From the NCBI GenBank assembly GCA_028554795.2, contig CM068838.1, positions 89,643,944 through 89,707,943 of the forward strand: a DNA stretch of 64,000 nucleotides. Reading direction: 5' to 3'. Under the pieces are notes generated by a model. The model was not told where the DNA came from, did no database searches, and worked only from the letters and a program-made list of their open reading frames with translations. Positions 1 through 64,000 of this stretch are shown here, in pieces; positions within the stretch are counted from its first letter, which is position 1, and each line of letters begins with the position of its first letter. Origin of the DNA: Sinohyriopsis cumingii. Taxonomy: Eukaryota; Mollusca; Bivalvia; Unionida; Unionidae. Both the position numbers and the translations under genes were made by a program.

Positions 1-507
1 ACAGTGAAAATCTGGATCACTGCATGCTGATGGACCAGGAGAAGAACAGGTCGACTCACCTTTGTCTTCGTCAGATGAATCAAGAGAATATTCTGCTGGA
101 TGTTCTGGAATAGGAAGTCCCTCACCATGTGGAACTGGTCTCAATGCAGACGGAATGTTTGGGTAGACTATTCTCGACTTCTTTCGCTTCGTTATTCCGC
201 CGGAAAGAGGAGGAACCAAGCAGAAGTAACAGTCATTTAGGTGGTTGCTTGGCTCTCTCCACACCATTGGGACTGCAAACGGCATTGATGACCTTTTGCA
301 ATTCAACCACTGTGAAAGCTGTGTTGTACATGTAGCACAGCATATATGCGGAGCCCAAGGTTTGTCTTGGTCACCAACCTTGCATCCGAAGTAAAGATGA
401 TATGCCTTCTTCACTTGAGAATTGATACTTTTCTTCTGGTTGGCAAATGTCACTTCCCCACAAATATAGCAAAAATTGTCCGCGGTATTAACACACTTTC
501 GAGGCAT
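1..507 (-). CDS. Zinc-binding repeat-family protein, N-terminal part (runs off window)
   Basis: On the minus strand a frame opens with ATG at 507 and stays open for 169 codons to the window edge, so the 3' end is missing. The protein starts MPRKCVNTADNFCYICGE and has clustered Cys/His pairs (CYIC near residue 13, HICCATC near 55, CYFC near 96), which look like zinc ligands, then an acidic and Ser-rich tail. I recognise the pattern as a multicopy uncharacterised protein family seen in many invertebrate genomes, often linked to mobile elements; this is from memory. A TATA-like stretch on the minus strand (629-638) lies about 120 bases upstream of the ATG. Function is unknown. An exon of a spliced gene is possible. 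Confidence 0.65.
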   Translation of the reverse strand, partial: MPRKCVNTADNFCYICGEVTFANQKKSINSQVKKAYHLYFGCKVGDQDKPWAPHICCATCTTQLSQWLNCKRSSMPFAVPMVWREPSNHLNDCYFCLVPPLSGGITKRKKSRIVYPNIPSALRPVPHGEGLPIPEHPAEYSLDSSDEDKGESTCSSPGPSACSDPDFHC

Positions 508-633
508 TGCTGTTCTTTATTGTACGTAAATGGATAAAATAATAAGTTTTATGTAACAGTAGCTTGAACTGTCTCGCACAACGTCTAAAATATTTTAAAT
601 GCTGAACCTATCTGATTGGGCTTTATATAGTAC

Positions 634-745
634 ACTGCTTACGTCAGCTTCAGCAGCCGCCTGGCATTAGTATAATAGGCCTACACATGTATAGTACACT
701 GCTGACGTCAACTTACTTCAGCAGCCGCATGGCATTAGTATTGCA
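634..745. repeat. Direct duplication of about 50 bp
   Basis: A block starting TATAGTACACTGCT and ending GGCATTAGTA occurs at about 634-680 and again at about 695-741 with small differences. The second copy contains the palindrome TGACGTCA, a CREB/ATF-type site. It lies upstream of the minus-strand ORF ending at 507, so it could be part of its promoter. Confidence 0.6.
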
Positions 746-1689
746 TTGCATCAGAAAATGATGCAATCAACTGTAGATGATGTGAGCATGATGGTATTAT
801 GCAATGTTACATCATTATTCCGGATGTTGCTGCAGTCCTACTGGAGAAATTTACACAGTGAAACATAGAAAATGAGGTATATGAATATCTTCAAAACGAG
901 AGCCAATACAAATTTTTCACGGTTATATTCGTGCTCGGCACACCAAAATACTACAGATTAGGGCCTTTTCAAGTCAGTAATGATTTCACTGTTGACCAGT
1001 GTAAGAGCTTCATTAACTGATACCCGAAGAAATATACTTTTTAACTGTATTTTTTGTTAATGGCACTATATACTGGCGTTTGAATATCAATGAATTCGCT
1101 TCTTACAAAAAGTGGAGTACAAAATTTAGATATAAAATATAGAATAGTGTACTTGCTGATTGTATTGTGATAGAGAACATAGGAAATGTCTGTGGTAAGA
1201 ACAAATTATATTTCCATGTATTCCTTGTGGGGAAAACATGCTTGAAAGATAATTCAAACGTACTGAAGGAGCAGTACATTCATTGCGAATAATTACCACT
1301 GAAATAATAGAATCAACACCTTCTTTAAAATGGCTGAATCAAATGACCAATTTTAACAGTTCTGAATGGAGACCTTTTTAATTGAGAAAATGATGACGAT
1401 CTTGTGTGAAAGATGGCAGTTTTAATAATTGCATTATCTCAGACAATGGGAAAGTCACTTAGCTCCAATATAGCTTGCTAATAGCGTTAAATTACCACCA
1501 CCACCACCCCTTTAAAAACCCCAACAAAACAAAGGTACACGTAAGAAAGAAAAGTTATACGGACTTATGATGGTTCACCTAGCAATTAGTGGCCTCAAAG
1601 GAACAACCTACAGGCGACTGGTCATTAACTCTACGTTGAAAGACTCTGATGACCGAGTATATCTTTTCCTTATGATGGTCCTAAATAGT
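746..1689. other. Non-coding, AT-rich
   Basis: No convincing ORF, RNA gene or mobile-element end was seen. Only short simple runs are present (ACC repeats near 1497-1508). Confidence 0.5.
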
Positions 1690-1870
1690 TTAAGGAAACG
1701 TCACTTGGCACTCAGCATGAAGTAAGGATAATGTGATTGGGTGGAACATCATGCCACATGCTTGCGGCATGATGCACCAGTGCTAGACCACTTTAAATTG
1801 CCGACATACAGACATCGTAGTGAAATCACTGACAAAATATAAAAGCTACGCTAAAAATCCAAACACCCAC
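1690..1870 (+). repeat. Interspersed repeat fragment (same family as 12405-12690 and 23925-24236)
   Basis: Reverse complement shares blocks with the two other copies: a GATGTCTG segment, CATCATGCCGCA, and GCTGAGTGCCAAG. The tRNA-like head seen in the copy at 24.2 kb is not recognisable here, so this is a truncated or diverged copy. Confidence 0.5.
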
Positions 1871-3200
1871 ACACAATTATACACGACATATACATGGCAC
1901 ATAAAGCATAGGGTCATTACAATACAATGAAATATAAAACACGCATGGCACATAATGCACAGGGACATTACCATTGTTATGTATATTTGATTTAATTTAT
2001 ATTTGATTTGATATAATTGTTTGTTTGTCAGTTTTACGTTTTTATTTTATTTATTCCATTACATGTTATAGTAATGTAATTTTGTTTACTGGAATTTGAC
2101 AATTTCCAGAAATTAGTTTGACCTGATAATAGAACTTGGTATCTTTATGCTGACCTAGTACCTGACCTTGGTACAGAATTATTAACAGCTGGAGTAAACA
2201 ACTTCTTTTTTTATTCATTCTTAATGTGTGATTTAAAGAGGGCAATCGAGGCTGAACAAGGTGTATGTGATGTAAGGCTTCTACCTTGTTCTGAAAATGA
2301 TCACGTGGCCCTCATACGGGAATCTGTTTTGCTTCTTAAAATAGTGTATAACCTTCTTCTATAGAGAATTTAGTCAGTTGGGGCTTTTGAACACTTCGAC
2401 GTCAAGGTGGTGCTTTTTTTCTGTTGTGACCAGTTCGAGTTAAGTTTCAATTTTTCTTCAAATTATTTGGATTCTAAAAGATTAATTCTTTTCCATGGGA
2501 ATATTTAAGTGCTCATACAGAATTCTTAGATAAAGACACTTACTGAAATTTTGTTAGGAATTCAAACACCGGAATATTATTGTTTGTGGAACAACAAAGA
2601 ACTGTTGACACGTCAATACTATACTGGCTACAGTATACGTCATCGCCTTCTATTTTGGATTTTCGTCAGAACTCGAACTCAAATTCATTAGAACATTTTT
2701 TTACGAGGACTTCTAAGTTTTAATTCTTGGATTATTCTTGGATTATTTTTGCATTTGATTCTTAAAACTGTAAGTTCTTTTCATCATTTTTACCATGTTT
2801 GTTTTTTCTAGGGAAATAAATTATTTGTTAAATTTTACAAAGCGTGTTGTCTTCACTTTTTTCTTGTTACTGTTTATGAGAGCCTTAACACGTTACACCA
2901 TAGTGTTATATAAGGGATATATTTAAAACAATAATTTAAACAGAAAATAACGCATTTCTTTAAGACTCATATAATTATACCGTACACACAAAACACATAT
3001 ACTATACGTGGACAATCACATGTTCGTGTGAACGCCAGAATACAAAGACATCCACACATACATACACGTTTCTTTTTTGAGGGTTTCTTGTCTTCACAAA
3101 GCTACAATTCAAGGCATGTTAATTGGGGCAAGAATATTACAGAAGTTTGAAAGAAAACCAAAAGAAGGAAAACATCATGCAGAGAACAATGGGCACTGAA
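1871..3200. other. Non-coding, AT-rich
   Basis: No supported gene. Long T-rich stretches and short dyads only. Confidence 0.45.
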
Positions 3201-3204
3201 AAAC

Positions 3205-3450
3205 AACGAGACTAAAATGACCAAATAAACTAAAACTAAAAAAGGAGCTACATTAAGTAAAAACTAAAACTAGACAGGAATTAAATTAAGCAGAGATACA
3301 AGCTAAAACGAAACAAGAAGCTAAATTAAGGGCATGCAACTAAACCTAGACTAGGAGCTAAATAAGGCACAGATACAAATAAAAACAAAACAAGGAGCTA
3401 AATTAAGCATAGATAATAACTAAAAAGCTAAGTACTAAACTAGAAACTAG
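3205..3450. repeat. Degenerate tandem repeat
   Basis: Loose copies of a unit resembling AAACAAGGAGCTAAATTAAG recur every 40-60 bases (for example near 3243, 3315, 3353 and 3395). Confidence 0.55.
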
Positions 3451-3739
3451 GTTGCAAGCGCTGTTAACAGTTAATAAAATTACATAACAAAGCTCATCGT
3501 TGAGTAATCAACAGTTACGCATCTCTCTCTACTAACACTAGGCATAAATAGCAATTGTAAACCTTTATTATGTAGAAAATAAATAAGGACTATAGGGATA
3601 TTGGTCCCTTTTATAATAAAATATTTATGTTTCCAATCTTTAATTTTTACATTTTAATGTATTCATAATCAAATTTAACATTTTAGCTTTAAATAAAACC
3701 ACCATAGTGGGCTGATAATGCTGTGAAACCACTAACCTT

Positions 3740-4360
3740 CATACCCACCCACCTGCCTACCTACCAACCCACCGACCTATCAACACAGACATTATAATAC
3801 ATAAAACAGGATGTGTATAGGATGATGACAATGCAAATATCTAACCCATGTTAGTAGAGCATAAAATCTAGGTCACAGTGGCCGTCTTTGGTTAAAAGGG
3901 TGTAGTAGCAGCAGACATGCGTCCAATTATCATATGTCATGATTAAATAATAAACAGCACCAAACAAATGAACGTTCACCACAAAATTTCATCAAAGTCA
4001 CTGAATCATGAAATAAAAGACACATTGACCTCGTTTCGATAAAAAGAAATAGAACTTATCAAGATAGAGTCATTAACCAAGTGTCATGATTCTGTATAGG
4101 ATAGTGTGTATCCATCAAGCCAAAAAGCACATGGTCAAGAGCTAAATACAAAACTAGATATAAGCCAGAAACTAGATATAAGCCAGAGAAATGGTTAATT
4201 CAGGTCACCATGATCTTCTTTTGATCTAAGGGTGTCATGCTAATAGTGATACATACTATTTTCAAGTTTGATGGTTCTACCATGGACAAAGTTTGAGAAA
4301 TAAACTTAAAGCACAAAATGTAATCAGTGTCAGCTGAGCGTGAAATAGAGGTCACGGTGA
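3740..4360. repeat. Mollusc-type interspersed repeat region
   Basis: Variants of GGTCACNGTG and GGTCACCATGATCT recur near 3872, 4203 and 4352, separated by similar filler that includes stretches like TCATGATTCTGTATAGG. This resembles divergent repeats common in bivalve and gastropod genomes (from memory). No ORF of note apart from the one at 4330-4698 on the other strand. Confidence 0.35.
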
Positions 4361-4698
4361 TCTACTTGCATGTTTATGGTGTATTGTTCATCAACATGCA
4401 TAGTCACACCGAGTTGAATGATTTCAGGTATTCCAGTATCCTCGGCCTGCCATGGTTCCTGCCCGTAACGAGAATTGTAATTGTCTGTTTCCGGAAGTAC
4501 GTACATGGTTCCTGTCCCGGAAATAAATGCCACGTGACATAAGATTGGAATGCAACAATTAGGCCAATATCTATGATTCAATTGTTTATGATGCCCTGTT
4601 CTATTAAATGTTTGAATCTGCACTGTATTTACTGTACACGCATATGAACTGCATTGAAACAATGATGACAAAAATATTAAAGAAAATAAACTTTTCAT
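4330..4698 (-). CDS. Possible secreted 122-residue protein or exon
   Basis: The ORF opens with a classic signal-peptide shape: MKSLFSLIFLSSLFQCSSYA, then Cys. The rest has several Cys residues and one N-glycosylation site (NRT). It matches no family I know, and its last part overlaps the interspersed repeat. It could be a real short gene, an exon, or chance. No TATA box is evident upstream. Confidence 0.22.
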   Translation of the reverse strand: MKSLFSLIFLSSLFQCSSYACTVNTVQIQTFNRTGHHKQLNHRYWPNCCIPILCHVAFISGTGTMYVLPETDNYNSRYGQEPWQAEDTGIPEIIQLGVTMHVDEQYTINMQVDHRDLYFTLS

Positions 4699-4699
4699 C

Positions 4700-6344
4700 T
4701 TTTTTTATTCTTCTTTAAACTTCAATAAAATTACTATATTTACACAACTGGGGAATTGATACAAGATTTTTTCAATGTTATTAAATAAAGTTTTTTTTCC
4801 TTATATTTAAAAATTTCAGTGAAAAATTGCATTCTGTATAGTTGTCCATTTTATTTATTTCTTCTAATTTGATATTTATACAGCTTAAACGTAGAAACTT
4901 AACCACGAATGTGCAACTAATGTACACGTATACAAAATAAGATCCTTCCAATGGAATTTGTTATGAAATCCTTCAAATCCGCACCATAGAACCAGAAAAA
5001 GAATGGCCAGTATGTGTACATGTAAATGCTTCTATCTGCGCGAACTGCGACGCCGGTGGGTGGCGGATTGATACGTATATGACGGTGTATTGAGAAGTTA
5101 TACATATGAAGGAGTTCCGCGTGTTAGCAGTTTCAGTATATTTCTACCAAAGGTCGGTGATACACAAACTGCATATTTGAATCGCGTGGGGTGGGGTGGG
5201 GACAATTTTGTCTGAAAATGGGGCAACGTTTTTTTAAAATGTCGTATTTAAAATTTGTTTTATCAAGAACAGCAACGTTAACACCAACAAATTTTAGTTC
5301 TCGAAGATTCGCGTGATCGTATGTATAAAAAAGTTAATATGTCGGCTCATACGTATAATTTTTTCATTCAACAGGAAAACAGGACAGTCTCTGTACTTTA
5401 TTACATTAAGCGCGCTTGCATTATCGTCATGGAACTATTCATGTAAATAAGCCACACTTTCAAACTATATTTGTAACCAAACTAGATAGTGTGTCTGTCT
5501 GTCTGTCTTAATCTGGAGGCTCACTTACAAATTTGCAAGAACATTGTCAGGCATCAAACATTTTTTATTTGCTTTCATTTACATGTACTTAACACGCGCT
5601 GTACATTGCAACATTGATTGATGCTGAAAGAAGTTAATTTATGATTCAGTTCTGCACACTGAGGGGGATTTGGGAATTTTGTAGCAATGCAGTATTAATT
5701 ATGAATCGCTTAGTCATAAGAGTCAGTAACTGGCATTAATTTATCACAAATCAGTTTTTGTTCTGTTTCATTTTCTTGATCTTATGAAAACATCAGATGA
5801 CTTGATGGGCGAATTAGACACTTTTAATCTTTCACTTTGTGTTCAAGAACCTCTTCAGTTCATTGCTTTACTTGACAAAATTGACAAAATATGTTTAACA
5901 TATCCTTTATATGAACACAAAGCACACAAATGTATCTTTTGTTGGTTGGGTAGCATGCTTTTACTGTCTATTTTGGATCAGATAATTGATTGTTATACTC
6001 CGGTCTTTTCATCGGCTTCTCTTTACCTTAATACTTTTAATATTCTCTCAGCTATACGAGCGTGATTTTAAAAGTTCTGATTATTTTCTCATAACGTGTT
6101 TGCTTCTTCGAGCCATTCAATAACTTTAATGTAGATGTATAGGCGAAATATTTTTTAAAAAAATTATTTGCAGCTGAAATTGCAGCATGCCGGACACCGG
6201 CAGGTTAATGCTTGTGACGTAACATGTAAATGACAGTGACATAAAATTGTTAGAGAAGGAGAACACCTTTGTTTCTGAACAAAGTGCATACTGTAAAATC
6301 CGGACACTCTTTGGGTACTTCTTGTTGATATTAAGCCCGGCTTG
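4700..6344. other. No recognised gene
   Basis: AT-rich non-coding DNA with a (TGTC)n run near 5494-5507. A 93-codon ORF at 5784-6065 has no recognisable domain and is not supported. Confidence 0.4.
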
Positions 6345-6449
6345 GAAAATGTTTACGGATCTAATTCTCTGTCATATCCTACAATTGTGAAGTGGTTTGA
6401 TCTTTTAAAGGATGGTCGTGAATCCATGGACGATGACCCACTTTCTTGA
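6345..6449 (+). pseudogene. Mariner-family transposase fragment (N-terminal HTH region)
   Basis: Translation gives NVYGSNSLSYPTIVKWF and then KDGRESMDDDPLS before a TGA at 6447. This is the pattern of the second helix-turn-helix of mariner transposases (YG...S..TV..W...F..GRxSxxDDxRxGRP). Only about 35 codons are recognisable; the catalytic domain is absent nearby. It is a dead relic. Confidence 0.6.
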
Positions 6450-7700
6450 AGATCGTTCTTTGGGAAGTAGATGCCGTAAAGCGTTCGTTTGTTTAAGATT
6501 CTCAATACATAGTACAATATATTTCAGTTATCATGTGCGTTTTTAGTCAGTTATTTTTACGAAATTAAGGAATCTATTGAATCTCAGAATAAAAAGCATT
6601 ATTGTACAATGTCCAGAACTTTTTAAAGATATCTTTCGCATACAATAACAACGATTTCTGGGATAATTATTACCTGTTTTTTTATTGTGTTAATCAAATT
6701 CAGAAAGAATTATATACATCATAATAAAAAGGAAAAGGACCAATGACCATGAAAATGTCGAAGTTTCTTCTTTAATGATCGAACAATTTTTTGCAGTGAT
6801 TAAATCCAATATACCTTCCGCATAATAAGTCCTTCTACCGCTCTTTTAGAGTAAGGTTGTATTCTTCTGAACACTAACATTGCAGAGGAGAGAGAGACAG
6901 AGAGATACAGAGACAGACAGAGACAGAGACAGAGAGAGTAGACACATATAAAGAAATATTTACATTCATAAACAGAACTCGTATTTCATTGTAGGATTAA
7001 TTAAGTGACAATCAATTACACATACATCCATAAATAAGTTTTGTTGGGCCATGGTGTGTGCTAATCTGTATTTGCCTTCTTCCTTGGAAACCTTTTTCTT
7101 AAATTATCTTGTGTAGTCCAGTATACAGTCAGTTTGACTTAGGCACAGTATCTCATCGGACAAAATTATACGATAGCATTTCCTTCTGAAGAAGACAATA
7201 GTAAAATATATCATTCTCAGTGAGGGCATAAAACGAGTTACAGCAATATATAATAATTAGTTCTTACCAACACACTGTAACTATGCAACGGACGCTATTG
7301 TAAACTAAACCTGAGCTCAAAACATAAATATTTGTCCGTTTATTTCAGTCCGTTAGACCATATCAAATTATGAGCTAGATGAGTGAATCTGTCAAGAATT
7401 ATGGACCGTCTGAAAGTCAAAGTTCTTGGACAGCGTTGAATACGCACAGATCAGTGGATTCACTGAAGTTATTTAGGAGTTCATCAGCAAACAGAAGAAC
7501 AGCGATGGACGGACAATCAGTTCTAGAGTTGATATCATAGTAAATAGGTTATTGGAAAGGAAAAAATCGTGCCCAACATACACATTTCTTTATCAACACA
7601 TTCTGGCGAAATAGTGGACACTGTTTGAATGATAGCTGAAACATTTGTGCAGTAAGCAAAGTCGATCTGCACTGCGTTTGGTCGGTAAATGCATAAGGCC
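6450..7700. other. Non-coding; GA-rich simple repeat near 6885-6945
   Basis: A GAGA/ACAGAGAC-type simple repeat lies near 6887-6940. Nothing else is supported. Confidence 0.4.
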
Positions 7701-7712
7701 GGATTACAGGTA

Positions 7713-7746
<34 letters not shown>
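7713..7746. repeat. (AC)n microsatellite
   Basis: Uninterrupted AC dinucleotides for about 34 bases. Confidence 0.95.
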
Positions 7747-7747
<1 letters not shown>

Positions 7748-8031
7748 ATATTTACTTTCACCTTTAAAGGAAAGAAAACCGACACTTTGCCCGTGTTATA
7801 ATATCTGAGGTTGGAGTTTGCCTCCAAATTAAGAAGACGGACCTATATGTAAGTTCCTACCAACACAATGTAACAGTAAAGTAGACACCATCTGGATGGT
7901 GGTTGTGCTATTTGAAAATGCAATGTACTCGGGCTGCTCATTGTTTGGCTGATAAGTTCAAACTGGATATGGTTGACATATACCACTGGAGTTCCGAAAG
8001 AATCCAGACAAAACAAGAATCTGGGGAGAAG

Positions 8032-8034
<3 letters not shown>

Positions 8035-8068
<34 letters not shown>
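8035..8068. repeat. (GT)n microsatellite
   Basis: Uninterrupted GT dinucleotides for about 34 bases; the ORFs around it are low-complexity artefacts. Confidence 0.95.
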
Positions 8069-8069
<1 letters not shown>

Positions 8070-8521
8070 TAAAATCACTCATAGAATATTGAGATATACG
8101 CAACTTCGACTGGATTATGGAATGTTTATTAACAACGAAACCTCAGGTATTCCGAACATTTACTGCAATATCACTTGATAAATTCTCAAGTTTCTACTGC
8201 GAATTTATTTTACGTCTGTCTGTATTTACCTTTGACTCGTAAAGACCATACCTAGCAACGGTCATTAAGACTTTCGCAGCAGGCGCTACTGCCATGCGCA
8301 AACACGTTTCCTGATGGGATCATGTAGTGTGCAAACTCTATAGTTCCCCTATTCTTTGGGAGCTGTTGTCTAACACTGTTGGTTGGTAGGGTATTGTGTT
8401 CTAGCTCATGGCATGGGCTTTATGTCTCAGTAGACATTTCATTAGATCATTTCCTTCTGCAGAAGGCAATTAAAAAAAATCATTCTCAAGGAATGTAATT
8501 TTTAACTGTTTTTGAAAGTCA

Positions 8522-8638
8522 GATCATGACATGCTGGATATGCAATATGTTGATCATCGTTAGCGCGTGGCTTGTTTAGACATCATGACATTCTGGGTAT
8601 TCAATATGTTGATCATGGTTAGCACGTGGCTTGTTTAG
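8522..8638. repeat. Tandem duplication of about 58 bp
   Basis: The block from ATCATGACAT to GGCTTGTTTAG appears twice back to back (8522-8578 and 8581-8638) with a few substitutions. Confidence 0.8.
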
Positions 8639-8639
8639 T

Positions 8640-9600
8640 TCCCACGGAAGTGAAAGAACACTTTGACTACTTTCTAACAGAAAGTCAGTCTTGGTAAGTA
8701 TCAACAAAATTCGACAAACATCTGAAAATGTAATCATGGGTGTAGCAACTGTCCATCTTGTATTGGTCATCTTGTTTGTTTTATAAAATAAGTTGGGTGT
8801 GATGAACCGGTTTAAAATTTTCAGAAGATGAATTATAATGGTTTTGGAGACACTGTACTAAACACCAGAATTTAATGATTCCCAAATCTGAACACAATAA
8901 TGATTATTAATCAGACAATTTCTAATCATATACCTTTAGCTAAAATTATTCGAAATAGCAGTAGCATCGCGCCTTTTGAAGTCCATTGAATTGCGCTGGA
9001 CTGAATCGTTTTCTCGAATATGTCCGGTTTTTATCCTTTCTAATTTCATTCAGCAACATTCTTTTCAAAATTGCCAATGTTTTCTTATTTCCATTTTATC
9101 AATACTAGTTTCTGTTTTCCCTTTCTCCTTACGATGCGGAGTTCCTGACTGATTTCAAAATGTTTAAGACGATGTAATTGTCAGATAGCCAAACGAAGGC
9201 AGTGAGTCGCCGCACATTTTTTTTTGTCTCCGAAAATCAGCTCAATAGTGTTACTATTTAACGGTTTGAAGTGTTGAATAATAAGAATTTATTTATAGGA
9301 AGGAAGTAGATTGTATTAAAATAATTAGTCAATTACCGACTTGATTTCTTACTAACACACTACGGAGATGAGTTGGACGCTATACTAGGGGTGGTTGTAC
9401 CATTAGGACAGGAAATACAACTTGTCTGCATGGAGGTTGGTTGATATCCTTCACGGGGACAATGCATACATTTTTTCATACTACTTTATGTACATGTAGT
9501 ATCCAGGAAGACCAATCTCTGAATAGGACAAGGAAACCGTTCTTTTTTTATCAGATGAAAGAGTGGCTATCAATTGTTAAATAAGAATCAGTCACTGTGA
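8640..9600. other. No recognised gene
   Basis: AT-rich DNA without a supported ORF or element end. Confidence 0.4.
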
Positions 9601-9603
9601 AAA

Positions 9604-9954
9604 TAATAATAATAATAATAACTACTGCTACTGCTACTCAGATTAAGCTAGTGCAGGGCCTGTAGCATATGTTATAAGGGGGCCCTAAGTTTAAAAACAA
9701 AATATCAATATTAAAACAACTTTTTTTAACTTGCATAGAAAAGTAATTGTATTTTTCATTTGCTATACAGCCAGATATTACGACAAATATGTCTGACATT
9801 TCAGTAACAGTATTATTTACATGTAGGTAATTGATAGCTTGAAAGCATTTGGCGTGGGGCCCTTGAAAGTGCAGGGCCCGTAGCATATGCTACAATGCTA
9901 CGTTTGCTACTATGATAATCCGGCACTGCTACTGCTACTACTACTACCAGTAAA

Positions 9955-9985
<31 letters not shown>

Positions 9986-10084
9986 TTGCTACTATTACTA
10001 CTACTACTACTACTACTATTACCAGTAATAATAATAATAATAATACTTGGCCATTAAATTTCGTCTTGAACCCCCCCCCCCCCT
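9604..10084. repeat. Trinucleotide-rich region (AAT/ACT) with a C-run
   Basis: AAT and ACT arrays at about 9604-9636 and 9930-10045, followed by a run of about 13 C at 10071-10083. Two copies of GCAGGGCC(T/C)GTAGCATATG (about 9654 and 9872) bracket about 200 bases and may mark a small element. Confidence 0.6.
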
Positions 10085-10597
10085 TTACATATCTTAGCCA
10101 ATCAGGATTCAATTTATTGGACCGCCTAAAATTAATGATTTTATTTTGATTTTATCGAAGATCTTAAAGCACGCGTAATCTACAATAATGAAATTCAATT
10201 GGAGTCAATCAAGTTCCTGCTTTTCTTTAGTCACGTCTGTAAGATTTTGAAATGTAGATGCGGTATACTTTGCAGTGCTTTATCAAGAGTGTTTATTCAC
10301 CAACGTAGGCACTTTTTTGTAGTAGTCTTGATGTGTGGAAAGGTTTATGCAAAAGACGGGGGAGTACTACTTCTTCCGACAGCTCCATGGTATCACCATT
10401 TTTTGTAAAAGGAATTTGAAATTAATCTTAACCAGAATTACTTTTTTCATATTCCACACGTTGAAACTGCCCTTGTTTTTATAACAATGTCATTATTATT
10501 TGCTAGGATTTCATAAGTTTCTACAAGCTTTTTATTCTGCCTTATTTTCATTTTCCGCTTGTTCTTTGTATATTTCTCCAAGGGCGTGCAAGACAGA

Positions 10598-10832
10598 GCA
10601 CATAGAAAGTCCATCCATTTTATCAAATACATACATATATAGAAATGTACATAAAAAGTCCATCCATCTATATCAAATACACATTTATATATATATATAC
10701 TCAGAAAGTCCATCCATCTATATCAAATACATACATACATACATATATGAAAGTCCATCCATCTATACCAAATACATGCATAAATATATGACAATCCATT
10801 CATCTATATCAAATACATACATATATATGCAT
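10598..10832. repeat. Tandem repeat, unit about 50-60 bp
   Basis: At least five copies of a unit containing AAGTCCATCCATCTATA followed by TCAAATACATACATA. The 111-residue Ser/Tyr/Ile-rich ORF here is only this repeat translated. Confidence 0.85.
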
Positions 10833-10839
10833 TAAAACT

Positions 10840-12400
10840 CGAAACATTTAATCATTAGCCTTAGTGTCGTTTATTAGCAAATACACTAAAATTAAATAAC
10901 GTAACGTTTTCATTGACGAGTAATGTTTAAATATTGCAAAAATTGTTTCAGAGAGAGAGATAAAGATGTTGTACACATACGTATGATTTACTGTGGTATT
11001 CTTTTACATCCCACATCTAACGATTTGTCTGAAGATATATTGAAATAGTATGTGGGGGGAAAATGTTATGCCTGTAGCTATGGTGGAGACAAGGATCTTA
11101 ATTTTCAGCGTCCTCAATATGTCTTTGAGAGAATTAACAAAGTCTTTAAATCTTCTAATGATGTTATTAATGGAGATATCTGAACTATTCAAATGCATCC
11201 AGACATGGCTTTCAAATGTCAGCTATTCACTGTGCAAACGAAAAAGATCATAAAGACAACAATGCATATAAATATCTTAAGAAATTGCACTTGGTTGGTG
11301 AGGAAGCAATGGAATGGGTTTGTTCTTGGAAGTATTGCAAGAGAAGACGTACCAGGGAGTTAACTTTCGGGTATTAAAGAAGTCTATAGTGTTGTACTGT
11401 AGAGGTGATGTAATTCCATTATCAGCTATTGGTATAATAGTCCCAGAGTTGTACAAATGCATTAATGTAATTCCATCTAATTTCAAAGGAAATATTGGCC
11501 TAGTCCGAGATTTATCGTACAATTATATATCAATCAGCACAGGTGGGTATATGTGATGCAAAACAGCCACTAGACCGATATAATTGCATATTAACCATTC
11601 CATAATTCTTTAGAAAACATAAATCTTGTCTTATAGTACAAAAACACATCAGCTTCGGTGTTTCGATGTAATTGTAAATCGATGTTTGGACAAGTCCTAT
11701 GGTTATGATAATTTTATGTGAGTTAGCCAAGACAAGTCTGCATTCGGGTTCTTTGCCACTAAATACTGTTTAAAAAAAATACAACATCAGACTAGCCTGA
11801 AAACTGTCTTTCCATGGCAACTATGTAACTACTCCGGGGTCCCTGGAATACCAGTTACAGCGTCGACACCATAAACAGGGTTGGCATGGTCGAGTGTTAT
11901 CCTACAAGTTTACTTGAGCATGGTGAAAGTCAATCATACCTTGATAGTTTCATACATCGGAAGAACGATTTGGTATGAATTGCCATCAACGGAAACATTT
12001 GTGATGCAGACTTGATTGGTTTTGCTGAAATTACACACTTGAGTTTTCTCCAGGTTCTTATTCCGTTATTGCCGCGGTGTTCGGACGTCCTTTTAATCAT
12101 CCATGAGAAAAAGAACGATTAAGAAATGATCGTAGATGGATGGGTTCATATTGCATTGTTGCGTTTTATGCTCGACAAAACAATATTAATTCATTTCTAC
12201 GTGGCAGCAGCTATTATCACTTAAAAACGCTCAAAAACAATTTGGGAAAAAATATCACACGCAAAAAACACAAAAGGAAAACTAATAGGTAGATTTTCCG
12301 GGGGAGCGTCTAAAGGCTGTGTGCTTGCATCTCGACGATTATTCAAGACCCAGCCTAGTTTTATTTTTTTATTCGAGATTGTAAGCAAAAGGTGTGTGTG
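10840..12400. other. No recognised gene
   Basis: Several 60-81 codon ORFs on both strands (11004-11730) overlap each other and match nothing I recognise; none is supported. Confidence 0.4.
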
Positions 12401-12404
12401 TTTG

Positions 12405-12690
12405 TTTGGATTTTTAACGTAGCTTTAACAATTTGAGTCTATGATGTCTGCAGTGTGGCAGTTCATAGTGATGTCTAACACTGGCGTATCATGGCGCAGA
12501 CATGTGGCATCATGTCCCACCTAGCTATATTATCTTATCACCAGACCGACCAGTTCTAACAATGACCTCTTAGTGCTGAGCGCCAAGCGAGGCAGCTGCT
12601 ATTACAATTTTTGTAAGTCTTTGGTATGACTCGAAACCTCAACCTCCCGCATCCTAGTCCCTAACGACTTAGGCCACCGGAGCGGTTACA
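12405..12690 (-). repeat. tRNA-derived SINE, minus orientation
   Basis: Reverse complement begins with a tRNA-like head (TGGCCTAAGTCGTTAGGGA as an A-box-like segment, then a degenerate B box near GGTTTCGAG). It continues through blocks shared with the copies at 1690-1870 and 23925-24236 (GCTGAGCGCCAAGCGAGGCA, GATGTCTGCAGTG). Confidence 0.6.
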
Positions 12691-13299
12691 CAAAAGATAC
12701 ATTTCTTTCTAAGACTCGAACACGTGCTTTTAAAGAAGAGCAACGGGTTCATAGACATAATTCAACTTATTATAACGGAGAACTACCTCAATATGTTTGT
12801 ATAAGATCTATGCTTGGATATATCGGCATAAATTATATCAGTAATAAGTAGATTTGAGTAGCCACTTAGTCATTATACATCTATAAAAATATCTTTCACG
12901 TTATAAAGTTTTTCAGTATTCTCAAAGTTAGCTAAATAAGGTTTTCCTATCAATATGTCGCATGTTCGTGGTGATAAAATAACATCAACGCCAGGTAGGT
13001 CATGCGGCCAATGGAAAATCAGACAAGACTCTCGCCTTGTCAGTTCGCAGCATGGAACACACTCCGATAGAATATAATAAATCTGTGATATTTCTCGTTT
13101 CATCGTCACCTGTACCGTCGGTACAAGATCCACTTGCACGTCATAAACTATGTTATCTCAATGACGGAGGAGTATCTGGTAAAACTACCAGTGGTGTTCT
13201 TTCGATGGAATGTCTCAATAAATGGACACCGGCCCCCATGGACAAAACGATATTCCCCGGATGATCTGGGATGAAATTTGAATTGTTCCTAGAGAAAGT

Positions 13300-13790
13300 G
13301 CATAAATTACCACCGTTCGGATGTTACACAACAATGTCCACTTGACTGAGTGTGGTGATCAAGGACAGCCACCACAAATATCAAGAATATCTCCTGATGA
13401 ATGGTTACATGATTACTTCGATCATTACGAAGAAATCTACGATCATTGACAAGCCAATGATGAGCAGCTACGACAATTAAAAACGCGTATGCGTTTACAG
13501 TCAGATCGCTTTCAGTTTGATGATAATTCGTGTTACGACGTATTAAAAAATTTCTCCAGATGTTTCCCCGGGTGACCTTATTTTAATCGTGTCAGCAATC
13601 AGTTTATTTGCCATGTAATAATACACAAATTTCCCGTTTAAGTCCAAGATGGATATCCACACGATTTGCATAAAGAAACTCTCGCGGTAGGATGTGCCAT
13701 CAGTGCGTCAGTGAATTAGAATCACATATTAAAATAAATTTGTTCTTGAATGAAACAGAATGTCGTAAATTCCAAAGTGATACATGTTCG
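13300..13790 (+). pseudogene. Possible decayed Polinton gene remnants (relic A)
   Basis: Just upstream of a pVI-like ORF, the plus strand reads in broken frames through a segment such as SPDEWLHDYFDHYEEIYDH. This faintly recalls the CYGC-type Polinton protein of the intact element (59340-59822). Stops and frame breaks are frequent. The assignment rests mainly on context. Confidence 0.25.
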
Positions 13791-13801
13791 AATTCGTGAC
13801 T

Positions 13802-14077
13802 ATGTACCATGCGTATTACGGAAATGGACTTGGTAATGTCATCTCTAGTCTTTTTAAAACGGCCGTACCGAAGGTTCTAGAAAATATAAAAGCATTTGCA
13901 AAACAAGTCTCGACGAAAGCCATTGACGTTGTTAAAGACAAAGCCCTTAGAACGGTTACAACCGCAGTTGCAACCGAAGCTGGTAGAGCATTCTTATCAA
14001 TAAAAGAACGATTAGCGCTATTAGTATGGAAGAAAAAAAACACTGTTACGCAAACTAAATTTCATTATTACGTCTAG
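13802..14077 (+). pseudogene. pVI-like minor capsid protein relic (Polinton relic A)
   Basis: The ORF reads MYHAYYGNGLGNVISSLF and continues as a Lys/Ala-rich amphipathic helix region. The intact element's pVI-like gene at 57569 has the same layout (GHGLGDMLKSAFRSVAP). The G-x-G-L-G motif followed by an amphipathic helix is typical of the adenovirus pVI/Polinton membrane-active capsid protein. An ATG at 13784 is an alternative start. The tail (KKKNTVTQTKFHYYV) looks frame-shifted, and the neighbouring genes are broken. Confidence 0.5.
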
Positions 14078-14197
14078 CATGCCTCAGGGGGTTAAAAAAA
14101 GTAATTAATGATGTTTCACAACAAAGGTTACAAGCACTTGCAACAAATCAAACCATGATTGACAGCGGAATTGCTATTTTAGCAGAACGAAGCGTAC

Positions 14198-14536
14198 TTG
14201 TTCTGCGATGCCATTGTCGATATAACACGCGCGTTAAACAATAAAAGCATGGCCAGATTCGAAGACGTATTCGAAATTGCATTTGACATGAATAAACCAG
14301 TGAAGAGAGATTCATCTGTTCAAAATTATCAACTTTATTCTTACGACGTACGAGTTCCAAATGACTGCAGACGAATAAAACTACAATTTCAGGATAGCAG
14401 TCGCTATTTTCTACATAGTGAGTCCTTTATCGCAATAATAGCGCGTTTTAAGAGTACACGATATCTTATCAACGGAAGAGAACTGGAGAATGCCTGGATA
14501 ACGTCTACTCTGCTAGGACAATTTTGGGATTGGTAA
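14198..14536 (+). pseudogene. Unassigned Polinton relic A ORF
   Basis: A 112-codon frame containing FDMNKPVKRDSSVQNYQLYS and YDVRVPNDCRRIKLQFQD lies between the pVI-like relic and capsid-like fragments. Its start as given uses an ATG that may not be original, and the frame upstream (14113-14190) looks related but shifted. It may be the N-terminal part of a capsid protein; I cannot assign it with confidence. Confidence 0.3.
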
Positions 14537-14699
14537 GATACAGCTATGACTACGCTCGTTGAGCTGGGTCCATCTATGATGTTTACATGGATATAACAAA
14601 TAATGACGACGATGTGCCTTATAATCGTAGAAAACTTTAAACATAAGCTGGAACAAATGTAAATGATGCTGATATATTAGTGGTGGAACCCATATTCGT

Positions 14700-14900
14700 T
14701 TACTCAAAGCTAAATTTCAGTTTCGAATTTCCAGTGCACCGATAAGTTCAATAATCAAGGTAGATTTTCACGTGCAGTGCGATTATCACATAATATTTGG
14801 ATTTGGGCGAGAAGTTATTTTCGGAGCAAAACACACAGTTGTGTAAACTCAACGCGATGACGAGAGCGACGAAGAAGAAATTTAGCATGCTGTAGGTACA
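14700..14900 (+). pseudogene. Hexon-like major capsid fragment (relic A)
   Basis: One frame reads DYHIIFGFGREVIFGAKHT and then, after a stop, an acidic segment. The FGAKHT(V/I) signature is shared with relic B near 35815 (FGAKHTIV) and fits the middle of the Polinton major capsid protein. Stop codons interrupt it. Confidence 0.4.
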
Positions 14901-14999
14901 AACACCACCGCACCAACTGCGAAACTCTCGCCATGAATGCCTACGTTGACTCCATCGCTGACTGCGGAACAATGCCGGATTACGAGCTTCCAGGGCCTT

Positions 15000-15833
15000 T
15001 AGCACTGAAAATAGTATGGTGCCACACCCCCTTCCTACAGAATGTGAAACTCAAAAAAGAAAACAATATTAAAAGCTAAAAAGGTGGGAATATACCAGTG
15101 TTGCCATAATTCCAAATCAAAATACTCGCATATGCAGATCGAAATGGTCATATATAATTCATTCAATTTTAACATCAACAATTAATTTAAACTTTGTCTG
15201 GTGCCCCTGTTGGACTGATGTCCTAAGTATTAGGACAGAATTTTTTAGTACAAATAATGTGATTGAAATTTTCTCTAAATTGTATTAAAAGTAAGTTTTG
15301 ATTAAATTATATTGAAAGTAATTTTCTATTAAAATATATTGAGATTAAATCCGTTCATTTCGGTATTACAATTATATACTATTTAATAGATTGTGCCCGT
15401 ATGAGCAGAAAGGCAAAACCTTTTATACATACATTTCCCTTGTATCATAGAGTCAGCAAAAACCACACTCGCTAAGTTGTATAAGTTACCGCATTGCGGA
15501 AGCCTAAAATTCTTGACTAAGCTATAAACTCCGTGGTAGAATTGTCTGTCTAATGACGTACATAGACCCAGACGATGGTCTGTAAGAAACTGTGAAGCCT
15601 CACTATGACATTCTGGTGAATACAAGAACTAGGCACATGTCCATATTTGGCTTTGACCTAAGAAACTGATATAAAAAAAACCCAGCCCAAAGGCACGCCA
15701 GTTTGTTCGCCAGAAACTCAAACAGGCTTCTGTCTTTACAGCATCCCGTATCTCTCGCAAGCCAATTCCCCAGATGTAGCCACATCTTTATCGTCAAGTG
15801 ACACCACTTTCAAGAGGATTGAACTTCGTCCTT

Positions 15834-15885
<52 letters not shown>

Positions 15886-15980
15886 TGGGTTTTGAAAACA
15901 GCTTGACCTAGAGTTTATGAGACAAAACATTTCATAAAATAAGCACGTGCTTTGTGTGCTTAATGGATATTCTGGCACTC
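15000..15980. other. Interruption between capsid fragments
   Basis: Non-coding DNA with a (CT)n microsatellite (15834-15881) separates two parts of the relic A capsid region. It probably entered after decay. Confidence 0.4.
15834..15881. repeat. (CT)n microsatellite
   Basis: Pure CT dinucleotides for about 48 bases. Confidence 0.95.
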
Positions 15981-16279
15981 CAGCGGAAACAAGATTTGTG
16001 TCGTTATATCCTTCGGTGGCATTTAACCGTCGTAGAGGCTGACAATGGCATACGATTCCAAAGCGACATATCTGATAAATTTAACCGGCAATTCGGCGCA
16101 TAACAAGGAATTACAGCTCCACGTCTTGTATTCATAGTTTTTCGGGATAAAGAGCTATCTAAGCGTCAAGCTTGAAATCCTATGTTGTTCGACCAGCTGG
16201 GAGTCTCTGAGGTATCACTGCCACAAAGTGGTTATCAATAGCCATCCGAGGAAGCTGTACTCGATTTTGATAACAATCA

Positions 16280-16560
16280 GTTCGCAGAAGCGTGTACTAG
16301 GTTTTTGTGCTTTTATGGGACGCGACCAAAACGTCGACAACGGATTGCAAATTCTCAGGAGATTTCACATCGTTGAATCCATTTATCGCATTTCGCCGTA
16401 ACATTTAGACTTGTTTAGACAGTCCGTAGGTGGTATTCAGTACATAGTTCGTGTAAATCGGGGTGTCATTCCAAGCTGTTTGAAGGTGTTGTCGACCGTT
16501 GACGCACCGGTGGAAAATATTAAAGTATTTTAAACACGAGTGCGCTAGAAGGAAATTGTC
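16280..16560 (+). pseudogene. Hexon-like major capsid C-terminal fragment (relic A)
   Basis: The segment around GTTTTTGTGCTTTTATGG to CAAATTCTCAGG encodes FMGRDQNVDNGLQI. The relic B capsid at 36,270 encodes FMGRDQNVDYSLQI, so the two relics are homologous here. Frames are broken around it. Confidence 0.45.
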
Positions 16561-16979
16561 GTACCCTAATGTATAAGTGACGTTGTCACCAGGTCCACTC
16601 AGAAAAATAACACCTGCATCAAAAAACCATTATAGAGTAAACTGAAAGCTATGTCAAGAAGATCTGTCTGAACCTTATCCTCTGTCGCTTACAAGCACAA
16701 AATTACGAATTAATAAATTATGCCAAATGCTAAAAGGATACAACACCATGAAAGAGTTGATGGATATTATCAATATTGACAAAGATGAACTCTTTACATT
16801 TCAAAATTAAGATGGACACCTTTAAAAAAAACAACAGACACATAATATGTTTATGTTATTACGAAACATTCGAGGCTGCTTAGATCGAAATTTTTCCAGA
16901 GATCAGTCGAAAAGGTACAATACAATATTATGGTGTATCCAGAACAAGTATCAGCGATGAAATACGCAAAAGAGTAGCT

Positions 16980-17215
16980 AAAATAGGTGACAACATGACC
17001 GGGAACCTAGACATATACAACAACCACATCACCGACTTAAAAATTCAGATCAAACCGAGACCCCAAAAAATGTCGATGAGAGAATACCAGACCCTGGGCC
17101 ATTCCAAGGTAAAGTTGGACGATAGCATTATCAGATACATACCTGAGACTGAAGTCATACATTACCTGGTTGTAACTGGTATTCGACAACATATGTATTT
17201 TATATTATACTGAGT
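16980..17215 (+). pseudogene. Tail-fibre-like repeat protein fragment (relic A)
   Basis: The frame reads MTGNLDIYNNHITDLKIQIK. This matches the phage-like fibre repeat (xLxMxxNxIxNL...P...) that is better preserved in relic B at 37604-37999. It sits downstream of the capsid fragments, as in B. Confidence 0.45.
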
Positions 17216-17300
17216 GACGATGAAACCACTGATGATTAAGTTCTTGGTGTAGTCAATGACGATGAAACCACTGATGATTAAGTTCTTGGTGTAGTCGATG
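17213..17300. repeat. Tandem duplication of about 43 bp
   Basis: GACGATGAAACCACTGATGA through TTCTTGGTGTAGTC is present twice in succession. Confidence 0.85.
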
Positions 17301-17389
17301 ACGATGATCAAGCAGCTGTCGATAAAGTCTTGGATCTGCTGGATAAACAAACCGACATAGACAATATGTTTATAGTCCATTGGCGTCAC

Positions 17390-17730
17390 GCGGGTTGGTG
17401 TCACCCAGTGCGGTAGCTCATGGTGTTACCCCCATGGTCCTCCTTCTGTAACAGACCATACAGAATCCTTAGTAATGTCATTTTGGTGTCACCCCCTCTG
17501 ATGGTGTCACCCCGTGCAGTCCGCACCCCCCGCATCCCCCTAGCGACGCCACTGCTGTGCCTGCTAGTCATGTATTTAACTATGATCGGTTATCCGCTTA
17601 TGAAATCCGACTAGACCGAGCAATGTGTGCTCTGTAAAATTTGCAATTTTTCATGTTGGTGTCACCCCTCTGAGATGGTGTCACCCGCTGCAGTCCGCAC
17701 CCCCGCACCCCCCTAGCGACGCCACTGGTT
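17390..17730. mobile_element. MITE-like termini (CAGTGGCGTCGCTAGGG ends)
   Basis: Two direct copies of a GC-rich block with GGTGTCACCCC, CAGTCCGCACCC and CCCCTAGCGACGCCACTG lie at about 17485-17554 and 17662-17727. The reverse complement CAGTGGCGTCGCTAGGGG is the kind of terminus common on hAT-type non-autonomous elements. No transposase is visible. Confidence 0.45.
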
Positions 17731-17927
17731 TATACCACTTGTGAATGAATAGTATAGTCAAAAAACGGAGTTGTTTTATCGTCCTTTACGAGCTCATATG
17801 CTCCAATAGCTAAACAAGCTAAAATCGTGAAATGGAATCATCCTATGGTACCAGAGCCAACTTATGTAAAAAAGTATAAAAAAAATTCTTTTTGCACATT
17901 GCCCATTACTCGCATGCTTCTTTTATT

Positions 17928-17952
17928 TATTTATTTATTTATTTATTTATTT
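17928..17952. repeat. (ATTT)n simple repeat
   Basis: About six copies of TTTA/ATTT. Confidence 0.9.
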
Positions 17953-18117
17953 GTCTTTGATTCCAGGTTGTGTGTTTAATCGTCGCAATGAGTTAAAAAG
18001 TTCATCGTCAGAGTTGATTTTCATATTTCACTTGCAATACAATCTAAACTTTACGATCTCCTCGAGTACTAAATATAAACAACATTTGTGTGAGTTTTGA
18101 TTCGAACCTGGAAAGTA

Positions 18118-18362
18118 TTGCTGTATAACGCTCTATTGAGTAACCGATTAAGACTGTTGTATAACGCTCTAACCGATTAAGAATGTTGTATAACGCTCTA
18201 CTGAGTAACCGATTAAAACTGTTGTATAACGCTCTAACGGATTAACTGTTGTATAACGCTCTAACCGATTAAGAATGTTGTATAACGCTCTAACCGATTT
18301 AGACTGCGGTATAACCCTCGAACCGATTCAGACTGCGGTATAACGCTCTAACCGCTTAGGCC
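18118..18362. repeat. Tandem repeat, unit about 27-45 bp
   Basis: Eight or so copies of a unit with TGTTGTATAACGCTCTAACC and GATTAAGA. Unit length varies by loss of a GAGTAACC segment. Confidence 0.85.
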
Positions 18363-18689
18363 ATAGAGAACTTAATCAGGTATCAAAAAAATTAATAAGA
18401 ACTCGTATACCAAGTTAACAGAGTTGGCGACAAAAAATGTAATATACCCCACCTCGCGATCCGTTTTAAAACAAACCCATGTTATTAATCTGCAGGTCCA
18501 TCCATAATAATTAGATACGTTTTTAACATGTTCTCGGGTTTCAAATGCAAGTTTTTTAAGGGATGTCGATCATCTATCAATAGATTTCATTGAGAATCAT
18601 AAATTTCAGTGAGACATTCTTGGCATCATCTGAGAAAATCGATTTTTTTACAATAGTCTTAAATAAATCATAGATAACATTGTTTAAAA

Positions 18690-19460
18690 TTTCGATCAGC
18701 TAAGTGTTATATTCGTATGGCATTATTTAAATGCTGTATTTAGCTAAGTGCTATATTTCTATGGTGTTAATTAAGTGATATAGTTGTATGGCATTACTTA
18801 AATGTTGTATTTGTATGGCATTAGCTAAGTGTTGTATTTCTATCGTGTTAATTAAGTGATATAGTTGTAACGTATTACTTAAATGTTGTATTTGTATGGC
18901 ATTAGCTAAGTGTTGTATTTCTATGGTATTAATTAAGTGATATAGTTGTAACGTATTACTTAAATGTTGTATTTGTATGACATTAGCTAAGTGTTGTATT
19001 TCTATGGTATTAATTAAGTGATATAGTTGTAACGTATTACTTAAATGTTGTATTTGTATGGCATTAGCTAAGTGTTGTATTTCTATGGTATTAATTAAGT
19101 GATATAGTTGTAACGTATTACTTAAATGTTGTATTTGTATGGCAAATTATGAATGTATTATAGCAAATTTCTGTATATGTTTGGCATTAGCTAAGCACCA
19201 TATTTGTATGGGATTAGCTTTGTGCTGTATTTATATGGCATTAGCTAAGTGTTGTATTTCTATGGTGTTAATTAAGTGATGTAGTTGTATGGTATTAATT
19301 AAGTGATGTCGTTGTATCGCATTAGTTAAATGCTGTATTTGTATGGCATTAGTTAAATGTTGTAGCTGTGTGGTATTAACTAAGCGCGTTGTTTGTATGC
19401 CATTAGCTGAGTGCGGTATTTGTTTGACACTAGCTAAGGGCTGTATTTGTATGGCATCCA
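18690..19460. repeat. Satellite, higher-order unit about 81 bp
   Basis: A 27-bp basic unit (variants of GTATTTGTATGGCATTAGCT and AAGTGTT) is arranged in three-part higher-order repeats of about 81 bp. The repeats are nearly identical at 18810-19140 and more diverged at both edges. The minus-strand ORF of IQLHHLIN-type repeats is only its translation. Confidence 0.9.
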
Positions 19461-19719
19461 CTGGACACCACCCGAATTTACAAACGAATAATATTTATCT
19501 TGATAGTACTATTGTAGACACTGCGTGACAGCTATCAGAAATTATAATAATTGACAGTGAATGATAGCATTGGTAAAGTATGGTTATTATATATATGTGG
19601 AATCTGTGTGGGCAGCTGGTTCTATAGCTGTAGTAGAGTTGGACTATTATGTTGCATTTTTGCGCGTGCTGCACTAAAAACAATGACAATAATTAATATC
19701 AATCAGCTTAGCTTGATTG

Positions 19720-20340
19720 TGTTGTACGACAACTATCGGCCAGTCCTAAGGATGCTATGGAATTGGTTTAACCCAATAGTTACAACAAAAATTTCATATC
19801 TGTCCGACAACACAATTTGATGATTATGACAACCATCGGACACGTCCGGTAGATATTAATGGATGCTAATCACCTGTCTAGTCTGATTGATGTATTTTTG
19901 AATTAGGCCAGCTCTTATTGTGAAATTGCATCCATCCACATCGGATGGTTGATTATCCGTCTGGTCCAATAGTTGCAATTGCAGCTACAGGCACAGTTAA
20001 TTATGATATCTTTGTACGATGACAATTCGGTTAGCCAAATACTCGATATAGAATTGGATAAATGTATTTATATGACATCTTTAGGACGGACCATATAGTT
20101 CAATATAATGAGTGTTGTTTGCTTTACTTGAGTGGGCTCTAACTATAGACAAATATCGGTGTAATCCAGGGGTTGCTAAACATTATACATATCAGACTAT
20201 TTTGATTGACATATCTGTACAAAAACTATCCGATTTGTCCAATAGTTCATACGCATCGTCAGACTAATTTATGTATTTGCATTACAATCATACAAGCCAT
20301 AAACGTTGCCATGTAATTATGGCTCTCTACTTAGTCTGAT
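19720..20340. repeat. Degenerate long-unit repeat
   Basis: Variants of GTACGACAACTATCGG, AGTCTGATTGATGTATTT and CCAATAGTT recur roughly every 110-130 bases, suggesting an old diverged satellite. No genes. Confidence 0.45.
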
Positions 20341-20349
20341 GTTTTTGTA

Positions 20350-20597
20350 TTGGTTGTTGTTGTTGTTGTTGTAGGGTTTAACGCCATTTTTCAGCACAAG
20401 ATAGGCTATACATGGCAGCCAGTATAAATGGTGGAGGAAGAACCCGGAAAAAAACCGGAAAGAACCACCGACTGGCAAGCTTTCTCACGTACCCACATTG
20501 GCCGAACCCGAGACTAGAACCCATGCAGGCAGAGGTGAGATGGCAGTGATCCGTAACAGTGAGATCTTTAGACCACTCGGCCAGTCGGGGCCCGTTT
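20350..20597 (-). repeat. tRNA-derived SINE (family 2), minus orientation
   Basis: Reverse complement starts CCCGACTGGCCGAGTGGTCT (tRNA Leu/Ser-like A box) with a B-box-like GGGTTCTAGTCTCGG. It runs through CTTGCCAGTCGG and CTTCCTCCACC and ends AAAATGGCGTTAAACCC then (CAA)n. Another copy lies at 32376-32612. A CAA-rich tail fits a LINE-mobilised SINE. Confidence 0.7.
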
Positions 20598-20948
20598 TTG
20601 TATTGGTACGAAAACTATTAAAATGCCCCTCGTATTTGTACGGAACCTATTGAAATACCCCTTTTATCTGTACGGAAACTATTAAAATACACCTCGTATT
20701 TGTACGGAAACCATTGAAATAGCCCTTGTATTTGTACGGAAACTATTAAAATACACCTCATATTTGTACGGAAACTATTGAAATATCCATCGTATTTGTA
20801 CGGAAACTATTGATATATCCCTTGTATTGTACGGATACTACTATTAAAATACACCTTGTCACCTTGTATCTGTACGGAAAATATTGAAATATCTCTCGCA
20901 TTTGTATGGAAACTATTAAAATACACCTCATATTTGTATGGAAATTTT
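20597..20948. repeat. Tandem repeat, unit about 32 bp
   Basis: About ten copies of TATTTGTACGGAAACTATT(A/G)AAATACACCTCG-like units, split here as TATTTGTACGGAAACTATT plus a variable 12-base part. Confidence 0.85.
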
Positions 20949-21633
20949 TGGGGAAAAATCAAGGTTTTGCCACAAGATCAGACTGGTTCACATATAATTA
21001 CGATAACTATAGGAATAATCCAAAAGTTGCTTTGAAATTACATTAATTCACCGAAGATAATGTATTTGTATTACAAGTGTCCGACAAGTCCAATAGACCC
21101 TCCCGTATCAAAAACCGACTATTTATTACAATTAATTCATACGTAAATTCTTTTACCTACTTTTACTTTTTTCATACGTTAACGACAATATGCAGGAATC
21201 AGTCTTCAAACTTACGTTTTGAAATTATCCATACACATTTATTTGTCTGTCTGTATGCACCTTGTTGTACATTTACACTAATATATTATAATTTATTTAA
21301 AAATGACACTTGTAGACTTTGGGTTTACAAGTTTTATTAAAAAGACCAGTTTACTGCAATTTGAAATCTCTTATCCAACTTGTACTGATTACATTAGATC
21401 AAAGGGATTAGCATTTTCTACACACACAGGTACACACACACTCACACACGTGCAATTTGATGTCAAAATATAAATATTCTGTGAAGCAAAAATTAAATAG
21501 AAAAAGAAGAAAATTAAAAACAAAACAGTGAACGGCTTGAATGTTCACTCAAAAGTTAGCTTTGGCCTAACAACAACGTATTATATAAACAACATAGTAA
21601 GACCCGAACGTGCACTGTGTAAGCTAAAAAGGG

Positions 21634-21675
21634 TACTACTACTACTACTACCACTACTACTACTACTACTACTAA

Positions 21676-21735
<60 letters not shown>
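21634..21735. repeat. (ACT)n/(AAT)n/(ATT)n trinucleotide array
   Basis: ACT repeats pass into AAT and then ATT repeats, giving Leu/Ile or Ser/Asn artefact ORFs on the two strands. Confidence 0.95.
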
Positions 21736-22145
21736 ATATTAAAAAATCTATTAAAAAAATGGAACATTCCCGTATCAATCTTGTCTCAAATTTAAAAATG
21801 GATCTAATCAATCGGAATGATAAAATGTAGTAATTGCCACACTCAAAGTAGTGTACTATAGTTAGTTACTATATCATTAGTACGTAATGCATACGGTACT
21901 CTACACATCTGTAGCAACGGTCTCCAGCACAACTGATATGTATATATCTAGAATGCCAAACGATTCAGTTACTGTAATGAATTCCGTCGTTCTAATGTTT
22001 TCTACAGTGTACTTAATATCATTTTGTCTAGATGCCTTTCTCTGACGTCATCGTGTCATGTGACAAGGTGGCTTCTTAATGTTCGAAGGTCGATCGGATT
22101 CTGATTCTCCATCTTGAGAAGTAAAGTCTTACTTTATTATTGTCA

Positions 22146-22190
22146 ATGGCACGTACAAAGCAAACCGCGAGAAAGTCCACCGGTTTCTGA
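22146..22190 (+). pseudogene. Histone H3 N-terminal fragment
   Basis: ATG at 22146 starts MARTKQTARKSTG, identical to the first 13 residues of histone H3 (initiator Met, then the ARTKQTARKSTG tail). The H3 sequence then breaks off: the next codons are TTC TGA. No H3 fold domain follows. The fragment lies about 160 bases upstream of a LINE-like ORF1 relic, so it may be a piece of an H3 gene disrupted or transduced by a retroelement. Confidence 0.75.
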
Positions 22191-22349
22191 AATATGAATT
22201 AGGGCTTACACTTGACACTTGATGCCAGAACAAGAAATGAAGTAGAAGAATCACGAAGGAAAAAAATTAAACTAAATTACAGGAACAATACAGATACAGA
22301 TACTAGTCTGACCAGCAAGGTGAACTTGAAGCACGTGTAACACGATAAC

Positions 22350-23098
22350 ATGGCAGCTGCTAGAAACGAACTGAACAACCTAGGAAAATTTTTCAAGATT
22401 AAAAGAATAGACACAAATGATGGGAGTTTTCTTGAGTGTGCATACAAAGAGATAGACATATCACACATACCGAGAGATAAAGTACCAGGAACATCAGCGG
22501 TGATGATTGCATTGAAAATACTAAATCCGGACTACATTAAAAGACTGCACTCAGTTAACCTTATTGGATATAAAGGATATATCATCAGATCCAGAGGGAA
22601 ACAACCAATACTACCTTATGGAGAGATCAACATAGGGAGAGAAAAAGTCATGCTAAAAGAACCAACACCCATTTTAAGGAAAGTTAAGAAACACACAGGA
22701 GAGCTACATCTGTCTGACATCCCCCTGGAAATTCCATTAAAGGCAGTAGTGAAAAAATTGAGAAGAAATTCAACATAAAAGTAATCTCGTCCAGATTGGC
22801 AACGATCCCCTTAGCAACAATTTATAACGGGATACGAATATTGGAAATCGAAAAAAGCAAACTGAAAGAAATAAAGAGAGCATTCTTTATATATGGGTTC
22901 CTAGCAAAATCATGGTACAAAGGATGTATCTATAACCGTAATGTAACAAATGTGAGAAGACAGGACAAACAACCTTTTATATGCCCAACGAATCCCGAAA
23001 CACAAGCAGAGAATAGAGAAACTCAGAAAGGAAGCAACATCAAAAACAAAGTCTACAACGAGAAGAGAAACAGACCCACACTGTACAGATAGAAAGGG
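22350..23098 (+). pseudogene. LINE-type ORF1 (gag-like) relic
   Basis: A 142-codon frame (MAAARNELNNLGKFFKIKR...) is followed, after a frame change near 22770, by a second frame reading IPLATIYNGIRILEIEKSKL and then a Cys-containing segment that resembles a damaged zinc knuckle. The order (helical N-terminus, central fold, knuckle, Gln/Lys-rich tail) fits ORF1 proteins of non-LTR retrotransposons. No reverse transcriptase is present downstream. Assignment is by shape, not by a specific family. Confidence 0.4.
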
Positions 23099-23099
23099 A

Positions 23100-23650
23100 G
23101 GATAGCTGAAACGACAAGAACCAATACAGCAGAAACGTTAACTGAGAAAAGGCAAAATCAGGGAGTAAGACAAAATACAAACCTGCAACAAAAGGAAGAG
23201 ACACAACGCCCCAAACAACAGGAAAAAGAACAAACACAAAACCAACAGCAGCAACAGAACCCACAACCAAAACAACGACAAAGAGTACAACAACAACAAC
23301 CACAACAGCAAGGACAAAAGCAATTACAACAACAACAATATAAAGAGAAGATAGAGACAGAAAAACATAATAAAAAACAAGAACAACCTGAATCACCAAT
23401 GAATACTAAGTTCGGACAACAAAATGAACCAGAGAAAGCTTTACCAATATCATCAACAAAAACAGCAGCAGCAACAGCAACAACGACAACACAATCAATC
23501 CTGACAGAGGAACAAAGGATAAAAAGAGATAAGGAAAGAGACAAAAAAAGAAGAAAGGAAAAAAAAAAGAAGGAGACAAAGAGAAGAAGGAAAAAATCAC
23601 CAAATGGTGGCAGAATACTTTCTGGGGTTAAACGAATGCCTAGCTGAATA
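23100..23650 (+). repeat. CAA/ACA-rich low-complexity DNA
   Basis: Gln/Thr-coding low-complexity sequence, possibly the decayed tail of the ORF1 relic. The Cys/Val-rich minus-strand ORFs are shadows. Confidence 0.5.
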
Positions 23651-23924
23651 AATGATTGAAAATTGAAAACTGGAAGAAGAAAAAAAATCCAAAACACACA
23701 AATCTCAAGTTTAAAAAATCCAACAAATTATAATAATAAACAAGTAATAAATATACAGCATGATAAATACTATTACAATATAACAACAAATACTCTATAG
23801 CAAACACTTTCAAGTAGTGCAGGAAGGCCTCCTTAACTGGTCTGCAAAGATCAAACAGGACAGAACACCCTCCAAAACAACAACAACAAAAACAACAGAA
23901 GGTCGATCGATTGCGTGAGTGGTG

Positions 23925-24236
23925 TGTGATTTGGTATTTTAACGTAGCTTTAAAAAAAAAATTCAGCCATATCGCTACGATGTCTGCAGTGTTGCAGTTT
24001 ATAGTGATGTCTAGCACTGGGGCATCATGCCGCAGACATGTAGCATGATGTCCCTCCCAGTCACATTATCCTGGCACCAGGCCGACCACTCCTAACACTA
24101 ACCTCTCAATGCTGAGCGCCAAGCGAGGCAGCTGTTAGTACAATTTTTATAAATCTTTGGTATGACTCTTTGGGATCGAACCCATGACCTCCAGCATCCA
24201 AGGCGGACGCTCTAACCACTAAGCCAGGGGAGAGGT
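23925..24236 (-). repeat. tRNA-derived SINE (family 1), minus orientation
   Basis: Best copy of the family. The reverse complement has TGGCTTAGTGGTTAGAGCG (A box), CATGGGTTCGATCCC (B box), then a body with GCTGAGCGCCAAGCGAGGCA-type blocks shared with 12405-12690. It ends in TACGTTAAAATACCA-like sequence. Confidence 0.75.
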
Positions 24237-24410
24237 ATCGATCGCATGAAATCAATAAATGAAAACTGTTTGAAACGAGTTACGCTCATTGTACGAGTTT
24301 ATATCAGTGTAAAAGGACAGCGTTCTAACAGTTTTAGTCGCCACGTAGATTGTCCGGACTGGATCAGAGAGTGTTGTTTCCGGACCTCCCCCTCGGCTAA
24401 AAAAAACGTA

Positions 24411-24412
<2 letters not shown>

Positions 24413-24443
<31 letters not shown>
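24413..24443. repeat. (CA)n microsatellite
   Basis: CA dinucleotides for about 30 bases. Confidence 0.95.
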
Positions 24444-24447
<4 letters not shown>

Positions 24448-24499
24448 AGTCACTTGTCACTTTAAATTTAACTCGTTTTTTTTTTTCTTAAGCACGTTT

Positions 24500-25320
24500 A
24501 TGAGGTACTATTCACACTTGGGCAGGCTCAGACTTTTGCTTTGATGCCCTTTCGAGGAATGTTAGGGTCCTTTTAAAGTTTTGGAATACCCTCTCCCTAA
24601 CACTTGACCTAACCCGAAGCATCTGGAGAGGATACACACAACCGCAATGATTACAACATCTCTCATAATATACCAAATCGGTGTCTTTAAACCAGATACT
24701 AAACATATTAATTTCAATTTATGGATTGCCGCCAAGAAAAGCGACACATCCATCATTATGGTCTGTTTGTAATTCAAACTTGGAAGTGGAAACAAGCTGT
24801 CATTGGTCAGATTTTACTTTGGGTTAGTGTTTCAAAAGCAGATATATTGTACGCTTGTGATCCTGCTATCAATTGCACTGGGATACCACTTTGTTCGAAA
24901 CCGGTTTATATTATAAGTGAAGAAAATGCACGTGCATAATTCAGGTAAATTGGGATCCAGCTAAAGATCAGATCGTGTTTGCGTTTTCGTTGATGACATT
25001 ATAAAGTGTAAGTTTGTTCAGGGTCGACGTAGGAAATCAAGATACGTGTGAAATTAAAACGAACGATCGATAATCATTCATCAGGGGTCCGTATTCACAA
25101 TTCATTGAACATGTCAAAAATGCACTATTGCAAAAACGCTGGTGTTTTCTTGCACGAAAGAGTATTAAGGCCGCTTATGAGTTTGAAACAACCTGTAAAA
25201 CGTCTTAATCAAGGCTACTGATTATACTGGAGAAAGTGGTTGAAATTGTCAACTGGTCTGTTTTCATAGGAGAGAACAATTATGTCATTTTGACAAATAA
25301 ATGACAATGATCAAACATTG
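24500..25320. other. No recognised gene
   Basis: ORFs of 64-77 codons on both strands show no recognisable domain. Confidence 0.4.
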
Positions 25321-25325
25321 TGATT

Positions 25326-25327
<2 letters not shown>

Positions 25328-25369
<42 letters not shown>
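25328..25369. repeat. (AC)n microsatellite
   Basis: AC dinucleotides for about 42 bases. Confidence 0.95.
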
Positions 25370-25372
<3 letters not shown>

Positions 25373-25549
25373 TCTGCAATCATGTTGCACAGTCATTGCT
25401 TTTGCATACGAGAATGTCCCATGCATTTGCACCTTTTTCGGAATATATTTCAAACGTATTCTTCTTTATAACGTTAAGTCTGCTTCTTTGAACAGTCCAT
25501 TGTGACCACGTATTAATAGATTGCTTTGTGCAAGGGTCTGTAGATATGA

Positions 25550-25596
25550 CGTGTGTGTGTGTGTGTGTGTGTGCGTTTGTGTGTGTGTGTGTGTGC
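25550..25596. repeat. (GT)n microsatellite, interrupted
   Basis: GT dinucleotides with two interruptions. Confidence 0.9.
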
Positions 25597-25631
25597 TGCA
25601 CGCGCATTACGGATTGAATATTAGGCATCAT

Positions 25632-27400
25632 TGCAAAAGTAGATAAGAATAATTAAAACATAAAATTGTGAAAACATGTGTACATAATAATCTGGTGCAG
25701 TAAAATGCAGTTGTTGTAATTGGTTGTATAAATAAATATACGGGAACACGACGGGAATTAAAAGAAAACATATATTACTATATTACATTTTTTGGTACGA
25801 GTCTGTTTGCTTTGATAACAGCCCTCGTACTGTCTGTACCGCATGACCACATTAAACACGTGCCAGGAATATCTACATATATATGATCTGGTGTTCAGTT
25901 CATTGCGTGCTTTACCCAGTGAAGCCTATATTGATATAAATAAATAAAAAAATCTTGATCAATGTAATAGGTTTAAATGATCAAACTTGTTTCCCAAATT
26001 TCATTTGAAAGGAGTATAAATGTAAGATTATATTTATCACGTTACAAAAATATTGATTTTATTTGACAAAACCGCAGAAGAGTGTTGTGAAAAGGCTTGG
26101 AAATACATTCGGATGCCTCAGCTGTTATGCCTTTCCTTTGCATGACATAATGGCTTCAGTTGTGACGTTGTGAGGTGCAATGACACATGTTGTACACACA
26201 AACACGCACCTACACACACATGCATCATGTGCCAAAGTTGTATTAAATAGAGATTTTAATACCGCTAACATTTTAATGGACTCATCTCGTCATTAAAATC
26301 ATGTGTTTACACATCAAAAGAAGACTAAAAATGTTTTGCTAGATGGTAAATGCCCGAAATGCCCGAATTACACAATTTAACCAAAGTGTGACAGATGGCT
26401 AACGTACGTACGAGGATAACACTGTACTGCACTATCACTGTTATGGTGGGCGATACAAAACTTGATGACTCTCATCCATTATAGTTTTGTTCTGTAACAA
26501 AAAATACACAACACGGCAAATGCTTCTGCAATAATTAATCCTAGTTATCACTAACCAGAAATGGATTGATATTAAAACCAAGGGCGACCGCACATAAGGG
26601 CAAGGTTAGAGGGGCGCTTGTTCTCCCTCCCCCGCCCGATTTCACATCTAAACACGTAAAACTTAATAGCTGACCATGAAATGTTTGCCCCCACCCCACC
26701 CCACCCCACCCCGCCACGTAAAAATGTATGCAGGCGCCTCTGATTGAAACCCTTTTATGACGGACAAGTTTGCTAAGAGTTGTTTCCCTTGCCTGTCAAG
26801 TGGGACAGAAACACCCAATACGACTCGAGTCAGACTCTTCAATAGAAACTATGTCTACTGTGTTAATCTCTTTATCACTTGACACGGTATACTGTTCTCC
26901 CGCAAGCGATCGTGTAAGACTCTAAGAACTGACACTCAAATCAAGGCGCGCTGCGTCAGTCAGCCTCTGCAACAAAATACTTTTCAGTGAAAGGATATTT
27001 TAGCAATCGTATGGGGTGACAGAAAAAAACTGTTTTACTGAGCAATTTCCATGTATGTTTCAATTAAATAACTCTGTATTGACTTGGAAACTTTACATCA
27101 CCACAAATGTTGAGGACCGTCATGCTTTGACTTAAAATACTGTAATAGTAGGTCGAGAAAGGCGACTAAAAGTGGGGGGGAGGGGTAAATTTCAGACTCG
27201 ATATGTGCTGTACTTCCTGTTTTCTGGAATCACGGTACTAATTCAGTTACCATAGTAAACCTATGCAAACACGATTATATTAAAAATTCAATAACTTTAA
27301 ATTTTTGAGTGCTCACAATCAAAGCAATATTTATTAGTATAGATGCATCCTGGATGACAGCTTCTATGCAGAGAAAACTACATAAGCAGCGGCATTTTCT
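25632..27400. other. No recognised gene
   Basis: AT-rich DNA with a CCCCACC run near 26690-26712 and no supported ORF. Confidence 0.4.
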
Positions 27401-27414
27401 GGATCTATGTGTGT

Positions 27415-27665
27415 TTGAACATGTGCTTTCAATGCCGCACCAAACGTTCAGGTGCTAATTTCAGTTACGAGTGTTCCAAAGTTGAGTCTGTTAATAGACT
27501 AAAATTCATCAACAAAACAATGTCTCTAGTTTTTCAGTTACAACGAGGATAAGCTCTCAAAATATTCTTTTACAAAAATATATCTTTCATTATCAACCAA
27601 TCCTGGCCAGCCAAACCCATGTATACTCTACACATTCCCAGACTGGTTCCCATTTTCCCACACAA
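27415..27665. repeat. Dispersed repeat, copy 1
   Basis: Shares blocks with 28430-28500 (GTGCTTTCAATNCCGCACC, CAGGTGCTAATTT, GAGTGTTCCAAA) and with 29140-29345 (AAAACAATGTCTCT, GGATAAGCTCTCAAAA, CAGCCAAACCCAT). The blocks are in the same order in both copies. Confidence 0.7.
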
Positions 27666-28429
27666 TTAGTACTGTGCATCTTTCTGTTTATCTTCTTTTC
27701 TATTCTGAAAAGTATTGGGGGCAGGGTCCAGTTTTTATGTACAAATTTAATGCCGCAATCAGCGACCTAGTATAAAAAAATCATAAAAAATCAAATACAC
27801 AAGTGAGGTCAAAAAGGTCCATATTTTTAGATACCTATATTAAAACAAAGCATAAGAATAGTATTCACTTGACCAGAGAAGTCAATGGCAGTTCACAGCA
27901 GAAGAGGTTTATGCACCCCAACCCCTATTTTATACATGCATTTTGCACATCCAAATGCTGTTTTTGACAGCATGAGGTGCTCACGGTGCAAACGCAAGCC
28001 CTTTCCCTGGATGAAAATTTTGAAAAACATTGTCTACTAAATAGTTTGATGCAATTCAGAATAGTTGTCATTCCAAGCCATTTTTAAGATACTCTAGTTG
28101 CCTTGAACCCACGTGTCTACTGCTATGGCAGGCTAGCTCTTCTTCCTAGCCAACTATTGGTATTTCACTATCAACATACTGCAGAGCAACTATGGAAGGT
28201 GTACATGCCTGACATCAATTTCAAGAACAACACAAGCCCAAAACACCTAGTTCACAAATATATCCATATCTATAAATACTAAACAATAATAGCTGAAAAA
28301 GTCACACCATAACCTTAAGTTAAGAAATTTGCCAGGGGCCAATTTATGAAGCTGGACCCTGCCACCTTATTACCATATAATAACCTAGTCTTAACCGGAC
28401 AAATGAACTAAACAAGTTACCTCCCTTAC

Positions 28430-29345
28430 ACCACTGTGCTTTCAATTCCGCACCAGAGTCAGGTGCTAATTTTAGTAATGAGTGTTCCAAACCTAAGGTC
28501 TCACTGGATAGTTTCGTATTTTGATACCCCTTCCTAATTTTTAAGGTAGAAGGCATGAACCTAATTATCACAAGCCTAGCATTTATAAATTCACACAGAA
28601 GCTAAATCTGTAACGTGGTTGAGATTTACTTTGAGTTAGGCTTGGAAATGGGTTGGCTTGTTGGTGACTGCCTATCACAGTTAGACGAGCACTGGAGATC
28701 AAATGCGTAACTAGGGCTGCAAATGAGCAGCCGACTTGGCTGACGTATTTACATGTGTCTGCTACAGAAGTAAATATCTAAAAATCTAGATGGTTGAGGG
28801 GTGATGAAAAGTATGCAAATTTGTTATAGTGCTAGTGAACTTGATTCATGCATAAGGCACTTACTGGTTCTTTTAGCTGCCTTGTCACAGGAAAATATTC
28901 AAAATAGCTCTTTCCTGTCAAAAATGAATGTAAAAAAGAAGGGTTGGTGGCAGTGTTGGTTCAGTATAAAAACTACCAGTTGCATTAGGAATTAACCTGA
29001 TTGCCGCAGTCAAAATCTCATATGTATGCTTTCTACAAAAATCATTAGTTTGTTTTATTTGTATCTTCAGTGTAAAATTATTCTCATTTTTCTGTAATAG
29101 GTCATTGTCGGATGAAATTTCACCAGATAAACTGTCCAGTGAGAACTCAAGACTGTTAAAGGACTGAAATTCCATCAATAAAACAATGTCTCTGTAAAAC
29201 AAATTCACTTACAGCTAGGATAAGCTCTCAAAAGATTCTTTTTCCTAAAACATAACTTACATTATTAGCCAATTCTGGTCAGCCAAACCCATATATACTC
29301 CATTTTATGTTAACTCATTTCCGGGCTGGTTCCTATTTTTCCATA
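28430..29345. repeat. Dispersed repeat, copy 2 (interrupted)
   Basis: Second copy of the 27.4 kb repeat. Its first part is at 28430-28500 and its second part at 29140-29345. About 640 bases of other sequence lie between, either an insertion into this copy or a deletion in copy 1. Confidence 0.65.
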
Positions 29346-29349
29346 TCTT

Positions 29350-32299
29350 TAGTACCGTGTGTCGTTTACTCTCATTTACCTGAAAATGGCCATTGAACTT
29401 TGTCATTTAAATCCGACTGTCGGATAAACTTACATTGCCAAAAAAAACAAAAAACCTACATGGTCCATTTTATACGTTCACGTTCGAAACAGTACAAGTT
29501 CATTAGAAAGACTGTTGCATGTGCTTAATTAGTGAGAGGATAATTGATGAAGAAAAAAATCACATGAGCACTGGATGCAAAACAACACAACTTCTTTTTA
29601 GCTCATATTTTTTTTCTTCAGGCAGTAGATACACTGCATAGAATATGATTTATTAAGAGCTTTTCCAAAAGAAAGCGTCAGTGGGTGATATAATGTAGTC
29701 AGGATCGAGACACCTTTTGTAAGTCCCACCACGAATCAAATTTAATTTTCTTGGACAACTTAAAATGCTGTCTGGATTACACCAGCCATTAATTGTTATT
29801 TCAAACAATCATCTGACCACACACACACACACACACACACACAGAGCGGAAACTTTTGAGTGTTAAAATTCCCTTTAATGTGTTCATGCAGATGAAAAAT
29901 ACGCAATCAAATGTGAAGTTTTCTTAATAACGCTTTATTGCACGACGATCGATAACGGTCTATAAATTTACAATACAACGTTAAGATGTAGACCATTCAC
30001 GTACGCATATTTCCAAAATGGATCCATCTTCAATTTATGTTTTGCAACTTTCAACTGAAAACTGGCATCACCGATGTTTTTAAAAAGCTGTACAAGTAAA
30101 ACTCGGTCGCTCTTTTGCTTGAATTTGTCTTTTTCGGTCATTGCGCAAAATGGCCTTTCCACCACTCGGCCATCGTGTGATTGGATCCTTCCACAAAAAG
30201 ACTGAACTCGTTCTTCGTTTCATACAAAACGCAGTGATATCTCAACATATTTATTACTGTTACCCAGCCACGTGCTCATTGCAGTTGCCTCCCTTGGGTG
30301 AGAAATTTCCGCCACCACAACCCTGCAAAATGTCCGGTGAAATAAAATGCAAGATTTGATAACTGCATCACACTCAGCATAGATTGCACTGAGTACGATA
30401 TTTCTCTACAGTTGCTTTGGTGCAAAACTGGAAGATAATGCCAGATAAGTTGGAGGAAATGAAGTTAGGAATTGTTTAATTAAAACGATGGGTCACAGGC
30501 CCGAAGATAGTATGCATATACATCCCCGTTTATTTGTGCCCCCCCCCCTTAAAAAAAAACAAAAAAAAAAAAAACGAAAAGCACAAATGAGATAAAAGAT
30601 GCACAGAACTTAGTTCATTTATTGATTTATACTTTCAAAACCGAGTATGCCAAGTTGGGACTCTAACACCGTTATCGTCTGCGCGTTTCATTCCAAACGC
30701 AAGTTTTCAGCGTAAAAGTCGACCTTGTTCGCCAGTCATTTCCAGTTCCTGGACAAGTCCATTTTCAGCGAAGGGGTGTATGCACGACTACGCATTTATG
30801 TACATAGAAGGAAAATACTATGTCGTTTTCTTACGATATTTACGATGTAGAATCAAGCAAAAGATAATAATAACTACAAATTTGCCTTTCGCGTAGATTT
30901 TACTTACGATACCAATTAATTACATCGGTGATTTCAGCAGTCATCTTTAAATTAAAGCTTTTTATTTAAAAATAATTCGACAAAAACAACTGGACGAACA
31001 AACAGACGTTGCAGCAGACTGAGCAAATGATACTAAGAATGAATGATTGATCGAAAGAATAAATGAATATACAAAAACAGAGTCAAATATGAGACTTACG
31101 AAATATAAGAGGCACCTGGCAAATAGGCATAGACAACGAAAACACTCAATGTGCTCCCATTTTATATATATCTTCAGGTATAATCAGTCTTTCATTCTTA
31201 ATAGCCGTCTAAAGATAATGATAGCAAATCATCCTAAATTAATCCTATATGTATTCATCAATGGGATATAAGTTTGATTTTCTTGTAAGTATGAGAACTA
31301 TTTTAATTGTTGTATGCGTTTCCGCGAAGAGAGAGTGTGATTAAAATTAATTAAAAGACAACTTTTAACAAATTTACAAACTGTTCATTTAAAATATGCA
31401 AGCATTTCCATACAGTACAAGATGGTACTTCTTTCACATGTAGTGGATGTCACGATTGTTTATATCGTCAATGTTAAGCTAAATGAAGCGCATCCATACG
31501 GAGATGGATTACCGCTTAGTTCTGTGAATGTCTTTTCTATCGTTATATATGCTGTATATTCTATCCGGCATTATTCTATTTTTTTATTTTCTATTAGTTC
31601 TGTTCTGAATGTTCTAATTTGTATTATTCTTCTCTTTTGCATTTTATATGTGTGTACGATGCACATTCTAGCTGGCATCTTTACATCTGTCAATATCTAT
31701 TACTCAGTTTGTTAGTTATGGTATTACAATAGTAAAATTTCGTGTCCTCAGATTCCGTGTGAATGATTCAATGTCTTTTTTTAATATTCCAAAGATTATG
31801 ATTCTTAACTGTGTCTTTTGAACTCCCAATTTTCTCCTTGTAATGGACAGATTTCATTTTATAATACACTATCAAGTATTACACAGGTAAGACATTCCCA
31901 TACTGAAATTTTACAATCTAGTGTAATGAAAGTTGCAAGTTCGCTGTTAATAAGATGCATATAGATTAATGTTCCATTATGACAACAGAGGGCGCTGCGA
32001 TAACCGAATGAAAATAGTGACGCGTATCGACGTATAATGCACATTCTAATCATGGATGGATAAAGTACAGATCCGACCTGTTGTGTCTGGACAGGAACGT
32101 AGTATTGTGGAATCATAAGACAGTTTAATAGCTTCTTTCTTTCAGAGTATTTTTATTTGTAATGTTTTTAATTAATTTGTTTTTCTACTGGTTAATTTGA
32201 TTTTCTACAGATGGAGGATTGAGAAGAAATCACTCATCACCTTGCATCAATAATTCCAGAAAAATCTCCAGCTTTGATTTGAAAGTTCAACGCTGTCCC

Positions 32300-32300
<1 letters not shown>
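29350..32300. other. No recognised gene
   Basis: AT-rich DNA with an (AC)n run at 29817-29843 and a C-run/A-run at about 30540-30575. A 97-codon hydrophobic ORF at 31422-31715 and others have no recognisable family. Confidence 0.4.

Positions 32301-32302
<2 letters not shown>

Positions 32303-32354
<52 letters not shown>
32303..32354. repeat. (CT)n microsatellite
   Basis: CT dinucleotides for about 52 bases. Confidence 0.95.
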
Positions 32355-32358
<4 letters not shown>

Positions 32359-32375
32359 GTTTACATCTTGTAGCG

Positions 32376-32612
32376 TGGCCCGGGGTGGCCTTGTTGTCTA
32401 AGACGTTCACCTTTACAGATCCCATCTCTGTCTGTATCTGTATGGGTTCAAGCCTTGGTCTCGGCCAGCGTAGATGTGTAAAAACAAAGCTTGCCAATAG
32501 CTTCCCATGGGTCGTTGTTTTTCCCGGGTACTTCCTCCACCGGATATACTGACAGCCATGTTAAACGTATCGTATGCTTAAAAATGGCGTTGTGCCAACA
32601 ACAACGACAAGA
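32376..32612 (+). repeat. tRNA-derived SINE (family 2), plus orientation
   Basis: Same family as 20350-20597: tRNA-like head (GGCCTTGTTGTCTAAG, GGGTTCAAGCC), TAGCTTCCCATGGGT, CTTCCTCCACCGG and the end AAAATGGCGTTGTGCC then CAACAACAACG. Confidence 0.7.
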
Positions 32613-32960
32613 GAGAGTGAACTTAAAGTAAGAATAAAGAATTTGATTTGCTTCAGAACCATGTATGAAAGACACAATAATGTGACTAGGATGTGGGCAA
32701 TTTTCGCATCAAATTTGTAAACAAATTCTCTTCTAGAACATTCTCAAGATAGACCATGAACTTAAATCCAAGTAAACAACCTTTCTATAACTTGCAAACA
32801 AAACCAAACTCTTTCTACAACCTACTATTAAAGTGATAAGGCCATGTCAGTATGTTTACAATATCTTAAAGTAAAATCTATAATCATGGAAAAATATTAG
32901 CTATGTAATACATTGTTGACAAATGACCCTTACAATCTACTATCGTGGACGAAAGTTAAA

Positions 32961-32962
<2 letters not shown>

Positions 32963-33025
<63 letters not shown>
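32963..33025. repeat. (AT)n microsatellite
   Basis: AT dinucleotides for about 60 bases. Confidence 0.95.
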
Positions 33026-33029
<4 letters not shown>

Positions 33030-33339
33030 CCCCCCATGAAGAAAAAGAAAGATTTATACAAAAAAGCCTTCTTTCACATGTTAGTTAAATATGCATATGA
33101 TACTATAATAATAAAAAATAAATGTATTATGAATGACACAAAATACACGTAGAGCAATATAGTACGTCTATAGACTTGAATGTACATCTGCAGCCAGATT
33201 ATATTTTCCCTAGATGTGCCTAATGTCACTGTTGTATTCTGCAACATCAAGCTCCATCGCATCAATATCTGATTCTTGTTTTTGTTTGGTAATGAAAGTA
33301 AAGGGATTGCAAATACTGAACAAAAATCGGAGAAGAAAC

Positions 33340-33835
33340 TGAACTAATATAGACTTCAAAGTGTTACAAACCAATATCAAAGACAAAGATTCCTTCTCGA
33401 TTGTGGAGCAATTTCTCTGGTGCTAGCTTAATTTCGTTTTTAAATCGCACACTTGATGATGCAAACAATTAATATCTTCTTGAATTAATACTTCACATCA
33501 CATGCATCAAAATACATTTTAAATGACTGATTGATATCTGGAGCTGAAAGAACTGGTGCCTTCTTAAGAATGGCCTTTAATGTATCAAAATTCTCCTGAT
33601 ATTTGTCAGGCCAATGACACGTCGTGTCTAAATGAACAAACTGGCATTCAGCGATTATGGAGAAATTTTGGCACACTTTCCGCTAATATCCAGCCATATC
33701 CAAACATCGCATCAGTTGCTTTGTACTAACAGGCATTGGTAAGTCATAGATGGCCTTGATTTCAACTTCTACAGGTTTAACTTGACAGTATGTCACACAG
33801 TATGTCCTAAAATGCATCACAAGCATGGAAAAACT
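33340..33835 (-). pseudogene. Ty3/Gypsy pol fragment (end of reverse transcriptase and start of RNase H)
   Basis: Minus-strand frames contain VKPVEVEIKAIYDLPMPVST, then LDMAGY and then FDTLKAILKKAPVLSAPDIN with FDACD. This is the Gypsy linker (V.PVE.KV.AI.DFP.P...L..FLGMAGYYR, then F..LK..L..APVL..PD and the RNase H DASD). Several frame changes and stops show it is dead. Confidence 0.65.
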
Positions 33836-34084
33836 GTGACATAAATTAATTGTCAAATCTTCATCACTGTCTGATTATAAGTATTTCAAGACATACAACT
33901 AAAGCGAATCACTGAATTTAATATCCCAAGAGACTATTATAAATATACGTTAACAAAAATCATTATTCAAAGTGGTCAAAATGTTTTGTCATGTAATACA
34001 TTTTTGTCAGCATATTCAGTTCAGCCCAAGTTATTGTGCAAGAATGGTTATGTGTTGGCAGAAAAATGACAAGGAAAACCCGGT

Positions 34085-34262
34085 CTGATTTTATTATGGA
34101 GAATTAAGAACCATTTATGTCGAAAGGTTCTATATCACTTATTGGTAATTCTGCGAAGTCTATCTCTCTTAGAATATTAAGGGGCACAGGAGCTTCTCAT
34201 ATTCTTTTATTATCAGGAACATTCTTTTTGTCAAAGAACTCGTCTCAAAACCTGCCAAGAAG
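34085..34262 (+). pseudogene. Ty3/Gypsy aspartyl protease fragment
   Basis: The frame reads PFMSKGSISLIGNSAKSISL, then ILRGTGAS and LLLSGTFF. It matches the Gypsy protease start (PF...G.VSLPGS...VPVKILRDTGAS.S.L). The catalytic DTG is GTG here, so the Asp is lost. Its strand is opposite to the pol fragment next to it, so the two are probably from different insertions or a rearranged copy. Confidence 0.55.
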
Positions 34263-35800
34263 TAAGCAATTGTTAAGGAAATATGCAAAACAAAGCAAAA
34301 TTAAACAAAAGTGTGGACTGGGTACTATTCCGAAACACCGCCATCAAATATCTAGACCTAAAGAAACACTGTCAAAGCTGCAAGAGCCCGTTCCAAATCA
34401 CACTAAATATACTTCACCATGTTACAACAGCTGCCACCTCAAACCATGGACGTTATAAAATTAACCAAAAGATTGAAGACTTTGGAACAAAAACTAAGAG
34501 GCTGCCTTGTGATTACCAGCCACAGAACAGCAACACGCGAAGAGAAACATGAGTTAGGCACGTACCAATTACCATCTGCACACATGAATTATGGAAACGA
34601 CTGAATTCGCCCTGAAACTTTTCTTAAGACTAGTCAAGAGACAGAAACATTCCCGACATGTACAGACAATGCCCTTCCACATGGATAAAAACAAAGTCAT
34701 AGTACACCCAGAGGAAATATTATAGAGATGAAGACGCCACCGTCCGCATCTGGCATTACTAGGAGTCCAACCTGGATGTGGTATCGAACACCATCTCTTG
34801 CTTGTAAAGGGGAGTAGTGCACATCCTAAACCTTTACCCATACTGGAAGAAATATATACGGAGCATTCTATCAAGAATCTGTCAGATAACAAGACTCAGG
34901 TTCTCCTTGTCATAACCGCATTCGACCTTACATATGGTGAGCTCCATATGTACCTGATCAGTATTCTGAATAACATTATTGAAAATGCAAGTATCCCGTA
35001 AGTGTTAAGGCTCATCAAGCTTGCATTCATTACTGATACGCACAGATTCTAGGACATAACTACTGAATGTGTATTTACTATTTTATTATCTGCTGTTTTA
35101 TTGTCGCTTCTTGGAGAAACACGGAAGATGGTGTCGTAATTAAACTAAAATTGAATGACAAATACGAAAAAATCCATTAAATTAAACGGTGCGTACATTC
35201 GATTGGCAAACAAGCAATTAAATATGAGTTGAACAACTGTGCTTTTTTTTTCTTGGCAAAGTCAGAATACTGTGTATACAAAATCCCGTGAGACACGAAT
35301 AACAACGAAATTTCTGTATACGATTGAAACAGTCTTGATTGTGTATTTTTCAACACACAAGCAATACCTGGTTTGATTGGGTAGAATCCGTTCTAAGGTA
35401 TTTTGCCTTACAAGCTTTTCGTTGTCCAGGAAGTCATCCGTAAAGTGTATAGCTTCCTGACAAAATTTTCTGTGTTGATAGAACGAGTTTTAAAGGTTCA
35501 AGACAAATGGGACAGCGCACAGATCCATCAACAGTTTAAGATCAATAATCCTGACAAGATTAAATAAGGATTTTTAATTCAGAAACAATTCTGTGTTTTC
35601 ACACATTTCCCTTCATTTATTGTGCATAACACAAAATATTTAAATTTTATTGAATAAACCAGAGCGAAAGAACAGAATTGCGCATTTACAGTTTTTAAGG
35701 AACACTAAGTCATTTAATTAAATGTCAGTTTAGTCTAACTTTGATGTTGTCGTGTGTAATTCTACTGTCTTACTTCTTTGGATTCTGCAGAAAGTTAGAA
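34263..35800. other. Unassigned, possibly outer part of Polinton relic B
   Basis: Short Lys/His-rich frames at 34283-34552 and 34600-35000 and broken frames around 35160-35600 match nothing I recognise. No terminal inverted repeat for relic B was found. Confidence 0.3.
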
Positions 35801-35807
35801 ATGTTTT

Positions 35808-36545
35808 CTTTGGGTGCTAAACACACAATTGTGTCGGAAATGTCACCGACAACGATGCAATCTGGCGCCCTGTTGATGATGTTGGTAAAGTAATACTGAC
35901 AAAACTTTCGCTGTGGATCCCAACAGTAACACCATCACTTGTTGAATAACAACGGCTGCTCTCCTTCATGGTCAGTTGTGGAAAGTCAATCTGGTCGTTA
36001 CTGACGATGACCACATACAGTGTCCAGAGTACCGTTGTTGGGTTCTTCACATTGCAGATAGCATCACAGCAGGAAGTGTCGGCGCCAAGACATATATTCA
36101 TAGCGTTTCAGGATAGCGTCAGAGCAGACGCGCAGGTGCGAAATCCAGTTTTGACTTGCTTGGAGTTTCTGAAGTCTCTCTGATGATCAATGGTCATCAA
36201 GAACCATCTAAGAAGTGTTACTGAATTTTGAGAAGAATCAAGTTGCACGTGTGTATCATCGTTTGATGACGTTTATGGGTCGTGATCAAAATGTTGATTA
36301 TTCCTTGCAGATATCTCAGTGAGACTTTACATCACTGTACCTGATCTATTATTTCTCGCTCGAACACCTAGATTTCCTTAGACATATGTCGTTGACTTAC
36401 AATTTTCGGGATCGCATAACATCAGGTGCTATTGCTAATTACCGAGCAATCGCTGTTATTCTGTCAGACAAAACTATGTTGCTTGAAGATGTTGGTGGAC
36501 GAATGAGTCATTGATGCGCCCGAAGAAAATATGTAATATTCATTA
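35808..36545 (+). pseudogene. Hexon-like major capsid protein relic (B)
   Basis: Pieces in shifting frames read FGAKHTIV, VGKVILTKLSLWIP, APRHIFIAFQDSVRADAQ, FMGRDQNVDYSLQI and RITSGAIANYRAIAVILSD. These correspond to the central and C-terminal parts of the Polinton double jelly-roll capsid family (K..LKKLS.W.P, PR.IIVGFQ...., ...IPA.T.AY.LIISDR). Many stops and shifts are present. The N-terminal part was not found. Confidence 0.6.
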
Positions 36546-36679
36546 GATCATTCATGATGTTTTAATGTCATATCATTACGTCAATGTTACTCTGACAACT
36601 GGTTAGATTAAAAATCGTCAATCCACATGAAAGAAGAATTCTGGGGCAGGAATAACTCTGAAAGCAGCGACGCTGCAGG

Positions 36680-36965
36680 GCACAAATAAATTATCGTTGA
36701 CTGAACGTCAACTAAAACACTGCAATGACGCCAAGAAATCAAGAACTGGCATTCGACGTGATCTTTCTGCGGATGCGATCAGCGACACAACAAAAACCGG
36801 CGGTATATTTCCGTTTCTAGCTGCGATACCAGCTCTAATTCATCCGCGGATCCAGCTGTTGCAAAAGCAGCTGCGTTTGGTGCTATTGGAACTGCTTCCA
36901 GTATGTCACTGAGAAAAGCAACAGGACACGGCATAAACACCTCAAAAAAGGGACGGAATCTAAGA
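36680..36965 (+). pseudogene. pX-like core protein relic (B)
   Basis: Frames read LTERQLKHCNDAKKSRTGIR, then KTGGIFPFLAAIPALI and, in another frame, AAFGAIGTA. A basic N-terminus followed by a G-G-(I/F)-(F/L)-P hydrophobic patch is the hallmark of the adenovirus pX/Polinton core-like protein. A frame break lies near 36845. Confidence 0.55.
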
Positions 36966-36970
36966 TTACC

Positions 36971-37365
36971 ATGAACTCGGTACGGTCAAGGTCTAAGACT
37001 GCCGGGGACGCTTCGTTAAAGATTCCCATGTCCAATTTTGATTTACTTGATGATGCTCGGCGATTAAAGATAAAAAATTTCAAAGGTGTTTTCATGCATG
37101 ATGAATTGCCGGGAAAACCAAATCGTGTTGAAACCGGTATCATTAATCTCAATGAACGTTCAGATCAAGGTACTCATTGGGTTTCATACGCGATTGATCC
37201 ATGTGGAGCTGTTTATTTTATTTCGTATGGAATGGCGCCACCAAAAGAATTTGTACGGTATAGGGGCTTAGCCGTTGACATACCGATCTGGTATTGAATA
37301 ATCCCAATACAAACAACAACGGATCCACCAATATGCGGTTACAAAGTCGTGCATGAGTATACCAC
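36971..37365 (+). pseudogene. Adenain-like cysteine protease relic (B)
   Basis: The frame contains FKGVFMHDELPG, then GTHWVSYAID (catalytic His) and YFISYGMAPPKEF. This is the C5/Ulp1-type maturation protease layout seen intact at 59850. The segment with the expected active-site Cys (ICGY, near 37333) is in a different frame after a stop at 37295, so the gene is dead. Confidence 0.65.
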
Positions 37366-37389
37366 CAGACGAAACAACCGTCCAAAGTC

Positions 37390-38575
37390 GTTTCAAACAG
37401 GTCAGTGGTTCATAATGATTGATATTTACGGAAGATCTGCTTTAGGCAAGCAACATGATGATATTGAGATGAATTTGTTGATATTTTGCGTCTCGCCGAT
37501 GTTAACCAAAATGAAGTTGTTGTTATTCTGGATCAGCAAGGTGATCAATATCCCACTGACATATATTATTCTGCGAGTTCCTAGTACGACATAAGATAAC
37601 TTAGTGGTGTTTACTAAAACCGGTAAGATTAAAATCTCTAAGGAATCACTTCTAACAATCATAGGAGAGATTACTGTACGTATTAGAAGAAATGGAGACA
37701 TTATGTATAGCGATCTCAGCATGAGCAGAAATACAATTATCAACGTGAGAGAACCAAAATCAGACGATGACGTGGCAACAAAACAAAAATACGTGGACAA
37801 CAACAACACCATGATCAAAACTGAGATCAGTAAATATGTTGATATAGCCAGTGATGCAATGACTGCTGACCTGAACATGGGCGGAAATGGCATTGCTAAT
37901 TTGAAAGAACCAACATCAAACGAAACCGCTGCAACTAAGAAATACGTGGATCAAAGCAACATCCCAATGATGACCTCGTTAGCGACAATTGATGATTGAA
38001 TGACCACGTTCAGGTCTGAAGATACTATTTATGCAACCGAGTTTACACATTTCATAGAAACATAAATAGAACCATGGATAATTTCATTTGAAATCCAACA
38101 ATCATCGACACCAGACTCTCTGAAATTCACACACAGCTTGTTGATCTAGTCAACGTTAAAACAATCGAAATTATTAACAACGAGCTCGCCAGCATCAACT
38201 CATGATTTAATTCGATAACACTGAGCTCGATAAAATCAAAAAGATTGCTGATGGTGTAATTCACACGACTTAACTCATCAAAGTGGTATATGCACTGTCG
38301 TCTGGATCAGGAAAACGGACACCGGAAAACAACTTCATCAAATTTACCGTTGAGGTGACCGGGATGTACAAGCTCTGGCACCTCTGAACATGAGATATAT
38401 CGACAGAATCATCCCATCAACAGAGTTTCCGTAACCATCTCAGTCATGTTACTTAAAGATACCGATGAAACATTCATACTGGAACCAATCAACAAAACAT
38501 CAACCACATCGACAAAATTTTGGGTATATGAAATTTATTGCGCAACATCCTCAGTTGATTATTTAGTATAACACA
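37390..38575 (+). pseudogene. Tail-fibre-like repeat protein relic (B)
   Basis: The best part is an open frame at 37604-37999 with two copies of a fibre repeat: LSMSRNTIINVREPKSDDD then VATKQKYVD, and LNMGGNGIANLKEPTSNETA then ATKKYVD. This repeat is well known in phage tail fibres, and I recall similar ones in some animal Polintons. Upstream frames (FIMIDIYGRSALGKQHDDIE, 37409) look like its N-terminal anchor. Downstream, coiled-coil and beta-rich pieces continue to 38570 with stops. A trimeric attachment fibre is the likely original role (inference). Confidence 0.5.
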
Positions 38576-38577
38576 TA

Positions 38578-39060
38578 ATGGATCCCACACAATCATTTCG
38601 CTATAATCAAGTATGTGCACGGAATGCATCGCTGGAAGAAATCATCGACGAGTCCATGGTAAAAAAAAAAAAAACAAACAATATCGCAGACGAATCATCG
38701 CCATCGACAATGACGTATACACTGTTTCCTCGCTGGTCGCTGGAAACAACGACGACGTTAATTGGCACATTATCAGCGACTCACGTGATACCGCCCATGG
38801 TTGGAATCGGTGTCTCTGTTGTTGTCGGTGTTGCTGACATACTCAATATTATCGTGAAAAAAATATATACATGTACCGGTAAAAATTATACGAACACACA
38901 TAAATAACTTACGCTGCCACATATGCGTGTATAAATATATCATCGATACTATCAGTGGGGTTAAACGATGGTGCAATATCAGACAATGAATTTTCTGAGA
39001 TCAGAAATATTTATTAACGATATCACAGGAAAGCCAACATACCATTGCCAACGTTTCAAA
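38578..39060 (+). pseudogene. Hydrophobic glycine/valine-rich Polinton protein relic (B)
   Basis: The ORF at 38578-38907 (MDPTQSFRYNQVCAR...) carries the hydrophobic stretch VGIGVSVVVGVADI. A following frame reads DTISG and then a segment like ISDNEFSEI. The pattern of an N-terminal charged part, an Ala/Val/Gly-rich membrane-like segment and an IS(D)xEF helix matches a family I recall next to Polinton genes in invertebrates; its function is unknown. Confidence 0.4.
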
Positions 39061-39199
39061 CGCCACATTTAGTATCCGCCGTATAGATTCTAATGACCGC
39101 AAAGATAACCACAAGACTAAAGCAGATCATCGCTAACACAACACCACCGACGACTACAGTGATATCAGCGACGTCAACACAGTCATAATTCGATATTTG

Positions 39200-40600
39200 T
39201 TTTCCAACTCCGATAAAAGCTCCTAATGGTCAGTCGCTTGAAATCGCACTGGCACAATTACGACTTAATTAGAGTTGGTCAATCATCAGAGAAAAAACTT
39301 TCTGTGAATTATTCGCCAATAATTTACTTATATTCTCGCAAGCCCCAATCGGGGAAGTCGTTACCATCCCTACAGGATCATATCAAATCGAACAAGTCAA
39401 TGATGAACTTCAGCGCAGAATTAAATCAATAAAAGAAATGAATCAAAGATCACTATCAAGTTACACGAGTTAACGTTTAGTGCCACCGTAGAAATATCGA
39501 CGCCCGATTACGCCGTAGACTTATACAAGTCATCGATCAGAACCGTGCTGGGATGGCCGTTGGAAGCGCCGATTTATACTAGTCCACCATGACCACAACA
39601 ATCTGATTATGTTTTTGGCAAACATACACAAATAAAAAGTTCAGAGCTTAGACGACATTGTCAGCGGTATGATTGGGTAAAACAACAACAAGAAACTAAT
39701 TCAGCAATATAGTGATAACATTGTTAGATTCAGACAAAAATATTAGGAAAGTTCCGGAAGAGTGTAACATAAGGGAAGATGAGGCAGACTGTGCTAGAAG
39801 AGGTCAAATATAACCAGAATGGCATTATGGTGATGCAAAGGCGAACGAATCAGAATTAGAGCAAAACCACAAATCGGGGGTTTGTAGTAAATCGTTTATT
39901 GATAAATAACGCAGGAAAACAAAAAATGCACAGAGCAATCTGCGATGGTTTTTTGAGCCGTATATAATTGAATATCCGAATGATAATCTTAAACAGGAAA
40001 TCGTTAATGAAGTATCATATATGAGATTGGTGAAATTTGATGCAGGATACTTTCAAAATTCTGTGGTAGAACAGCAATTTGCTGGAGTCATAGATATGTT
40101 TTTACTCAGGGGCGAATAAAAAAGAGTTATTTCTCGATTATTTTAATATTACTGTGGAACAAATATCTACGTTCAAACTACGTGGGTTGGATATCGATGG
40201 AATGAAACAGGATATCGATGGCATAATTGACGAATATTTTCGGCATGTGCAAAAATAAGAGACCCTGCAGATATTCTCTGGGATAATAAGGATCCAGCAG
40301 GTGGTGTTCGTCGTGTATTGCCGGGTATTGTCAATATCACGTCGACGATTTCTATAAATCTAATCTGTGACTCAGTAGAGAGCAGTTATACCGCGTCTGG
40401 CAAGCATTAGGGCAGGCCCAGCAGGGATATATTCTTTACAGCTTTTCTCCGAATGTCCCGAAGGGTCATTTGATTGTGTCGGTGCCCACTAATCCTGTTT
40501 ATTTACAATGTTATAATCCATTGCTGTCACCAATACGTTTTCGTCTAACCGACCAAAATGGTAATTTATTGGGCACACGAGTTGTAAAAATTGACCGTTA
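39200..40600 (+). pseudogene. Minor capsid (penton-like) protein relic (B)
   Basis: Frames contain a segment like IPTGSYQIEQVNDELQRRI near 39378, then YAVDLYKSSIRTVLGWP near 39515. Near the end (40300-40600) are YSFSPNVPKGHLIVSVP and LLSPIRFRLTDQNGNLLG. This is the order of the jelly-roll minor capsid family of non-chromodomain Polintons. Stops and frame changes are frequent. The last part runs to a natural-looking stop at 40600. Confidence 0.45.
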
Positions 40601-40606
40601 GTTTGT

Positions 40607-40828
40607 ATGTTCGTGACAGACCATGAAATGGTTCATCTCGAAACTGCACAAGATGATGAGAAAAAAAACATTTTTGTTATATGTTTGTTGTCGTTAATTT
40701 TTTTTGTTGTTGCCGTTTGGCTATTCTTCTCATTCTGCCGGAATCTTAATAGATTCCAATACAAGATTTTTGTTTTGCTGTCTCGCACGTGCACTTACAG
40801 CAGCTCGAGTTTCATATTGTCGAGATAA
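40607..40828 (+). pseudogene. Possible small membrane protein (B)
   Basis: The 73-codon ORF starts MFVTDHEMVHLETAQDD and has one strong membrane helix (NIFVICLLSLIFFVVAVWLF). It sits directly after the minor capsid relic. The opposite strand also carries a 62-codon frame. It may be either strand's gene or neither. Confidence 0.3.
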
Positions 40829-41089
40829 ATCGGATCGTATTTTCTCGGTGACGCTTGCCAATGGAATACATTTAGCTATATCATGTTGTTCGTGAAAATC
40901 CGCCAACGACAACTCCATTTCACACTGGAGTAATTTAATAAATCTGTACTCGAGTTGAATCGCGAGACCATCTTACTGCCTTTGTTCGATAGTACAGATA
41001 CTTACTGGTTCATTATACAGCCAATATATTTCTGTAATAAAAGATTTAATCTAGACCAATGTGATTACCAATTGCTGGATCATGTAAAC

Positions 41090-41698
41090 CTATCGTGATA
41101 AATACATGTGGGGTTCTCTGAGCATGTGCGAATTTTTTTTAAAATTTACATATGTCCATGTCGCCGGGACATCATGTCTAATGAATATTCGAAGCGTATG
41201 TATATCAACCCCATTAAATATAACCAAAATTTTACAGTTATCTCTAATTACTATGGGAATCTGGGTGTAACGCTGAGTAACGCAGATGACATCTGTGTTT
41301 TTATGTCTTTCCCTTGAATATATTCTGGCAGGATGCGCTTGTTTGTCAAGCGTGACATCATTGTAAACCGCTAGATTGTTGATATCACCGTTAAGACCCT
41401 CGACGGACGGCGCTCCATCGATGTCTGTGATAAATTCAATAACATCGTCTTCAGCCGCCGCAGATTCATTAAATTCCTTAAGAACATTATAGCATCGTTG
41501 GTCAACCACTGATGGCGCTACTAAATAAAGTTTGTTCCATTTAAGCCACCTCGTTATCAGGTTGAGGAGCAACTGAGTTTTACCCGACCCAGATGGACCA
41601 AATATAATAGATCGAATGCAATCTGGTAACATTGGATGATGCTTGACCGGTGCTTGCTCACCTGTTGCTGAAAAGTCAACCACGTTCATATTGTACAA
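41090..41698 (-). pseudogene. Genome-packaging ATPase of relic B (largely intact frame)
   Basis: The 202-codon frame has a Walker A motif, FGPSGSGKTQLL (about residues 34-44), and a C-terminal segment (WTYVNFKKNSHML...). This is the FtsK-HerA-superfamily packaging ATPase of Polintons. The expected Walker B region (about residues 125-140) is not a clean hhhhDD motif, suggesting damage. It is transcribed opposite to its neighbours, as packaging ATPases often are in Polintons. Confidence 0.6.
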
Positions 41699-41718
41699 AT
41701 ATAATACTACTTATAATC

Positions 41719-41925
41719 ATGAGTTTATATTGCGTTCGATGCAAGACAGTCACGGGTACACACGTTCTGAGAGCATCCACGTTGAAAATAACACGTCGAC
41801 ACTTACAGGTAAATGTGTAAAACGCGGCACACAGAGATATAATTTTGTGAGTATTCCTGTTGCAACAAAAGGTGGCGATATTGCTAAGACACTCGGGGAA
41901 AACACCTGGAACTCTATGGGCTAAG
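41719..41925 (+). pseudogene. Small zinc-ribbon protein relic (B)
   Basis: ATG at 41719 begins MSLYCVRCKTVTGTHVL with a C-x2-C pair. After a shift near 41795 another frame gives TLTGKCVKRGTQRYNFV, where the second pair is CVKR with its last Cys replaced. The layout (YCVKC...KG.C..CG...F) is the short zinc-ribbon family common in Polintons and large DNA viruses. The frame shift and lost Cys make it a pseudogene. Confidence 0.55.
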
Positions 41926-42204
41926 TATCCTGGTGAGAAGAATCTTCCAGGATATAATTAGTGTGGTCCTGGAACTCGCCTTGGTATTAGTCTTGACGAA
42001 AAAAATCAACCGAAACCAGGTGAATTTCCGGTAAATGCGATTGATCAAGCGTGCCATGTTCATGATGTCGCGTATAAAAATCCAGATTTACAACAACGAC
42101 GTATAGCGGAGGTCAAACTAATTCACACGCTGAATTCGATAAAGAATAAAAGCATACGAGAATCACTCGCTAATTGGTTGATAAGATCTGCGATGAAAGG
42201 TTAA
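41926..42204 (+). pseudogene. Parvovirus-type phospholipase A2 relic (B)
   Basis: One frame reads KNLPGYN, a TAG at the expected Ca-loop position, then CGPGT, AIDQACHVHDVAY and a helical tail to TAA at 42202. Calcium loop (YxGPGT) and catalytic HD-x-x-Y in this order are the secreted PLA2 fold as used in parvovirus VP1 for endosome escape; some Polintons carry it. The in-frame stop inactivates it. It sits between the zinc ribbon and the integrase. Confidence 0.7.
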
Positions 42205-42277
42205 ACAGTGTTGGGAGCTGGCAACTAAACGCCAACAATTACATAACGGAGTCGATTTATTATAGTGCAAGAGGATA

Positions 42278-42744
42278 TTGGAGAGGCACAGCAGCAATCA
42301 AAATACTCGCCGGTGCAGCATGTGTTACACGAGCTGTAGCCGCAGACTGATTGTCACGACAGGCCATATGGCAAATTTATCTTCCATCTCCAAAACGATT
42401 CAACCTGGACGGTTTGATGTCAGCACTCCCAACGAAGTTCATCAGGCAGATATCTTGTTTGTACCACAAGACGTACATACACTGCGCACATACAAATACG
42501 CGTTGACTCTTGTAGATGTTGCAAGTAGATAGAAAGAGGTTGAACCGTTATCGTCTAAAACAGCAAATGAAGTCTCAGTAGCGTTTGAACGAATTTATTT
42601 GCGAGGATCCCGGCAAAAACAGTAGCCTGCGATGGCCACAACGACTACAGTTTGATCCTGGCAAAGAATTTCACGGTGCAGTAATGACGCTGATTCAACA
42701 ACAGCGCGTTAGCATCAGACATGGACACACCATGATACATCGCG
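42278..42744 (+). pseudogene. rve integrase of relic B, N-terminal part, split by the young Polinton
   Basis: The frame shows an N-terminal zinc/helical remnant, then VHQADILFVPQDV with the first catalytic Asp, TYKYALTLVDVASR, a stop at 42530, EVEPLSSKTANEVSVAF, and in another frame LQFDPGKEFHGAV with the second Asp. The young Polinton cuts the gene in this region. The continuation is at 63206. Stops before the insertion show the gene may already have been dead, or died since. Confidence 0.8.
42739..42744 (+). repeat. Target-site duplication, left copy (ATCGCG)
   Basis: ATCGCG directly precedes AGTAGTGAAG of the left TIR. The same six bases follow the right TIR at 63200-63205. Six-base duplications are the rule for Polintons. 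Confidence 0.95.
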
Positions 42745-42755
42745 AGTAGTGAAGT

Positions 42756-42972
42756 GGGATACCCTAGCGTCAATGGGAATTAGCATTACAGAACCCCTTG
42801 GGACAATCTGGCGTCAATGGAAAATTAACATGGAGAAAAATCGTGGGACAATCTAGCGTCAAGGGGACTTTAACATGGGAATAAATCGTGGGACAATCTA
42901 GCGTCAAGGGGAATTTAACATGGGAATAAATCGTGGGACTGTCTAGCGTCAAGGGGAATTGAATATGGGATT
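42756..42972 (+). repeat. Iteron-like 45-bp repeats in left TIR
   Basis: Five units, each with GGGA(C/T)A.TCTAGCGTCAA.GG followed by an AT-rich half. The outermost and innermost are most diverged. They could bind a replication or integration protein. They also produce a repetitive 60-codon ORF on the other strand that is not a gene. The same array is at 62980-63190. Confidence 0.9.
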
Positions 42973-43076
42973 TTTTTTTTTTTAAAAAATTTTTTTAGAT
43001 TTAAAAATTTAAATTTAAATTTAAAAAAAAAAGGGGGTAGGCAATGGAAAGGCTATCTCTTTTCGAGAAATATGGG

Positions 43077-43092
43077 GGCCCTGAAAAGGGCC
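43077..43092 (-). promoter_or_regulatory. Histone-type 3' stem-loop, minus strand (in left TIR)
   Basis: On the minus strand: AAA, then GGCCCTTTTCAGGGCC (6-bp stem, TTTC loop), CCCAT, then TCTCGAAAAGAGAT as a purine-rich downstream element 12-16 bases on. It lies about 25 bases after the stop of the minus-strand ORF 43117-43350. Confidence 0.8.
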
Positions 43093-43116
43093 TTTGGGTT
43101 TATGTTAATGCATTCA

Positions 43117-43350
43117 TTAACATAAAGGACACCGCATTGGTCTTCTTCTTGTTCTTAGGCTGCGTCTCACTGTTGGCCCGTAAATTAGCACTCTTTTCAG
43201 GCATCCTTGTCTTTCAACGTAGATCCTACGTATCCACAGGCTGGTGTTTGTCCTGTGGACAACGGTCCACTTGGATCGGACATACATGAGCAAGTCTGTC
43301 CTAAACATCATGGAAGACACAAGGGTGGATGACTCAACTGTGGTCCACAT
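43117..43350 (-). CDS. Small basic protein with histone-type 3' end (left terminal gene 1)
   Basis: A 77-residue ORF, MWTTVESSTLVSSMMFRTDL..., with an Arg-rich C-terminus (RRSLRTRRRP) ending CPLC. I know no homologue. Support for a real gene comes from signals: on the minus strand a TATAAATAA box (43395-43403) lies about 45 bases upstream, the ATG at 43350 is the first after it and has A at -3, and the stop is followed within about 25 bases by the stem-loop at 43077-43092. It is divergent from the 43570 gene and shares a 200-bp control region with CCAAT boxes. A small nucleic-acid-binding role is possible but unproven. Confidence 0.5.
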   Translation of the reverse strand: MWTTVESSTLVSSMMFRTDLLMYVRSKWTVVHRTNTSLWIRRIYVERQGCLKRVLIYGPTVRRSLRTRRRPMRCPLC

Positions 43351-43394
43351 CTTGAAGCGACGAGAACAGGTGAATCAATGCACTGAACTGCGCT

Positions 43395-43545
43395 TATTTA
43401 TAGGCAGAGGTAGGATTGAAACCGATTGAGTTCATTCACCAATCCGAACACGCGTTACAAAATTCAGTCAGCCCGCATCCAATCCGAAGAGAGCAGTCTG
43501 TGACGTCACGTAGTCTATATAGATTCGCTAGCGCTTGTGTGCAGT
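43395..43545. promoter_or_regulatory. Divergent promoter of the two left terminal genes
   Basis: Contains TATAAATAA on the minus strand (43395-43403), two CCAATCCGAA boxes on the plus strand (43439 and 43478), a perfect CRE palindrome TGACGTCA (43501-43508) and TATATAG on the plus strand (43516-43522). CCAAT plus TATA in a divergent arrangement resembles H2A/H2B histone gene pairs. Confidence 0.6.
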
Positions 43546-43569
43546 CAATCTATGCGACAGTGATTCAAC

Positions 43570-44142
43570 ATGACGGAAACTCAGAAAACGGTCCAATGGG
43601 GTGCACCAACAGGGGAGACCGCCCAAGGGAACCCGGACTTACTTTCCGAAGAGGTGAATTGGGATTTTGTGGATTTTCTCTCCTCGCAAGAATTTGTTCC
43701 GGAACCTTCGTTACCTTCTTCATTACCGCAAGTGGAGAATTTTATACAGAGACAGAAAGAAGAATTGGAGAAATTTATACAACGACAAAAGGAAGCGGAA
43801 CAAGCTTTTCTCCTACAGCAGCAAGAAGAAGAAGAGGTAAGAAAAAAACAACAGCAACAACAGCAAGAAGAAGTAGCAGCAAAGAAACAAGAGGGTGAAA
43901 ATCAAACGGTCACGGTACTGTTGGACATTTTAGCGGAGTTAAGAAGTCTGAAACAAATGTATCAGACTTCTTTATTACGACCGAAGAGAATACGACCTTC
44001 CCGAGCTAAACACGTCAACCCTGTGACTAAGCCTACCGTACCACCCTTAGTGATTTCAACCCAATCATCATCAACATTACGCAGTTCAGAAGTAGGCCTT
44101 GGCCGTGGCAAAGGCATAAGGCAGTTAAAGTTGATTGCTTAA
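43570..44142 (+). CDS. Glu/Gln-rich coiled-coil protein with histone-type 3' end (left terminal gene 2)
   Basis: 190 residues. N-terminal part MTETQKTVQWGAPTGETAQG and an acidic/aromatic stretch (EEVNWDFVDFLSSQEFVPEP), then a coiled coil of two IQRQKEE repeats and Gln runs (residues about 56-100), a Leu-rich helix (LLDILAELRSLKQMY) and a basic, Pro/Ser-rich tail. No family recognised. The TATA at 43516 is 54 bases before the ATG. The stop is followed after about 30 bases by the stem-loop at 44171-44186. An AATAAA at 44408 could be a backup poly(A) site. The layout (acidic start, coiled coil, basic tail) would fit a regulator or DNA-bound protein; this is a guess. Confidence 0.75.
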   Translation: MTETQKTVQWGAPTGETAQGNPDLLSEEVNWDFVDFLSSQEFVPEPSLPSSLPQVENFIQRQKEELEKFIQRQKEAEQAFLLQQQEEEEVRKKQQQQQQEEVAAKKQEGENQTVTVLLDILAELRSLKQMYQTSLLRPKRIRPSRAKHVNPVTKPTVPPLVISTQSSSTLRSSEVGLGRGKGIRQLKLIA

Positions 44143-44170
44143 ACTCACCCCTAAACCATAAAGAGAAAAA

Positions 44171-44186
44171 GGCCCTTTTCAGGGCC
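44171..44186 (+). promoter_or_regulatory. Histone-type 3' stem-loop after the 43570 gene
   Basis: AGAGAAAAA then GGCCCTTTTCAGGGCC (44171-44186) then ACCCA, followed by TTTCTCGAAAAGAAAT (44194-44209). Flanks, stem length, UUUC loop and purine-rich element all fit the metazoan histone mRNA 3' processing signal. Confidence 0.85.
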
Positions 44187-44229
44187 ACCCACATTTCTCG
44201 AAAAGAAATACAATTTCAATTTGCCAATA

Positions 44230-44442
44230 ACTCAAAAAAAAAAAAAAAACCCACCCATTTTACCCTTATAGTACTTGTCTGTGTATGAGTGCGTGAGTGT
44301 ACGTTCTTATTTTAAAATCAAAACTAAAAGACTCTCACCTTATATCATTAATTTATTCTTTTATCCATTTTTTACAATCCAATTCACAATTCACAACACA
44401 ACACTTTAATAAAAAGTTCATTGACTTCTTCTTTCTCCTTGT
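44230..44442. promoter_or_regulatory. Intergenic 3' region with poly(A) signals for both strands
   Basis: AATAAA on the plus strand at 44408-44413, and TTTATT (AATAAA on the minus strand) at 44352-44357. The second is about 90 bases past the stop of the minus-strand zinc-knuckle gene, which therefore seems to use poly(A), unlike its neighbour. Confidence 0.5.
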
Positions 44443-44916
44443 TTAGTCTCTCTGTTTTTTGAATTTCTTCACCGTCTTTTCCTCATTTTCTTCCCTTCTT
44501 CTTTTCTTCTTCTCCTGTTTCTTTCCCTCTTGTAAATAGAATTGTCTTTTTTCTTCCTCTTCTTCCTCTGAAGAATCCCTCTCTTCTTCCGAAGAATCCC
44601 TCTCTTCTTCTGAAGAATCCCTCTTTTCTTCTGACTCCTCTTGTTTCTTTTTTGGGCAATCTGGAGACCAATGTCCTTTTTCTTTACAATAATAACAGGT
44701 ATCTTGACTTTTGTCTTTTTTAGTCCCTGTTTTTGTTCTTTTCTGACGGTCTGGACACTCTGAAGACCAATGCCCTTTCTTCTGACAGATATAGCAAGTA
44801 TCTTGACTTTTATCTCTAAAGGAAGGAGAGTAGTCCGTAGGCTGGTCTGAAGAGAATTTTCTAATGACCCCTCGCAAAGCTCTGACGAAACGTTCCATCT
44901 GGTTAGTCTCTTCCAT
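44443..44916 (-). CDS. Double CCHC zinc-knuckle protein
   Basis: 157 residues from the ATG at 44916 (MEETNQMERFVRALRG). An upstream in-frame ATG at 44964 is too close to the TATA box (44971-44979, minus strand) to be used. Two zinc knuckles, CYICQKKGHWSSEC (about residues 40-53) and CYYCKEKGHWSPDC (about 72-85), both C-x2-C-x4-H-x4-C. Then comes a string of RDSSEEE repeats and a highly basic C-terminus (KKRRREEN...KKFKKQRD). CCHC knuckles bind single-stranded RNA or DNA. The gene is divergent from polB. A role in RNA or genome handling is inferred; a link with the stem-loop RNAs would be worth testing. Confidence 0.8.
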   Translation of the reverse strand: MEETNQMERFVRALRGVIRKFSSDQPTDYSPSFRDKSQDTCYICQKKGHWSSECPDRQKRTKTGTKKDKSQDTCYYCKEKGHWSPDCPKKKQEESEEKRDSSEEERDSSEEERDSSEEEEEEKRQFYLQEGKKQEKKKRRREENEEKTVKKFKKQRD

Positions 44917-44970
44917 CGTTGTGCTCGGCTTGAGAGTGAAATGAATAGTGAAAGGACAAGACACACACCC

Positions 44971-45003
44971 TTTTATATACGCTGGTCTGCTATGACTATA
45001 AAG
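44971..45003. promoter_or_regulatory. Back-to-back TATA boxes between zinc-knuckle gene and polB
   Basis: TATATAAAA on the minus strand at 44971-44979 and TATAAAG on the plus strand at 44997-45003, separated by 17 bases. They drive divergent transcripts starting about 30 bases out on each side. Confidence 0.65.
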
Positions 45004-45050
45004 TAGCTCATGGTGTTTGAACTTGAGTCATTTGACTTTTTGCTTTCAAG

Positions 45051-48000
45051 ATGAAACGATCTAATTCATTCGAGAAGAAAGAAGAAGAAGAAAGTAAGAG
45101 GCAGAAACGTGATCTATCGCCTCGTACCAGGGCTGAAATCTTGGCACAAATTCATGCCAGTGATTTTGAAGAGGACATGAGTGAACCAGAATCCGAACCC
45201 TCTAAACCAAGTTCACCACCCTTAGTCAACCCTGAAAAGTACTATTCCATTCGAGAGACGGAAAAGCGCTCCTCTAGAAAATTTAGAACCACGGCTTACA
45301 AATACACAGTGAAGTTTAAAGATTTCAAGGCTGAAGTGCCGTTAGAGAAAGCAGAAGTGTTCATCACTGAGGTGTGGGATTCTTTGCTCACTGCACTCAA
45401 GCAACAATGTCAACCCAAAGAAGACGATCGCTTGAGACTTTCCATACAACACGACGGTTTGAAATCCCCTGTTTGGATCGAGTTTAGCACCCCGGCAGAA
45501 TTGACCGCTTCCAAAGTCATGGACAAGATTCAACACGTACAACAATCTAATGACCAGTTTGACATCACCGATGGAAAAGCCACACTGGACATGACCCACG
45601 TCTCTCCTCCTCAAGGGACAGGACGCAAAAAGATGTTATTGGTGGACGACCTTCGCAACACCAAAACAAGTCTCGTCCGAATTAACAACCCTCATGACCA
45701 GATGTGTTTAGCCCGTGCCGTCGTGGTGGGACGAACCTATGCCAACAAGAACGACACGGTAGAATGGAAAAGAACCTGGAAAACTATTCAACAATCCGAC
45801 CGAGCCAAACAACGAAACGAAGCAGAAATCGTGTTACTACAAGCTGGCTTGTCCAAAGACACACCCTGTGGCATTCCTGAGATGCAAAAATTGCAAGATG
45901 CACTAGCTCCACGCTACACCTTGAAAGTGCACCCTCAAGAAATGCGTGGGCCTCTGTTGTTTCGAGGCCAAGAATTTAAGGACGGAAAATACATTCATGT
46001 CTATTATAACGATGGCCATTTCGATACCATTACCAGTATCACTGGATTCCTAGGATACGGTTATTATTGTGAGAAATGTGATTATGGTTATAACAATCGA
46101 GAGCAACACAAGCATTGTGGATCGAAATGCCCAGGATGTTTGGCCTCTCCACCCTGTCTGAGCGAAGAACCAGTGCCTTGTTCAACTTGTCTGCGCACGT
46201 TTGTCAGCCCTACCTGTTACCAACAACATTTGAAAACACAAGGTTCACAGAAGAAATGTGCTTGTCAACTCCTGAGATTGTGCTCTACGTGTGGACAAGG
46301 CATACTTACCAACAATGCCAAGGCACACGTATGTCGAGGAAAGAAAAAATGTCACATTTGTCACCACATCGTGGACTTGGAACACCAATGTTACGTGCAA
46401 AAATACCAACCCCCACCAGAGAAAGAGGACGGTCACAAGAAGAAAGGCAATTTCATCTTTTTCGATTTCGAATGCATGCAAGAGACTGGCATTCACATCC
46501 CTAATTTCTGCGTGGCTCATCGAGCGTTCGAGAAGTGCATTCAAGAACCTATCTTCAGTCATTGCCCTCACTGCAGCAAGATTCCTGGAGGACGTGAAAA
46601 AATCTTTCGGGGACCGAACACGTTAGCCGATTTTGCCCAATGGGTCTTAAACCCCGTCGACAAGACGTGGAGCCAAGAGGACATCGAACGTTACCGAGAT
46701 TGTCATCGTCATGCCACAGTGATGGCTCACAATTTTTCCGGATACGATGGACAGTTTCTTCTCAGATACTATACGGAACAAGGCACCGAGCGTCCTAAAG
46801 TGACTTTGAACGGAGCCAAAATCATTTTCATGCAAGTGGGACAAGTACAGTTTAAAGACTCGATGAGCTATTTGGCCATGCCTTTGAGTCGAATGCCTAA
46901 AACGTTTGGAATGACAGAAATGGCTAAAGGGTACTTTCCACACTTTTTCAATACGGAAGCCAATCAACACGCCGTTCTACCCCATTTGCCTGAGGCTCAC
47001 TATTACGACCCCGACAACATGCGTACCGAACAACGAGAAGCTTTCTACGCTTGGTACCAGGCTCACGCCTCGGACCCTTTCGACTTTCAGGAAGAAATGC
47101 TAAAGTATTGTCGTTCCGACGTGGACATTTTACGGCGTTGCTGTGGAAAATTTCGAGAACTGTTCATGGAACACGGAGGGGTCGATCCTTTGAAAGAAGC
47201 TTGCACCATTGCCAAAGCGTGTTCCCTAGTGTATCGACAACGATTCATGCCTGAAAACACCGTGGCTGTCATCAGCCCTCAAACGACCCACTTTGTCAAA
47301 CGTCAATACTCGGTCAAAGCCCTACGTTGGTTACATTACTTGTGCGACAAGGAAGACAAGTGGATTCAGCATGCCCGCAACGGAGGGGGCGAAAAGACCA
47401 TCGGAACGTATTCGGTCGATGGCTGGGACTTAGAAAACCCCAAGATCGTGTACGAGTTTAACGGTTGCTTATTTCACGGATGTCCTGTTTGTTACCCTGA
47501 CCGTGGCACTAAAAATCAGTTTTTGCAACGAACCATGGAAGACTTGTACCAGGACACTTGTCAGCGACGCCTAAAGTTAGAACAGCAAGGATACCAAGTG
47601 GTGGAAATGTGGGAACACGAGTACGATCACCGTATGAAAACCGATCCCGAGTTTAAACGCCTCGTGGAAAGTTACGAGTTCATGGACCCGCTGAACCCGA
47701 GGGATAGTTTGTACGGAGGAAGGACCAATGCCACCTGTTTGCTGTACCAAGCCGACGAAGAGAAAGGAGAAGAAATCAAATACTTGGACGTGTGTTCGCT
47801 GTATCCCTACGTGTGCAAATAGTGTCGCTTTCCTGTAGGGCACCCACAATTGTTAACGGAACACATCGACCTGAAAAACATTCGACAATACGAAGGCTTG
47901 ATCAAGTGTAAAGTTTTGCCTCCCACGAACCTATACCATCCCGTCTTACCTCACCATTGTCAAGGCAAACTGATGTTTCCCTTGTGCCGTACTTGTGCCG

Positions 48001-49091
48001 AAACGTGCAACCAAGACCAGCCTTGTCATCACAGCCAGGAAGAACGGGCCTTGACGGGAACCTGGGTCAGCGTAGAATTGTTCAAAGCTTTGGACGTGGG
48101 ATACCAACTGTTAGAAGTGTACGAAATTTGTCACTTTCCCAAGACACAACAATACCACAAGGGTGATCCCAGTCAGAAAGGCATTTTCGCAGACTACGTG
48201 GATGCCTTTTTGAAACTGAAGCAAGACGCCAGCGGCTATCCTTCCTGGTGTCACACTCCCGAAGACCAAATAAAATTCAAAGAGAAATACTACGAACAAG
48301 AAGGCATCACTTTAGACCACATCGAGAAAAACGAAGGCAGGCGATCGTTTGCCAAAGTGATGTTAAATTGCTTGTGGGGTAAAATGGCACAACGATCGTC
48401 TTTACCCAAGACGGAATATTTGACAGAACCTTCCCGCTACTTCCAGATGATTCACGACAAAACCAAATACATGAAACACGTGGACGTCGTTCGAGAGAAT
48501 TTGATCTTGGTCAATTACGAAGAAGATCTGGACTTTGTACAAGACGACCCTTTTGGAAATGTCATCATTGCGGCTTACGTGACAGCTCATGCTCGCTTAA
48601 AATTGTACGAAGCTTTAGAACTGTTAGAAGAACGCGTCCTGTACTTTGACACGGACAGTTGCATTTACATCCATCACCCGATTCAACAATACCCTGACAT
48701 CGAAGGAGACCGTTTAGGAGCCTGGACCGACGAGCATCCCGACGACAAGATTCTAAATTTCGTTAGTGGCGGTCCCAAAAATTACGGCTACGAATACCGG
48801 GACAAACAAGGAGAAGTGCACACGACGTGCAAAGTGAAAGGACTGACTCTGAATTATCGTACCAGTCGAGTGGCCAACTTTGGGGTATTGAAAGAAGCCT
48901 TGCAATCGGGAGAGGATGGAAACTTTAAAGTGACCACCTATCAACCGAACAAGATTGTACGTTTACCTACTCACCACATCGTCAGTCGACCCTTGGAAAA
49001 AGTCTATCAAATTGTATACCAGAAGCGAGTGCGACTTCCCAATCATTTCACCTTACCGTATGGACATGTTGGTATAAAACATTGGTTGTAA
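45051..49091 (+). CDS. polB: Protein-primed family B DNA polymerase, interrupted by one in-frame TAG
   Basis: Replicates the element. Two frames, 45051-47822 (923 codons) and 47850-49091, lie in the same reading frame and are separated only by TAG at 47820 and nine codons. N-terminal domain with a KR-rich start and CLARAVVVG block, Cys-rich zinc-finger region (about residues 335-450), Exo I FFDFEC (about 472), Exo II HNFSGYDGQFLL (about 560), Exo III YCRSDVDIL (about 687), EFNGCLFHGCP (about 805), motif A DVCSLYPYV (about 914). After the stop come motif B (KVMLNCLWGK) and motif C (LYFDTDSCIY). All catalytic motifs are present. The stop lies just after motif A and would remove motifs B and C. 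TATA at 44997, ATG at 45051. The gene may be inactive in this copy, the stop may be a sequence error, or less likely it may be read through. Confidence 0.93.
47820..47822 (+). other. In-frame TAG inside polB
   Basis: Codon following KYLDVCSLYPYVCK. The frame continues open on both sides with conserved polymerase sequence (CRFPVGHP directly after). It is the only stop in 4 kb. Confidence 0.9.
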
Positions 49092-49110
49092 GAGGATAGT
49101 TACCAGAAAG

Positions 49111-49569
49111 ATGACTTCGCCACAGCAAGAATCGAGTGAGAAACCCGATGAGAACTCCAAGTTCAAGCCCTACCATTTTCCAGTCTTCTTACCTGACTAT
49201 TGTGATTGTGCCCGTCGATTGGACACGTTTCAGAAATGGCCTACGGATAGGGAAGGATTACCTTCTTCGCATGTTTTAGCTAGAACAGGATTTGTCTACT
49301 TGGGACCTGAGTCAGGATTGGGATACGAGGTACAGTGTTTTGCTTGCGGACTGAAGTTACGAATGGATCTATGTATCTATAAAGATTCAGCTATTCTGGA
49401 ACATACTCGATGGTCTCCGCACTGCCCTTACCTTTCTATGGCCTTTCCACCCATCACACTACGGTACAATGTTGACGGTACCTTAGAGACGGTACCTTCC
49501 AGAACAAGACATAAAAAACGTAAAAAAGGAAAGATGTACAAGCTGGAGACTGCATTGAGACTAGTATAA
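49111..49569 (+). CDS. Single-BIR (IAP-like) protein 1
   Basis: 152 residues. One BIR domain at about residues 28-105: RLDTFQKWPTD, LARTGFVYLGP, CFACGLKL (Cys pair) and EHTRWSPHCPYL (His and Cys), the C-x2-C-x16-H-x6-C zinc pattern. No RING or CARD. A basic KKRKKGKM tail follows. BIR domains bind caspases or IAP antagonists, so the likely role is to keep the host cell alive during replication (inference; baculovirus IAPs are the precedent). Its TATA box (49073-49079) is inside the end of polB, 32 bases before the ATG. Confidence 0.88.
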   Translation: MTSPQQESSEKPDENSKFKPYHFPVFLPDYCDCARRLDTFQKWPTDREGLPSSHVLARTGFVYLGPESGLGYEVQCFACGLKLRMDLCIYKDSAILEHTRWSPHCPYLSMAFPPITLRYNVDGTLETVPSRTRHKKRKKGKMYKLETALRLV

Positions 49570-49628
49570 AAAGGGGGCTATGGTCAAGATCGATAGTTCA
49601 TTGTGACTACCAAGACCGAGCAAACAAG

Positions 49629-50365
49629 ATGAATACTTTGAAAGAGACATCGTTCCAGTTTGGGGATTGTAAAAAAGTTGTATCCTCCTCTAGTGTGACT
49701 AATACTGGATGGATAAGACCCAGACATTGCGACGGAAAATGTCCGGAAGGAAACTGCGATTGTCCATGTGGTTACCATTGTAATTGCGTAACGAGTTTGC
49801 AGACGAGTGCGATTGTGAGCCTTGCGATGGATACGATGCTGTACCTTGTGACCTGAGCGATGCCGTAAAGCATCATGGGAACTTTGTTCTCACTGCCCCT
49901 ATCATGGAAAGTGATGCTGTGCGTGTCAAACCTGAGGGATGCGAAAGCGATGCCGCTCGTCCTCTTAGACATTTTACCGGGTTTAAAGGGGAATGTCGAC
50001 CTTCACGTTTACCTCCCTACGGATGTCATCCAGCCCTGAGCAAACTCCTGTTCATGTCACCCAACCCTCATCGAAACGAACCTGTGAAAGACGAATATTC
50101 GTTTCCTGTGCGTTTGTCGGAATACTGCGACTTTGAAAATCGTCTTCAATCGTTCAAAGGAAAATGGCCAAAGTATCTGGGAGGACCGACCCCTGAAGAA
50201 TTAGCCAGAGCCGGATTTTTCTACTTGGGCGAAGGAGATAAAGTCAAGTGCTTCAGTTGCGGTGTGTCACTTCACCACTGGGAACCGCAAGATTCGGCCT
50301 ACGTTGAACATGCTCGATGGTCACCGAATTGTCATTACTTACCTTTAGTGGGACCAAGACATTGA
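49629..50365 (+). pseudogene. Cys-rich plus BIR (IAP-like) protein 2, frame change inside
   Basis: TATAAAAAG at 49565, ATG at 49629. The first frame (to 49856) encodes a Cys/Gly cluster (CDGKCPEGNCDCPCGYHCNC). The same style of cluster (CDCEPCDGYDAVPC) and then a full BIR domain (RLQSFKGKWP, LARAGFFYLGE, KCFSCGVSLHHW, EHARWSPNC) lie in the frame offset by -1, open to TGA at 50363. The frames must switch between about 49784 and 49856. Without the first ATG, the second frame's first ATG is near 49903 and would still give a complete BIR domain. Either a one-base indel, a sequence error, or a start at 49903. Likely paralogue of the 49111 gene. Confidence 0.7.
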
Positions 50366-50393
50366 AGTAACTTCTTACCATAATAATCTGTTC

Positions 50394-50849
50394 ATGGATA
50401 CTTTACAAGAGAACATTCGTGCTTTGCCTATGGAGTTGAGAGAACGCATTTATCGAGAGCTGGTCAAAATACAAGTGAAACGTAAAGAACAATTGCATCC
50501 GTTACGTCACCGGTGTTTGAACCACTGGTACCTTCAGGCTATACAAGGACTGATTGAGTTGAAAGTGTTCCATTGGACAGACATTGATCAACGACCTCCT
50601 GGTTATAAAAAGGAATGGTTTGGTATTGACGATTCTATCTACTACATTGTAAACGTACTGCATCGAATTCCAGAGGAAGAGTTAACGAATTACCAACATC
50701 TTTCACGCAATGTCAACTTGGTGAAAGAGGAAACTTCTGAACGAATTGTAATGTGTAGATTAGTGGTGAAACGATTTAGATTCGACAATGAATTAAAACC
50801 ATGTTTGTGCAAAGAGTACATTTCTTGTGTCAGACCAAAGAGGATTTAG
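50394..50849 (+). CDS. F-box-like protein, tandem copy 1
   Basis: 151 residues, MDTLQENIRALPMELRERIY and onward. The N-terminal 50 residues are almost identical to those of the next gene; the rest has diverged. ALPxELRERIYREL resembles an F-box or SOCS-box-like helix that could recruit a ubiquitin ligase, but no clear C-terminal substrate domain is visible. Lies 28 bases after the second BIR gene. No TATA box was recognised in front of it. Confidence 0.7.
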   Translation: MDTLQENIRALPMELRERIYRELVKIQVKRKEQLHPLRHRCLNHWYLQAIQGLIELKVFHWTDIDQRPPGYKKEWFGIDDSIYYIVNVLHRIPEEELTNYQHLSRNVNLVKEETSERIVMCRLVVKRFRFDNELKPCLCKEYISCVRPKRI

Positions 50850-50861
50850 TATGACCTATTC

Positions 50862-51380
50862 ATGGATACTTTACAAGAGAACATTCGTGCTTTGCCTGTG
50901 GAGTTGAGAGAACGCATTTACCGAGAGCTGGTCAAAATACAAGTCAAACGTAAAGAACAATTGCATCCGATACGTCACCAGATCTTTAACCACTGGTACC
51001 TGAATGGTATAAGAGAACTGATTCGTCAGAAATTGTTTCAGTGGTCAGACCTTGTTCAATACTTCCAGGCCCCCGATGATCCACGTGTTGATCATTTTGG
51101 TTACTTCGAGATTCACCTAGAGCAACCCATTGAGGAAGACGAGGTAAAGGATTACCAACATATTTTCCGTGGAATCTACTTAGCGGAAGAGGAAACTTCT
51201 AATGGAACTCTGACGTTTCGGTTACAATATGCAAGATTTACATTCCCAACTGGAGAACGAAGATCACTGGCTAGAAAGTACGTGTATTCTTTTCGAAACA
51301 AAGAGACTATAAAAACAGGCTACTATGCCACGACTTATGTCGTATGTAATCCAACAGATTCCGTGGAAGGAACTCAATGA
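50862..51380 (+). CDS. F-box-like protein, tandem copy 2
   Basis: 172 residues. Starts MDTLQENIRALPVELRERIY; the first 60 residues match copy 1 nearly perfectly, including DNA (TTCATGGATACTTTACAAGA). The later parts share only spaced blocks (DYQHIFRGIYLAEEETSNG versus NYQHLSRNVNLVKEETSER). The conserved head with a diverged tail suggests duplication followed by selection for new targets. A TATAAAAAGG at 50603 inside copy 1 may be its promoter. Confidence 0.7.
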   Translation: MDTLQENIRALPVELRERIYRELVKIQVKRKEQLHPIRHQIFNHWYLNGIRELIRQKLFQWSDLVQYFQAPDDPRVDHFGYFEIHLEQPIEEDEVKDYQHIFRGIYLAEEETSNGTLTFRLQYARFTFPTGERRSLARKYVYSFRNKETIKTGYYATTYVVCNPTDSVEGTQ

Positions 51381-51549
51381 CCATATTCAAACTGTGGATC
51401 ATTACCATCGATTATTACAAGAACTGTATCCATTCAATTTGGGACGACAAGTGGTGTGTGTCTTAGTGACTTGTTTTCTGGGATTTCGTTTACCAGCCGA
51501 TTCTTTGTGGACTCTTTACGATCAGTACTTACCACCTCCATGGCCTTAA
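51337..51549 (+). CDS. Small hypothetical protein overlapping copy 2
   Basis: About 70 residues (MSYVIQQIPWKELNDHIQTV...). TATAAAAA at 51308-51315 is inside the previous gene. An ATG at 51325 is only about 17 bases away, so 51337 is the more likely start. It overlaps the end of copy 2 and the start of the next gene by about 10 bases. Family unknown. The overlap and short length leave doubt. Confidence 0.4.
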   Translation: MSYVIQQIPWKELNDHIQTVDHYHRLLQELYPFNLGRQVVCVLVTCFLGFRLPADSLWTLYDQYLPPPWP

Positions 51550-52047
51550 ATGGTCACGAAAAACTCCTTTTGCTCAAAGCCTTGCGTTTTCATCTGGATA
51601 CTTCTCGACTTCAACAGGAAAAAAAGATTCGTCAACTTTTAGCTACCCAAGACGTGTATGACGATGTGTGTGTAGCTTGTGACTTACATCCCCATTGGAC
51701 AGATGTCCGTGCCTGGAAAGAATGGGGTTTTGAGGCTTGGACCCAAGAAGTGGCCCAGTATGCACGAGAGTTGTTCAAGGAAAAAAGTTACTTTTCAACC
51801 CGTGTTAGTGACGGTGCCAGAAGAACCCGTCACCCAGGACAGGACTGTTGTGGACAGACCTGAAAGACCCTTTCGGGAGGACACTTGTGTGACCTTACCC
51901 CCTACTATAGAACTGGTTAGAACATTACCCAAAACATGTTGTACAGACACTTGTGTTTATTCCACGTTCATCGTTATCATGTGCCTTTTATCCTTGTACT
52001 TAAGCCTTTGGCTTTTATGTATTTTTGTCTTTCGTATTCATGTTTGA
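51540..52047 (+). pseudogene. Small protein with C-terminal membrane helix, frame change at an A-run
   Basis: ATG at 51540 in a strong context (CTCCATGG). The first frame (to 51863) encodes a helical, Cys-containing part (MALNGHEKLLLLKALRFHLD..., DVCVACDLHPHW). From about 51780 the sensible reading continues in the +1 frame, with a Pro/Val/Thr-rich linker and a C-terminal membrane helix (STFIVIMCLLSLYLSLWLL) to TAA at 52045. The switch lies at or next to AAAAAA (51781-51786). This is a type I/tail-anchored architecture of unknown family. AATAAA for this transcript is at 52061. Confidence 0.5.
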
Positions 52048-52060
52048 TAAAAAAACATTC

Positions 52061-52066
52061 AATAAA
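52061..52066 (+). terminator. Poly(A) signal AATAAA
   Basis: Directly after the 51540 gene and 16 bases before the TATA box of the ATPase gene. Confidence 0.6.
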
Positions 52067-52135
52067 CGTGTTCTGAAAAAGTATATAAACTCTTGTCTTG
52101 TTTGTTTTCGTGTCACAAGTGACATTTCTGACACC

Positions 52136-52879
52136 ATGGCTACCTCTACTGTCTCTGCTCCCTCTTCCTCTACTGTCAAAGTCATCGACGAACACTTAGA
52201 TCGTGCCAGTTGGGAGGCTTTGTATCTTCGCCATCCCTTTAACATGCTCATTGCTGGACCTAGCGGTTCTGGCAAAACCGAATTCGTCAAACGTTTGATC
52301 GAACATAAACATCATTTGATCGATCGGCCCCCTCAACGGATCGTGTGGTGTTACAAAGAGTGGCAATCGGCGTACAGCCTCTTGCGAGAAAGTCAAGGCG
52401 ATTCCATCGTGTTTGTGGAAGGCATTCCTAAAGAAGACGACGGCATCGTCTCTGACTCCCGTCAAACCCATTTTGTCATTTTCGACGACATGTTAGGAAA
52501 AGACGAAGAAGAAATTAAATTGTGGTTCACGCGCAAAGGGCATCACCGTAATGCCAGTGTCATTTACATCACCCAAAATTTGTTTCAACAAAGTAAAGCC
52601 CATCGCACCATCAGTCTCAATGCTCATTACGTGGTCTTGTTTAAAAGCCCTCGAGATAAATCGCAAGTGCAAGTCTTAGCCAAACAGTTAGGAACGCCTT
52701 GGCTGACTCAGGCGTACGACGATGCCACTCAAACGCCACACGCCTATTTACTCGTCGATTTGAAACCTATGACTCCCGAGGATTTGCGATTTCGTACCCA
52801 CTTGTTTCACCACTGGTGCCAAGACGGAGGGCCTGTCCTGTACACGTCTCCGTCCTCGATTTCATTTCACTCCCCATAA
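52136..52879 (+). CDS. Genome-packaging ATPase (FtsK/HerA, A32-like)
   Basis: Translocates DNA into the capsid. 247 residues from the ATG at 52136 in a perfect context (CACCATGG); TATATAAA at 52082-52089 sets this start, so the longer reading frame from 52025 is not used. Walker A AGPSGSGKTEFV (about residues 40-51), Walker B HFVIFDDML (about 112-120), sensor region VIYITQNLFQQSK (about 141-153) with the usual Gln-Asn. Length is normal for Polinton ATPases. It is intact. Unlike relic B's ATPase, it is on the same strand as the capsid genes. Confidence 0.95.
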   Translation: MATSTVSAPSSSTVKVIDEHLDRASWEALYLRHPFNMLIAGPSGSGKTEFVKRLIEHKHHLIDRPPQRIVWCYKEWQSAYSLLRESQGDSIVFVEGIPKEDDGIVSDSRQTHFVIFDDMLGKDEEEIKLWFTRKGHHRNASVIYITQNLFQQSKAHRTISLNAHYVVLFKSPRDKSQVQVLAKQLGTPWLTQAYDDATQTPHAYLLVDLKPMTPEDLRFRTHLFHHWCQDGGPVLYTSPSSISFHSP

Positions 52880-52932
52880 AAAAATCTATAAAAACCTCAG
52901 ACCCTTTTTCGTCTGTCTCACACAGTGTGAAC

Positions 52933-53886
52933 ATGACGTCCCTTCAGTCGCATCTTCCCGTCAAATTGATTCGTGCCTTGTATGGCATCAGTCGAGAAAA
53001 AAATCCACAAACACGAGCTCGTGTCTTAGAAGCTAGTCTCAAAGAAGTCTTACGATGGTTCACGGTGACGGCACGTCAAATACTCCAAGGAATCATTCAG
53101 ATTCCTCATCAAACCCAACGCTTTTTCGATCGAAACAAAGTCGCTTTGGTCCAACTGGCCGATCCCCGCATCGACACTCAAACCAAAAAACAAATCATTT
53201 TGAAACCTGGAGGGAGCGGTACTCTAGGAGGGGTCATCATTCGCTCACTCTTAAGATGGGATCCTAATGCCCATAAAGTTATCCCCAAGACAAAAGTCCA
53301 ACGAAGCCCCAAGAAGAAAAAGAAAAAGACCAGGTCCCCAAGAAGAATAACTTCTCCAGTGGCAGGACCCTCCTCTTACCAAACACCACCCCGGAAAAAG
53401 AAAAAAAGCCCCCAGAAAAAGAAACAGAGAAAAAGTCCTCAGAAAAAGAAAAGTCCACAGAAGAAAACTAGTCGCAAGAGAGGCACTTCGGCCAGGACGC
53501 AACCTTACACTCGCAAACCACGACCTGCCACAGCGGTGACTGCGTCTCCGGCAGCCTCACGTTTGTCCACTTCTCCGTTGATGTCACCAGGAACTGAAGA
53601 GTACTTGGAGACGTTGATCACACCAAGAACTTCTCCGTTGATGACCCCCAAAAGAACTTCCCCAGTGGCAGGACCTTCCAATTTAGCGACAGTGGCTGCT
53701 GCTCACAAAGTACCTTCTCCCAAAATCAAAGTCCATGAAAGATCGGGCATGTTACAAAGTTTACTGGATTTGTCCAAGCAAGAACTGGCTCGATTTAGTC
53801 CGTTACGTACCCCTGCACGACGTGTCATGCCTGTCCTCAAACTGATACGCCGTAAAGACAATCAGTGGCGACGTGTTCCAGTATAA
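52933..53886 (+). CDS. Basic core-like protein with pX-type motif
   Basis: 317 residues from the ATG at 52933 (MTSLQSHLPVKLIRALYGIS); TATAAAAA at 52887 rules out the upstream in-frame ATG. A helical N-terminal domain contains LADPRIDTQTKKQIILKPGG (about residues 75-95), which is the pX/Polinton pattern LAD...K...(I/L)LxxGG, followed by a hydrophobic patch. From residue 120 on it is Lys/Arg/Ser/Pro-rich with repeats (KSPQKKKSPQKK, TSPLMSPGTEE, TSPVAGPS) like histone H1 or protamine tails. It probably binds and condenses the genome in the virion. SP-K motifs are possible CDK sites. Confidence 0.75.
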   Translation: MTSLQSHLPVKLIRALYGISREKNPQTRARVLEASLKEVLRWFTVTARQILQGIIQIPHQTQRFFDRNKVALVQLADPRIDTQTKKQIILKPGGSGTLGGVIIRSLLRWDPNAHKVIPKTKVQRSPKKKKKKTRSPRRITSPVAGPSSYQTPPRKKKKSPQKKKQRKSPQKKKSPQKKTSRKRGTSARTQPYTRKPRPATAVTASPAASRLSTSPLMSPGTEEYLETLITPRTSPLMTPKRTSPVAGPSNLATVAAAHKVPSPKIKVHERSGMLQSLLDLSKQELARFSPLRTPARRVMPVLKLIRRKDNQWRRVPV

Positions 53887-53944
53887 AAAAGGCCTGTGAC
53901 CGAGTAGGGTATCAGTGTTTTTAGGTGCTCCTAAAGACTCAAAG

Positions 53945-54331
53945 ATGTCACCCTCCAGAAAACCCCAAGGAAAGAAAAGAAAAGGACTGCCACCACGTTT
54001 AGCCAAACATGGGGACCTGTTATCTGTCCTGTCCAAAGCTTCTCCACCCCTACGAAAAAAACTCATTCAAACGGCCTCCAAAGAGGTCATCGATACCGTG
54101 TGCGAATGTTGTTTGAACGTTTTGAAAGGCACGATCCCTTTGTCCAAACACCAGAAACAATGCTTAGGCAAACATCGTCACGTTCTTCGGAAAATGGTTC
54201 AAAAGAAAATTCCCATTCGTCAAAAAAAGAAGATGTTGGTCCAACGTGGAGGCATTTTACCTCTCTTGTTAGGCCCCATACTGAAAGGAGTCTTGGGAAC
54301 CATGTTGGGAGGACTGGTGGGAGCAAGATAA
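53945..54331 (+). CDS. pX-like core protein
   Basis: 128 residues from the ATG at 53945; TATAAAAAA at 53882. Basic N-terminus (MSPSRKPQGKKRKGLPPRL), then a Cys-containing helical part (VIDTVCECCLNVLKG) and the diagnostic end: KKKMLVQRGGILPLLLGPIL, followed by a Gly-rich hydrophobic tail. LVQRGG plus hydrophobic patch is the adenovirus pX/Polinton core signature. Expected in the virion core. Paralogous to the C-terminal half-motif of the 52933 protein. Confidence 0.85.
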   Translation: MSPSRKPQGKKRKGLPPRLAKHGDLLSVLSKASPPLRKKLIQTASKEVIDTVCECCLNVLKGTIPLSKHQKQCLGKHRHVLRKMVQKKIPIRQKKKMLVQRGGILPLLLGPILKGVLGTMLGGLVGAR

Positions 54332-54380
54332 AAAGGCCTTCGGAAGTCCCAAGATCTCAGAATCGACCCCTGACAACCCC

Positions 54381-55085
54381 ATGGAAGGACGAAAACTAGC
54401 TTTAGTGCCTTACAAACGATGGATGGAATACCATCGGTGGCAAGAACAACGCACCCCGCATTTACCTCCCAATCCCCATTTGAGCGAGATGTCCCAGTTA
54501 CAACACGAATTGCAGTCCTTGATGGATCGCCAAGATTTGTCCGAAACAGAAAAATCGCAAAAGTACGGTCAACTCTTGCAACGACTGCAACTCTTTCACC
54601 AGAAAGCTTTAGACGAAACAGCTCTACCCACTCTGAAAGATTTTAAGACCTTGATGAAAAGTCCAGCTCCATCATCATCATTACCACCACCACTGCCATC
54701 CCCAAGGGTCACCAGAGATGCTACCCCACAAAGGCCTGAGGAAGAAGAGATGCGCGAAGTGTTTCAAACACCGTCAGCAGCTCCCATTTCGAGTAAGATT
54801 GCAGCATCCTTGTTGACCCCGTCCCCCACACCCCAACGAGAAGAAATGAAAGCTTGGGTTAAAAAGATGATGTCCACGCCTCCTTCGACAGAAGTGAAAA
54901 AGAAAGAAGGGAAACCAGAAGTGAAAAAAGAAAAGAAAACCAAAGCCATTCCATTGCCACCTCCACCTCCACCACCACTACCTTCGACTTCTACTCCCGT
55001 AGCCCATCGGACACGTAAATCCGTTTCCAAACCACCCTTTCGTCCCACCCAAAGTAGCATCACCGAAGAGTGGGTGACTTATTAA
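54381..55085 (+). CDS. Conserved Polinton protein of LVP-type, proline-rich
   Basis: 234 residues. MEGRKLALVPYKRWMEYHRW followed by a helical region LHHELQS-like with MDRQDLSETEKSQKYGQLLQ. This matches a family (M..(K)M.LVP......LD..(M)..IL....(L)S..EK...Y...LQRY) that I recall beside Polinton integrase and capsid genes; its role is not known. The second half is Pro/Ser/Lys-rich with a poly-Pro run (PLPPPPPPPLP) and a conserved-looking ITEEWVTY end. A TATA-like GATAAAAAGG is at 54327. The next gene starts 12 bases after its stop. Confidence 0.7.
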   Translation: MEGRKLALVPYKRWMEYHRWQEQRTPHLPPNPHLSEMSQLQHELQSLMDRQDLSETEKSQKYGQLLQRLQLFHQKALDETALPTLKDFKTLMKSPAPSSSLPPPLPSPRVTRDATPQRPEEEEMREVFQTPSAAPISSKIAASLLTPSPTPQREEMKAWVKKMMSTPPSTEVKKKEGKPEVKKEKKTKAIPLPPPPPPPLPSTSTPVAHRTRKSVSKPPFRPTQSSITEEWVTY

Positions 55086-55097
55086 CAAACCAACAAA

Positions 55098-56210
55098 ATG
55101 GAAAAAGTCTTAGCCAGCATTTACTACGATCCCTCGCATCCTGCAGGTTACGCAGGAGTTCAAAAATTGTATCGTGCTGCCAAAACGCGACTGAAAAGTC
55201 TCCGTTTACCTCAAGTGCAACGATGGTTACAAGAACAAGCTACCTACACTTTACACAAACCCATTCGACGCAAGTTTGCCAGAAGTCGCACCCGAGTGGA
55301 AGGCATCGATCATCAATGGCAAGCCGATTTAGCCGATGTCTCTCATTTGGCCAGCTACAATCGTGGTTACAAATATTTGTTTTGTGTCATCGACGTCTTT
55401 TCCAAATTTGCCTGGGTCGTGCCCTTGACTTCCAAATCGAGCAGCGAGTTAGTGCGAGCCCTGCAACGGGTGTTGAAACAAAGCGGTCGTCACCCTCTTC
55501 GATGGCAAACGGACAAAGGCACCGAATTTCTGAACCAAGCTTTCCAAAAAGAATTAAAGAAACGTGACATTCATTTTTTTACCACCGAGAATCCCGAAAC
55601 CAAAGCCAGCATCGTGGAACGTTTTCAACGCACTTTGAAAGAACGCATGTGGAAATATTTTACGCATCACCACACTCTGAAGTACATCGACATCTTACCG
55701 CACCTGGTGCAAGCGTACAACCAATCTTACCATCGAAGCATCGGACGTGCCCCGCAAGACGTGACTCCCGACAACGAAGTGCTGGTGTTTGAGCGTCTGT
55801 TTGGTACGTCCCCGACGAGGGCTGTCCCCAAGAAAAGTGGAGAGTTGGCCGTAGGAGATTGGGTGCGCATTGGCAAAACCAAACGCACTTTCGACAAAGG
55901 TTACTTACCTAACTGGACGACCGAATTGTTTCGCGTCACTGGACGAGTGCATGGCCGTCATCCTGCCGTCTATAAATTGGAAGACATGAACGGAGAAGTA
56001 CTCAAAGGAACGTTTTATTTGCCCGAGTTACAACGTGTCACCAAAAAAGAAGACGACGTGTACGACATCGAAAGCATTCTCGAACGCAGAACCCGTAAAG
56101 TGGGCAAACGACGTGTCAAAGAAGTCAAAGTACGTTGGAAAGGATATCCACCCAGTTTCGATTCTTGGATCGACGCTTCGCAAGTCATCGACTATAAAAG
56201 GAAGAAGTGA
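55098..56210 (+). CDS. int: rve-family (retroviral-like) integrase with C-terminal chromodomain
   Basis: Inserts the element. 370 residues. N-terminal Polinton helix region (YYDPSHPAGYAGVQKLYRAA, RRWLQEQ-like, YTLHKPIRR), RNase H-like core with the triad D (WQADLADVSHL, about residue 76), D (RWQTDKGTEF, about 138) and E (SIVERFQRTLK, about 173), then a beta-barrel and a chromodomain at about residues 315-365 (DDVYDIESILERR, VKVRWKGYPPSFDSWI). All catalytic residues are present. The chromodomain could steer insertion to methylated histone H3 chromatin, which fits the landing site inside a dead Polinton (inference). No TATA box was seen. Confidence 0.96.
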   Translation: MEKVLASIYYDPSHPAGYAGVQKLYRAAKTRLKSLRLPQVQRWLQEQATYTLHKPIRRKFARSRTRVEGIDHQWQADLADVSHLASYNRGYKYLFCVIDVFSKFAWVVPLTSKSSSELVRALQRVLKQSGRHPLRWQTDKGTEFLNQAFQKELKKRDIHFFTTENPETKASIVERFQRTLKERMWKYFTHHHTLKYIDILPHLVQAYNQSYHRSIGRAPQDVTPDNEVLVFERLFGTSPTRAVPKKSGELAVGDWVRIGKTKRTFDKGYLPNWTTELFRVTGRVHGRHPAVYKLEDMNGEVLKGTFYLPELQRVTKKEDDVYDIESILERRTRKVGKRRVKEVKVRWKGYPPSFDSWIDASQVIDYKRKK

Positions 56211-56215
56211 CCAGC

Positions 56216-56626
56216 ATGCCCTTTCACACAGCAGACGCAGCTACGTCGACCACTCCTTCTTCCCCTAGTTCTTCTGTGCAAGATTTACAAAAACAACCCT
56301 TGTGGGTGTGGTGTGGAGAACGTGTGCCTAAAACGCAAATCGTCTTTTTCTGCCAAATCTTCGTGGTGTATTGTGTCATCGGGGCAGCCATCGCCAATTT
56401 GAGTTTGCAACAAGGAGACAAACAATTGTGGACCATTTTATTGAGCAGTTGCATCGGTTACCTGCTTCCTAATCCCTCCCTGAAATTCTCCTCGAACGGG
56501 AACCTTGTGTCCAGTGCCAGTGTCAGTCACCAGTCCAACCACAATCAGAACCCCATTTTGGGCGGAGACACGCCTCTGACGTCCAGTAATATCCCCTCGG
56601 ACAGCCACAGAACTCTGGAATTATGA
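56216..56626 (+). CDS. Two-helix Polinton membrane protein
   Basis: 136 residues from the ATG at 56216. Ser/Thr-rich N-terminus, then VPKTQIVFFCQIFVVYCVIG with a first membrane helix, and LWTILLSSCIGYLLPNPSLK as a second. The VPK.QI.FF.Q...(I/V)Y.V and LW..LLSS.(I/L)GYLLPNP blocks are strongly conserved in a membrane protein I recall next to the penton-like gene in many Polintons. TATAAAAG at 56193 is close (about 16 bases before the ATG). Its stop overlaps the next ATG by four bases (ATGA). Function unknown; an inner-membrane or fusion role is possible. Confidence 0.8.
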   Translation: MPFHTADAATSTTPSSPSSSVQDLQKQPLWVWCGERVPKTQIVFFCQIFVVYCVIGAAIANLSLQQGDKQLWTILLSSCIGYLLPNPSLKFSSNGNLVSSASVSHQSNHNQNPILGGDTPLTSSNIPSDSHRTLEL

Positions 56627-57561
56627 GTCACCAAAACCAATTTTACTTAACCTTACCCAGTGACAGTTCCATGGAGGTGTTTCCCAACAACACGTTGTGC
56701 TGTTACACGGCCAAATTACCTCAAGCCATCCCCTTAGATCACGAAGCCCATTGGGAAGTGGCTTTGGTAGAAATGATTCACCCGACCCAAGTCCACAATG
56801 TCATTGCCAATCAAAATTTTTTTACGGTGCAAGTTCATGACGAGCAAGTGCAACAGTGGATGGATACCCATAGCAAATATCCCCATAAAAAACCTAATAA
56901 AGAAAATCCAAAGTGGACCGACTATCAGTTGTTCATTCCCCCAGGTTATTATTTTAGTGGTCAACATTTGGTCAACACCATAGCCACCAGGTTTAATGGT
57001 GTGTTTCTGAAAGCTTTGGAAAGTACCAAAAAAAGTGTCACCCTAGAGTACCACAAAACAGCTCGTCGCTTCCTGATGAAATTTCCTGAGGGGTCTAAAA
57101 TAATATCTTTCTTATTTTGTCCTGAATTGTTTGACATGTTGGGCGGTGACATGGAGATGAGGAAGAAAGTAGAAAAAGAAAAAGGCGAATTACTAGTCAT
57201 TTCTGACAACGAGAATTTTGCCAAGTATTTTCGTTTCCCGGTAGAACTGAACCAAGGACTGAATTTGATGTTTGTGTACTCCGATGTGGTGGAGTACAAT
57301 GTGGTGGGACACACCTCCGTGCCGTTACTGCGTGTCATTCCTTTCAAAGTCGATTCTGCCGCAAACGCTGACGAGGAAGGTGGAAACACTTACCACGTTC
57401 ACCGCGAATTTGTCCATCCTCACTATTTACCGGTCAGCAAGTCGTATTTGGACACGGTCAACATTACTATAAAAGGAGATTTGGGACAAAATATTCCATT
57501 CACCAAAGGAAAAGTCACGGTGAAACTCCATTTTCGAAAACGGTTCTCTCACGACTCGTAA
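56623..57561 (+). CDS. Minor capsid protein (penton-like, single jelly-roll)
   Basis: Forms capsid vertices. 312 residues. Starts MSHQNQFYLTLPSDSSMEVF, then PNNTLCCYTAKLPQAIPL and HWEVALVEMIHP, the typical start of the Polinton/adintovirus penton-like family (FY.TLPS.SS...FP.NTL..F...L...I.L....WEV.L.E). The middle has IPPGYYFSGQHLVNTI; the end has IPFTKGKVTVKLHFRKR. It is intact. It overlaps the membrane-protein stop by four bases and comes seven bases before the pVI-like gene. Confidence 0.93.
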   Translation: MSHQNQFYLTLPSDSSMEVFPNNTLCCYTAKLPQAIPLDHEAHWEVALVEMIHPTQVHNVIANQNFFTVQVHDEQVQQWMDTHSKYPHKKPNKENPKWTDYQLFIPPGYYFSGQHLVNTIATRFNGVFLKALESTKKSVTLEYHKTARRFLMKFPEGSKIISFLFCPELFDMLGGDMEMRKKVEKEKGELLVISDNENFAKYFRFPVELNQGLNLMFVYSDVVEYNVVGHTSVPLLRVIPFKVDSAANADEEGGNTYHVHREFVHPHYLPVSKSYLDTVNITIKGDLGQNIPFTKGKVTVKLHFRKRFSHDS

Positions 57562-57568
57562 GTAAGTC

Positions 57569-57985
57569 ATGTATCCAGTGTACCAAGGGGTGGCACGACA
57601 GCGAGGACACGGTTTAGGAGACATGTTAAAATCGGCCTTTCGTTCGGTGGCCCCGGTGTTGAAACCGATGGTGACACGCGGATTGCACGCCTTGAAAGAT
57701 GCGGCACTGACGCAAGGCAAAGAATTTCTCCAAAATGTCATCATCGACAAACAAAACCCTAAAGAAGCCTTCATGAGGGCTGGTAAAAATGTCTTGCTAC
57801 AAACGGGCAAAGACATTTTAGGCCGACGAGACACACCTATAAATGCCCTGCACGCTACCGAGTCAGGCATTCAGCAAGGACAAGGCAGAAAGAGACGACG
57901 AAGAAAATACCCTTTCACCAGACTTCAAGCGAGAAAGGCCAAGAAAAGAAGAACGGTTCGAGACTTAGACGTTTTCGATTATTGA
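57569..57985 (+). CDS. pVI-like minor capsid protein
   Basis: 138 residues. MYPVYQGVARQRGHGLGDML, then an amphipathic helix (KSAFRSVAPVLKPMV) and a long Ala/Lys-rich helix; the C-terminus is very basic (GRKRRRRKYPF, KAKKRRT). The G.GLGD-(M/L)-(L/F) start is the signature of adenovirus pVI-type endosome-lytic proteins in Polintons. TATAAAAGG at 57468 lies inside the previous gene, with no ATG between its expected start site and 57569. It is probably cleaved by the element's protease (LxGG-like or GxGx sites not clearly seen). Confidence 0.85.
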   Translation: MYPVYQGVARQRGHGLGDMLKSAFRSVAPVLKPMVTRGLHALKDAALTQGKEFLQNVIIDKQNPKEAFMRAGKNVLLQTGKDILGRRDTPINALHATESGIQQGQGRKRRRRKYPFTRLQARKAKKRRTVRDLDVFDY

Positions 57986-58001
57986 AACACAGCAACAAAA
58001 A

Positions 58002-59334
58002 ATGATGCACCGAGAGTCTTGCGCCTGTTCCAAGACGGAACTGGATCTGTTTGCCATGCCCCCCACGATGATGACCATGCAAGAATCCCAATGGGTGGAA
58101 TTTCACCCCGTCTCCTCACTGACCGATTCCGCTCCCATCGAGTTTGAAATCAAAGGACAGCCCGAAGATTACATCGATCTGAATAGCAGTTACCTATACT
58201 TGAAAGTAAAAGTAATCGAACCACCCAACGCTAACCTAGACGCTGATGAAGCAGTAGCTCCCGTCAATAATTTCATGCATTCTTTGTTTAGCGAAGTTGA
58301 CTTGTACTTGAATAACAAACTGGTCAGCAGCAACATGGATACTTACCCTTATCGAGCGTACCTGGAAAATCTCTTGACGTACGGAAAAGAAGCCAAGAAC
58401 ACTCATCTGGATGCTTGCGTGGTATGGAAACCTGACCAAGCGACTAAGTTCAGCAGAATTACACTTGCTGGGGGGGGGGGGGGATAATCCAAATACAACG
58501 GGATTTGTAGAACGACGAAAGAAAATTGCTGAAAGTCGTAGTTTAGAACTAATGGATCGCTTGCATTTGGACATGTGGTTGCAAGAAAAGTATTTGCTGA
58601 ACGGGGTGGATGTCCGCCTGAGACTGAATCGCAGCAGTGCCGCTTTCCATTTGATGGCTGCAGAAAATTCCACTTACAAAACCATCATCCAAGAAGCCAG
58701 ACTTTACGTGCGTCGCGTAGAAGTGTTGCCTAAAGTAGGTAACGACATCAGTCAGACGTTGAGCAGAACGACCGCCAAGTACCCGATCCGACGCGTAGAA
58801 GTGAAAACCTTCACCATTCCTGCTGGACAGCGATCCATGATCGAAGATCATCTGTTCCAAGGACAGTTACCCAAACGTTTGATTGTTGGTATCGTCAAGA
58901 ATTCAGCCTTCAACGGAGCCTACCACGAAAATCCTTTTGAGTTTCAACATTACAAAGTGTCCAAGATTGAAGTCAGTCGCGACGGAAAGACCTTGTGTAC
59001 CCGGCCTTTCGAGCCTAAATTTGAGCCCGAGAAGAATTACTTGAGATCGTACTTGTCCCTGTACGAAGCCACGGGACAGTTAGGAACCAACACCAGTCAC
59101 GGTATTACGTACGAGGATTATGCAGGAGGCTATGCTTTGTGGGCTTTTGATTTCACTCCAGACCAAGGCAGCGACGAGGGACATTTCCACCCTATAAAAT
59201 CTGGCCAGATTCGTGTGGAAATTCAGTTTGCGAGTCCACTACCCGCAGAAAACACGGTGAACGTCATCCTGTATGCAGAATTCGATAATACGATAGAAAT
59301 CAACAGTTTGAGAGAAGTCATTCTAGATTACTAG
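58002..59334 (+). pseudogene. Major capsid protein (hexon-like, double jelly-roll), frame change in a G-run
   Basis: Builds the capsid faces. The first frame (58002-58487) has LDLFAMPPTMMTMQESQWVE, PEDYIDLNSSYLYLKVKV, APVNNFMHSLFSEVDLYLN and YPYRAYLENLLTYGKEA, all canonical for the N-terminal jelly-roll. The second frame (open to 59334) carries VDVRLRLNRSSAAFHLM, RRVEVLPKVGNDIS, LFQGQLPKRLIVGIV, LSLYEATGQLGTN and the C-terminal VNVILYAEFDNTIEI. The switch between the two frames, which differ by one base, lies in a run of 14 G (58470-58483). All domains are present on both sides, so the break is recent or a sequencing artefact. TATAAAT at 57838 lies in the pVI-like gene. Confidence 0.9.
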
Positions 59335-59339
59335 AAACC

Positions 59340-59822
59340 ATGGAAGACTGTTATCCCTCTTTACCTAGTGGAGAAACTTTGGACATGAAATGTGAGGAGA
59401 CTGTGGAAGAAGAAGTGATCGTAATGAAATCGAGATGGCCAGAACAAGAAGCCCATTTAGTCTCCTGTTTTGCCAAACACTTGGTCGACAAAATGACGGA
59501 ATTGATCAAGAAAAATTGCTATGGATGTCAAAACGATCATCCCAGTCAAATTCAACACGATAAATGCCTAATGTTAAGTCAAGAAGAAAAATTGGACGAG
59601 TATCTGGACGAAGCTTGGAGTCTCATCTCGAACAAAGACGTGTTGCACCAGTGGTATAAAGACTTGCGTGAACATTCTTGTCCACCATTAACCACTCAAG
59701 AGATCCATCGTATCGAAGCTCTCCTGAATCAGAGTGACGAAACAGAACGAATAACCGTTTATTCGTCAGACATTTTCAAGCAAAAAGTCAGAATCGAATT
59801 GACAACTTATTATTACCTGTGA
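59340..59822 (+). CDS. Conserved Polinton protein (CYGC motif)
   Basis: 160 residues. Acidic N-terminus (MEDCYPSLPSGETLDMKCEE), then a helical domain with KKNCYGCQNDHPSQIQHDKC, which probably binds zinc, and LSQEEKLDEYLDEAWSL. I recall CYGC.....SQ..H.CL as a recurring motif in Polinton-linked proteins of unknown function. It sits six bases after the capsid gene, and its TATA (TATAAAA, 59193-59199) is inside the capsid gene. An upstream ATG near 59272 may lower translation. Confidence 0.7.
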   Translation: MEDCYPSLPSGETLDMKCEETVEEEVIVMKSRWPEQEAHLVSCFAKHLVDKMTELIKKNCYGCQNDHPSQIQHDKCLMLSQEEKLDEYLDEAWSLISNKDVLHQWYKDLREHSCPPLTTQEIHRIEALLNQSDETERITVYSSDIFKQKVRIELTTYYYL

Positions 59823-59849
59823 AGAAAAAAAAAACACACACACAAATCA

Positions 59850-60410
59850 ATGGATACCTGGGAACTTTATTACCTTTTGAACCACAGTTCGTATACGGCT
59901 TCTTGGAATCCTGTCGTCTGTGCTAAAGATGAACTCCCTCATCGCAAACCTAAAGACCATCAAGCTTACGTGATCAACACGGACGACAGTCATCTCCCAG
60001 GAACCCACTGGGTAGCCGTCTACTTTCCTCAAGAAGGATGTGTGGAATATTTCGATTCGTACGGATTGCCCCCTTTGGAAGACGATATCATCGACTTTAT
60101 GAGAAGAAATGCTCAAACCACCCGATTCAATAACGTGAAATTACAAGGCACAGATTCTTTGGTGTGTGGACAGTACTGTGTGTATTTTCTGCATCATCGC
60201 AGCCTGGGCTATTCCTTAGAACATTTAGTGACTCATTTTGATCCTCGTTCTTCTGCTAGAAACGATGTGAAAGTAGATAGATGGTTTTGTGACCATTATG
60301 CTTATCTTTTGTCTCAAGCTAGGAAACGTAGTGTCCATCAATGGCCTAATGATTTCCAACAGTGGAAATCACAGTTTCATTCACAACGTTGTCAGCCTTG
60401 TTCAAAGTAG
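59850..60410 (+). CDS. Adenain-like maturation protease (C5/Ulp1 fold)
   Basis: Cleaves capsid and core precursors. 186 residues. His in LPGTHWVAVYF (H53), acidic partner in CVEYFDSYGLPPLEDD (about residue 70), and Cys in SLVCGQYCVYFLHH (C106), with spacing close to adenovirus adenain (H54, E71, C122). The C-terminus adds basic, aromatic sequence (WPNDFQQWKSQF). Intact. TATAAA at 59655 lies inside the CYGC gene, with no ATG between its expected start site and 59850. Poly(A) signal AATAAA at 60514. Confidence 0.93.
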   Translation: MDTWELYYLLNHSSYTASWNPVVCAKDELPHRKPKDHQAYVINTDDSHLPGTHWVAVYFPQEGCVEYFDSYGLPPLEDDIIDFMRRNAQTTRFNNVKLQGTDSLVCGQYCVYFLHHRSLGYSLEHLVTHFDPRSSARNDVKVDRWFCDHYAYLLSQARKRSVHQWPNDFQQWKSQFHSQRCQPCSK

Positions 60411-60513
60411 ATTGTCTATTGAGATTTGAAAAAAATTGTTTGATGTTATAGTGTTGGATTATTGTTAAAAAATGTTAGAAATGTTGTTGTTGTTTAGTGT
60501 TAAGTGATTTTTG

Positions 60514-60519
60514 AATAAA
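60514..60519 (+). terminator. Poly(A) signal AATAAA after the protease gene
   Basis: TTGAATAAAAAATG followed by a TGTTGTGTTTTG GU-rich stretch, a normal poly(A) arrangement, about 100 bases after the protease stop. It contrasts with the stem-loop ends of the next three genes. Confidence 0.7.
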
Positions 60520-60645
60520 AAATGTTGTGTTTTGAAAAAATGTCTTTGTCTTTTGTTTAGCTAGAAGAATGTTGGATTGATGCTCTTTGATTTCTTACTA
60601 TCCCTCTCATGACACTCACTAAACGTTGCGGCTCGAAAACCGTGT

Positions 60646-60684
60646 GGGGATGTTTTCCTTCACGTCCGCGCTTTGACTTTAAGA
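60646..60684 (+). promoter_or_regulatory. Terminal-gene promoter module, copy 1
   Basis: GGGGATGTTTTCC then TTCACGTCCGCGCTTT (60646-60674) followed by a weak TATA-like TTTAAGAA (60677-60684). ATG of the next gene is at 60738. The same module recurs at 61523, 62293 (partial) and 62362. Confidence 0.75.
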
Positions 60685-60737
60685 ACCGGGGTTGTTTCCA
60701 GTCTAACCATCCACTGTCGACTCATCCTCCTACGAAG

Positions 60738-61100
60738 ATGTGTTCCAAACTAGCTAAGCTCAACGAAGCCTACGTGAATTTGCATAGGGTCAGACACAGT
60801 CTGATACCGAAGCCAGAAGAAATAGAGAATGTGAGAATGTTAAAAATCACTGAAGACCTGATAGAAGAGCTCTTCAGAGAAGAAATGAACAGGGAAAAAG
60901 AAGAATGGACAGAGAAGTACAGACTTCAGAGACAGCAGCAACAGCAGCAGCAACAGCAGCAGCAGCAGCAGCAACCTGAAGCTGACAGAGGCTTTGTCGA
61001 TTGTCGTATCGACACCAAAGAGTTCTTCTTCTCTTTCCGAAGAAGCAGACCTATCGCCAGAAAGTCTATCCTCAGAGGACATCGCATTCTTAGAAACTAA
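60738..61100 (+). CDS. Coiled-coil/polyQ protein with histone-type 3' end (right terminal gene 1)
   Basis: 120 residues from the ATG at 60738 (AAGATG, A at -3); the longer frame from 60609 would start upstream of the promoter module. MCSKLAKLNEAYVNLHRVRH starts a helical region; LIEELFREEMNREKEEW leads into a Gln run encoded by CAG/CAA (about 60941-60974). The C-terminus is Arg-rich (RRSRPIARKSILRGHRILRN). No family recognised. The stem-loop at 61129-61144 follows the stop by about 30 bases. Confidence 0.75.
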   Translation: MCSKLAKLNEAYVNLHRVRHSLIPKPEEIENVRMLKITEDLIEELFREEMNREKEEWTEKYRLQRQQQQQQQQQQQQQQPEADRGFVDCRIDTKEFFFSFRRSRPIARKSILRGHRILRN

Positions 61101-61128
61101 AAAAGAATGCCATAGCAAACAAAAAAAC

Positions 61129-61144
61129 AGCCCTTTTCAGGGCT
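61129..61144 (+). promoter_or_regulatory. Histone-type 3' stem-loop after right terminal gene 1
   Basis: AAAAAAAC, AGCCCTTTTCAGGGCT (6-bp stem, TTTC loop), ACCCA, then CTCTAGAAAAGAAAT about 6-20 bases further. The first pair is A-T instead of G-C; the second pair, which SLBP needs, is still G-C. A backup AATAAA is at 61209-61214. Confidence 0.85.
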
Positions 61145-61214
61145 ACCCAATACTCTAGAAAAGAAATAACCATCAATTTGCCAATGTGTATAGGTAGAGT
61201 AGTGTGAAAATAAA

Positions 61215-61520
61215 CACTAACTCTTTTTCAAAAAATGTGAGGGTATGTGTTTGTGTATAGGATTGTGTGTTTGTGTGTTTGTAAGTGATAAAGTAGGTTG
61301 GTGTGGATAGTAGATTAAAATTATGTCTTTTTGGTGTTTGAGGTGTATATTTGGGGTTAGATTGGATTGCTTTGCTTATGTGGATAGTCTATTGAAGTGA
61401 TTTATAAAAAATTTTACAATAGTGATGGGTAGCATAAAAAAGTGAGTGAGTGTTTCTTTTAGGTCCGCGCGTTGTTGTTGTTTCTTGGTCATGATCTAGG
61501 CAAGATGAATTTTATGTTTT
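61215..61520. other. TG-rich intergenic spacer, upstream part of the module at 61523
   Basis: GTGTTTGTGTG-rich sequence similar to 62110-62290. Its end (GTCCGCGCG near 61463, TCATGATCTAGG near 61489) is shared with 62311-62345, so the promoter repeat is about 100 bases long. Confidence 0.6.
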
Positions 61521-61522
61521 TA

Positions 61523-61560
61523 GGGGATGTTTTCCTTCACGTCCGCGCTTTCAGTATAAA
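61523..61560 (+). promoter_or_regulatory. Terminal-gene promoter module, copy 2
   Basis: GGGGATGTTTTCC/TTCACGTCCGCGCTTT at 61523-61551, then TATAAA at 61555-61560. The upstream AAGATGAATTTTATGTTTTT is also shared with copy 4. Confidence 0.85.
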
Positions 61561-61613
61561 TTGAAACTCGTTCGGCAGTCCAGCTACCCTTGTTGATTGA
61601 TCAACACCAAAAA

Positions 61614-61982
61614 ATGAACACGAGACTGGAGAAACTGTTGGAACTTCATGTGCATCTGGAATATGCCAGGCGCATATTAAATGAACTGGCCGCGGAAGCC
61701 ATTGTCGAGGAGGGAAGGATAAGAGAGGAGGAAAGAAGAAACAAAGAAGAGGAGGAGAGAAGATATAAAGAAGAAGAGGAAAGAAGATACAAAGAGGAGG
61801 AGAGAAGATACAAAGAAGAGGAGGAGGAAAAGGAGAGAAGAAAAAATTTCAGAATCCCAGAGAGCGGAAATTGGGATTCTGAAGCGACATATCCTGCCTC
61901 TGCTCTCTCCCCCCAAAAGGTAAAAAGTAACTGGGGGATAAGATGTGTATGTGGCGCCAGGCCTGGAAGGTGCCACCATTAA
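61614..61982 (+). CDS. Glu/Lys-repeat coiled-coil protein with histone-type 3' end (right terminal gene 2)
   Basis: 122 residues from the ATG at 61614 (AAAATG); TATA at 61555. MNTRLEKLLELHVHLEYARR and INELAAEAIVEEG-like helix, then tandem EEERRYKEEEE repeats, and a tail with SGNWDSEATYPASAL and Cys/Arg pairs (CVCGARPGRCHH). No family recognised. Same plan as the next gene: 40-residue helical head, then charged repeats. The stem-loop at 62012-62027 follows the stop by about 30 bases. Confidence 0.72.
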   Translation: MNTRLEKLLELHVHLEYARRILNELAAEAIVEEGRIREEERRNKEEEERRYKEEEERRYKEEERRYKEEEEEKERRKNFRIPESGNWDSEATYPASALSPQKVKSNWGIRCVCGARPGRCHH

Positions 61983-62011
61983 CCAGGTGTCCATGAAGTT
62001 CCAAACAAAAC

Positions 62012-62027
62012 AGCCCTTTTCAGGGCT
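62012..62027 (+). promoter_or_regulatory. Histone-type 3' stem-loop after right terminal gene 2
   Basis: CAAAAC, AGCCCTTTTCAGGGCT, ACCCA, then CTCTAGAAAAGAAAT (62036-62050). Nearly identical to the copy at 61129, including about 40 bases on each side. Confidence 0.85.
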
Positions 62028-62292
62028 ACCCAATACTCTAGAAAAGAAATAACGATCGATTTGCCAATGTGTGTAGGTAGAGTAGTGTGAATATAAACAC
62101 TAACTCTTTATTAATAGTGGAAGTGTATGTGTTTGTGTGTTTGTGTTTGTAAATGTTGAAGTAAGTTTGTGTGTTTGTGTTTGTAAATGCTGAAGTAAGT
62201 TTGTGCGAATAGTAGATTATGGGTTTATTTATTGATTCTTAGCGTATGTAGAGAGTATAGTTGTGGTTATATTATATGAAATGAGAAAGTAG

Positions 62293-62401
62293 GGGGATGT
62301 TTTCCTTCACGTACGCGCGATGTTAGGTCATGATCTAGGTAAGATGAATTTTATGTTTTTAGGGGATGTTTTCCTTCACGTCCGCGCTTTCACTATAAGA
62401 A
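62293..62401 (+). promoter_or_regulatory. Terminal-gene promoter module, copies 3 and 4
   Basis: A partial copy (GGGGATGTTTTCC with TTCACGTACGCGCG, 62293-62320) is followed by a TCATGATCTAGG spacer and a full copy at 62362-62390, then TATAAGAA (62394-62401). Confidence 0.8.
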
Positions 62402-62448
62402 CCCACAGTGTTCGTTGTTCAAACCATTCTGCAAAGAATAAAAAGAAG

Positions 62449-62799
62449 ATGGCGTCAAACCAAATGGACAAAATACAAACCTTGCAAGACGTTTTAGACA
62501 ACTTAGGAATAATGGAACAGATGCTAATAAGACTCGTTGAAGACCATTATTCCTATAGTCCCCATCGTGTAAAGATGGAAATTAATAACTTAAGAAAAGC
62601 AAAGGACAAGATTAGTGGTGTCATGAAAGAGATAAAGGAGGAGAAGGAGGATGAAGAGGAAAGAATAAGAATACGCAAATGGAACGAAAAAATTGAAAAA
62701 GAAGAAGAAAATGAAAAGAGGAAGAAAGAAGAGGAGGAAGAGAAGAAAGAAGAGGAGGAGAAGAAAAAAAAAGAAAGGGAAGAAGAGTGTAGGAGATAA
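62449..62799 (+). CDS. Charged coiled-coil protein with histone-type 3' end (right terminal gene 3)
   Basis: 116 residues from the ATG at 62449 (AGATGG); the longer frame from 62320 begins inside the promoter module. MASNQMDKIQTLQDVLDNLG, then a helical head of about 60 residues (IMEQMLIRLVEDHYSYSPHR, INNLRKAKDKISGVMKEI) and a Glu/Lys-rich coiled coil to the end. The stem-loop at 62856-62871 is 57 bases past the stop and lies inside the right TIR. Function unknown. Confidence 0.75.
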   Translation: MASNQMDKIQTLQDVLDNLGIMEQMLIRLVEDHYSYSPHRVKMEINNLRKAKDKISGVMKEIKEEKEDEEERIRIRKWNEKIEKEEENEKRKKEEEEEKKEEEEKKKKEREEECRR

Positions 62800-62846
62800 A
62801 ATAAGAACTTGGTGGAGAAAAAGAAGAAATTAGAAGAAGAAGAAGA

Positions 62847-63199
62847 AAACCCAAAGGCCCTTTTCAGGGCCCCCATATTTCTCGAAAAGAGATAGCCTTT
62901 CCATTGCCTACCCCTTTTTTTAAATTTAAATTTAAATTTTTAAATCTAAAAAAATTTTTTTTTAAAAAAAAAATCCCATATTCAATTCCCCTTGACGCTA
63001 GACAGTCCCACGATTTATTCCCATGTTAAATTCCCCTTGACGCTAGATTGTCCCACGATTTATTCCCATGTTAAATTCCCCTTGACGCTAGATTGTCCCA
63101 CGATTTTTCTCCATGTTAATTTTCCATTGACGCCAGATTGTCCCAAGGGGTTCTGTAATGCTAATTCCCATTGACGCTAGGGTATCCCACTTCACTACT
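62847..63199 (+). repeat. Right terminal inverted repeat
   Basis: Reverse complement of 42745-43101, with about one substitution in the third 45-bp unit and different A/T homopolymer lengths. Ends CTTCACTACT. Confidence 0.95.
62856..62871 (+). promoter_or_regulatory. Histone-type 3' stem-loop in right TIR
   Basis: ACCCAAA, GGCCCTTTTCAGGGCC, CCCAT, then TCTCGAAAAGAGATA. Same as the left TIR copy; here it ends right terminal gene 3. Confidence 0.82.
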
Positions 63200-63205
63200 A
63201 TCGCG
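63200..63205 (+). repeat. Target-site duplication, right copy (ATCGCG)
   Basis: Matches 42739-42744 exactly and directly follows CTTCACTACT. Confidence 0.95.
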
Positions 63206-63650
63206 ATCAGACAATCAGTGGACGATTTAATCAAACACTTGCACAACAACTCTTTGGATATCAATATGCCCAAGAATTTCTGAGCGGAATGCTGCAGGAC
63301 AGATCTCGTGAATGGGTTGCGAAACTACCTTGGATGCGTGAAACAACGAAATCATGAGTGGAATTAACATGAAACCCGTCGAAGCAATTGCGAAAAACAC
63401 ACATATCACGACGAAAATCACCAGATCAGCTACAACAACCAGTGTTGTGTAGTAAAGTAACAGTGAGGTATTTATATGACCCTGATGAACTCAAGGGTGG
63501 TGCAGCAAAAGCAACTTATCCCTTGTGTCGCGTATAAAAATTCTGTCCACGGTAAATTGTTTTACGTCATTAGGAAAATATTGCCACAACACTATTGTTA
63601 CAGGAGGTGCAGTGATTATTTTGTCATTGTTTCAGCATCATGACAAATTC
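63206..63650 (+). pseudogene. rve integrase of relic B, C-terminal part
   Basis: Directly after the right duplication the plus strand reads DQTISGRFNQTLAQQLFGYQ, then SREWVAKLPWMRETTKS and, after shifts, VRYLYDPDELKGGAAKATYP. This is the end of the integrase core and the SH3-like C-terminal domain of Polinton integrases. The position of the catalytic Glu (usual IVERFNRTL) is Gly (ISGRF). It continues the frame that ends at 42744, which proves the split. Confidence 0.8.
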
Positions 63651-63842
63651 AACATTCAGATCAAACTGGCGTGATTTTTTGTTGTTGTCATCTCTCGCAT
63701 AACCAGATAATTTCACTACGCTGACACTTCCTGGTAACTCCGTTGTTGTTTGTGACGTTGTTGGCAACTCCAACACGTAGACAATCATGTATAACTGAGA
63801 TATTTTTGTTACTCCAGACACAGATAAACTAAATTTTACCAT
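63624..63842 (-). CDS. Unassigned minus-strand ORF of relic B
   Basis: 72 codons, MVKFSLSVSGVTKISQLYMI..., converging on the integrase end. No family recognised. It may be a remnant of the next relic B gene. The window ends shortly after. Confidence 0.3.
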   Translation of the reverse strand: MVKFSLSVSGVTKISQLYMIVYVLELPTTSQTTTELPGSVSVVKLSGYARDDNNKKSRQFDLNVEFVMMLKQ

Positions 63843-64000
63843 TCTATGCGATCATCGACAATCCAGATATTGGTATCTAATATTGTTAATCCCTGAGACG
63901 AATGAATTGTTAATGCATATCCGAGAGTCTAGCACGATGGGCTTAACGACAACGCCTGTTGTACAACTAGAACCTCGACGATATCATTAAGAACAAGCTA

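Follow-up and report, generated by a model that had tools for sequence, protein, structure and literature searches.

The 64,000-nucleotide stretch of Sinohyriopsis cumingii DNA analyzed here (the window) carries a Polinton of 20,455 bp (42745..63199, plus strand), recognized by its terminal inverted repeats, its identical 6-bp flanks (a target-site duplication at 42739-42744 and 63200-63205), its length, and its gene content. Repeat comparison places the left terminal inverted repeat at 42745..43101 (plus strand) and the right one at 62847..63199 (minus strand). The Polinton/Maverick group is defined by a B-type DNA polymerase (PolB), an integrase, a packaging-type ATPase, a double jelly-roll capsid, an adenovirus-type protease, terminal inverted repeats, and a 6-bp duplication; PolB, integrase, ATPase, terminal inverted repeats, and 6-bp target duplication are all found here. 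Pfam searches identify the DNA polymerase B, an integrase with a chromodomain, and a Pox_A32-type ATPase, along with a sub-threshold match to an adenovirus-type protease (E = 0.0084, 16.2 bits versus a cutoff of 21.3), and gave no match in positions 58411-59334. The last core gene, which is protease-like, is followed 104 nt downstream by an AATAAA (60514..60519, plus strand).

Five open reading frames (ORFs) lie toward the ends of the element. On the left, Lt1 points outward (43117..43350, minus strand, 77 aa, from reading of the frame; pN/pS = 0.15 from 23 alignments in 22 stretches) and L1 points inward (43570..44142, plus strand, 190 aa, with 20 homologues; pN/pS = 0.56 in 22 copies). On the right, all on the plus strand, are R1 (60609..61100, 163 aa counted from the first ATG; pN/pS = 0.20 in 12 copies), R2 (61614..61982, 122 aa; pN/pS = 0.32 in 13 copies), and R3 (62449..62799, 116 aa from the ATG at 62449 or 159 aa from 62320; pN/pS = 0.14 in 8 copies). 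A promoter-like repeat at 60646..60671 (plus strand), with more copies at 61523, 62293, and 62362, falls inside the R1 ORF as drawn, and R1 may therefore begin at a later ATG. The five ORFs are coding, with pN/pS between 0.14 and 0.56 at mean pS of up to 0.48; among Lt1 copies, pS reaches 0.84. The four plus-strand proteins and a 63-aa part of Lt1 match no histone family of Pfam at E ≤ 0.01, in agreement with the preliminary description of this DNA, which saw no histone among them. Sub-threshold Pfam matches link R2 to MAP7 and R3 to TAF4 (16.4 bits versus 33).

Stem-loops and downstream elements behind the end genes

Each end gene is followed by a hairpin with a 6-bp stem and a 4-nt loop and, beyond it, by an AAAAGA core. 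These lie at 43077..43092 and 43058..43063 for Lt1 (minus strand) and, on the plus strand, at 44171..44186 and 44201..44206 for L1, 61129..61144 and 61159..61164 for R1, 62012..62027 and 62042..62047 for R2, and 62856..62871 and 62885..62890 for R3. The positions and strands agree with those given in the preliminary description, as does ACCCA in the 3′ flank at three of the five sites. The purine-rich element that it placed 10 to 25 bases on begins 13 nt past the hairpin in both terminal-repeat copies (Lt1 and R3) and 14 nt past it in the other three, and the distances from stop codon to hairpin, put at 25 to 60 bases, measure 24, 28, 28, 29, and 56 nt. A scan allowing up to three mismatches returned only the five sites, and 100 dinucleotide shuffles gave a mean of 0.67 hairpin matches and a maximum of 3, none reaching five. 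The hairpins at 43077 and 62856 are mirror copies within the terminal inverted repeat, and segments 61121-61231 and 62004-62114 are duplicates with 94% identity; the five sites are thus not five independent events but about three. A hairpin is found within 250 nt of all five end genes but of none of the 20 core ORFs (Fisher P = 1.9e-5, counting the five as independent).

Host histone genes and other copies of the signal

The Rfam model of the histone 3′ stem-loop (RF00032), which the preliminary description had proposed as a check, bears out the hairpins in part: all five sites match (E ≤ 2.4e-5 in a 24-kb search), but only the L1 site (41.2 bits) clears the 34-bit gathering score, the others scoring 32.2 (Lt1 and R3) or 31.0 (R1 and R2). 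Four of the five sites formally show the sub-cutoff scores that the preliminary description named as grounds for refutation, but the host's own histone genes score just 35.0 to 39.4 bits with the same model, which makes the Rfam cutoff a poor yardstick here, and we dropped it as the sole criterion. The signal itself is that of the host histones: in host H1, H2A, H2B, H3, and H4 genes the hairpin is of this type, with AAAAG(A/G) 14 to 15 nt on, and the 12-mer CTCTAGAAAAGA is identical between host H2B and R1/R2. Among the 120 of 542 database matches listed for host H1, those that carry a name come almost entirely from molluscs. A covariance model trained solely on six 3′ ends of host histone genes picks out these five sites and no others (58.7 bits for L1 and R1, 49.2 for R2, 48.3 for R3, and 47.1 for Lt1), with a runner-up of 17.4 bits in the 64-kb window. 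Among 31 contigs preselected as a negative control for a chance hairpin core plus AAAAGA, the maximum with this model was 25.6 bits, so that the five sites stand more than 20 bits clear of chance look-alikes.

A count over the 2.9-Gb genome gives 34,230 copies of the hairpin sequence, versus 0 occurrences of the reversed control. We surveyed spacing at 89 sites in 39 fetched stretches, of which 59 were picked by the exact hairpin and 30 were not picked by hairpin; AAAAGA lies at 14 to 15 nt in 55 of the former and all 30 of the latter (85/89 overall), and the spacing is therefore fixed. At the 30 sites not selected on the hairpin, column identity is 0.96 in the hairpin versus 0.49 in the 5′ flank. 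The DNA beyond AAAAGA is fairly well conserved too at these sites (0.74 to 0.76, and 0.81 to 0.84 in the AGCCC subset), so that the contrast in conservation holds mainly against the 5′ flank. Stem changes occur on both sides of pairs (G-C to A-U and C-G to U-A), with 99.0% of cells paired, and the covariation score of the hairpin was reached by 0 of 500 shuffles. The covariation is nonetheless thin: two pairs have changed on both sides, a number that 16 of 500 shuffles also attain, and the three pair types in the stem do not exceed those in the shuffles. Two old Polinton copies were met independently of the hairpin, one with the hairpin intact (L113) and one with it damaged (L112).

We also searched the host genome for the factors that such a signal would engage. 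The U7 model RF00066 gave 0 matches among the 65 of 801,960 candidates that were scored. The pattern TCTTTTCTAG...Sm matched 14 times, versus 8 in the reversed control; the two that were inspected, which are the old copies L112 and L113, were rejected as U7, being Polinton right-end regions read on the antisense strand and 72 to 76% identical to the window's. A looser pattern gave 749 matches, versus 541 in the control, and among the 100 matches listed, seven were inspected: five were rejected because they match the window's Polinton integrase region, and the other two are sub-threshold U7 matches (L120, 21.5 bits; L121, 15.0 bits). The nine candidates inspected after the pattern searches thus comprise seven Polinton sequences and two weak matches, and the host U7 gene was not located by these searches; the identity of the downstream elements with those of host histone genes speaks indirectly for a pairing with U7. 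A six-frame genome search for the SLBP domain gave 0 matches, a result that is uninformative because such a search ignores introns.

Alternative explanations of the hairpins

That these are chance or ordinary terminator-like hairpins is refuted as far as sequence can refute it, and we give this explanation next to no weight. Isolated cases of such a hairpin with AAAAGA behind it are indeed seen elsewhere, in bacteria and in one phage-like contig. In IMG/VR the pattern of hairpin plus element yielded a single contig (L001), phage-like, with the hairpin between genes and without an Rfam match, while the GGCTC form of the pattern found 0 contigs; 30 stretches of a prokaryote genome collection, which served in the negative control above, have a single pattern match each, versus five in one 20-kb element. 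Against chance stand the shuffles, the gap in model scores, and the genome-wide copy number with its empty reversed control. The palindromes might instead function at the DNA level, serving replication or integration at the ends of the Polinton as cruciforms or binding sites, their likeness to histone signals being incidental. This very unlikely reading accords with the two hairpins inside the terminal inverted repeats and with the nearness of all five to the ends, but three lie outside the repeats, all are sense-oriented at 24 to 56 nt past a conserved ORF, the AAAAGA spacing is fixed, and a DNA role does not predict that flanks and downstream element match those of host histones.

It is just as improbable, in our judgment, that host histone 3′ ends were captured by the element and have been carried along without function. 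In its favor, the signal amounts in essence to a histone 3′ end of the host, and the hairpin is damaged in L112, one of the two old copies met without hairpin selection. However, hairpin and AAAAGA persist despite the divergence of copies (pS as high as 0.84 for Lt1), 5′ flanks vary far more than the hairpin at sites not picked by hairpin (0.49 versus 0.96), and the stem changes are compensatory. In addition, P0046, a homologue 67% identical to L1, continues beyond the point where the protein normally stops, and the frame in which it does so is compatible with this hairpin and its downstream element. A slightly smaller chance still attaches to the idea that the hairpin serves only the stability or translation of ordinary polyadenylated mRNAs, without U7 cleavage. 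R1 does have an AATAAA 65 nt beyond its hairpin and may therefore give polyadenylated read-through transcripts, yet neither AATAAA nor ATTAAA occurs within 250 nt of the stop codon in the other four end genes, and the downstream element would be superfluous, although the spacing of AAAAGA is held in 85 of 89 sites.

Proposed use of the host histone pathway

On sequence grounds, histone-type 3′ processing signals on five non-histone end genes are strongly supported by the host-histone match, by the fixed spacing and covariation, and by the split between end and core genes; the full histone 3′ processing layout put forward in the preliminary description is upheld to the same degree, and its interpretation as a whole, with the consequences for the mRNAs, is supported in part. 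The best explanation, and in our view a highly probable one, is that host-matched histone 3′ signals on the five end genes are used by the host SLBP/U7 route. Each signal would be complete, made up of the hairpin, a short cleavage spacer, and a U7-type downstream element. Most likely, host SLBP would bind the end-gene pre-mRNAs and host U7 snRNP would cleave them within that spacer, giving mRNAs without poly(A) that would be made and translated mainly during host DNA replication. The signal is absent from the core genes, which include those for replication, integration, and packaging; their rightward cluster is followed by AATAAA. We infer S-phase coupling and S-phase stability of the end-gene mRNAs as well as SLBP-driven translation, and the benefit to the Polinton would be accessory genes timed to a replicating nucleus.

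We further consider it likely, with less assurance, that a mollusc Polinton lineage present in thousands of copies has taken over host histone mRNA maturation for its end genes, which would then yield S-phase, poly(A)-less, SLBP-translated mRNAs. These would be the first non-histone protein-coding genes known on the full SLBP/U7 pathway and would provide a direct clock from host DNA replication to a DNA transposon or virus. According to an excerpt of PMC6303110, histone mRNAs are regarded as the sole animal protein-coding class ending in a stem-loop rather than poly(A); if our reading is true, a virus-like element with a histone-type ending breaks this rule. It would also offer a natural experiment on SLBP and U7 recognition outside histone genes and would explain in a simple way how gene expression from a self-replicating transposon is matched to host S phase. 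Poly(A)-selected RNA-seq is predicted to miss the end-gene transcripts, making such elements look silent.

The preliminary description knew of no such ends in Polintons, and our literature search likewise found no report of histone-type 3′ ends on Polinton/Maverick or adintovirus genes. Searches of IMG/VR with a PolB fragment, a PolB alignment, and an L1 alignment found no relative; since the IMG/VR and prokaryote scans miss other animal Polintons, breadth outside this genome is carried solely by protein homologues. With Polintons/Mavericks and adintoviruses the element shares a B-type DNA polymerase, a chromodomain integrase, a packaging-type ATPase, a match to an adenovirus-type protease that stays below threshold, terminal inverted repeats, and a 6-bp duplication, and it differs from them in the histone-type 3′ ends on its end genes. 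With the histone 3′ signal (RF00032, SLBP hairpin plus U7 element) it shares the hairpin type, an A-rich 5′ flank, a purine element at 13 to 15 nt, and proximity to the stop codon; unlike the histone case, its genes are non-histone and sit on a mobile virus-like element, two copies of the signal lying within terminal inverted repeats. The histone genes of a bivalve, Lucina pectinata, as excerpted from PMC6210712, likewise have a palindrome near the stop codon; there, the genes are histones, and only some have purine-rich elements close to the palindrome.

Histone-type hairpins behind the Polinton end genes

The Polinton spans 42745-63199 (20,455 bp), with terminal inverted repeats at 42745-43101 and 62847-63199 and a 6-bp flank identical at both sides. 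Its gene content includes a viral B-type DNA polymerase, an integrase with a chromodomain, and a packaging-type ATPase; the polymerase ORF is interrupted by an in-frame TAG (47820-47822) without read-through. The element also carries two genes for BIR (inhibitor of apoptosis) domain proteins (49111-49569 and 49904-50365), a zinc-knuckle (CCHC) protein gene on the strand opposite to the core genes (44443-44916, minus), and a protein at 59850-60410 with a sub-threshold match to adenovirus protease. Judged by eye, the surroundings of the insertion (41090-41689, minus, which is a Walker-A ORF, and 63200-64000) may be older Polinton-like or viral fragments. Also outside the element is an Rfam tRNA match barely at the gathering score at 24170-24226 (minus; 29.3 bits).

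All five of the histone-type hairpins claimed in the preliminary description were found at their positions: 43077 (minus) behind the left outward ORF Lt1 (minus, 43117-43350), 44171 behind the left inward ORF L1 (43570-44142), and 61129, 62012, and 62856 behind the right-end ORFs R1 (60609-61100), R2 (61614-61982), and R3 (62449-62799). Stop codon and hairpin are separated by 24, 28, 28, 29, and 56 nt in the five ORFs. The Rfam histone 3′ stem-loop model, proposed earlier as a check, matched all five, but only the site at 44166 (41.2 bits) reached the gathering score of 34; both terminal-repeat copies scored 32.2 bits, and those at 61124 and 62007 scored 31.0 bits. The five are not independent, because two are the arms of one inverted repeat and another two are a tandem duplicate with a common upstream region, leaving about three independent sites.

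A hairpin lies within 250 nt downstream of all five end ORFs, in contrast to none of the 20 core ORFs (a list that counts both polymerase parts). Within the same distance, AATAAA follows R1, where it lies 65 nt past the hairpin, and three core ORFs, namely those of the zinc-knuckle protein and the protease-like protein and a small one at 51540-51863; it is absent after the other 17 core ORFs and therefore is no general mark of core genes.

Comparison with host histone genes

The host assembly (2.905 Gb) contains histone arrays with a repeat of ∼8.27 kb encoding H3, H4, H2B, H2A, and H1 (150 matches scored among 662 candidates) and a separate array of H2B only, with a unit of ∼1.85 kb. One stretch (L040; G000:C1:5073000-5080500) is such a tandem array, in which divergent H2B stands alone and has a hairpin and a downstream element of its own. 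Host hairpins read GGCCCTTTTTAGGGCC in H3 and H4, GGCCCTTTTCAGGGCC in H2B, GGCCCTTTTAAGGGCC in H2A, and GGTCCTTTTCAGGACC in H1, with Rfam scores of 35.0 to 39.4 bits, and every one is followed 14 to 15 nt on by AAAAGA or AAAAGG; H4 has an additional AAAAGA 3 nt behind the hairpin, besides that at 14 nt. The Polinton sites have a hairpin of the same type with AAAAGA at 13 to 14 nt, and CTCTAGAAAAGA is letter-identical in host H2B and the R1 and R2 sites. When we scanned the window with a covariance model built from six aligned host histone 3′ ends and no Polinton sequence, it returned exactly five strong matches (58.7, 58.7, 49.2, 48.3, and 47.1 bits; next, 17.4). The best score across 31 negative-control contigs (1 viral, 30 from a prokaryote genome collection), picked for a hairpin core with AAAAGA 8 to 30 nt on, was 25.6 bits.

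Because the fixed spacing of 13 to 15 nt fits the known mechanism, we propose that the five end-gene transcripts would be processed by SLBP and U7. An Rfam search that scored 65 of 801,960 candidates yielded no host U7 gene, and a six-frame search that ignores introns yielded no SLBP gene. None of the full texts searched joined "histone stem-loop" with "Polinton", and none of the titles and abstracts listed by broader searches was on point for histone-type ends in Polintons. Stem-loop, Polinton, histone, and polyadenylation co-occur in one plant transposon review (PMC10794571), and passages of PMC10294476 treat Mavericks in molluscs in general terms only.

Conservation across genomic copies

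The H2B form GGCCCTTTTCAGGGCC occurs 34,230 times in 2.9 Gb (reversed control, 0). Among 100 places listed, all in the first 5.9 Mb of C1, there are 28 left-end pairs whose members are separated by ∼1.08 kb. For 21 of these pairs, a further site of this kind lies 14 to 23 kb off; the H2B array accounts for 7 places. The Polinton family appears massively amplified, and straight extrapolation from this one chromosome end (5.9 Mb) puts the number of left ends, roughly, on the order of ten thousand.

Of 19 element-end stretches that we fetched, 18 have a left-end pair and the remaining one, L042, has two right ends that face each other. We fetched 20 more chosen as right ends, of which four proved to be left ends, three had the terminal-repeat site only, and 13 had R1/R2-type sites (25 in total). 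These 39 stretches hold 89 hairpins with at most two mismatches, 59 in the exact search form and 30 not picked by hairpin. AAAAGA, never a selection criterion for these stretches, follows 14 to 15 nt on at 55/59 and 30/30 of these, respectively. Across ungapped columns, the 30 sites had identities of 0.49 for the 5′ flank, 0.96 for the hairpin (a figure biased by the need for a recognizable hairpin), 0.93 for AAAAGA, and 0.74 to 0.76 further 3′. Across 6 host and 12 Polinton sites that we chose (18 in total, 17 of them distinct), 99.0% of cells formed pairs and the covariation score was 0.154, neither reached by any of 500 shuffles, and sliding the stem partner gave pairing of at most 68%. Both-side changes occur in two of six stem pairs, a count reached by 16/500 shuffles, and the three pair types were not above shuffles.

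A third shared element, CAATTTGCC-like, lies at 44217-44225, 61174-61182, 62057-62065, and 62901-62908 and at the L091 3′ ends. Of 76 Polinton sites checked, 73 have it ending 18 to 19 nt past AAAAGA. Host H2A has a look-alike, CAATTTTGCC, in a similar place, and other histones resemble it more loosely; the element may belong to the U7 contact or be a processing signal of another kind. Separately, a hairpin at L041:2535-2550, with CCCGAAAAGA right behind, adjoins a Polinton left end after short open frames and may come from an end gene that belongs to a different element family.

Coding status of the end genes

Mean uncorrected pairwise pN/pS against the window copy (hairpin-chosen copies; alignments over more than half of the ORF; gaps and stops skipped) was 0.15 for Lt1 (23 alignments from 22 stretches, stops in 2), 0.56 for L1 (22, stops in 4), 0.20 for R1 (12, stops in 2), 0.32 for R2 (13, stops in 2), and 0.14 for R3 (8, stops in 1). 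These ratios point to five real coding genes, with L1 the weakest case. The repeat GGGGATGTTTTCCTTCACGTCCGCGC is common to the 5′ sides of R1 to R3; its 26-bp copies (60646, 61523, 62293, and 62362) are identical or 96% identical and resemble a shared promoter element, with a stretch of TATAA or CTTTAA behind three of the four. The protein database contains 20 homologues of L1, every one on a contig of 925 to 2,286 bp. One of them (P0046, 67% identical) extends beyond the usual end into WPISGPPTSLEKRYYVNCQF, and in the window, translation in the L1 frame beyond its stop and across both the hairpin and the downstream element gives RPFSGPPTFLEKKYNFNLPI; we infer that the DNA encoding P0046 probably carries the same signal as L1.
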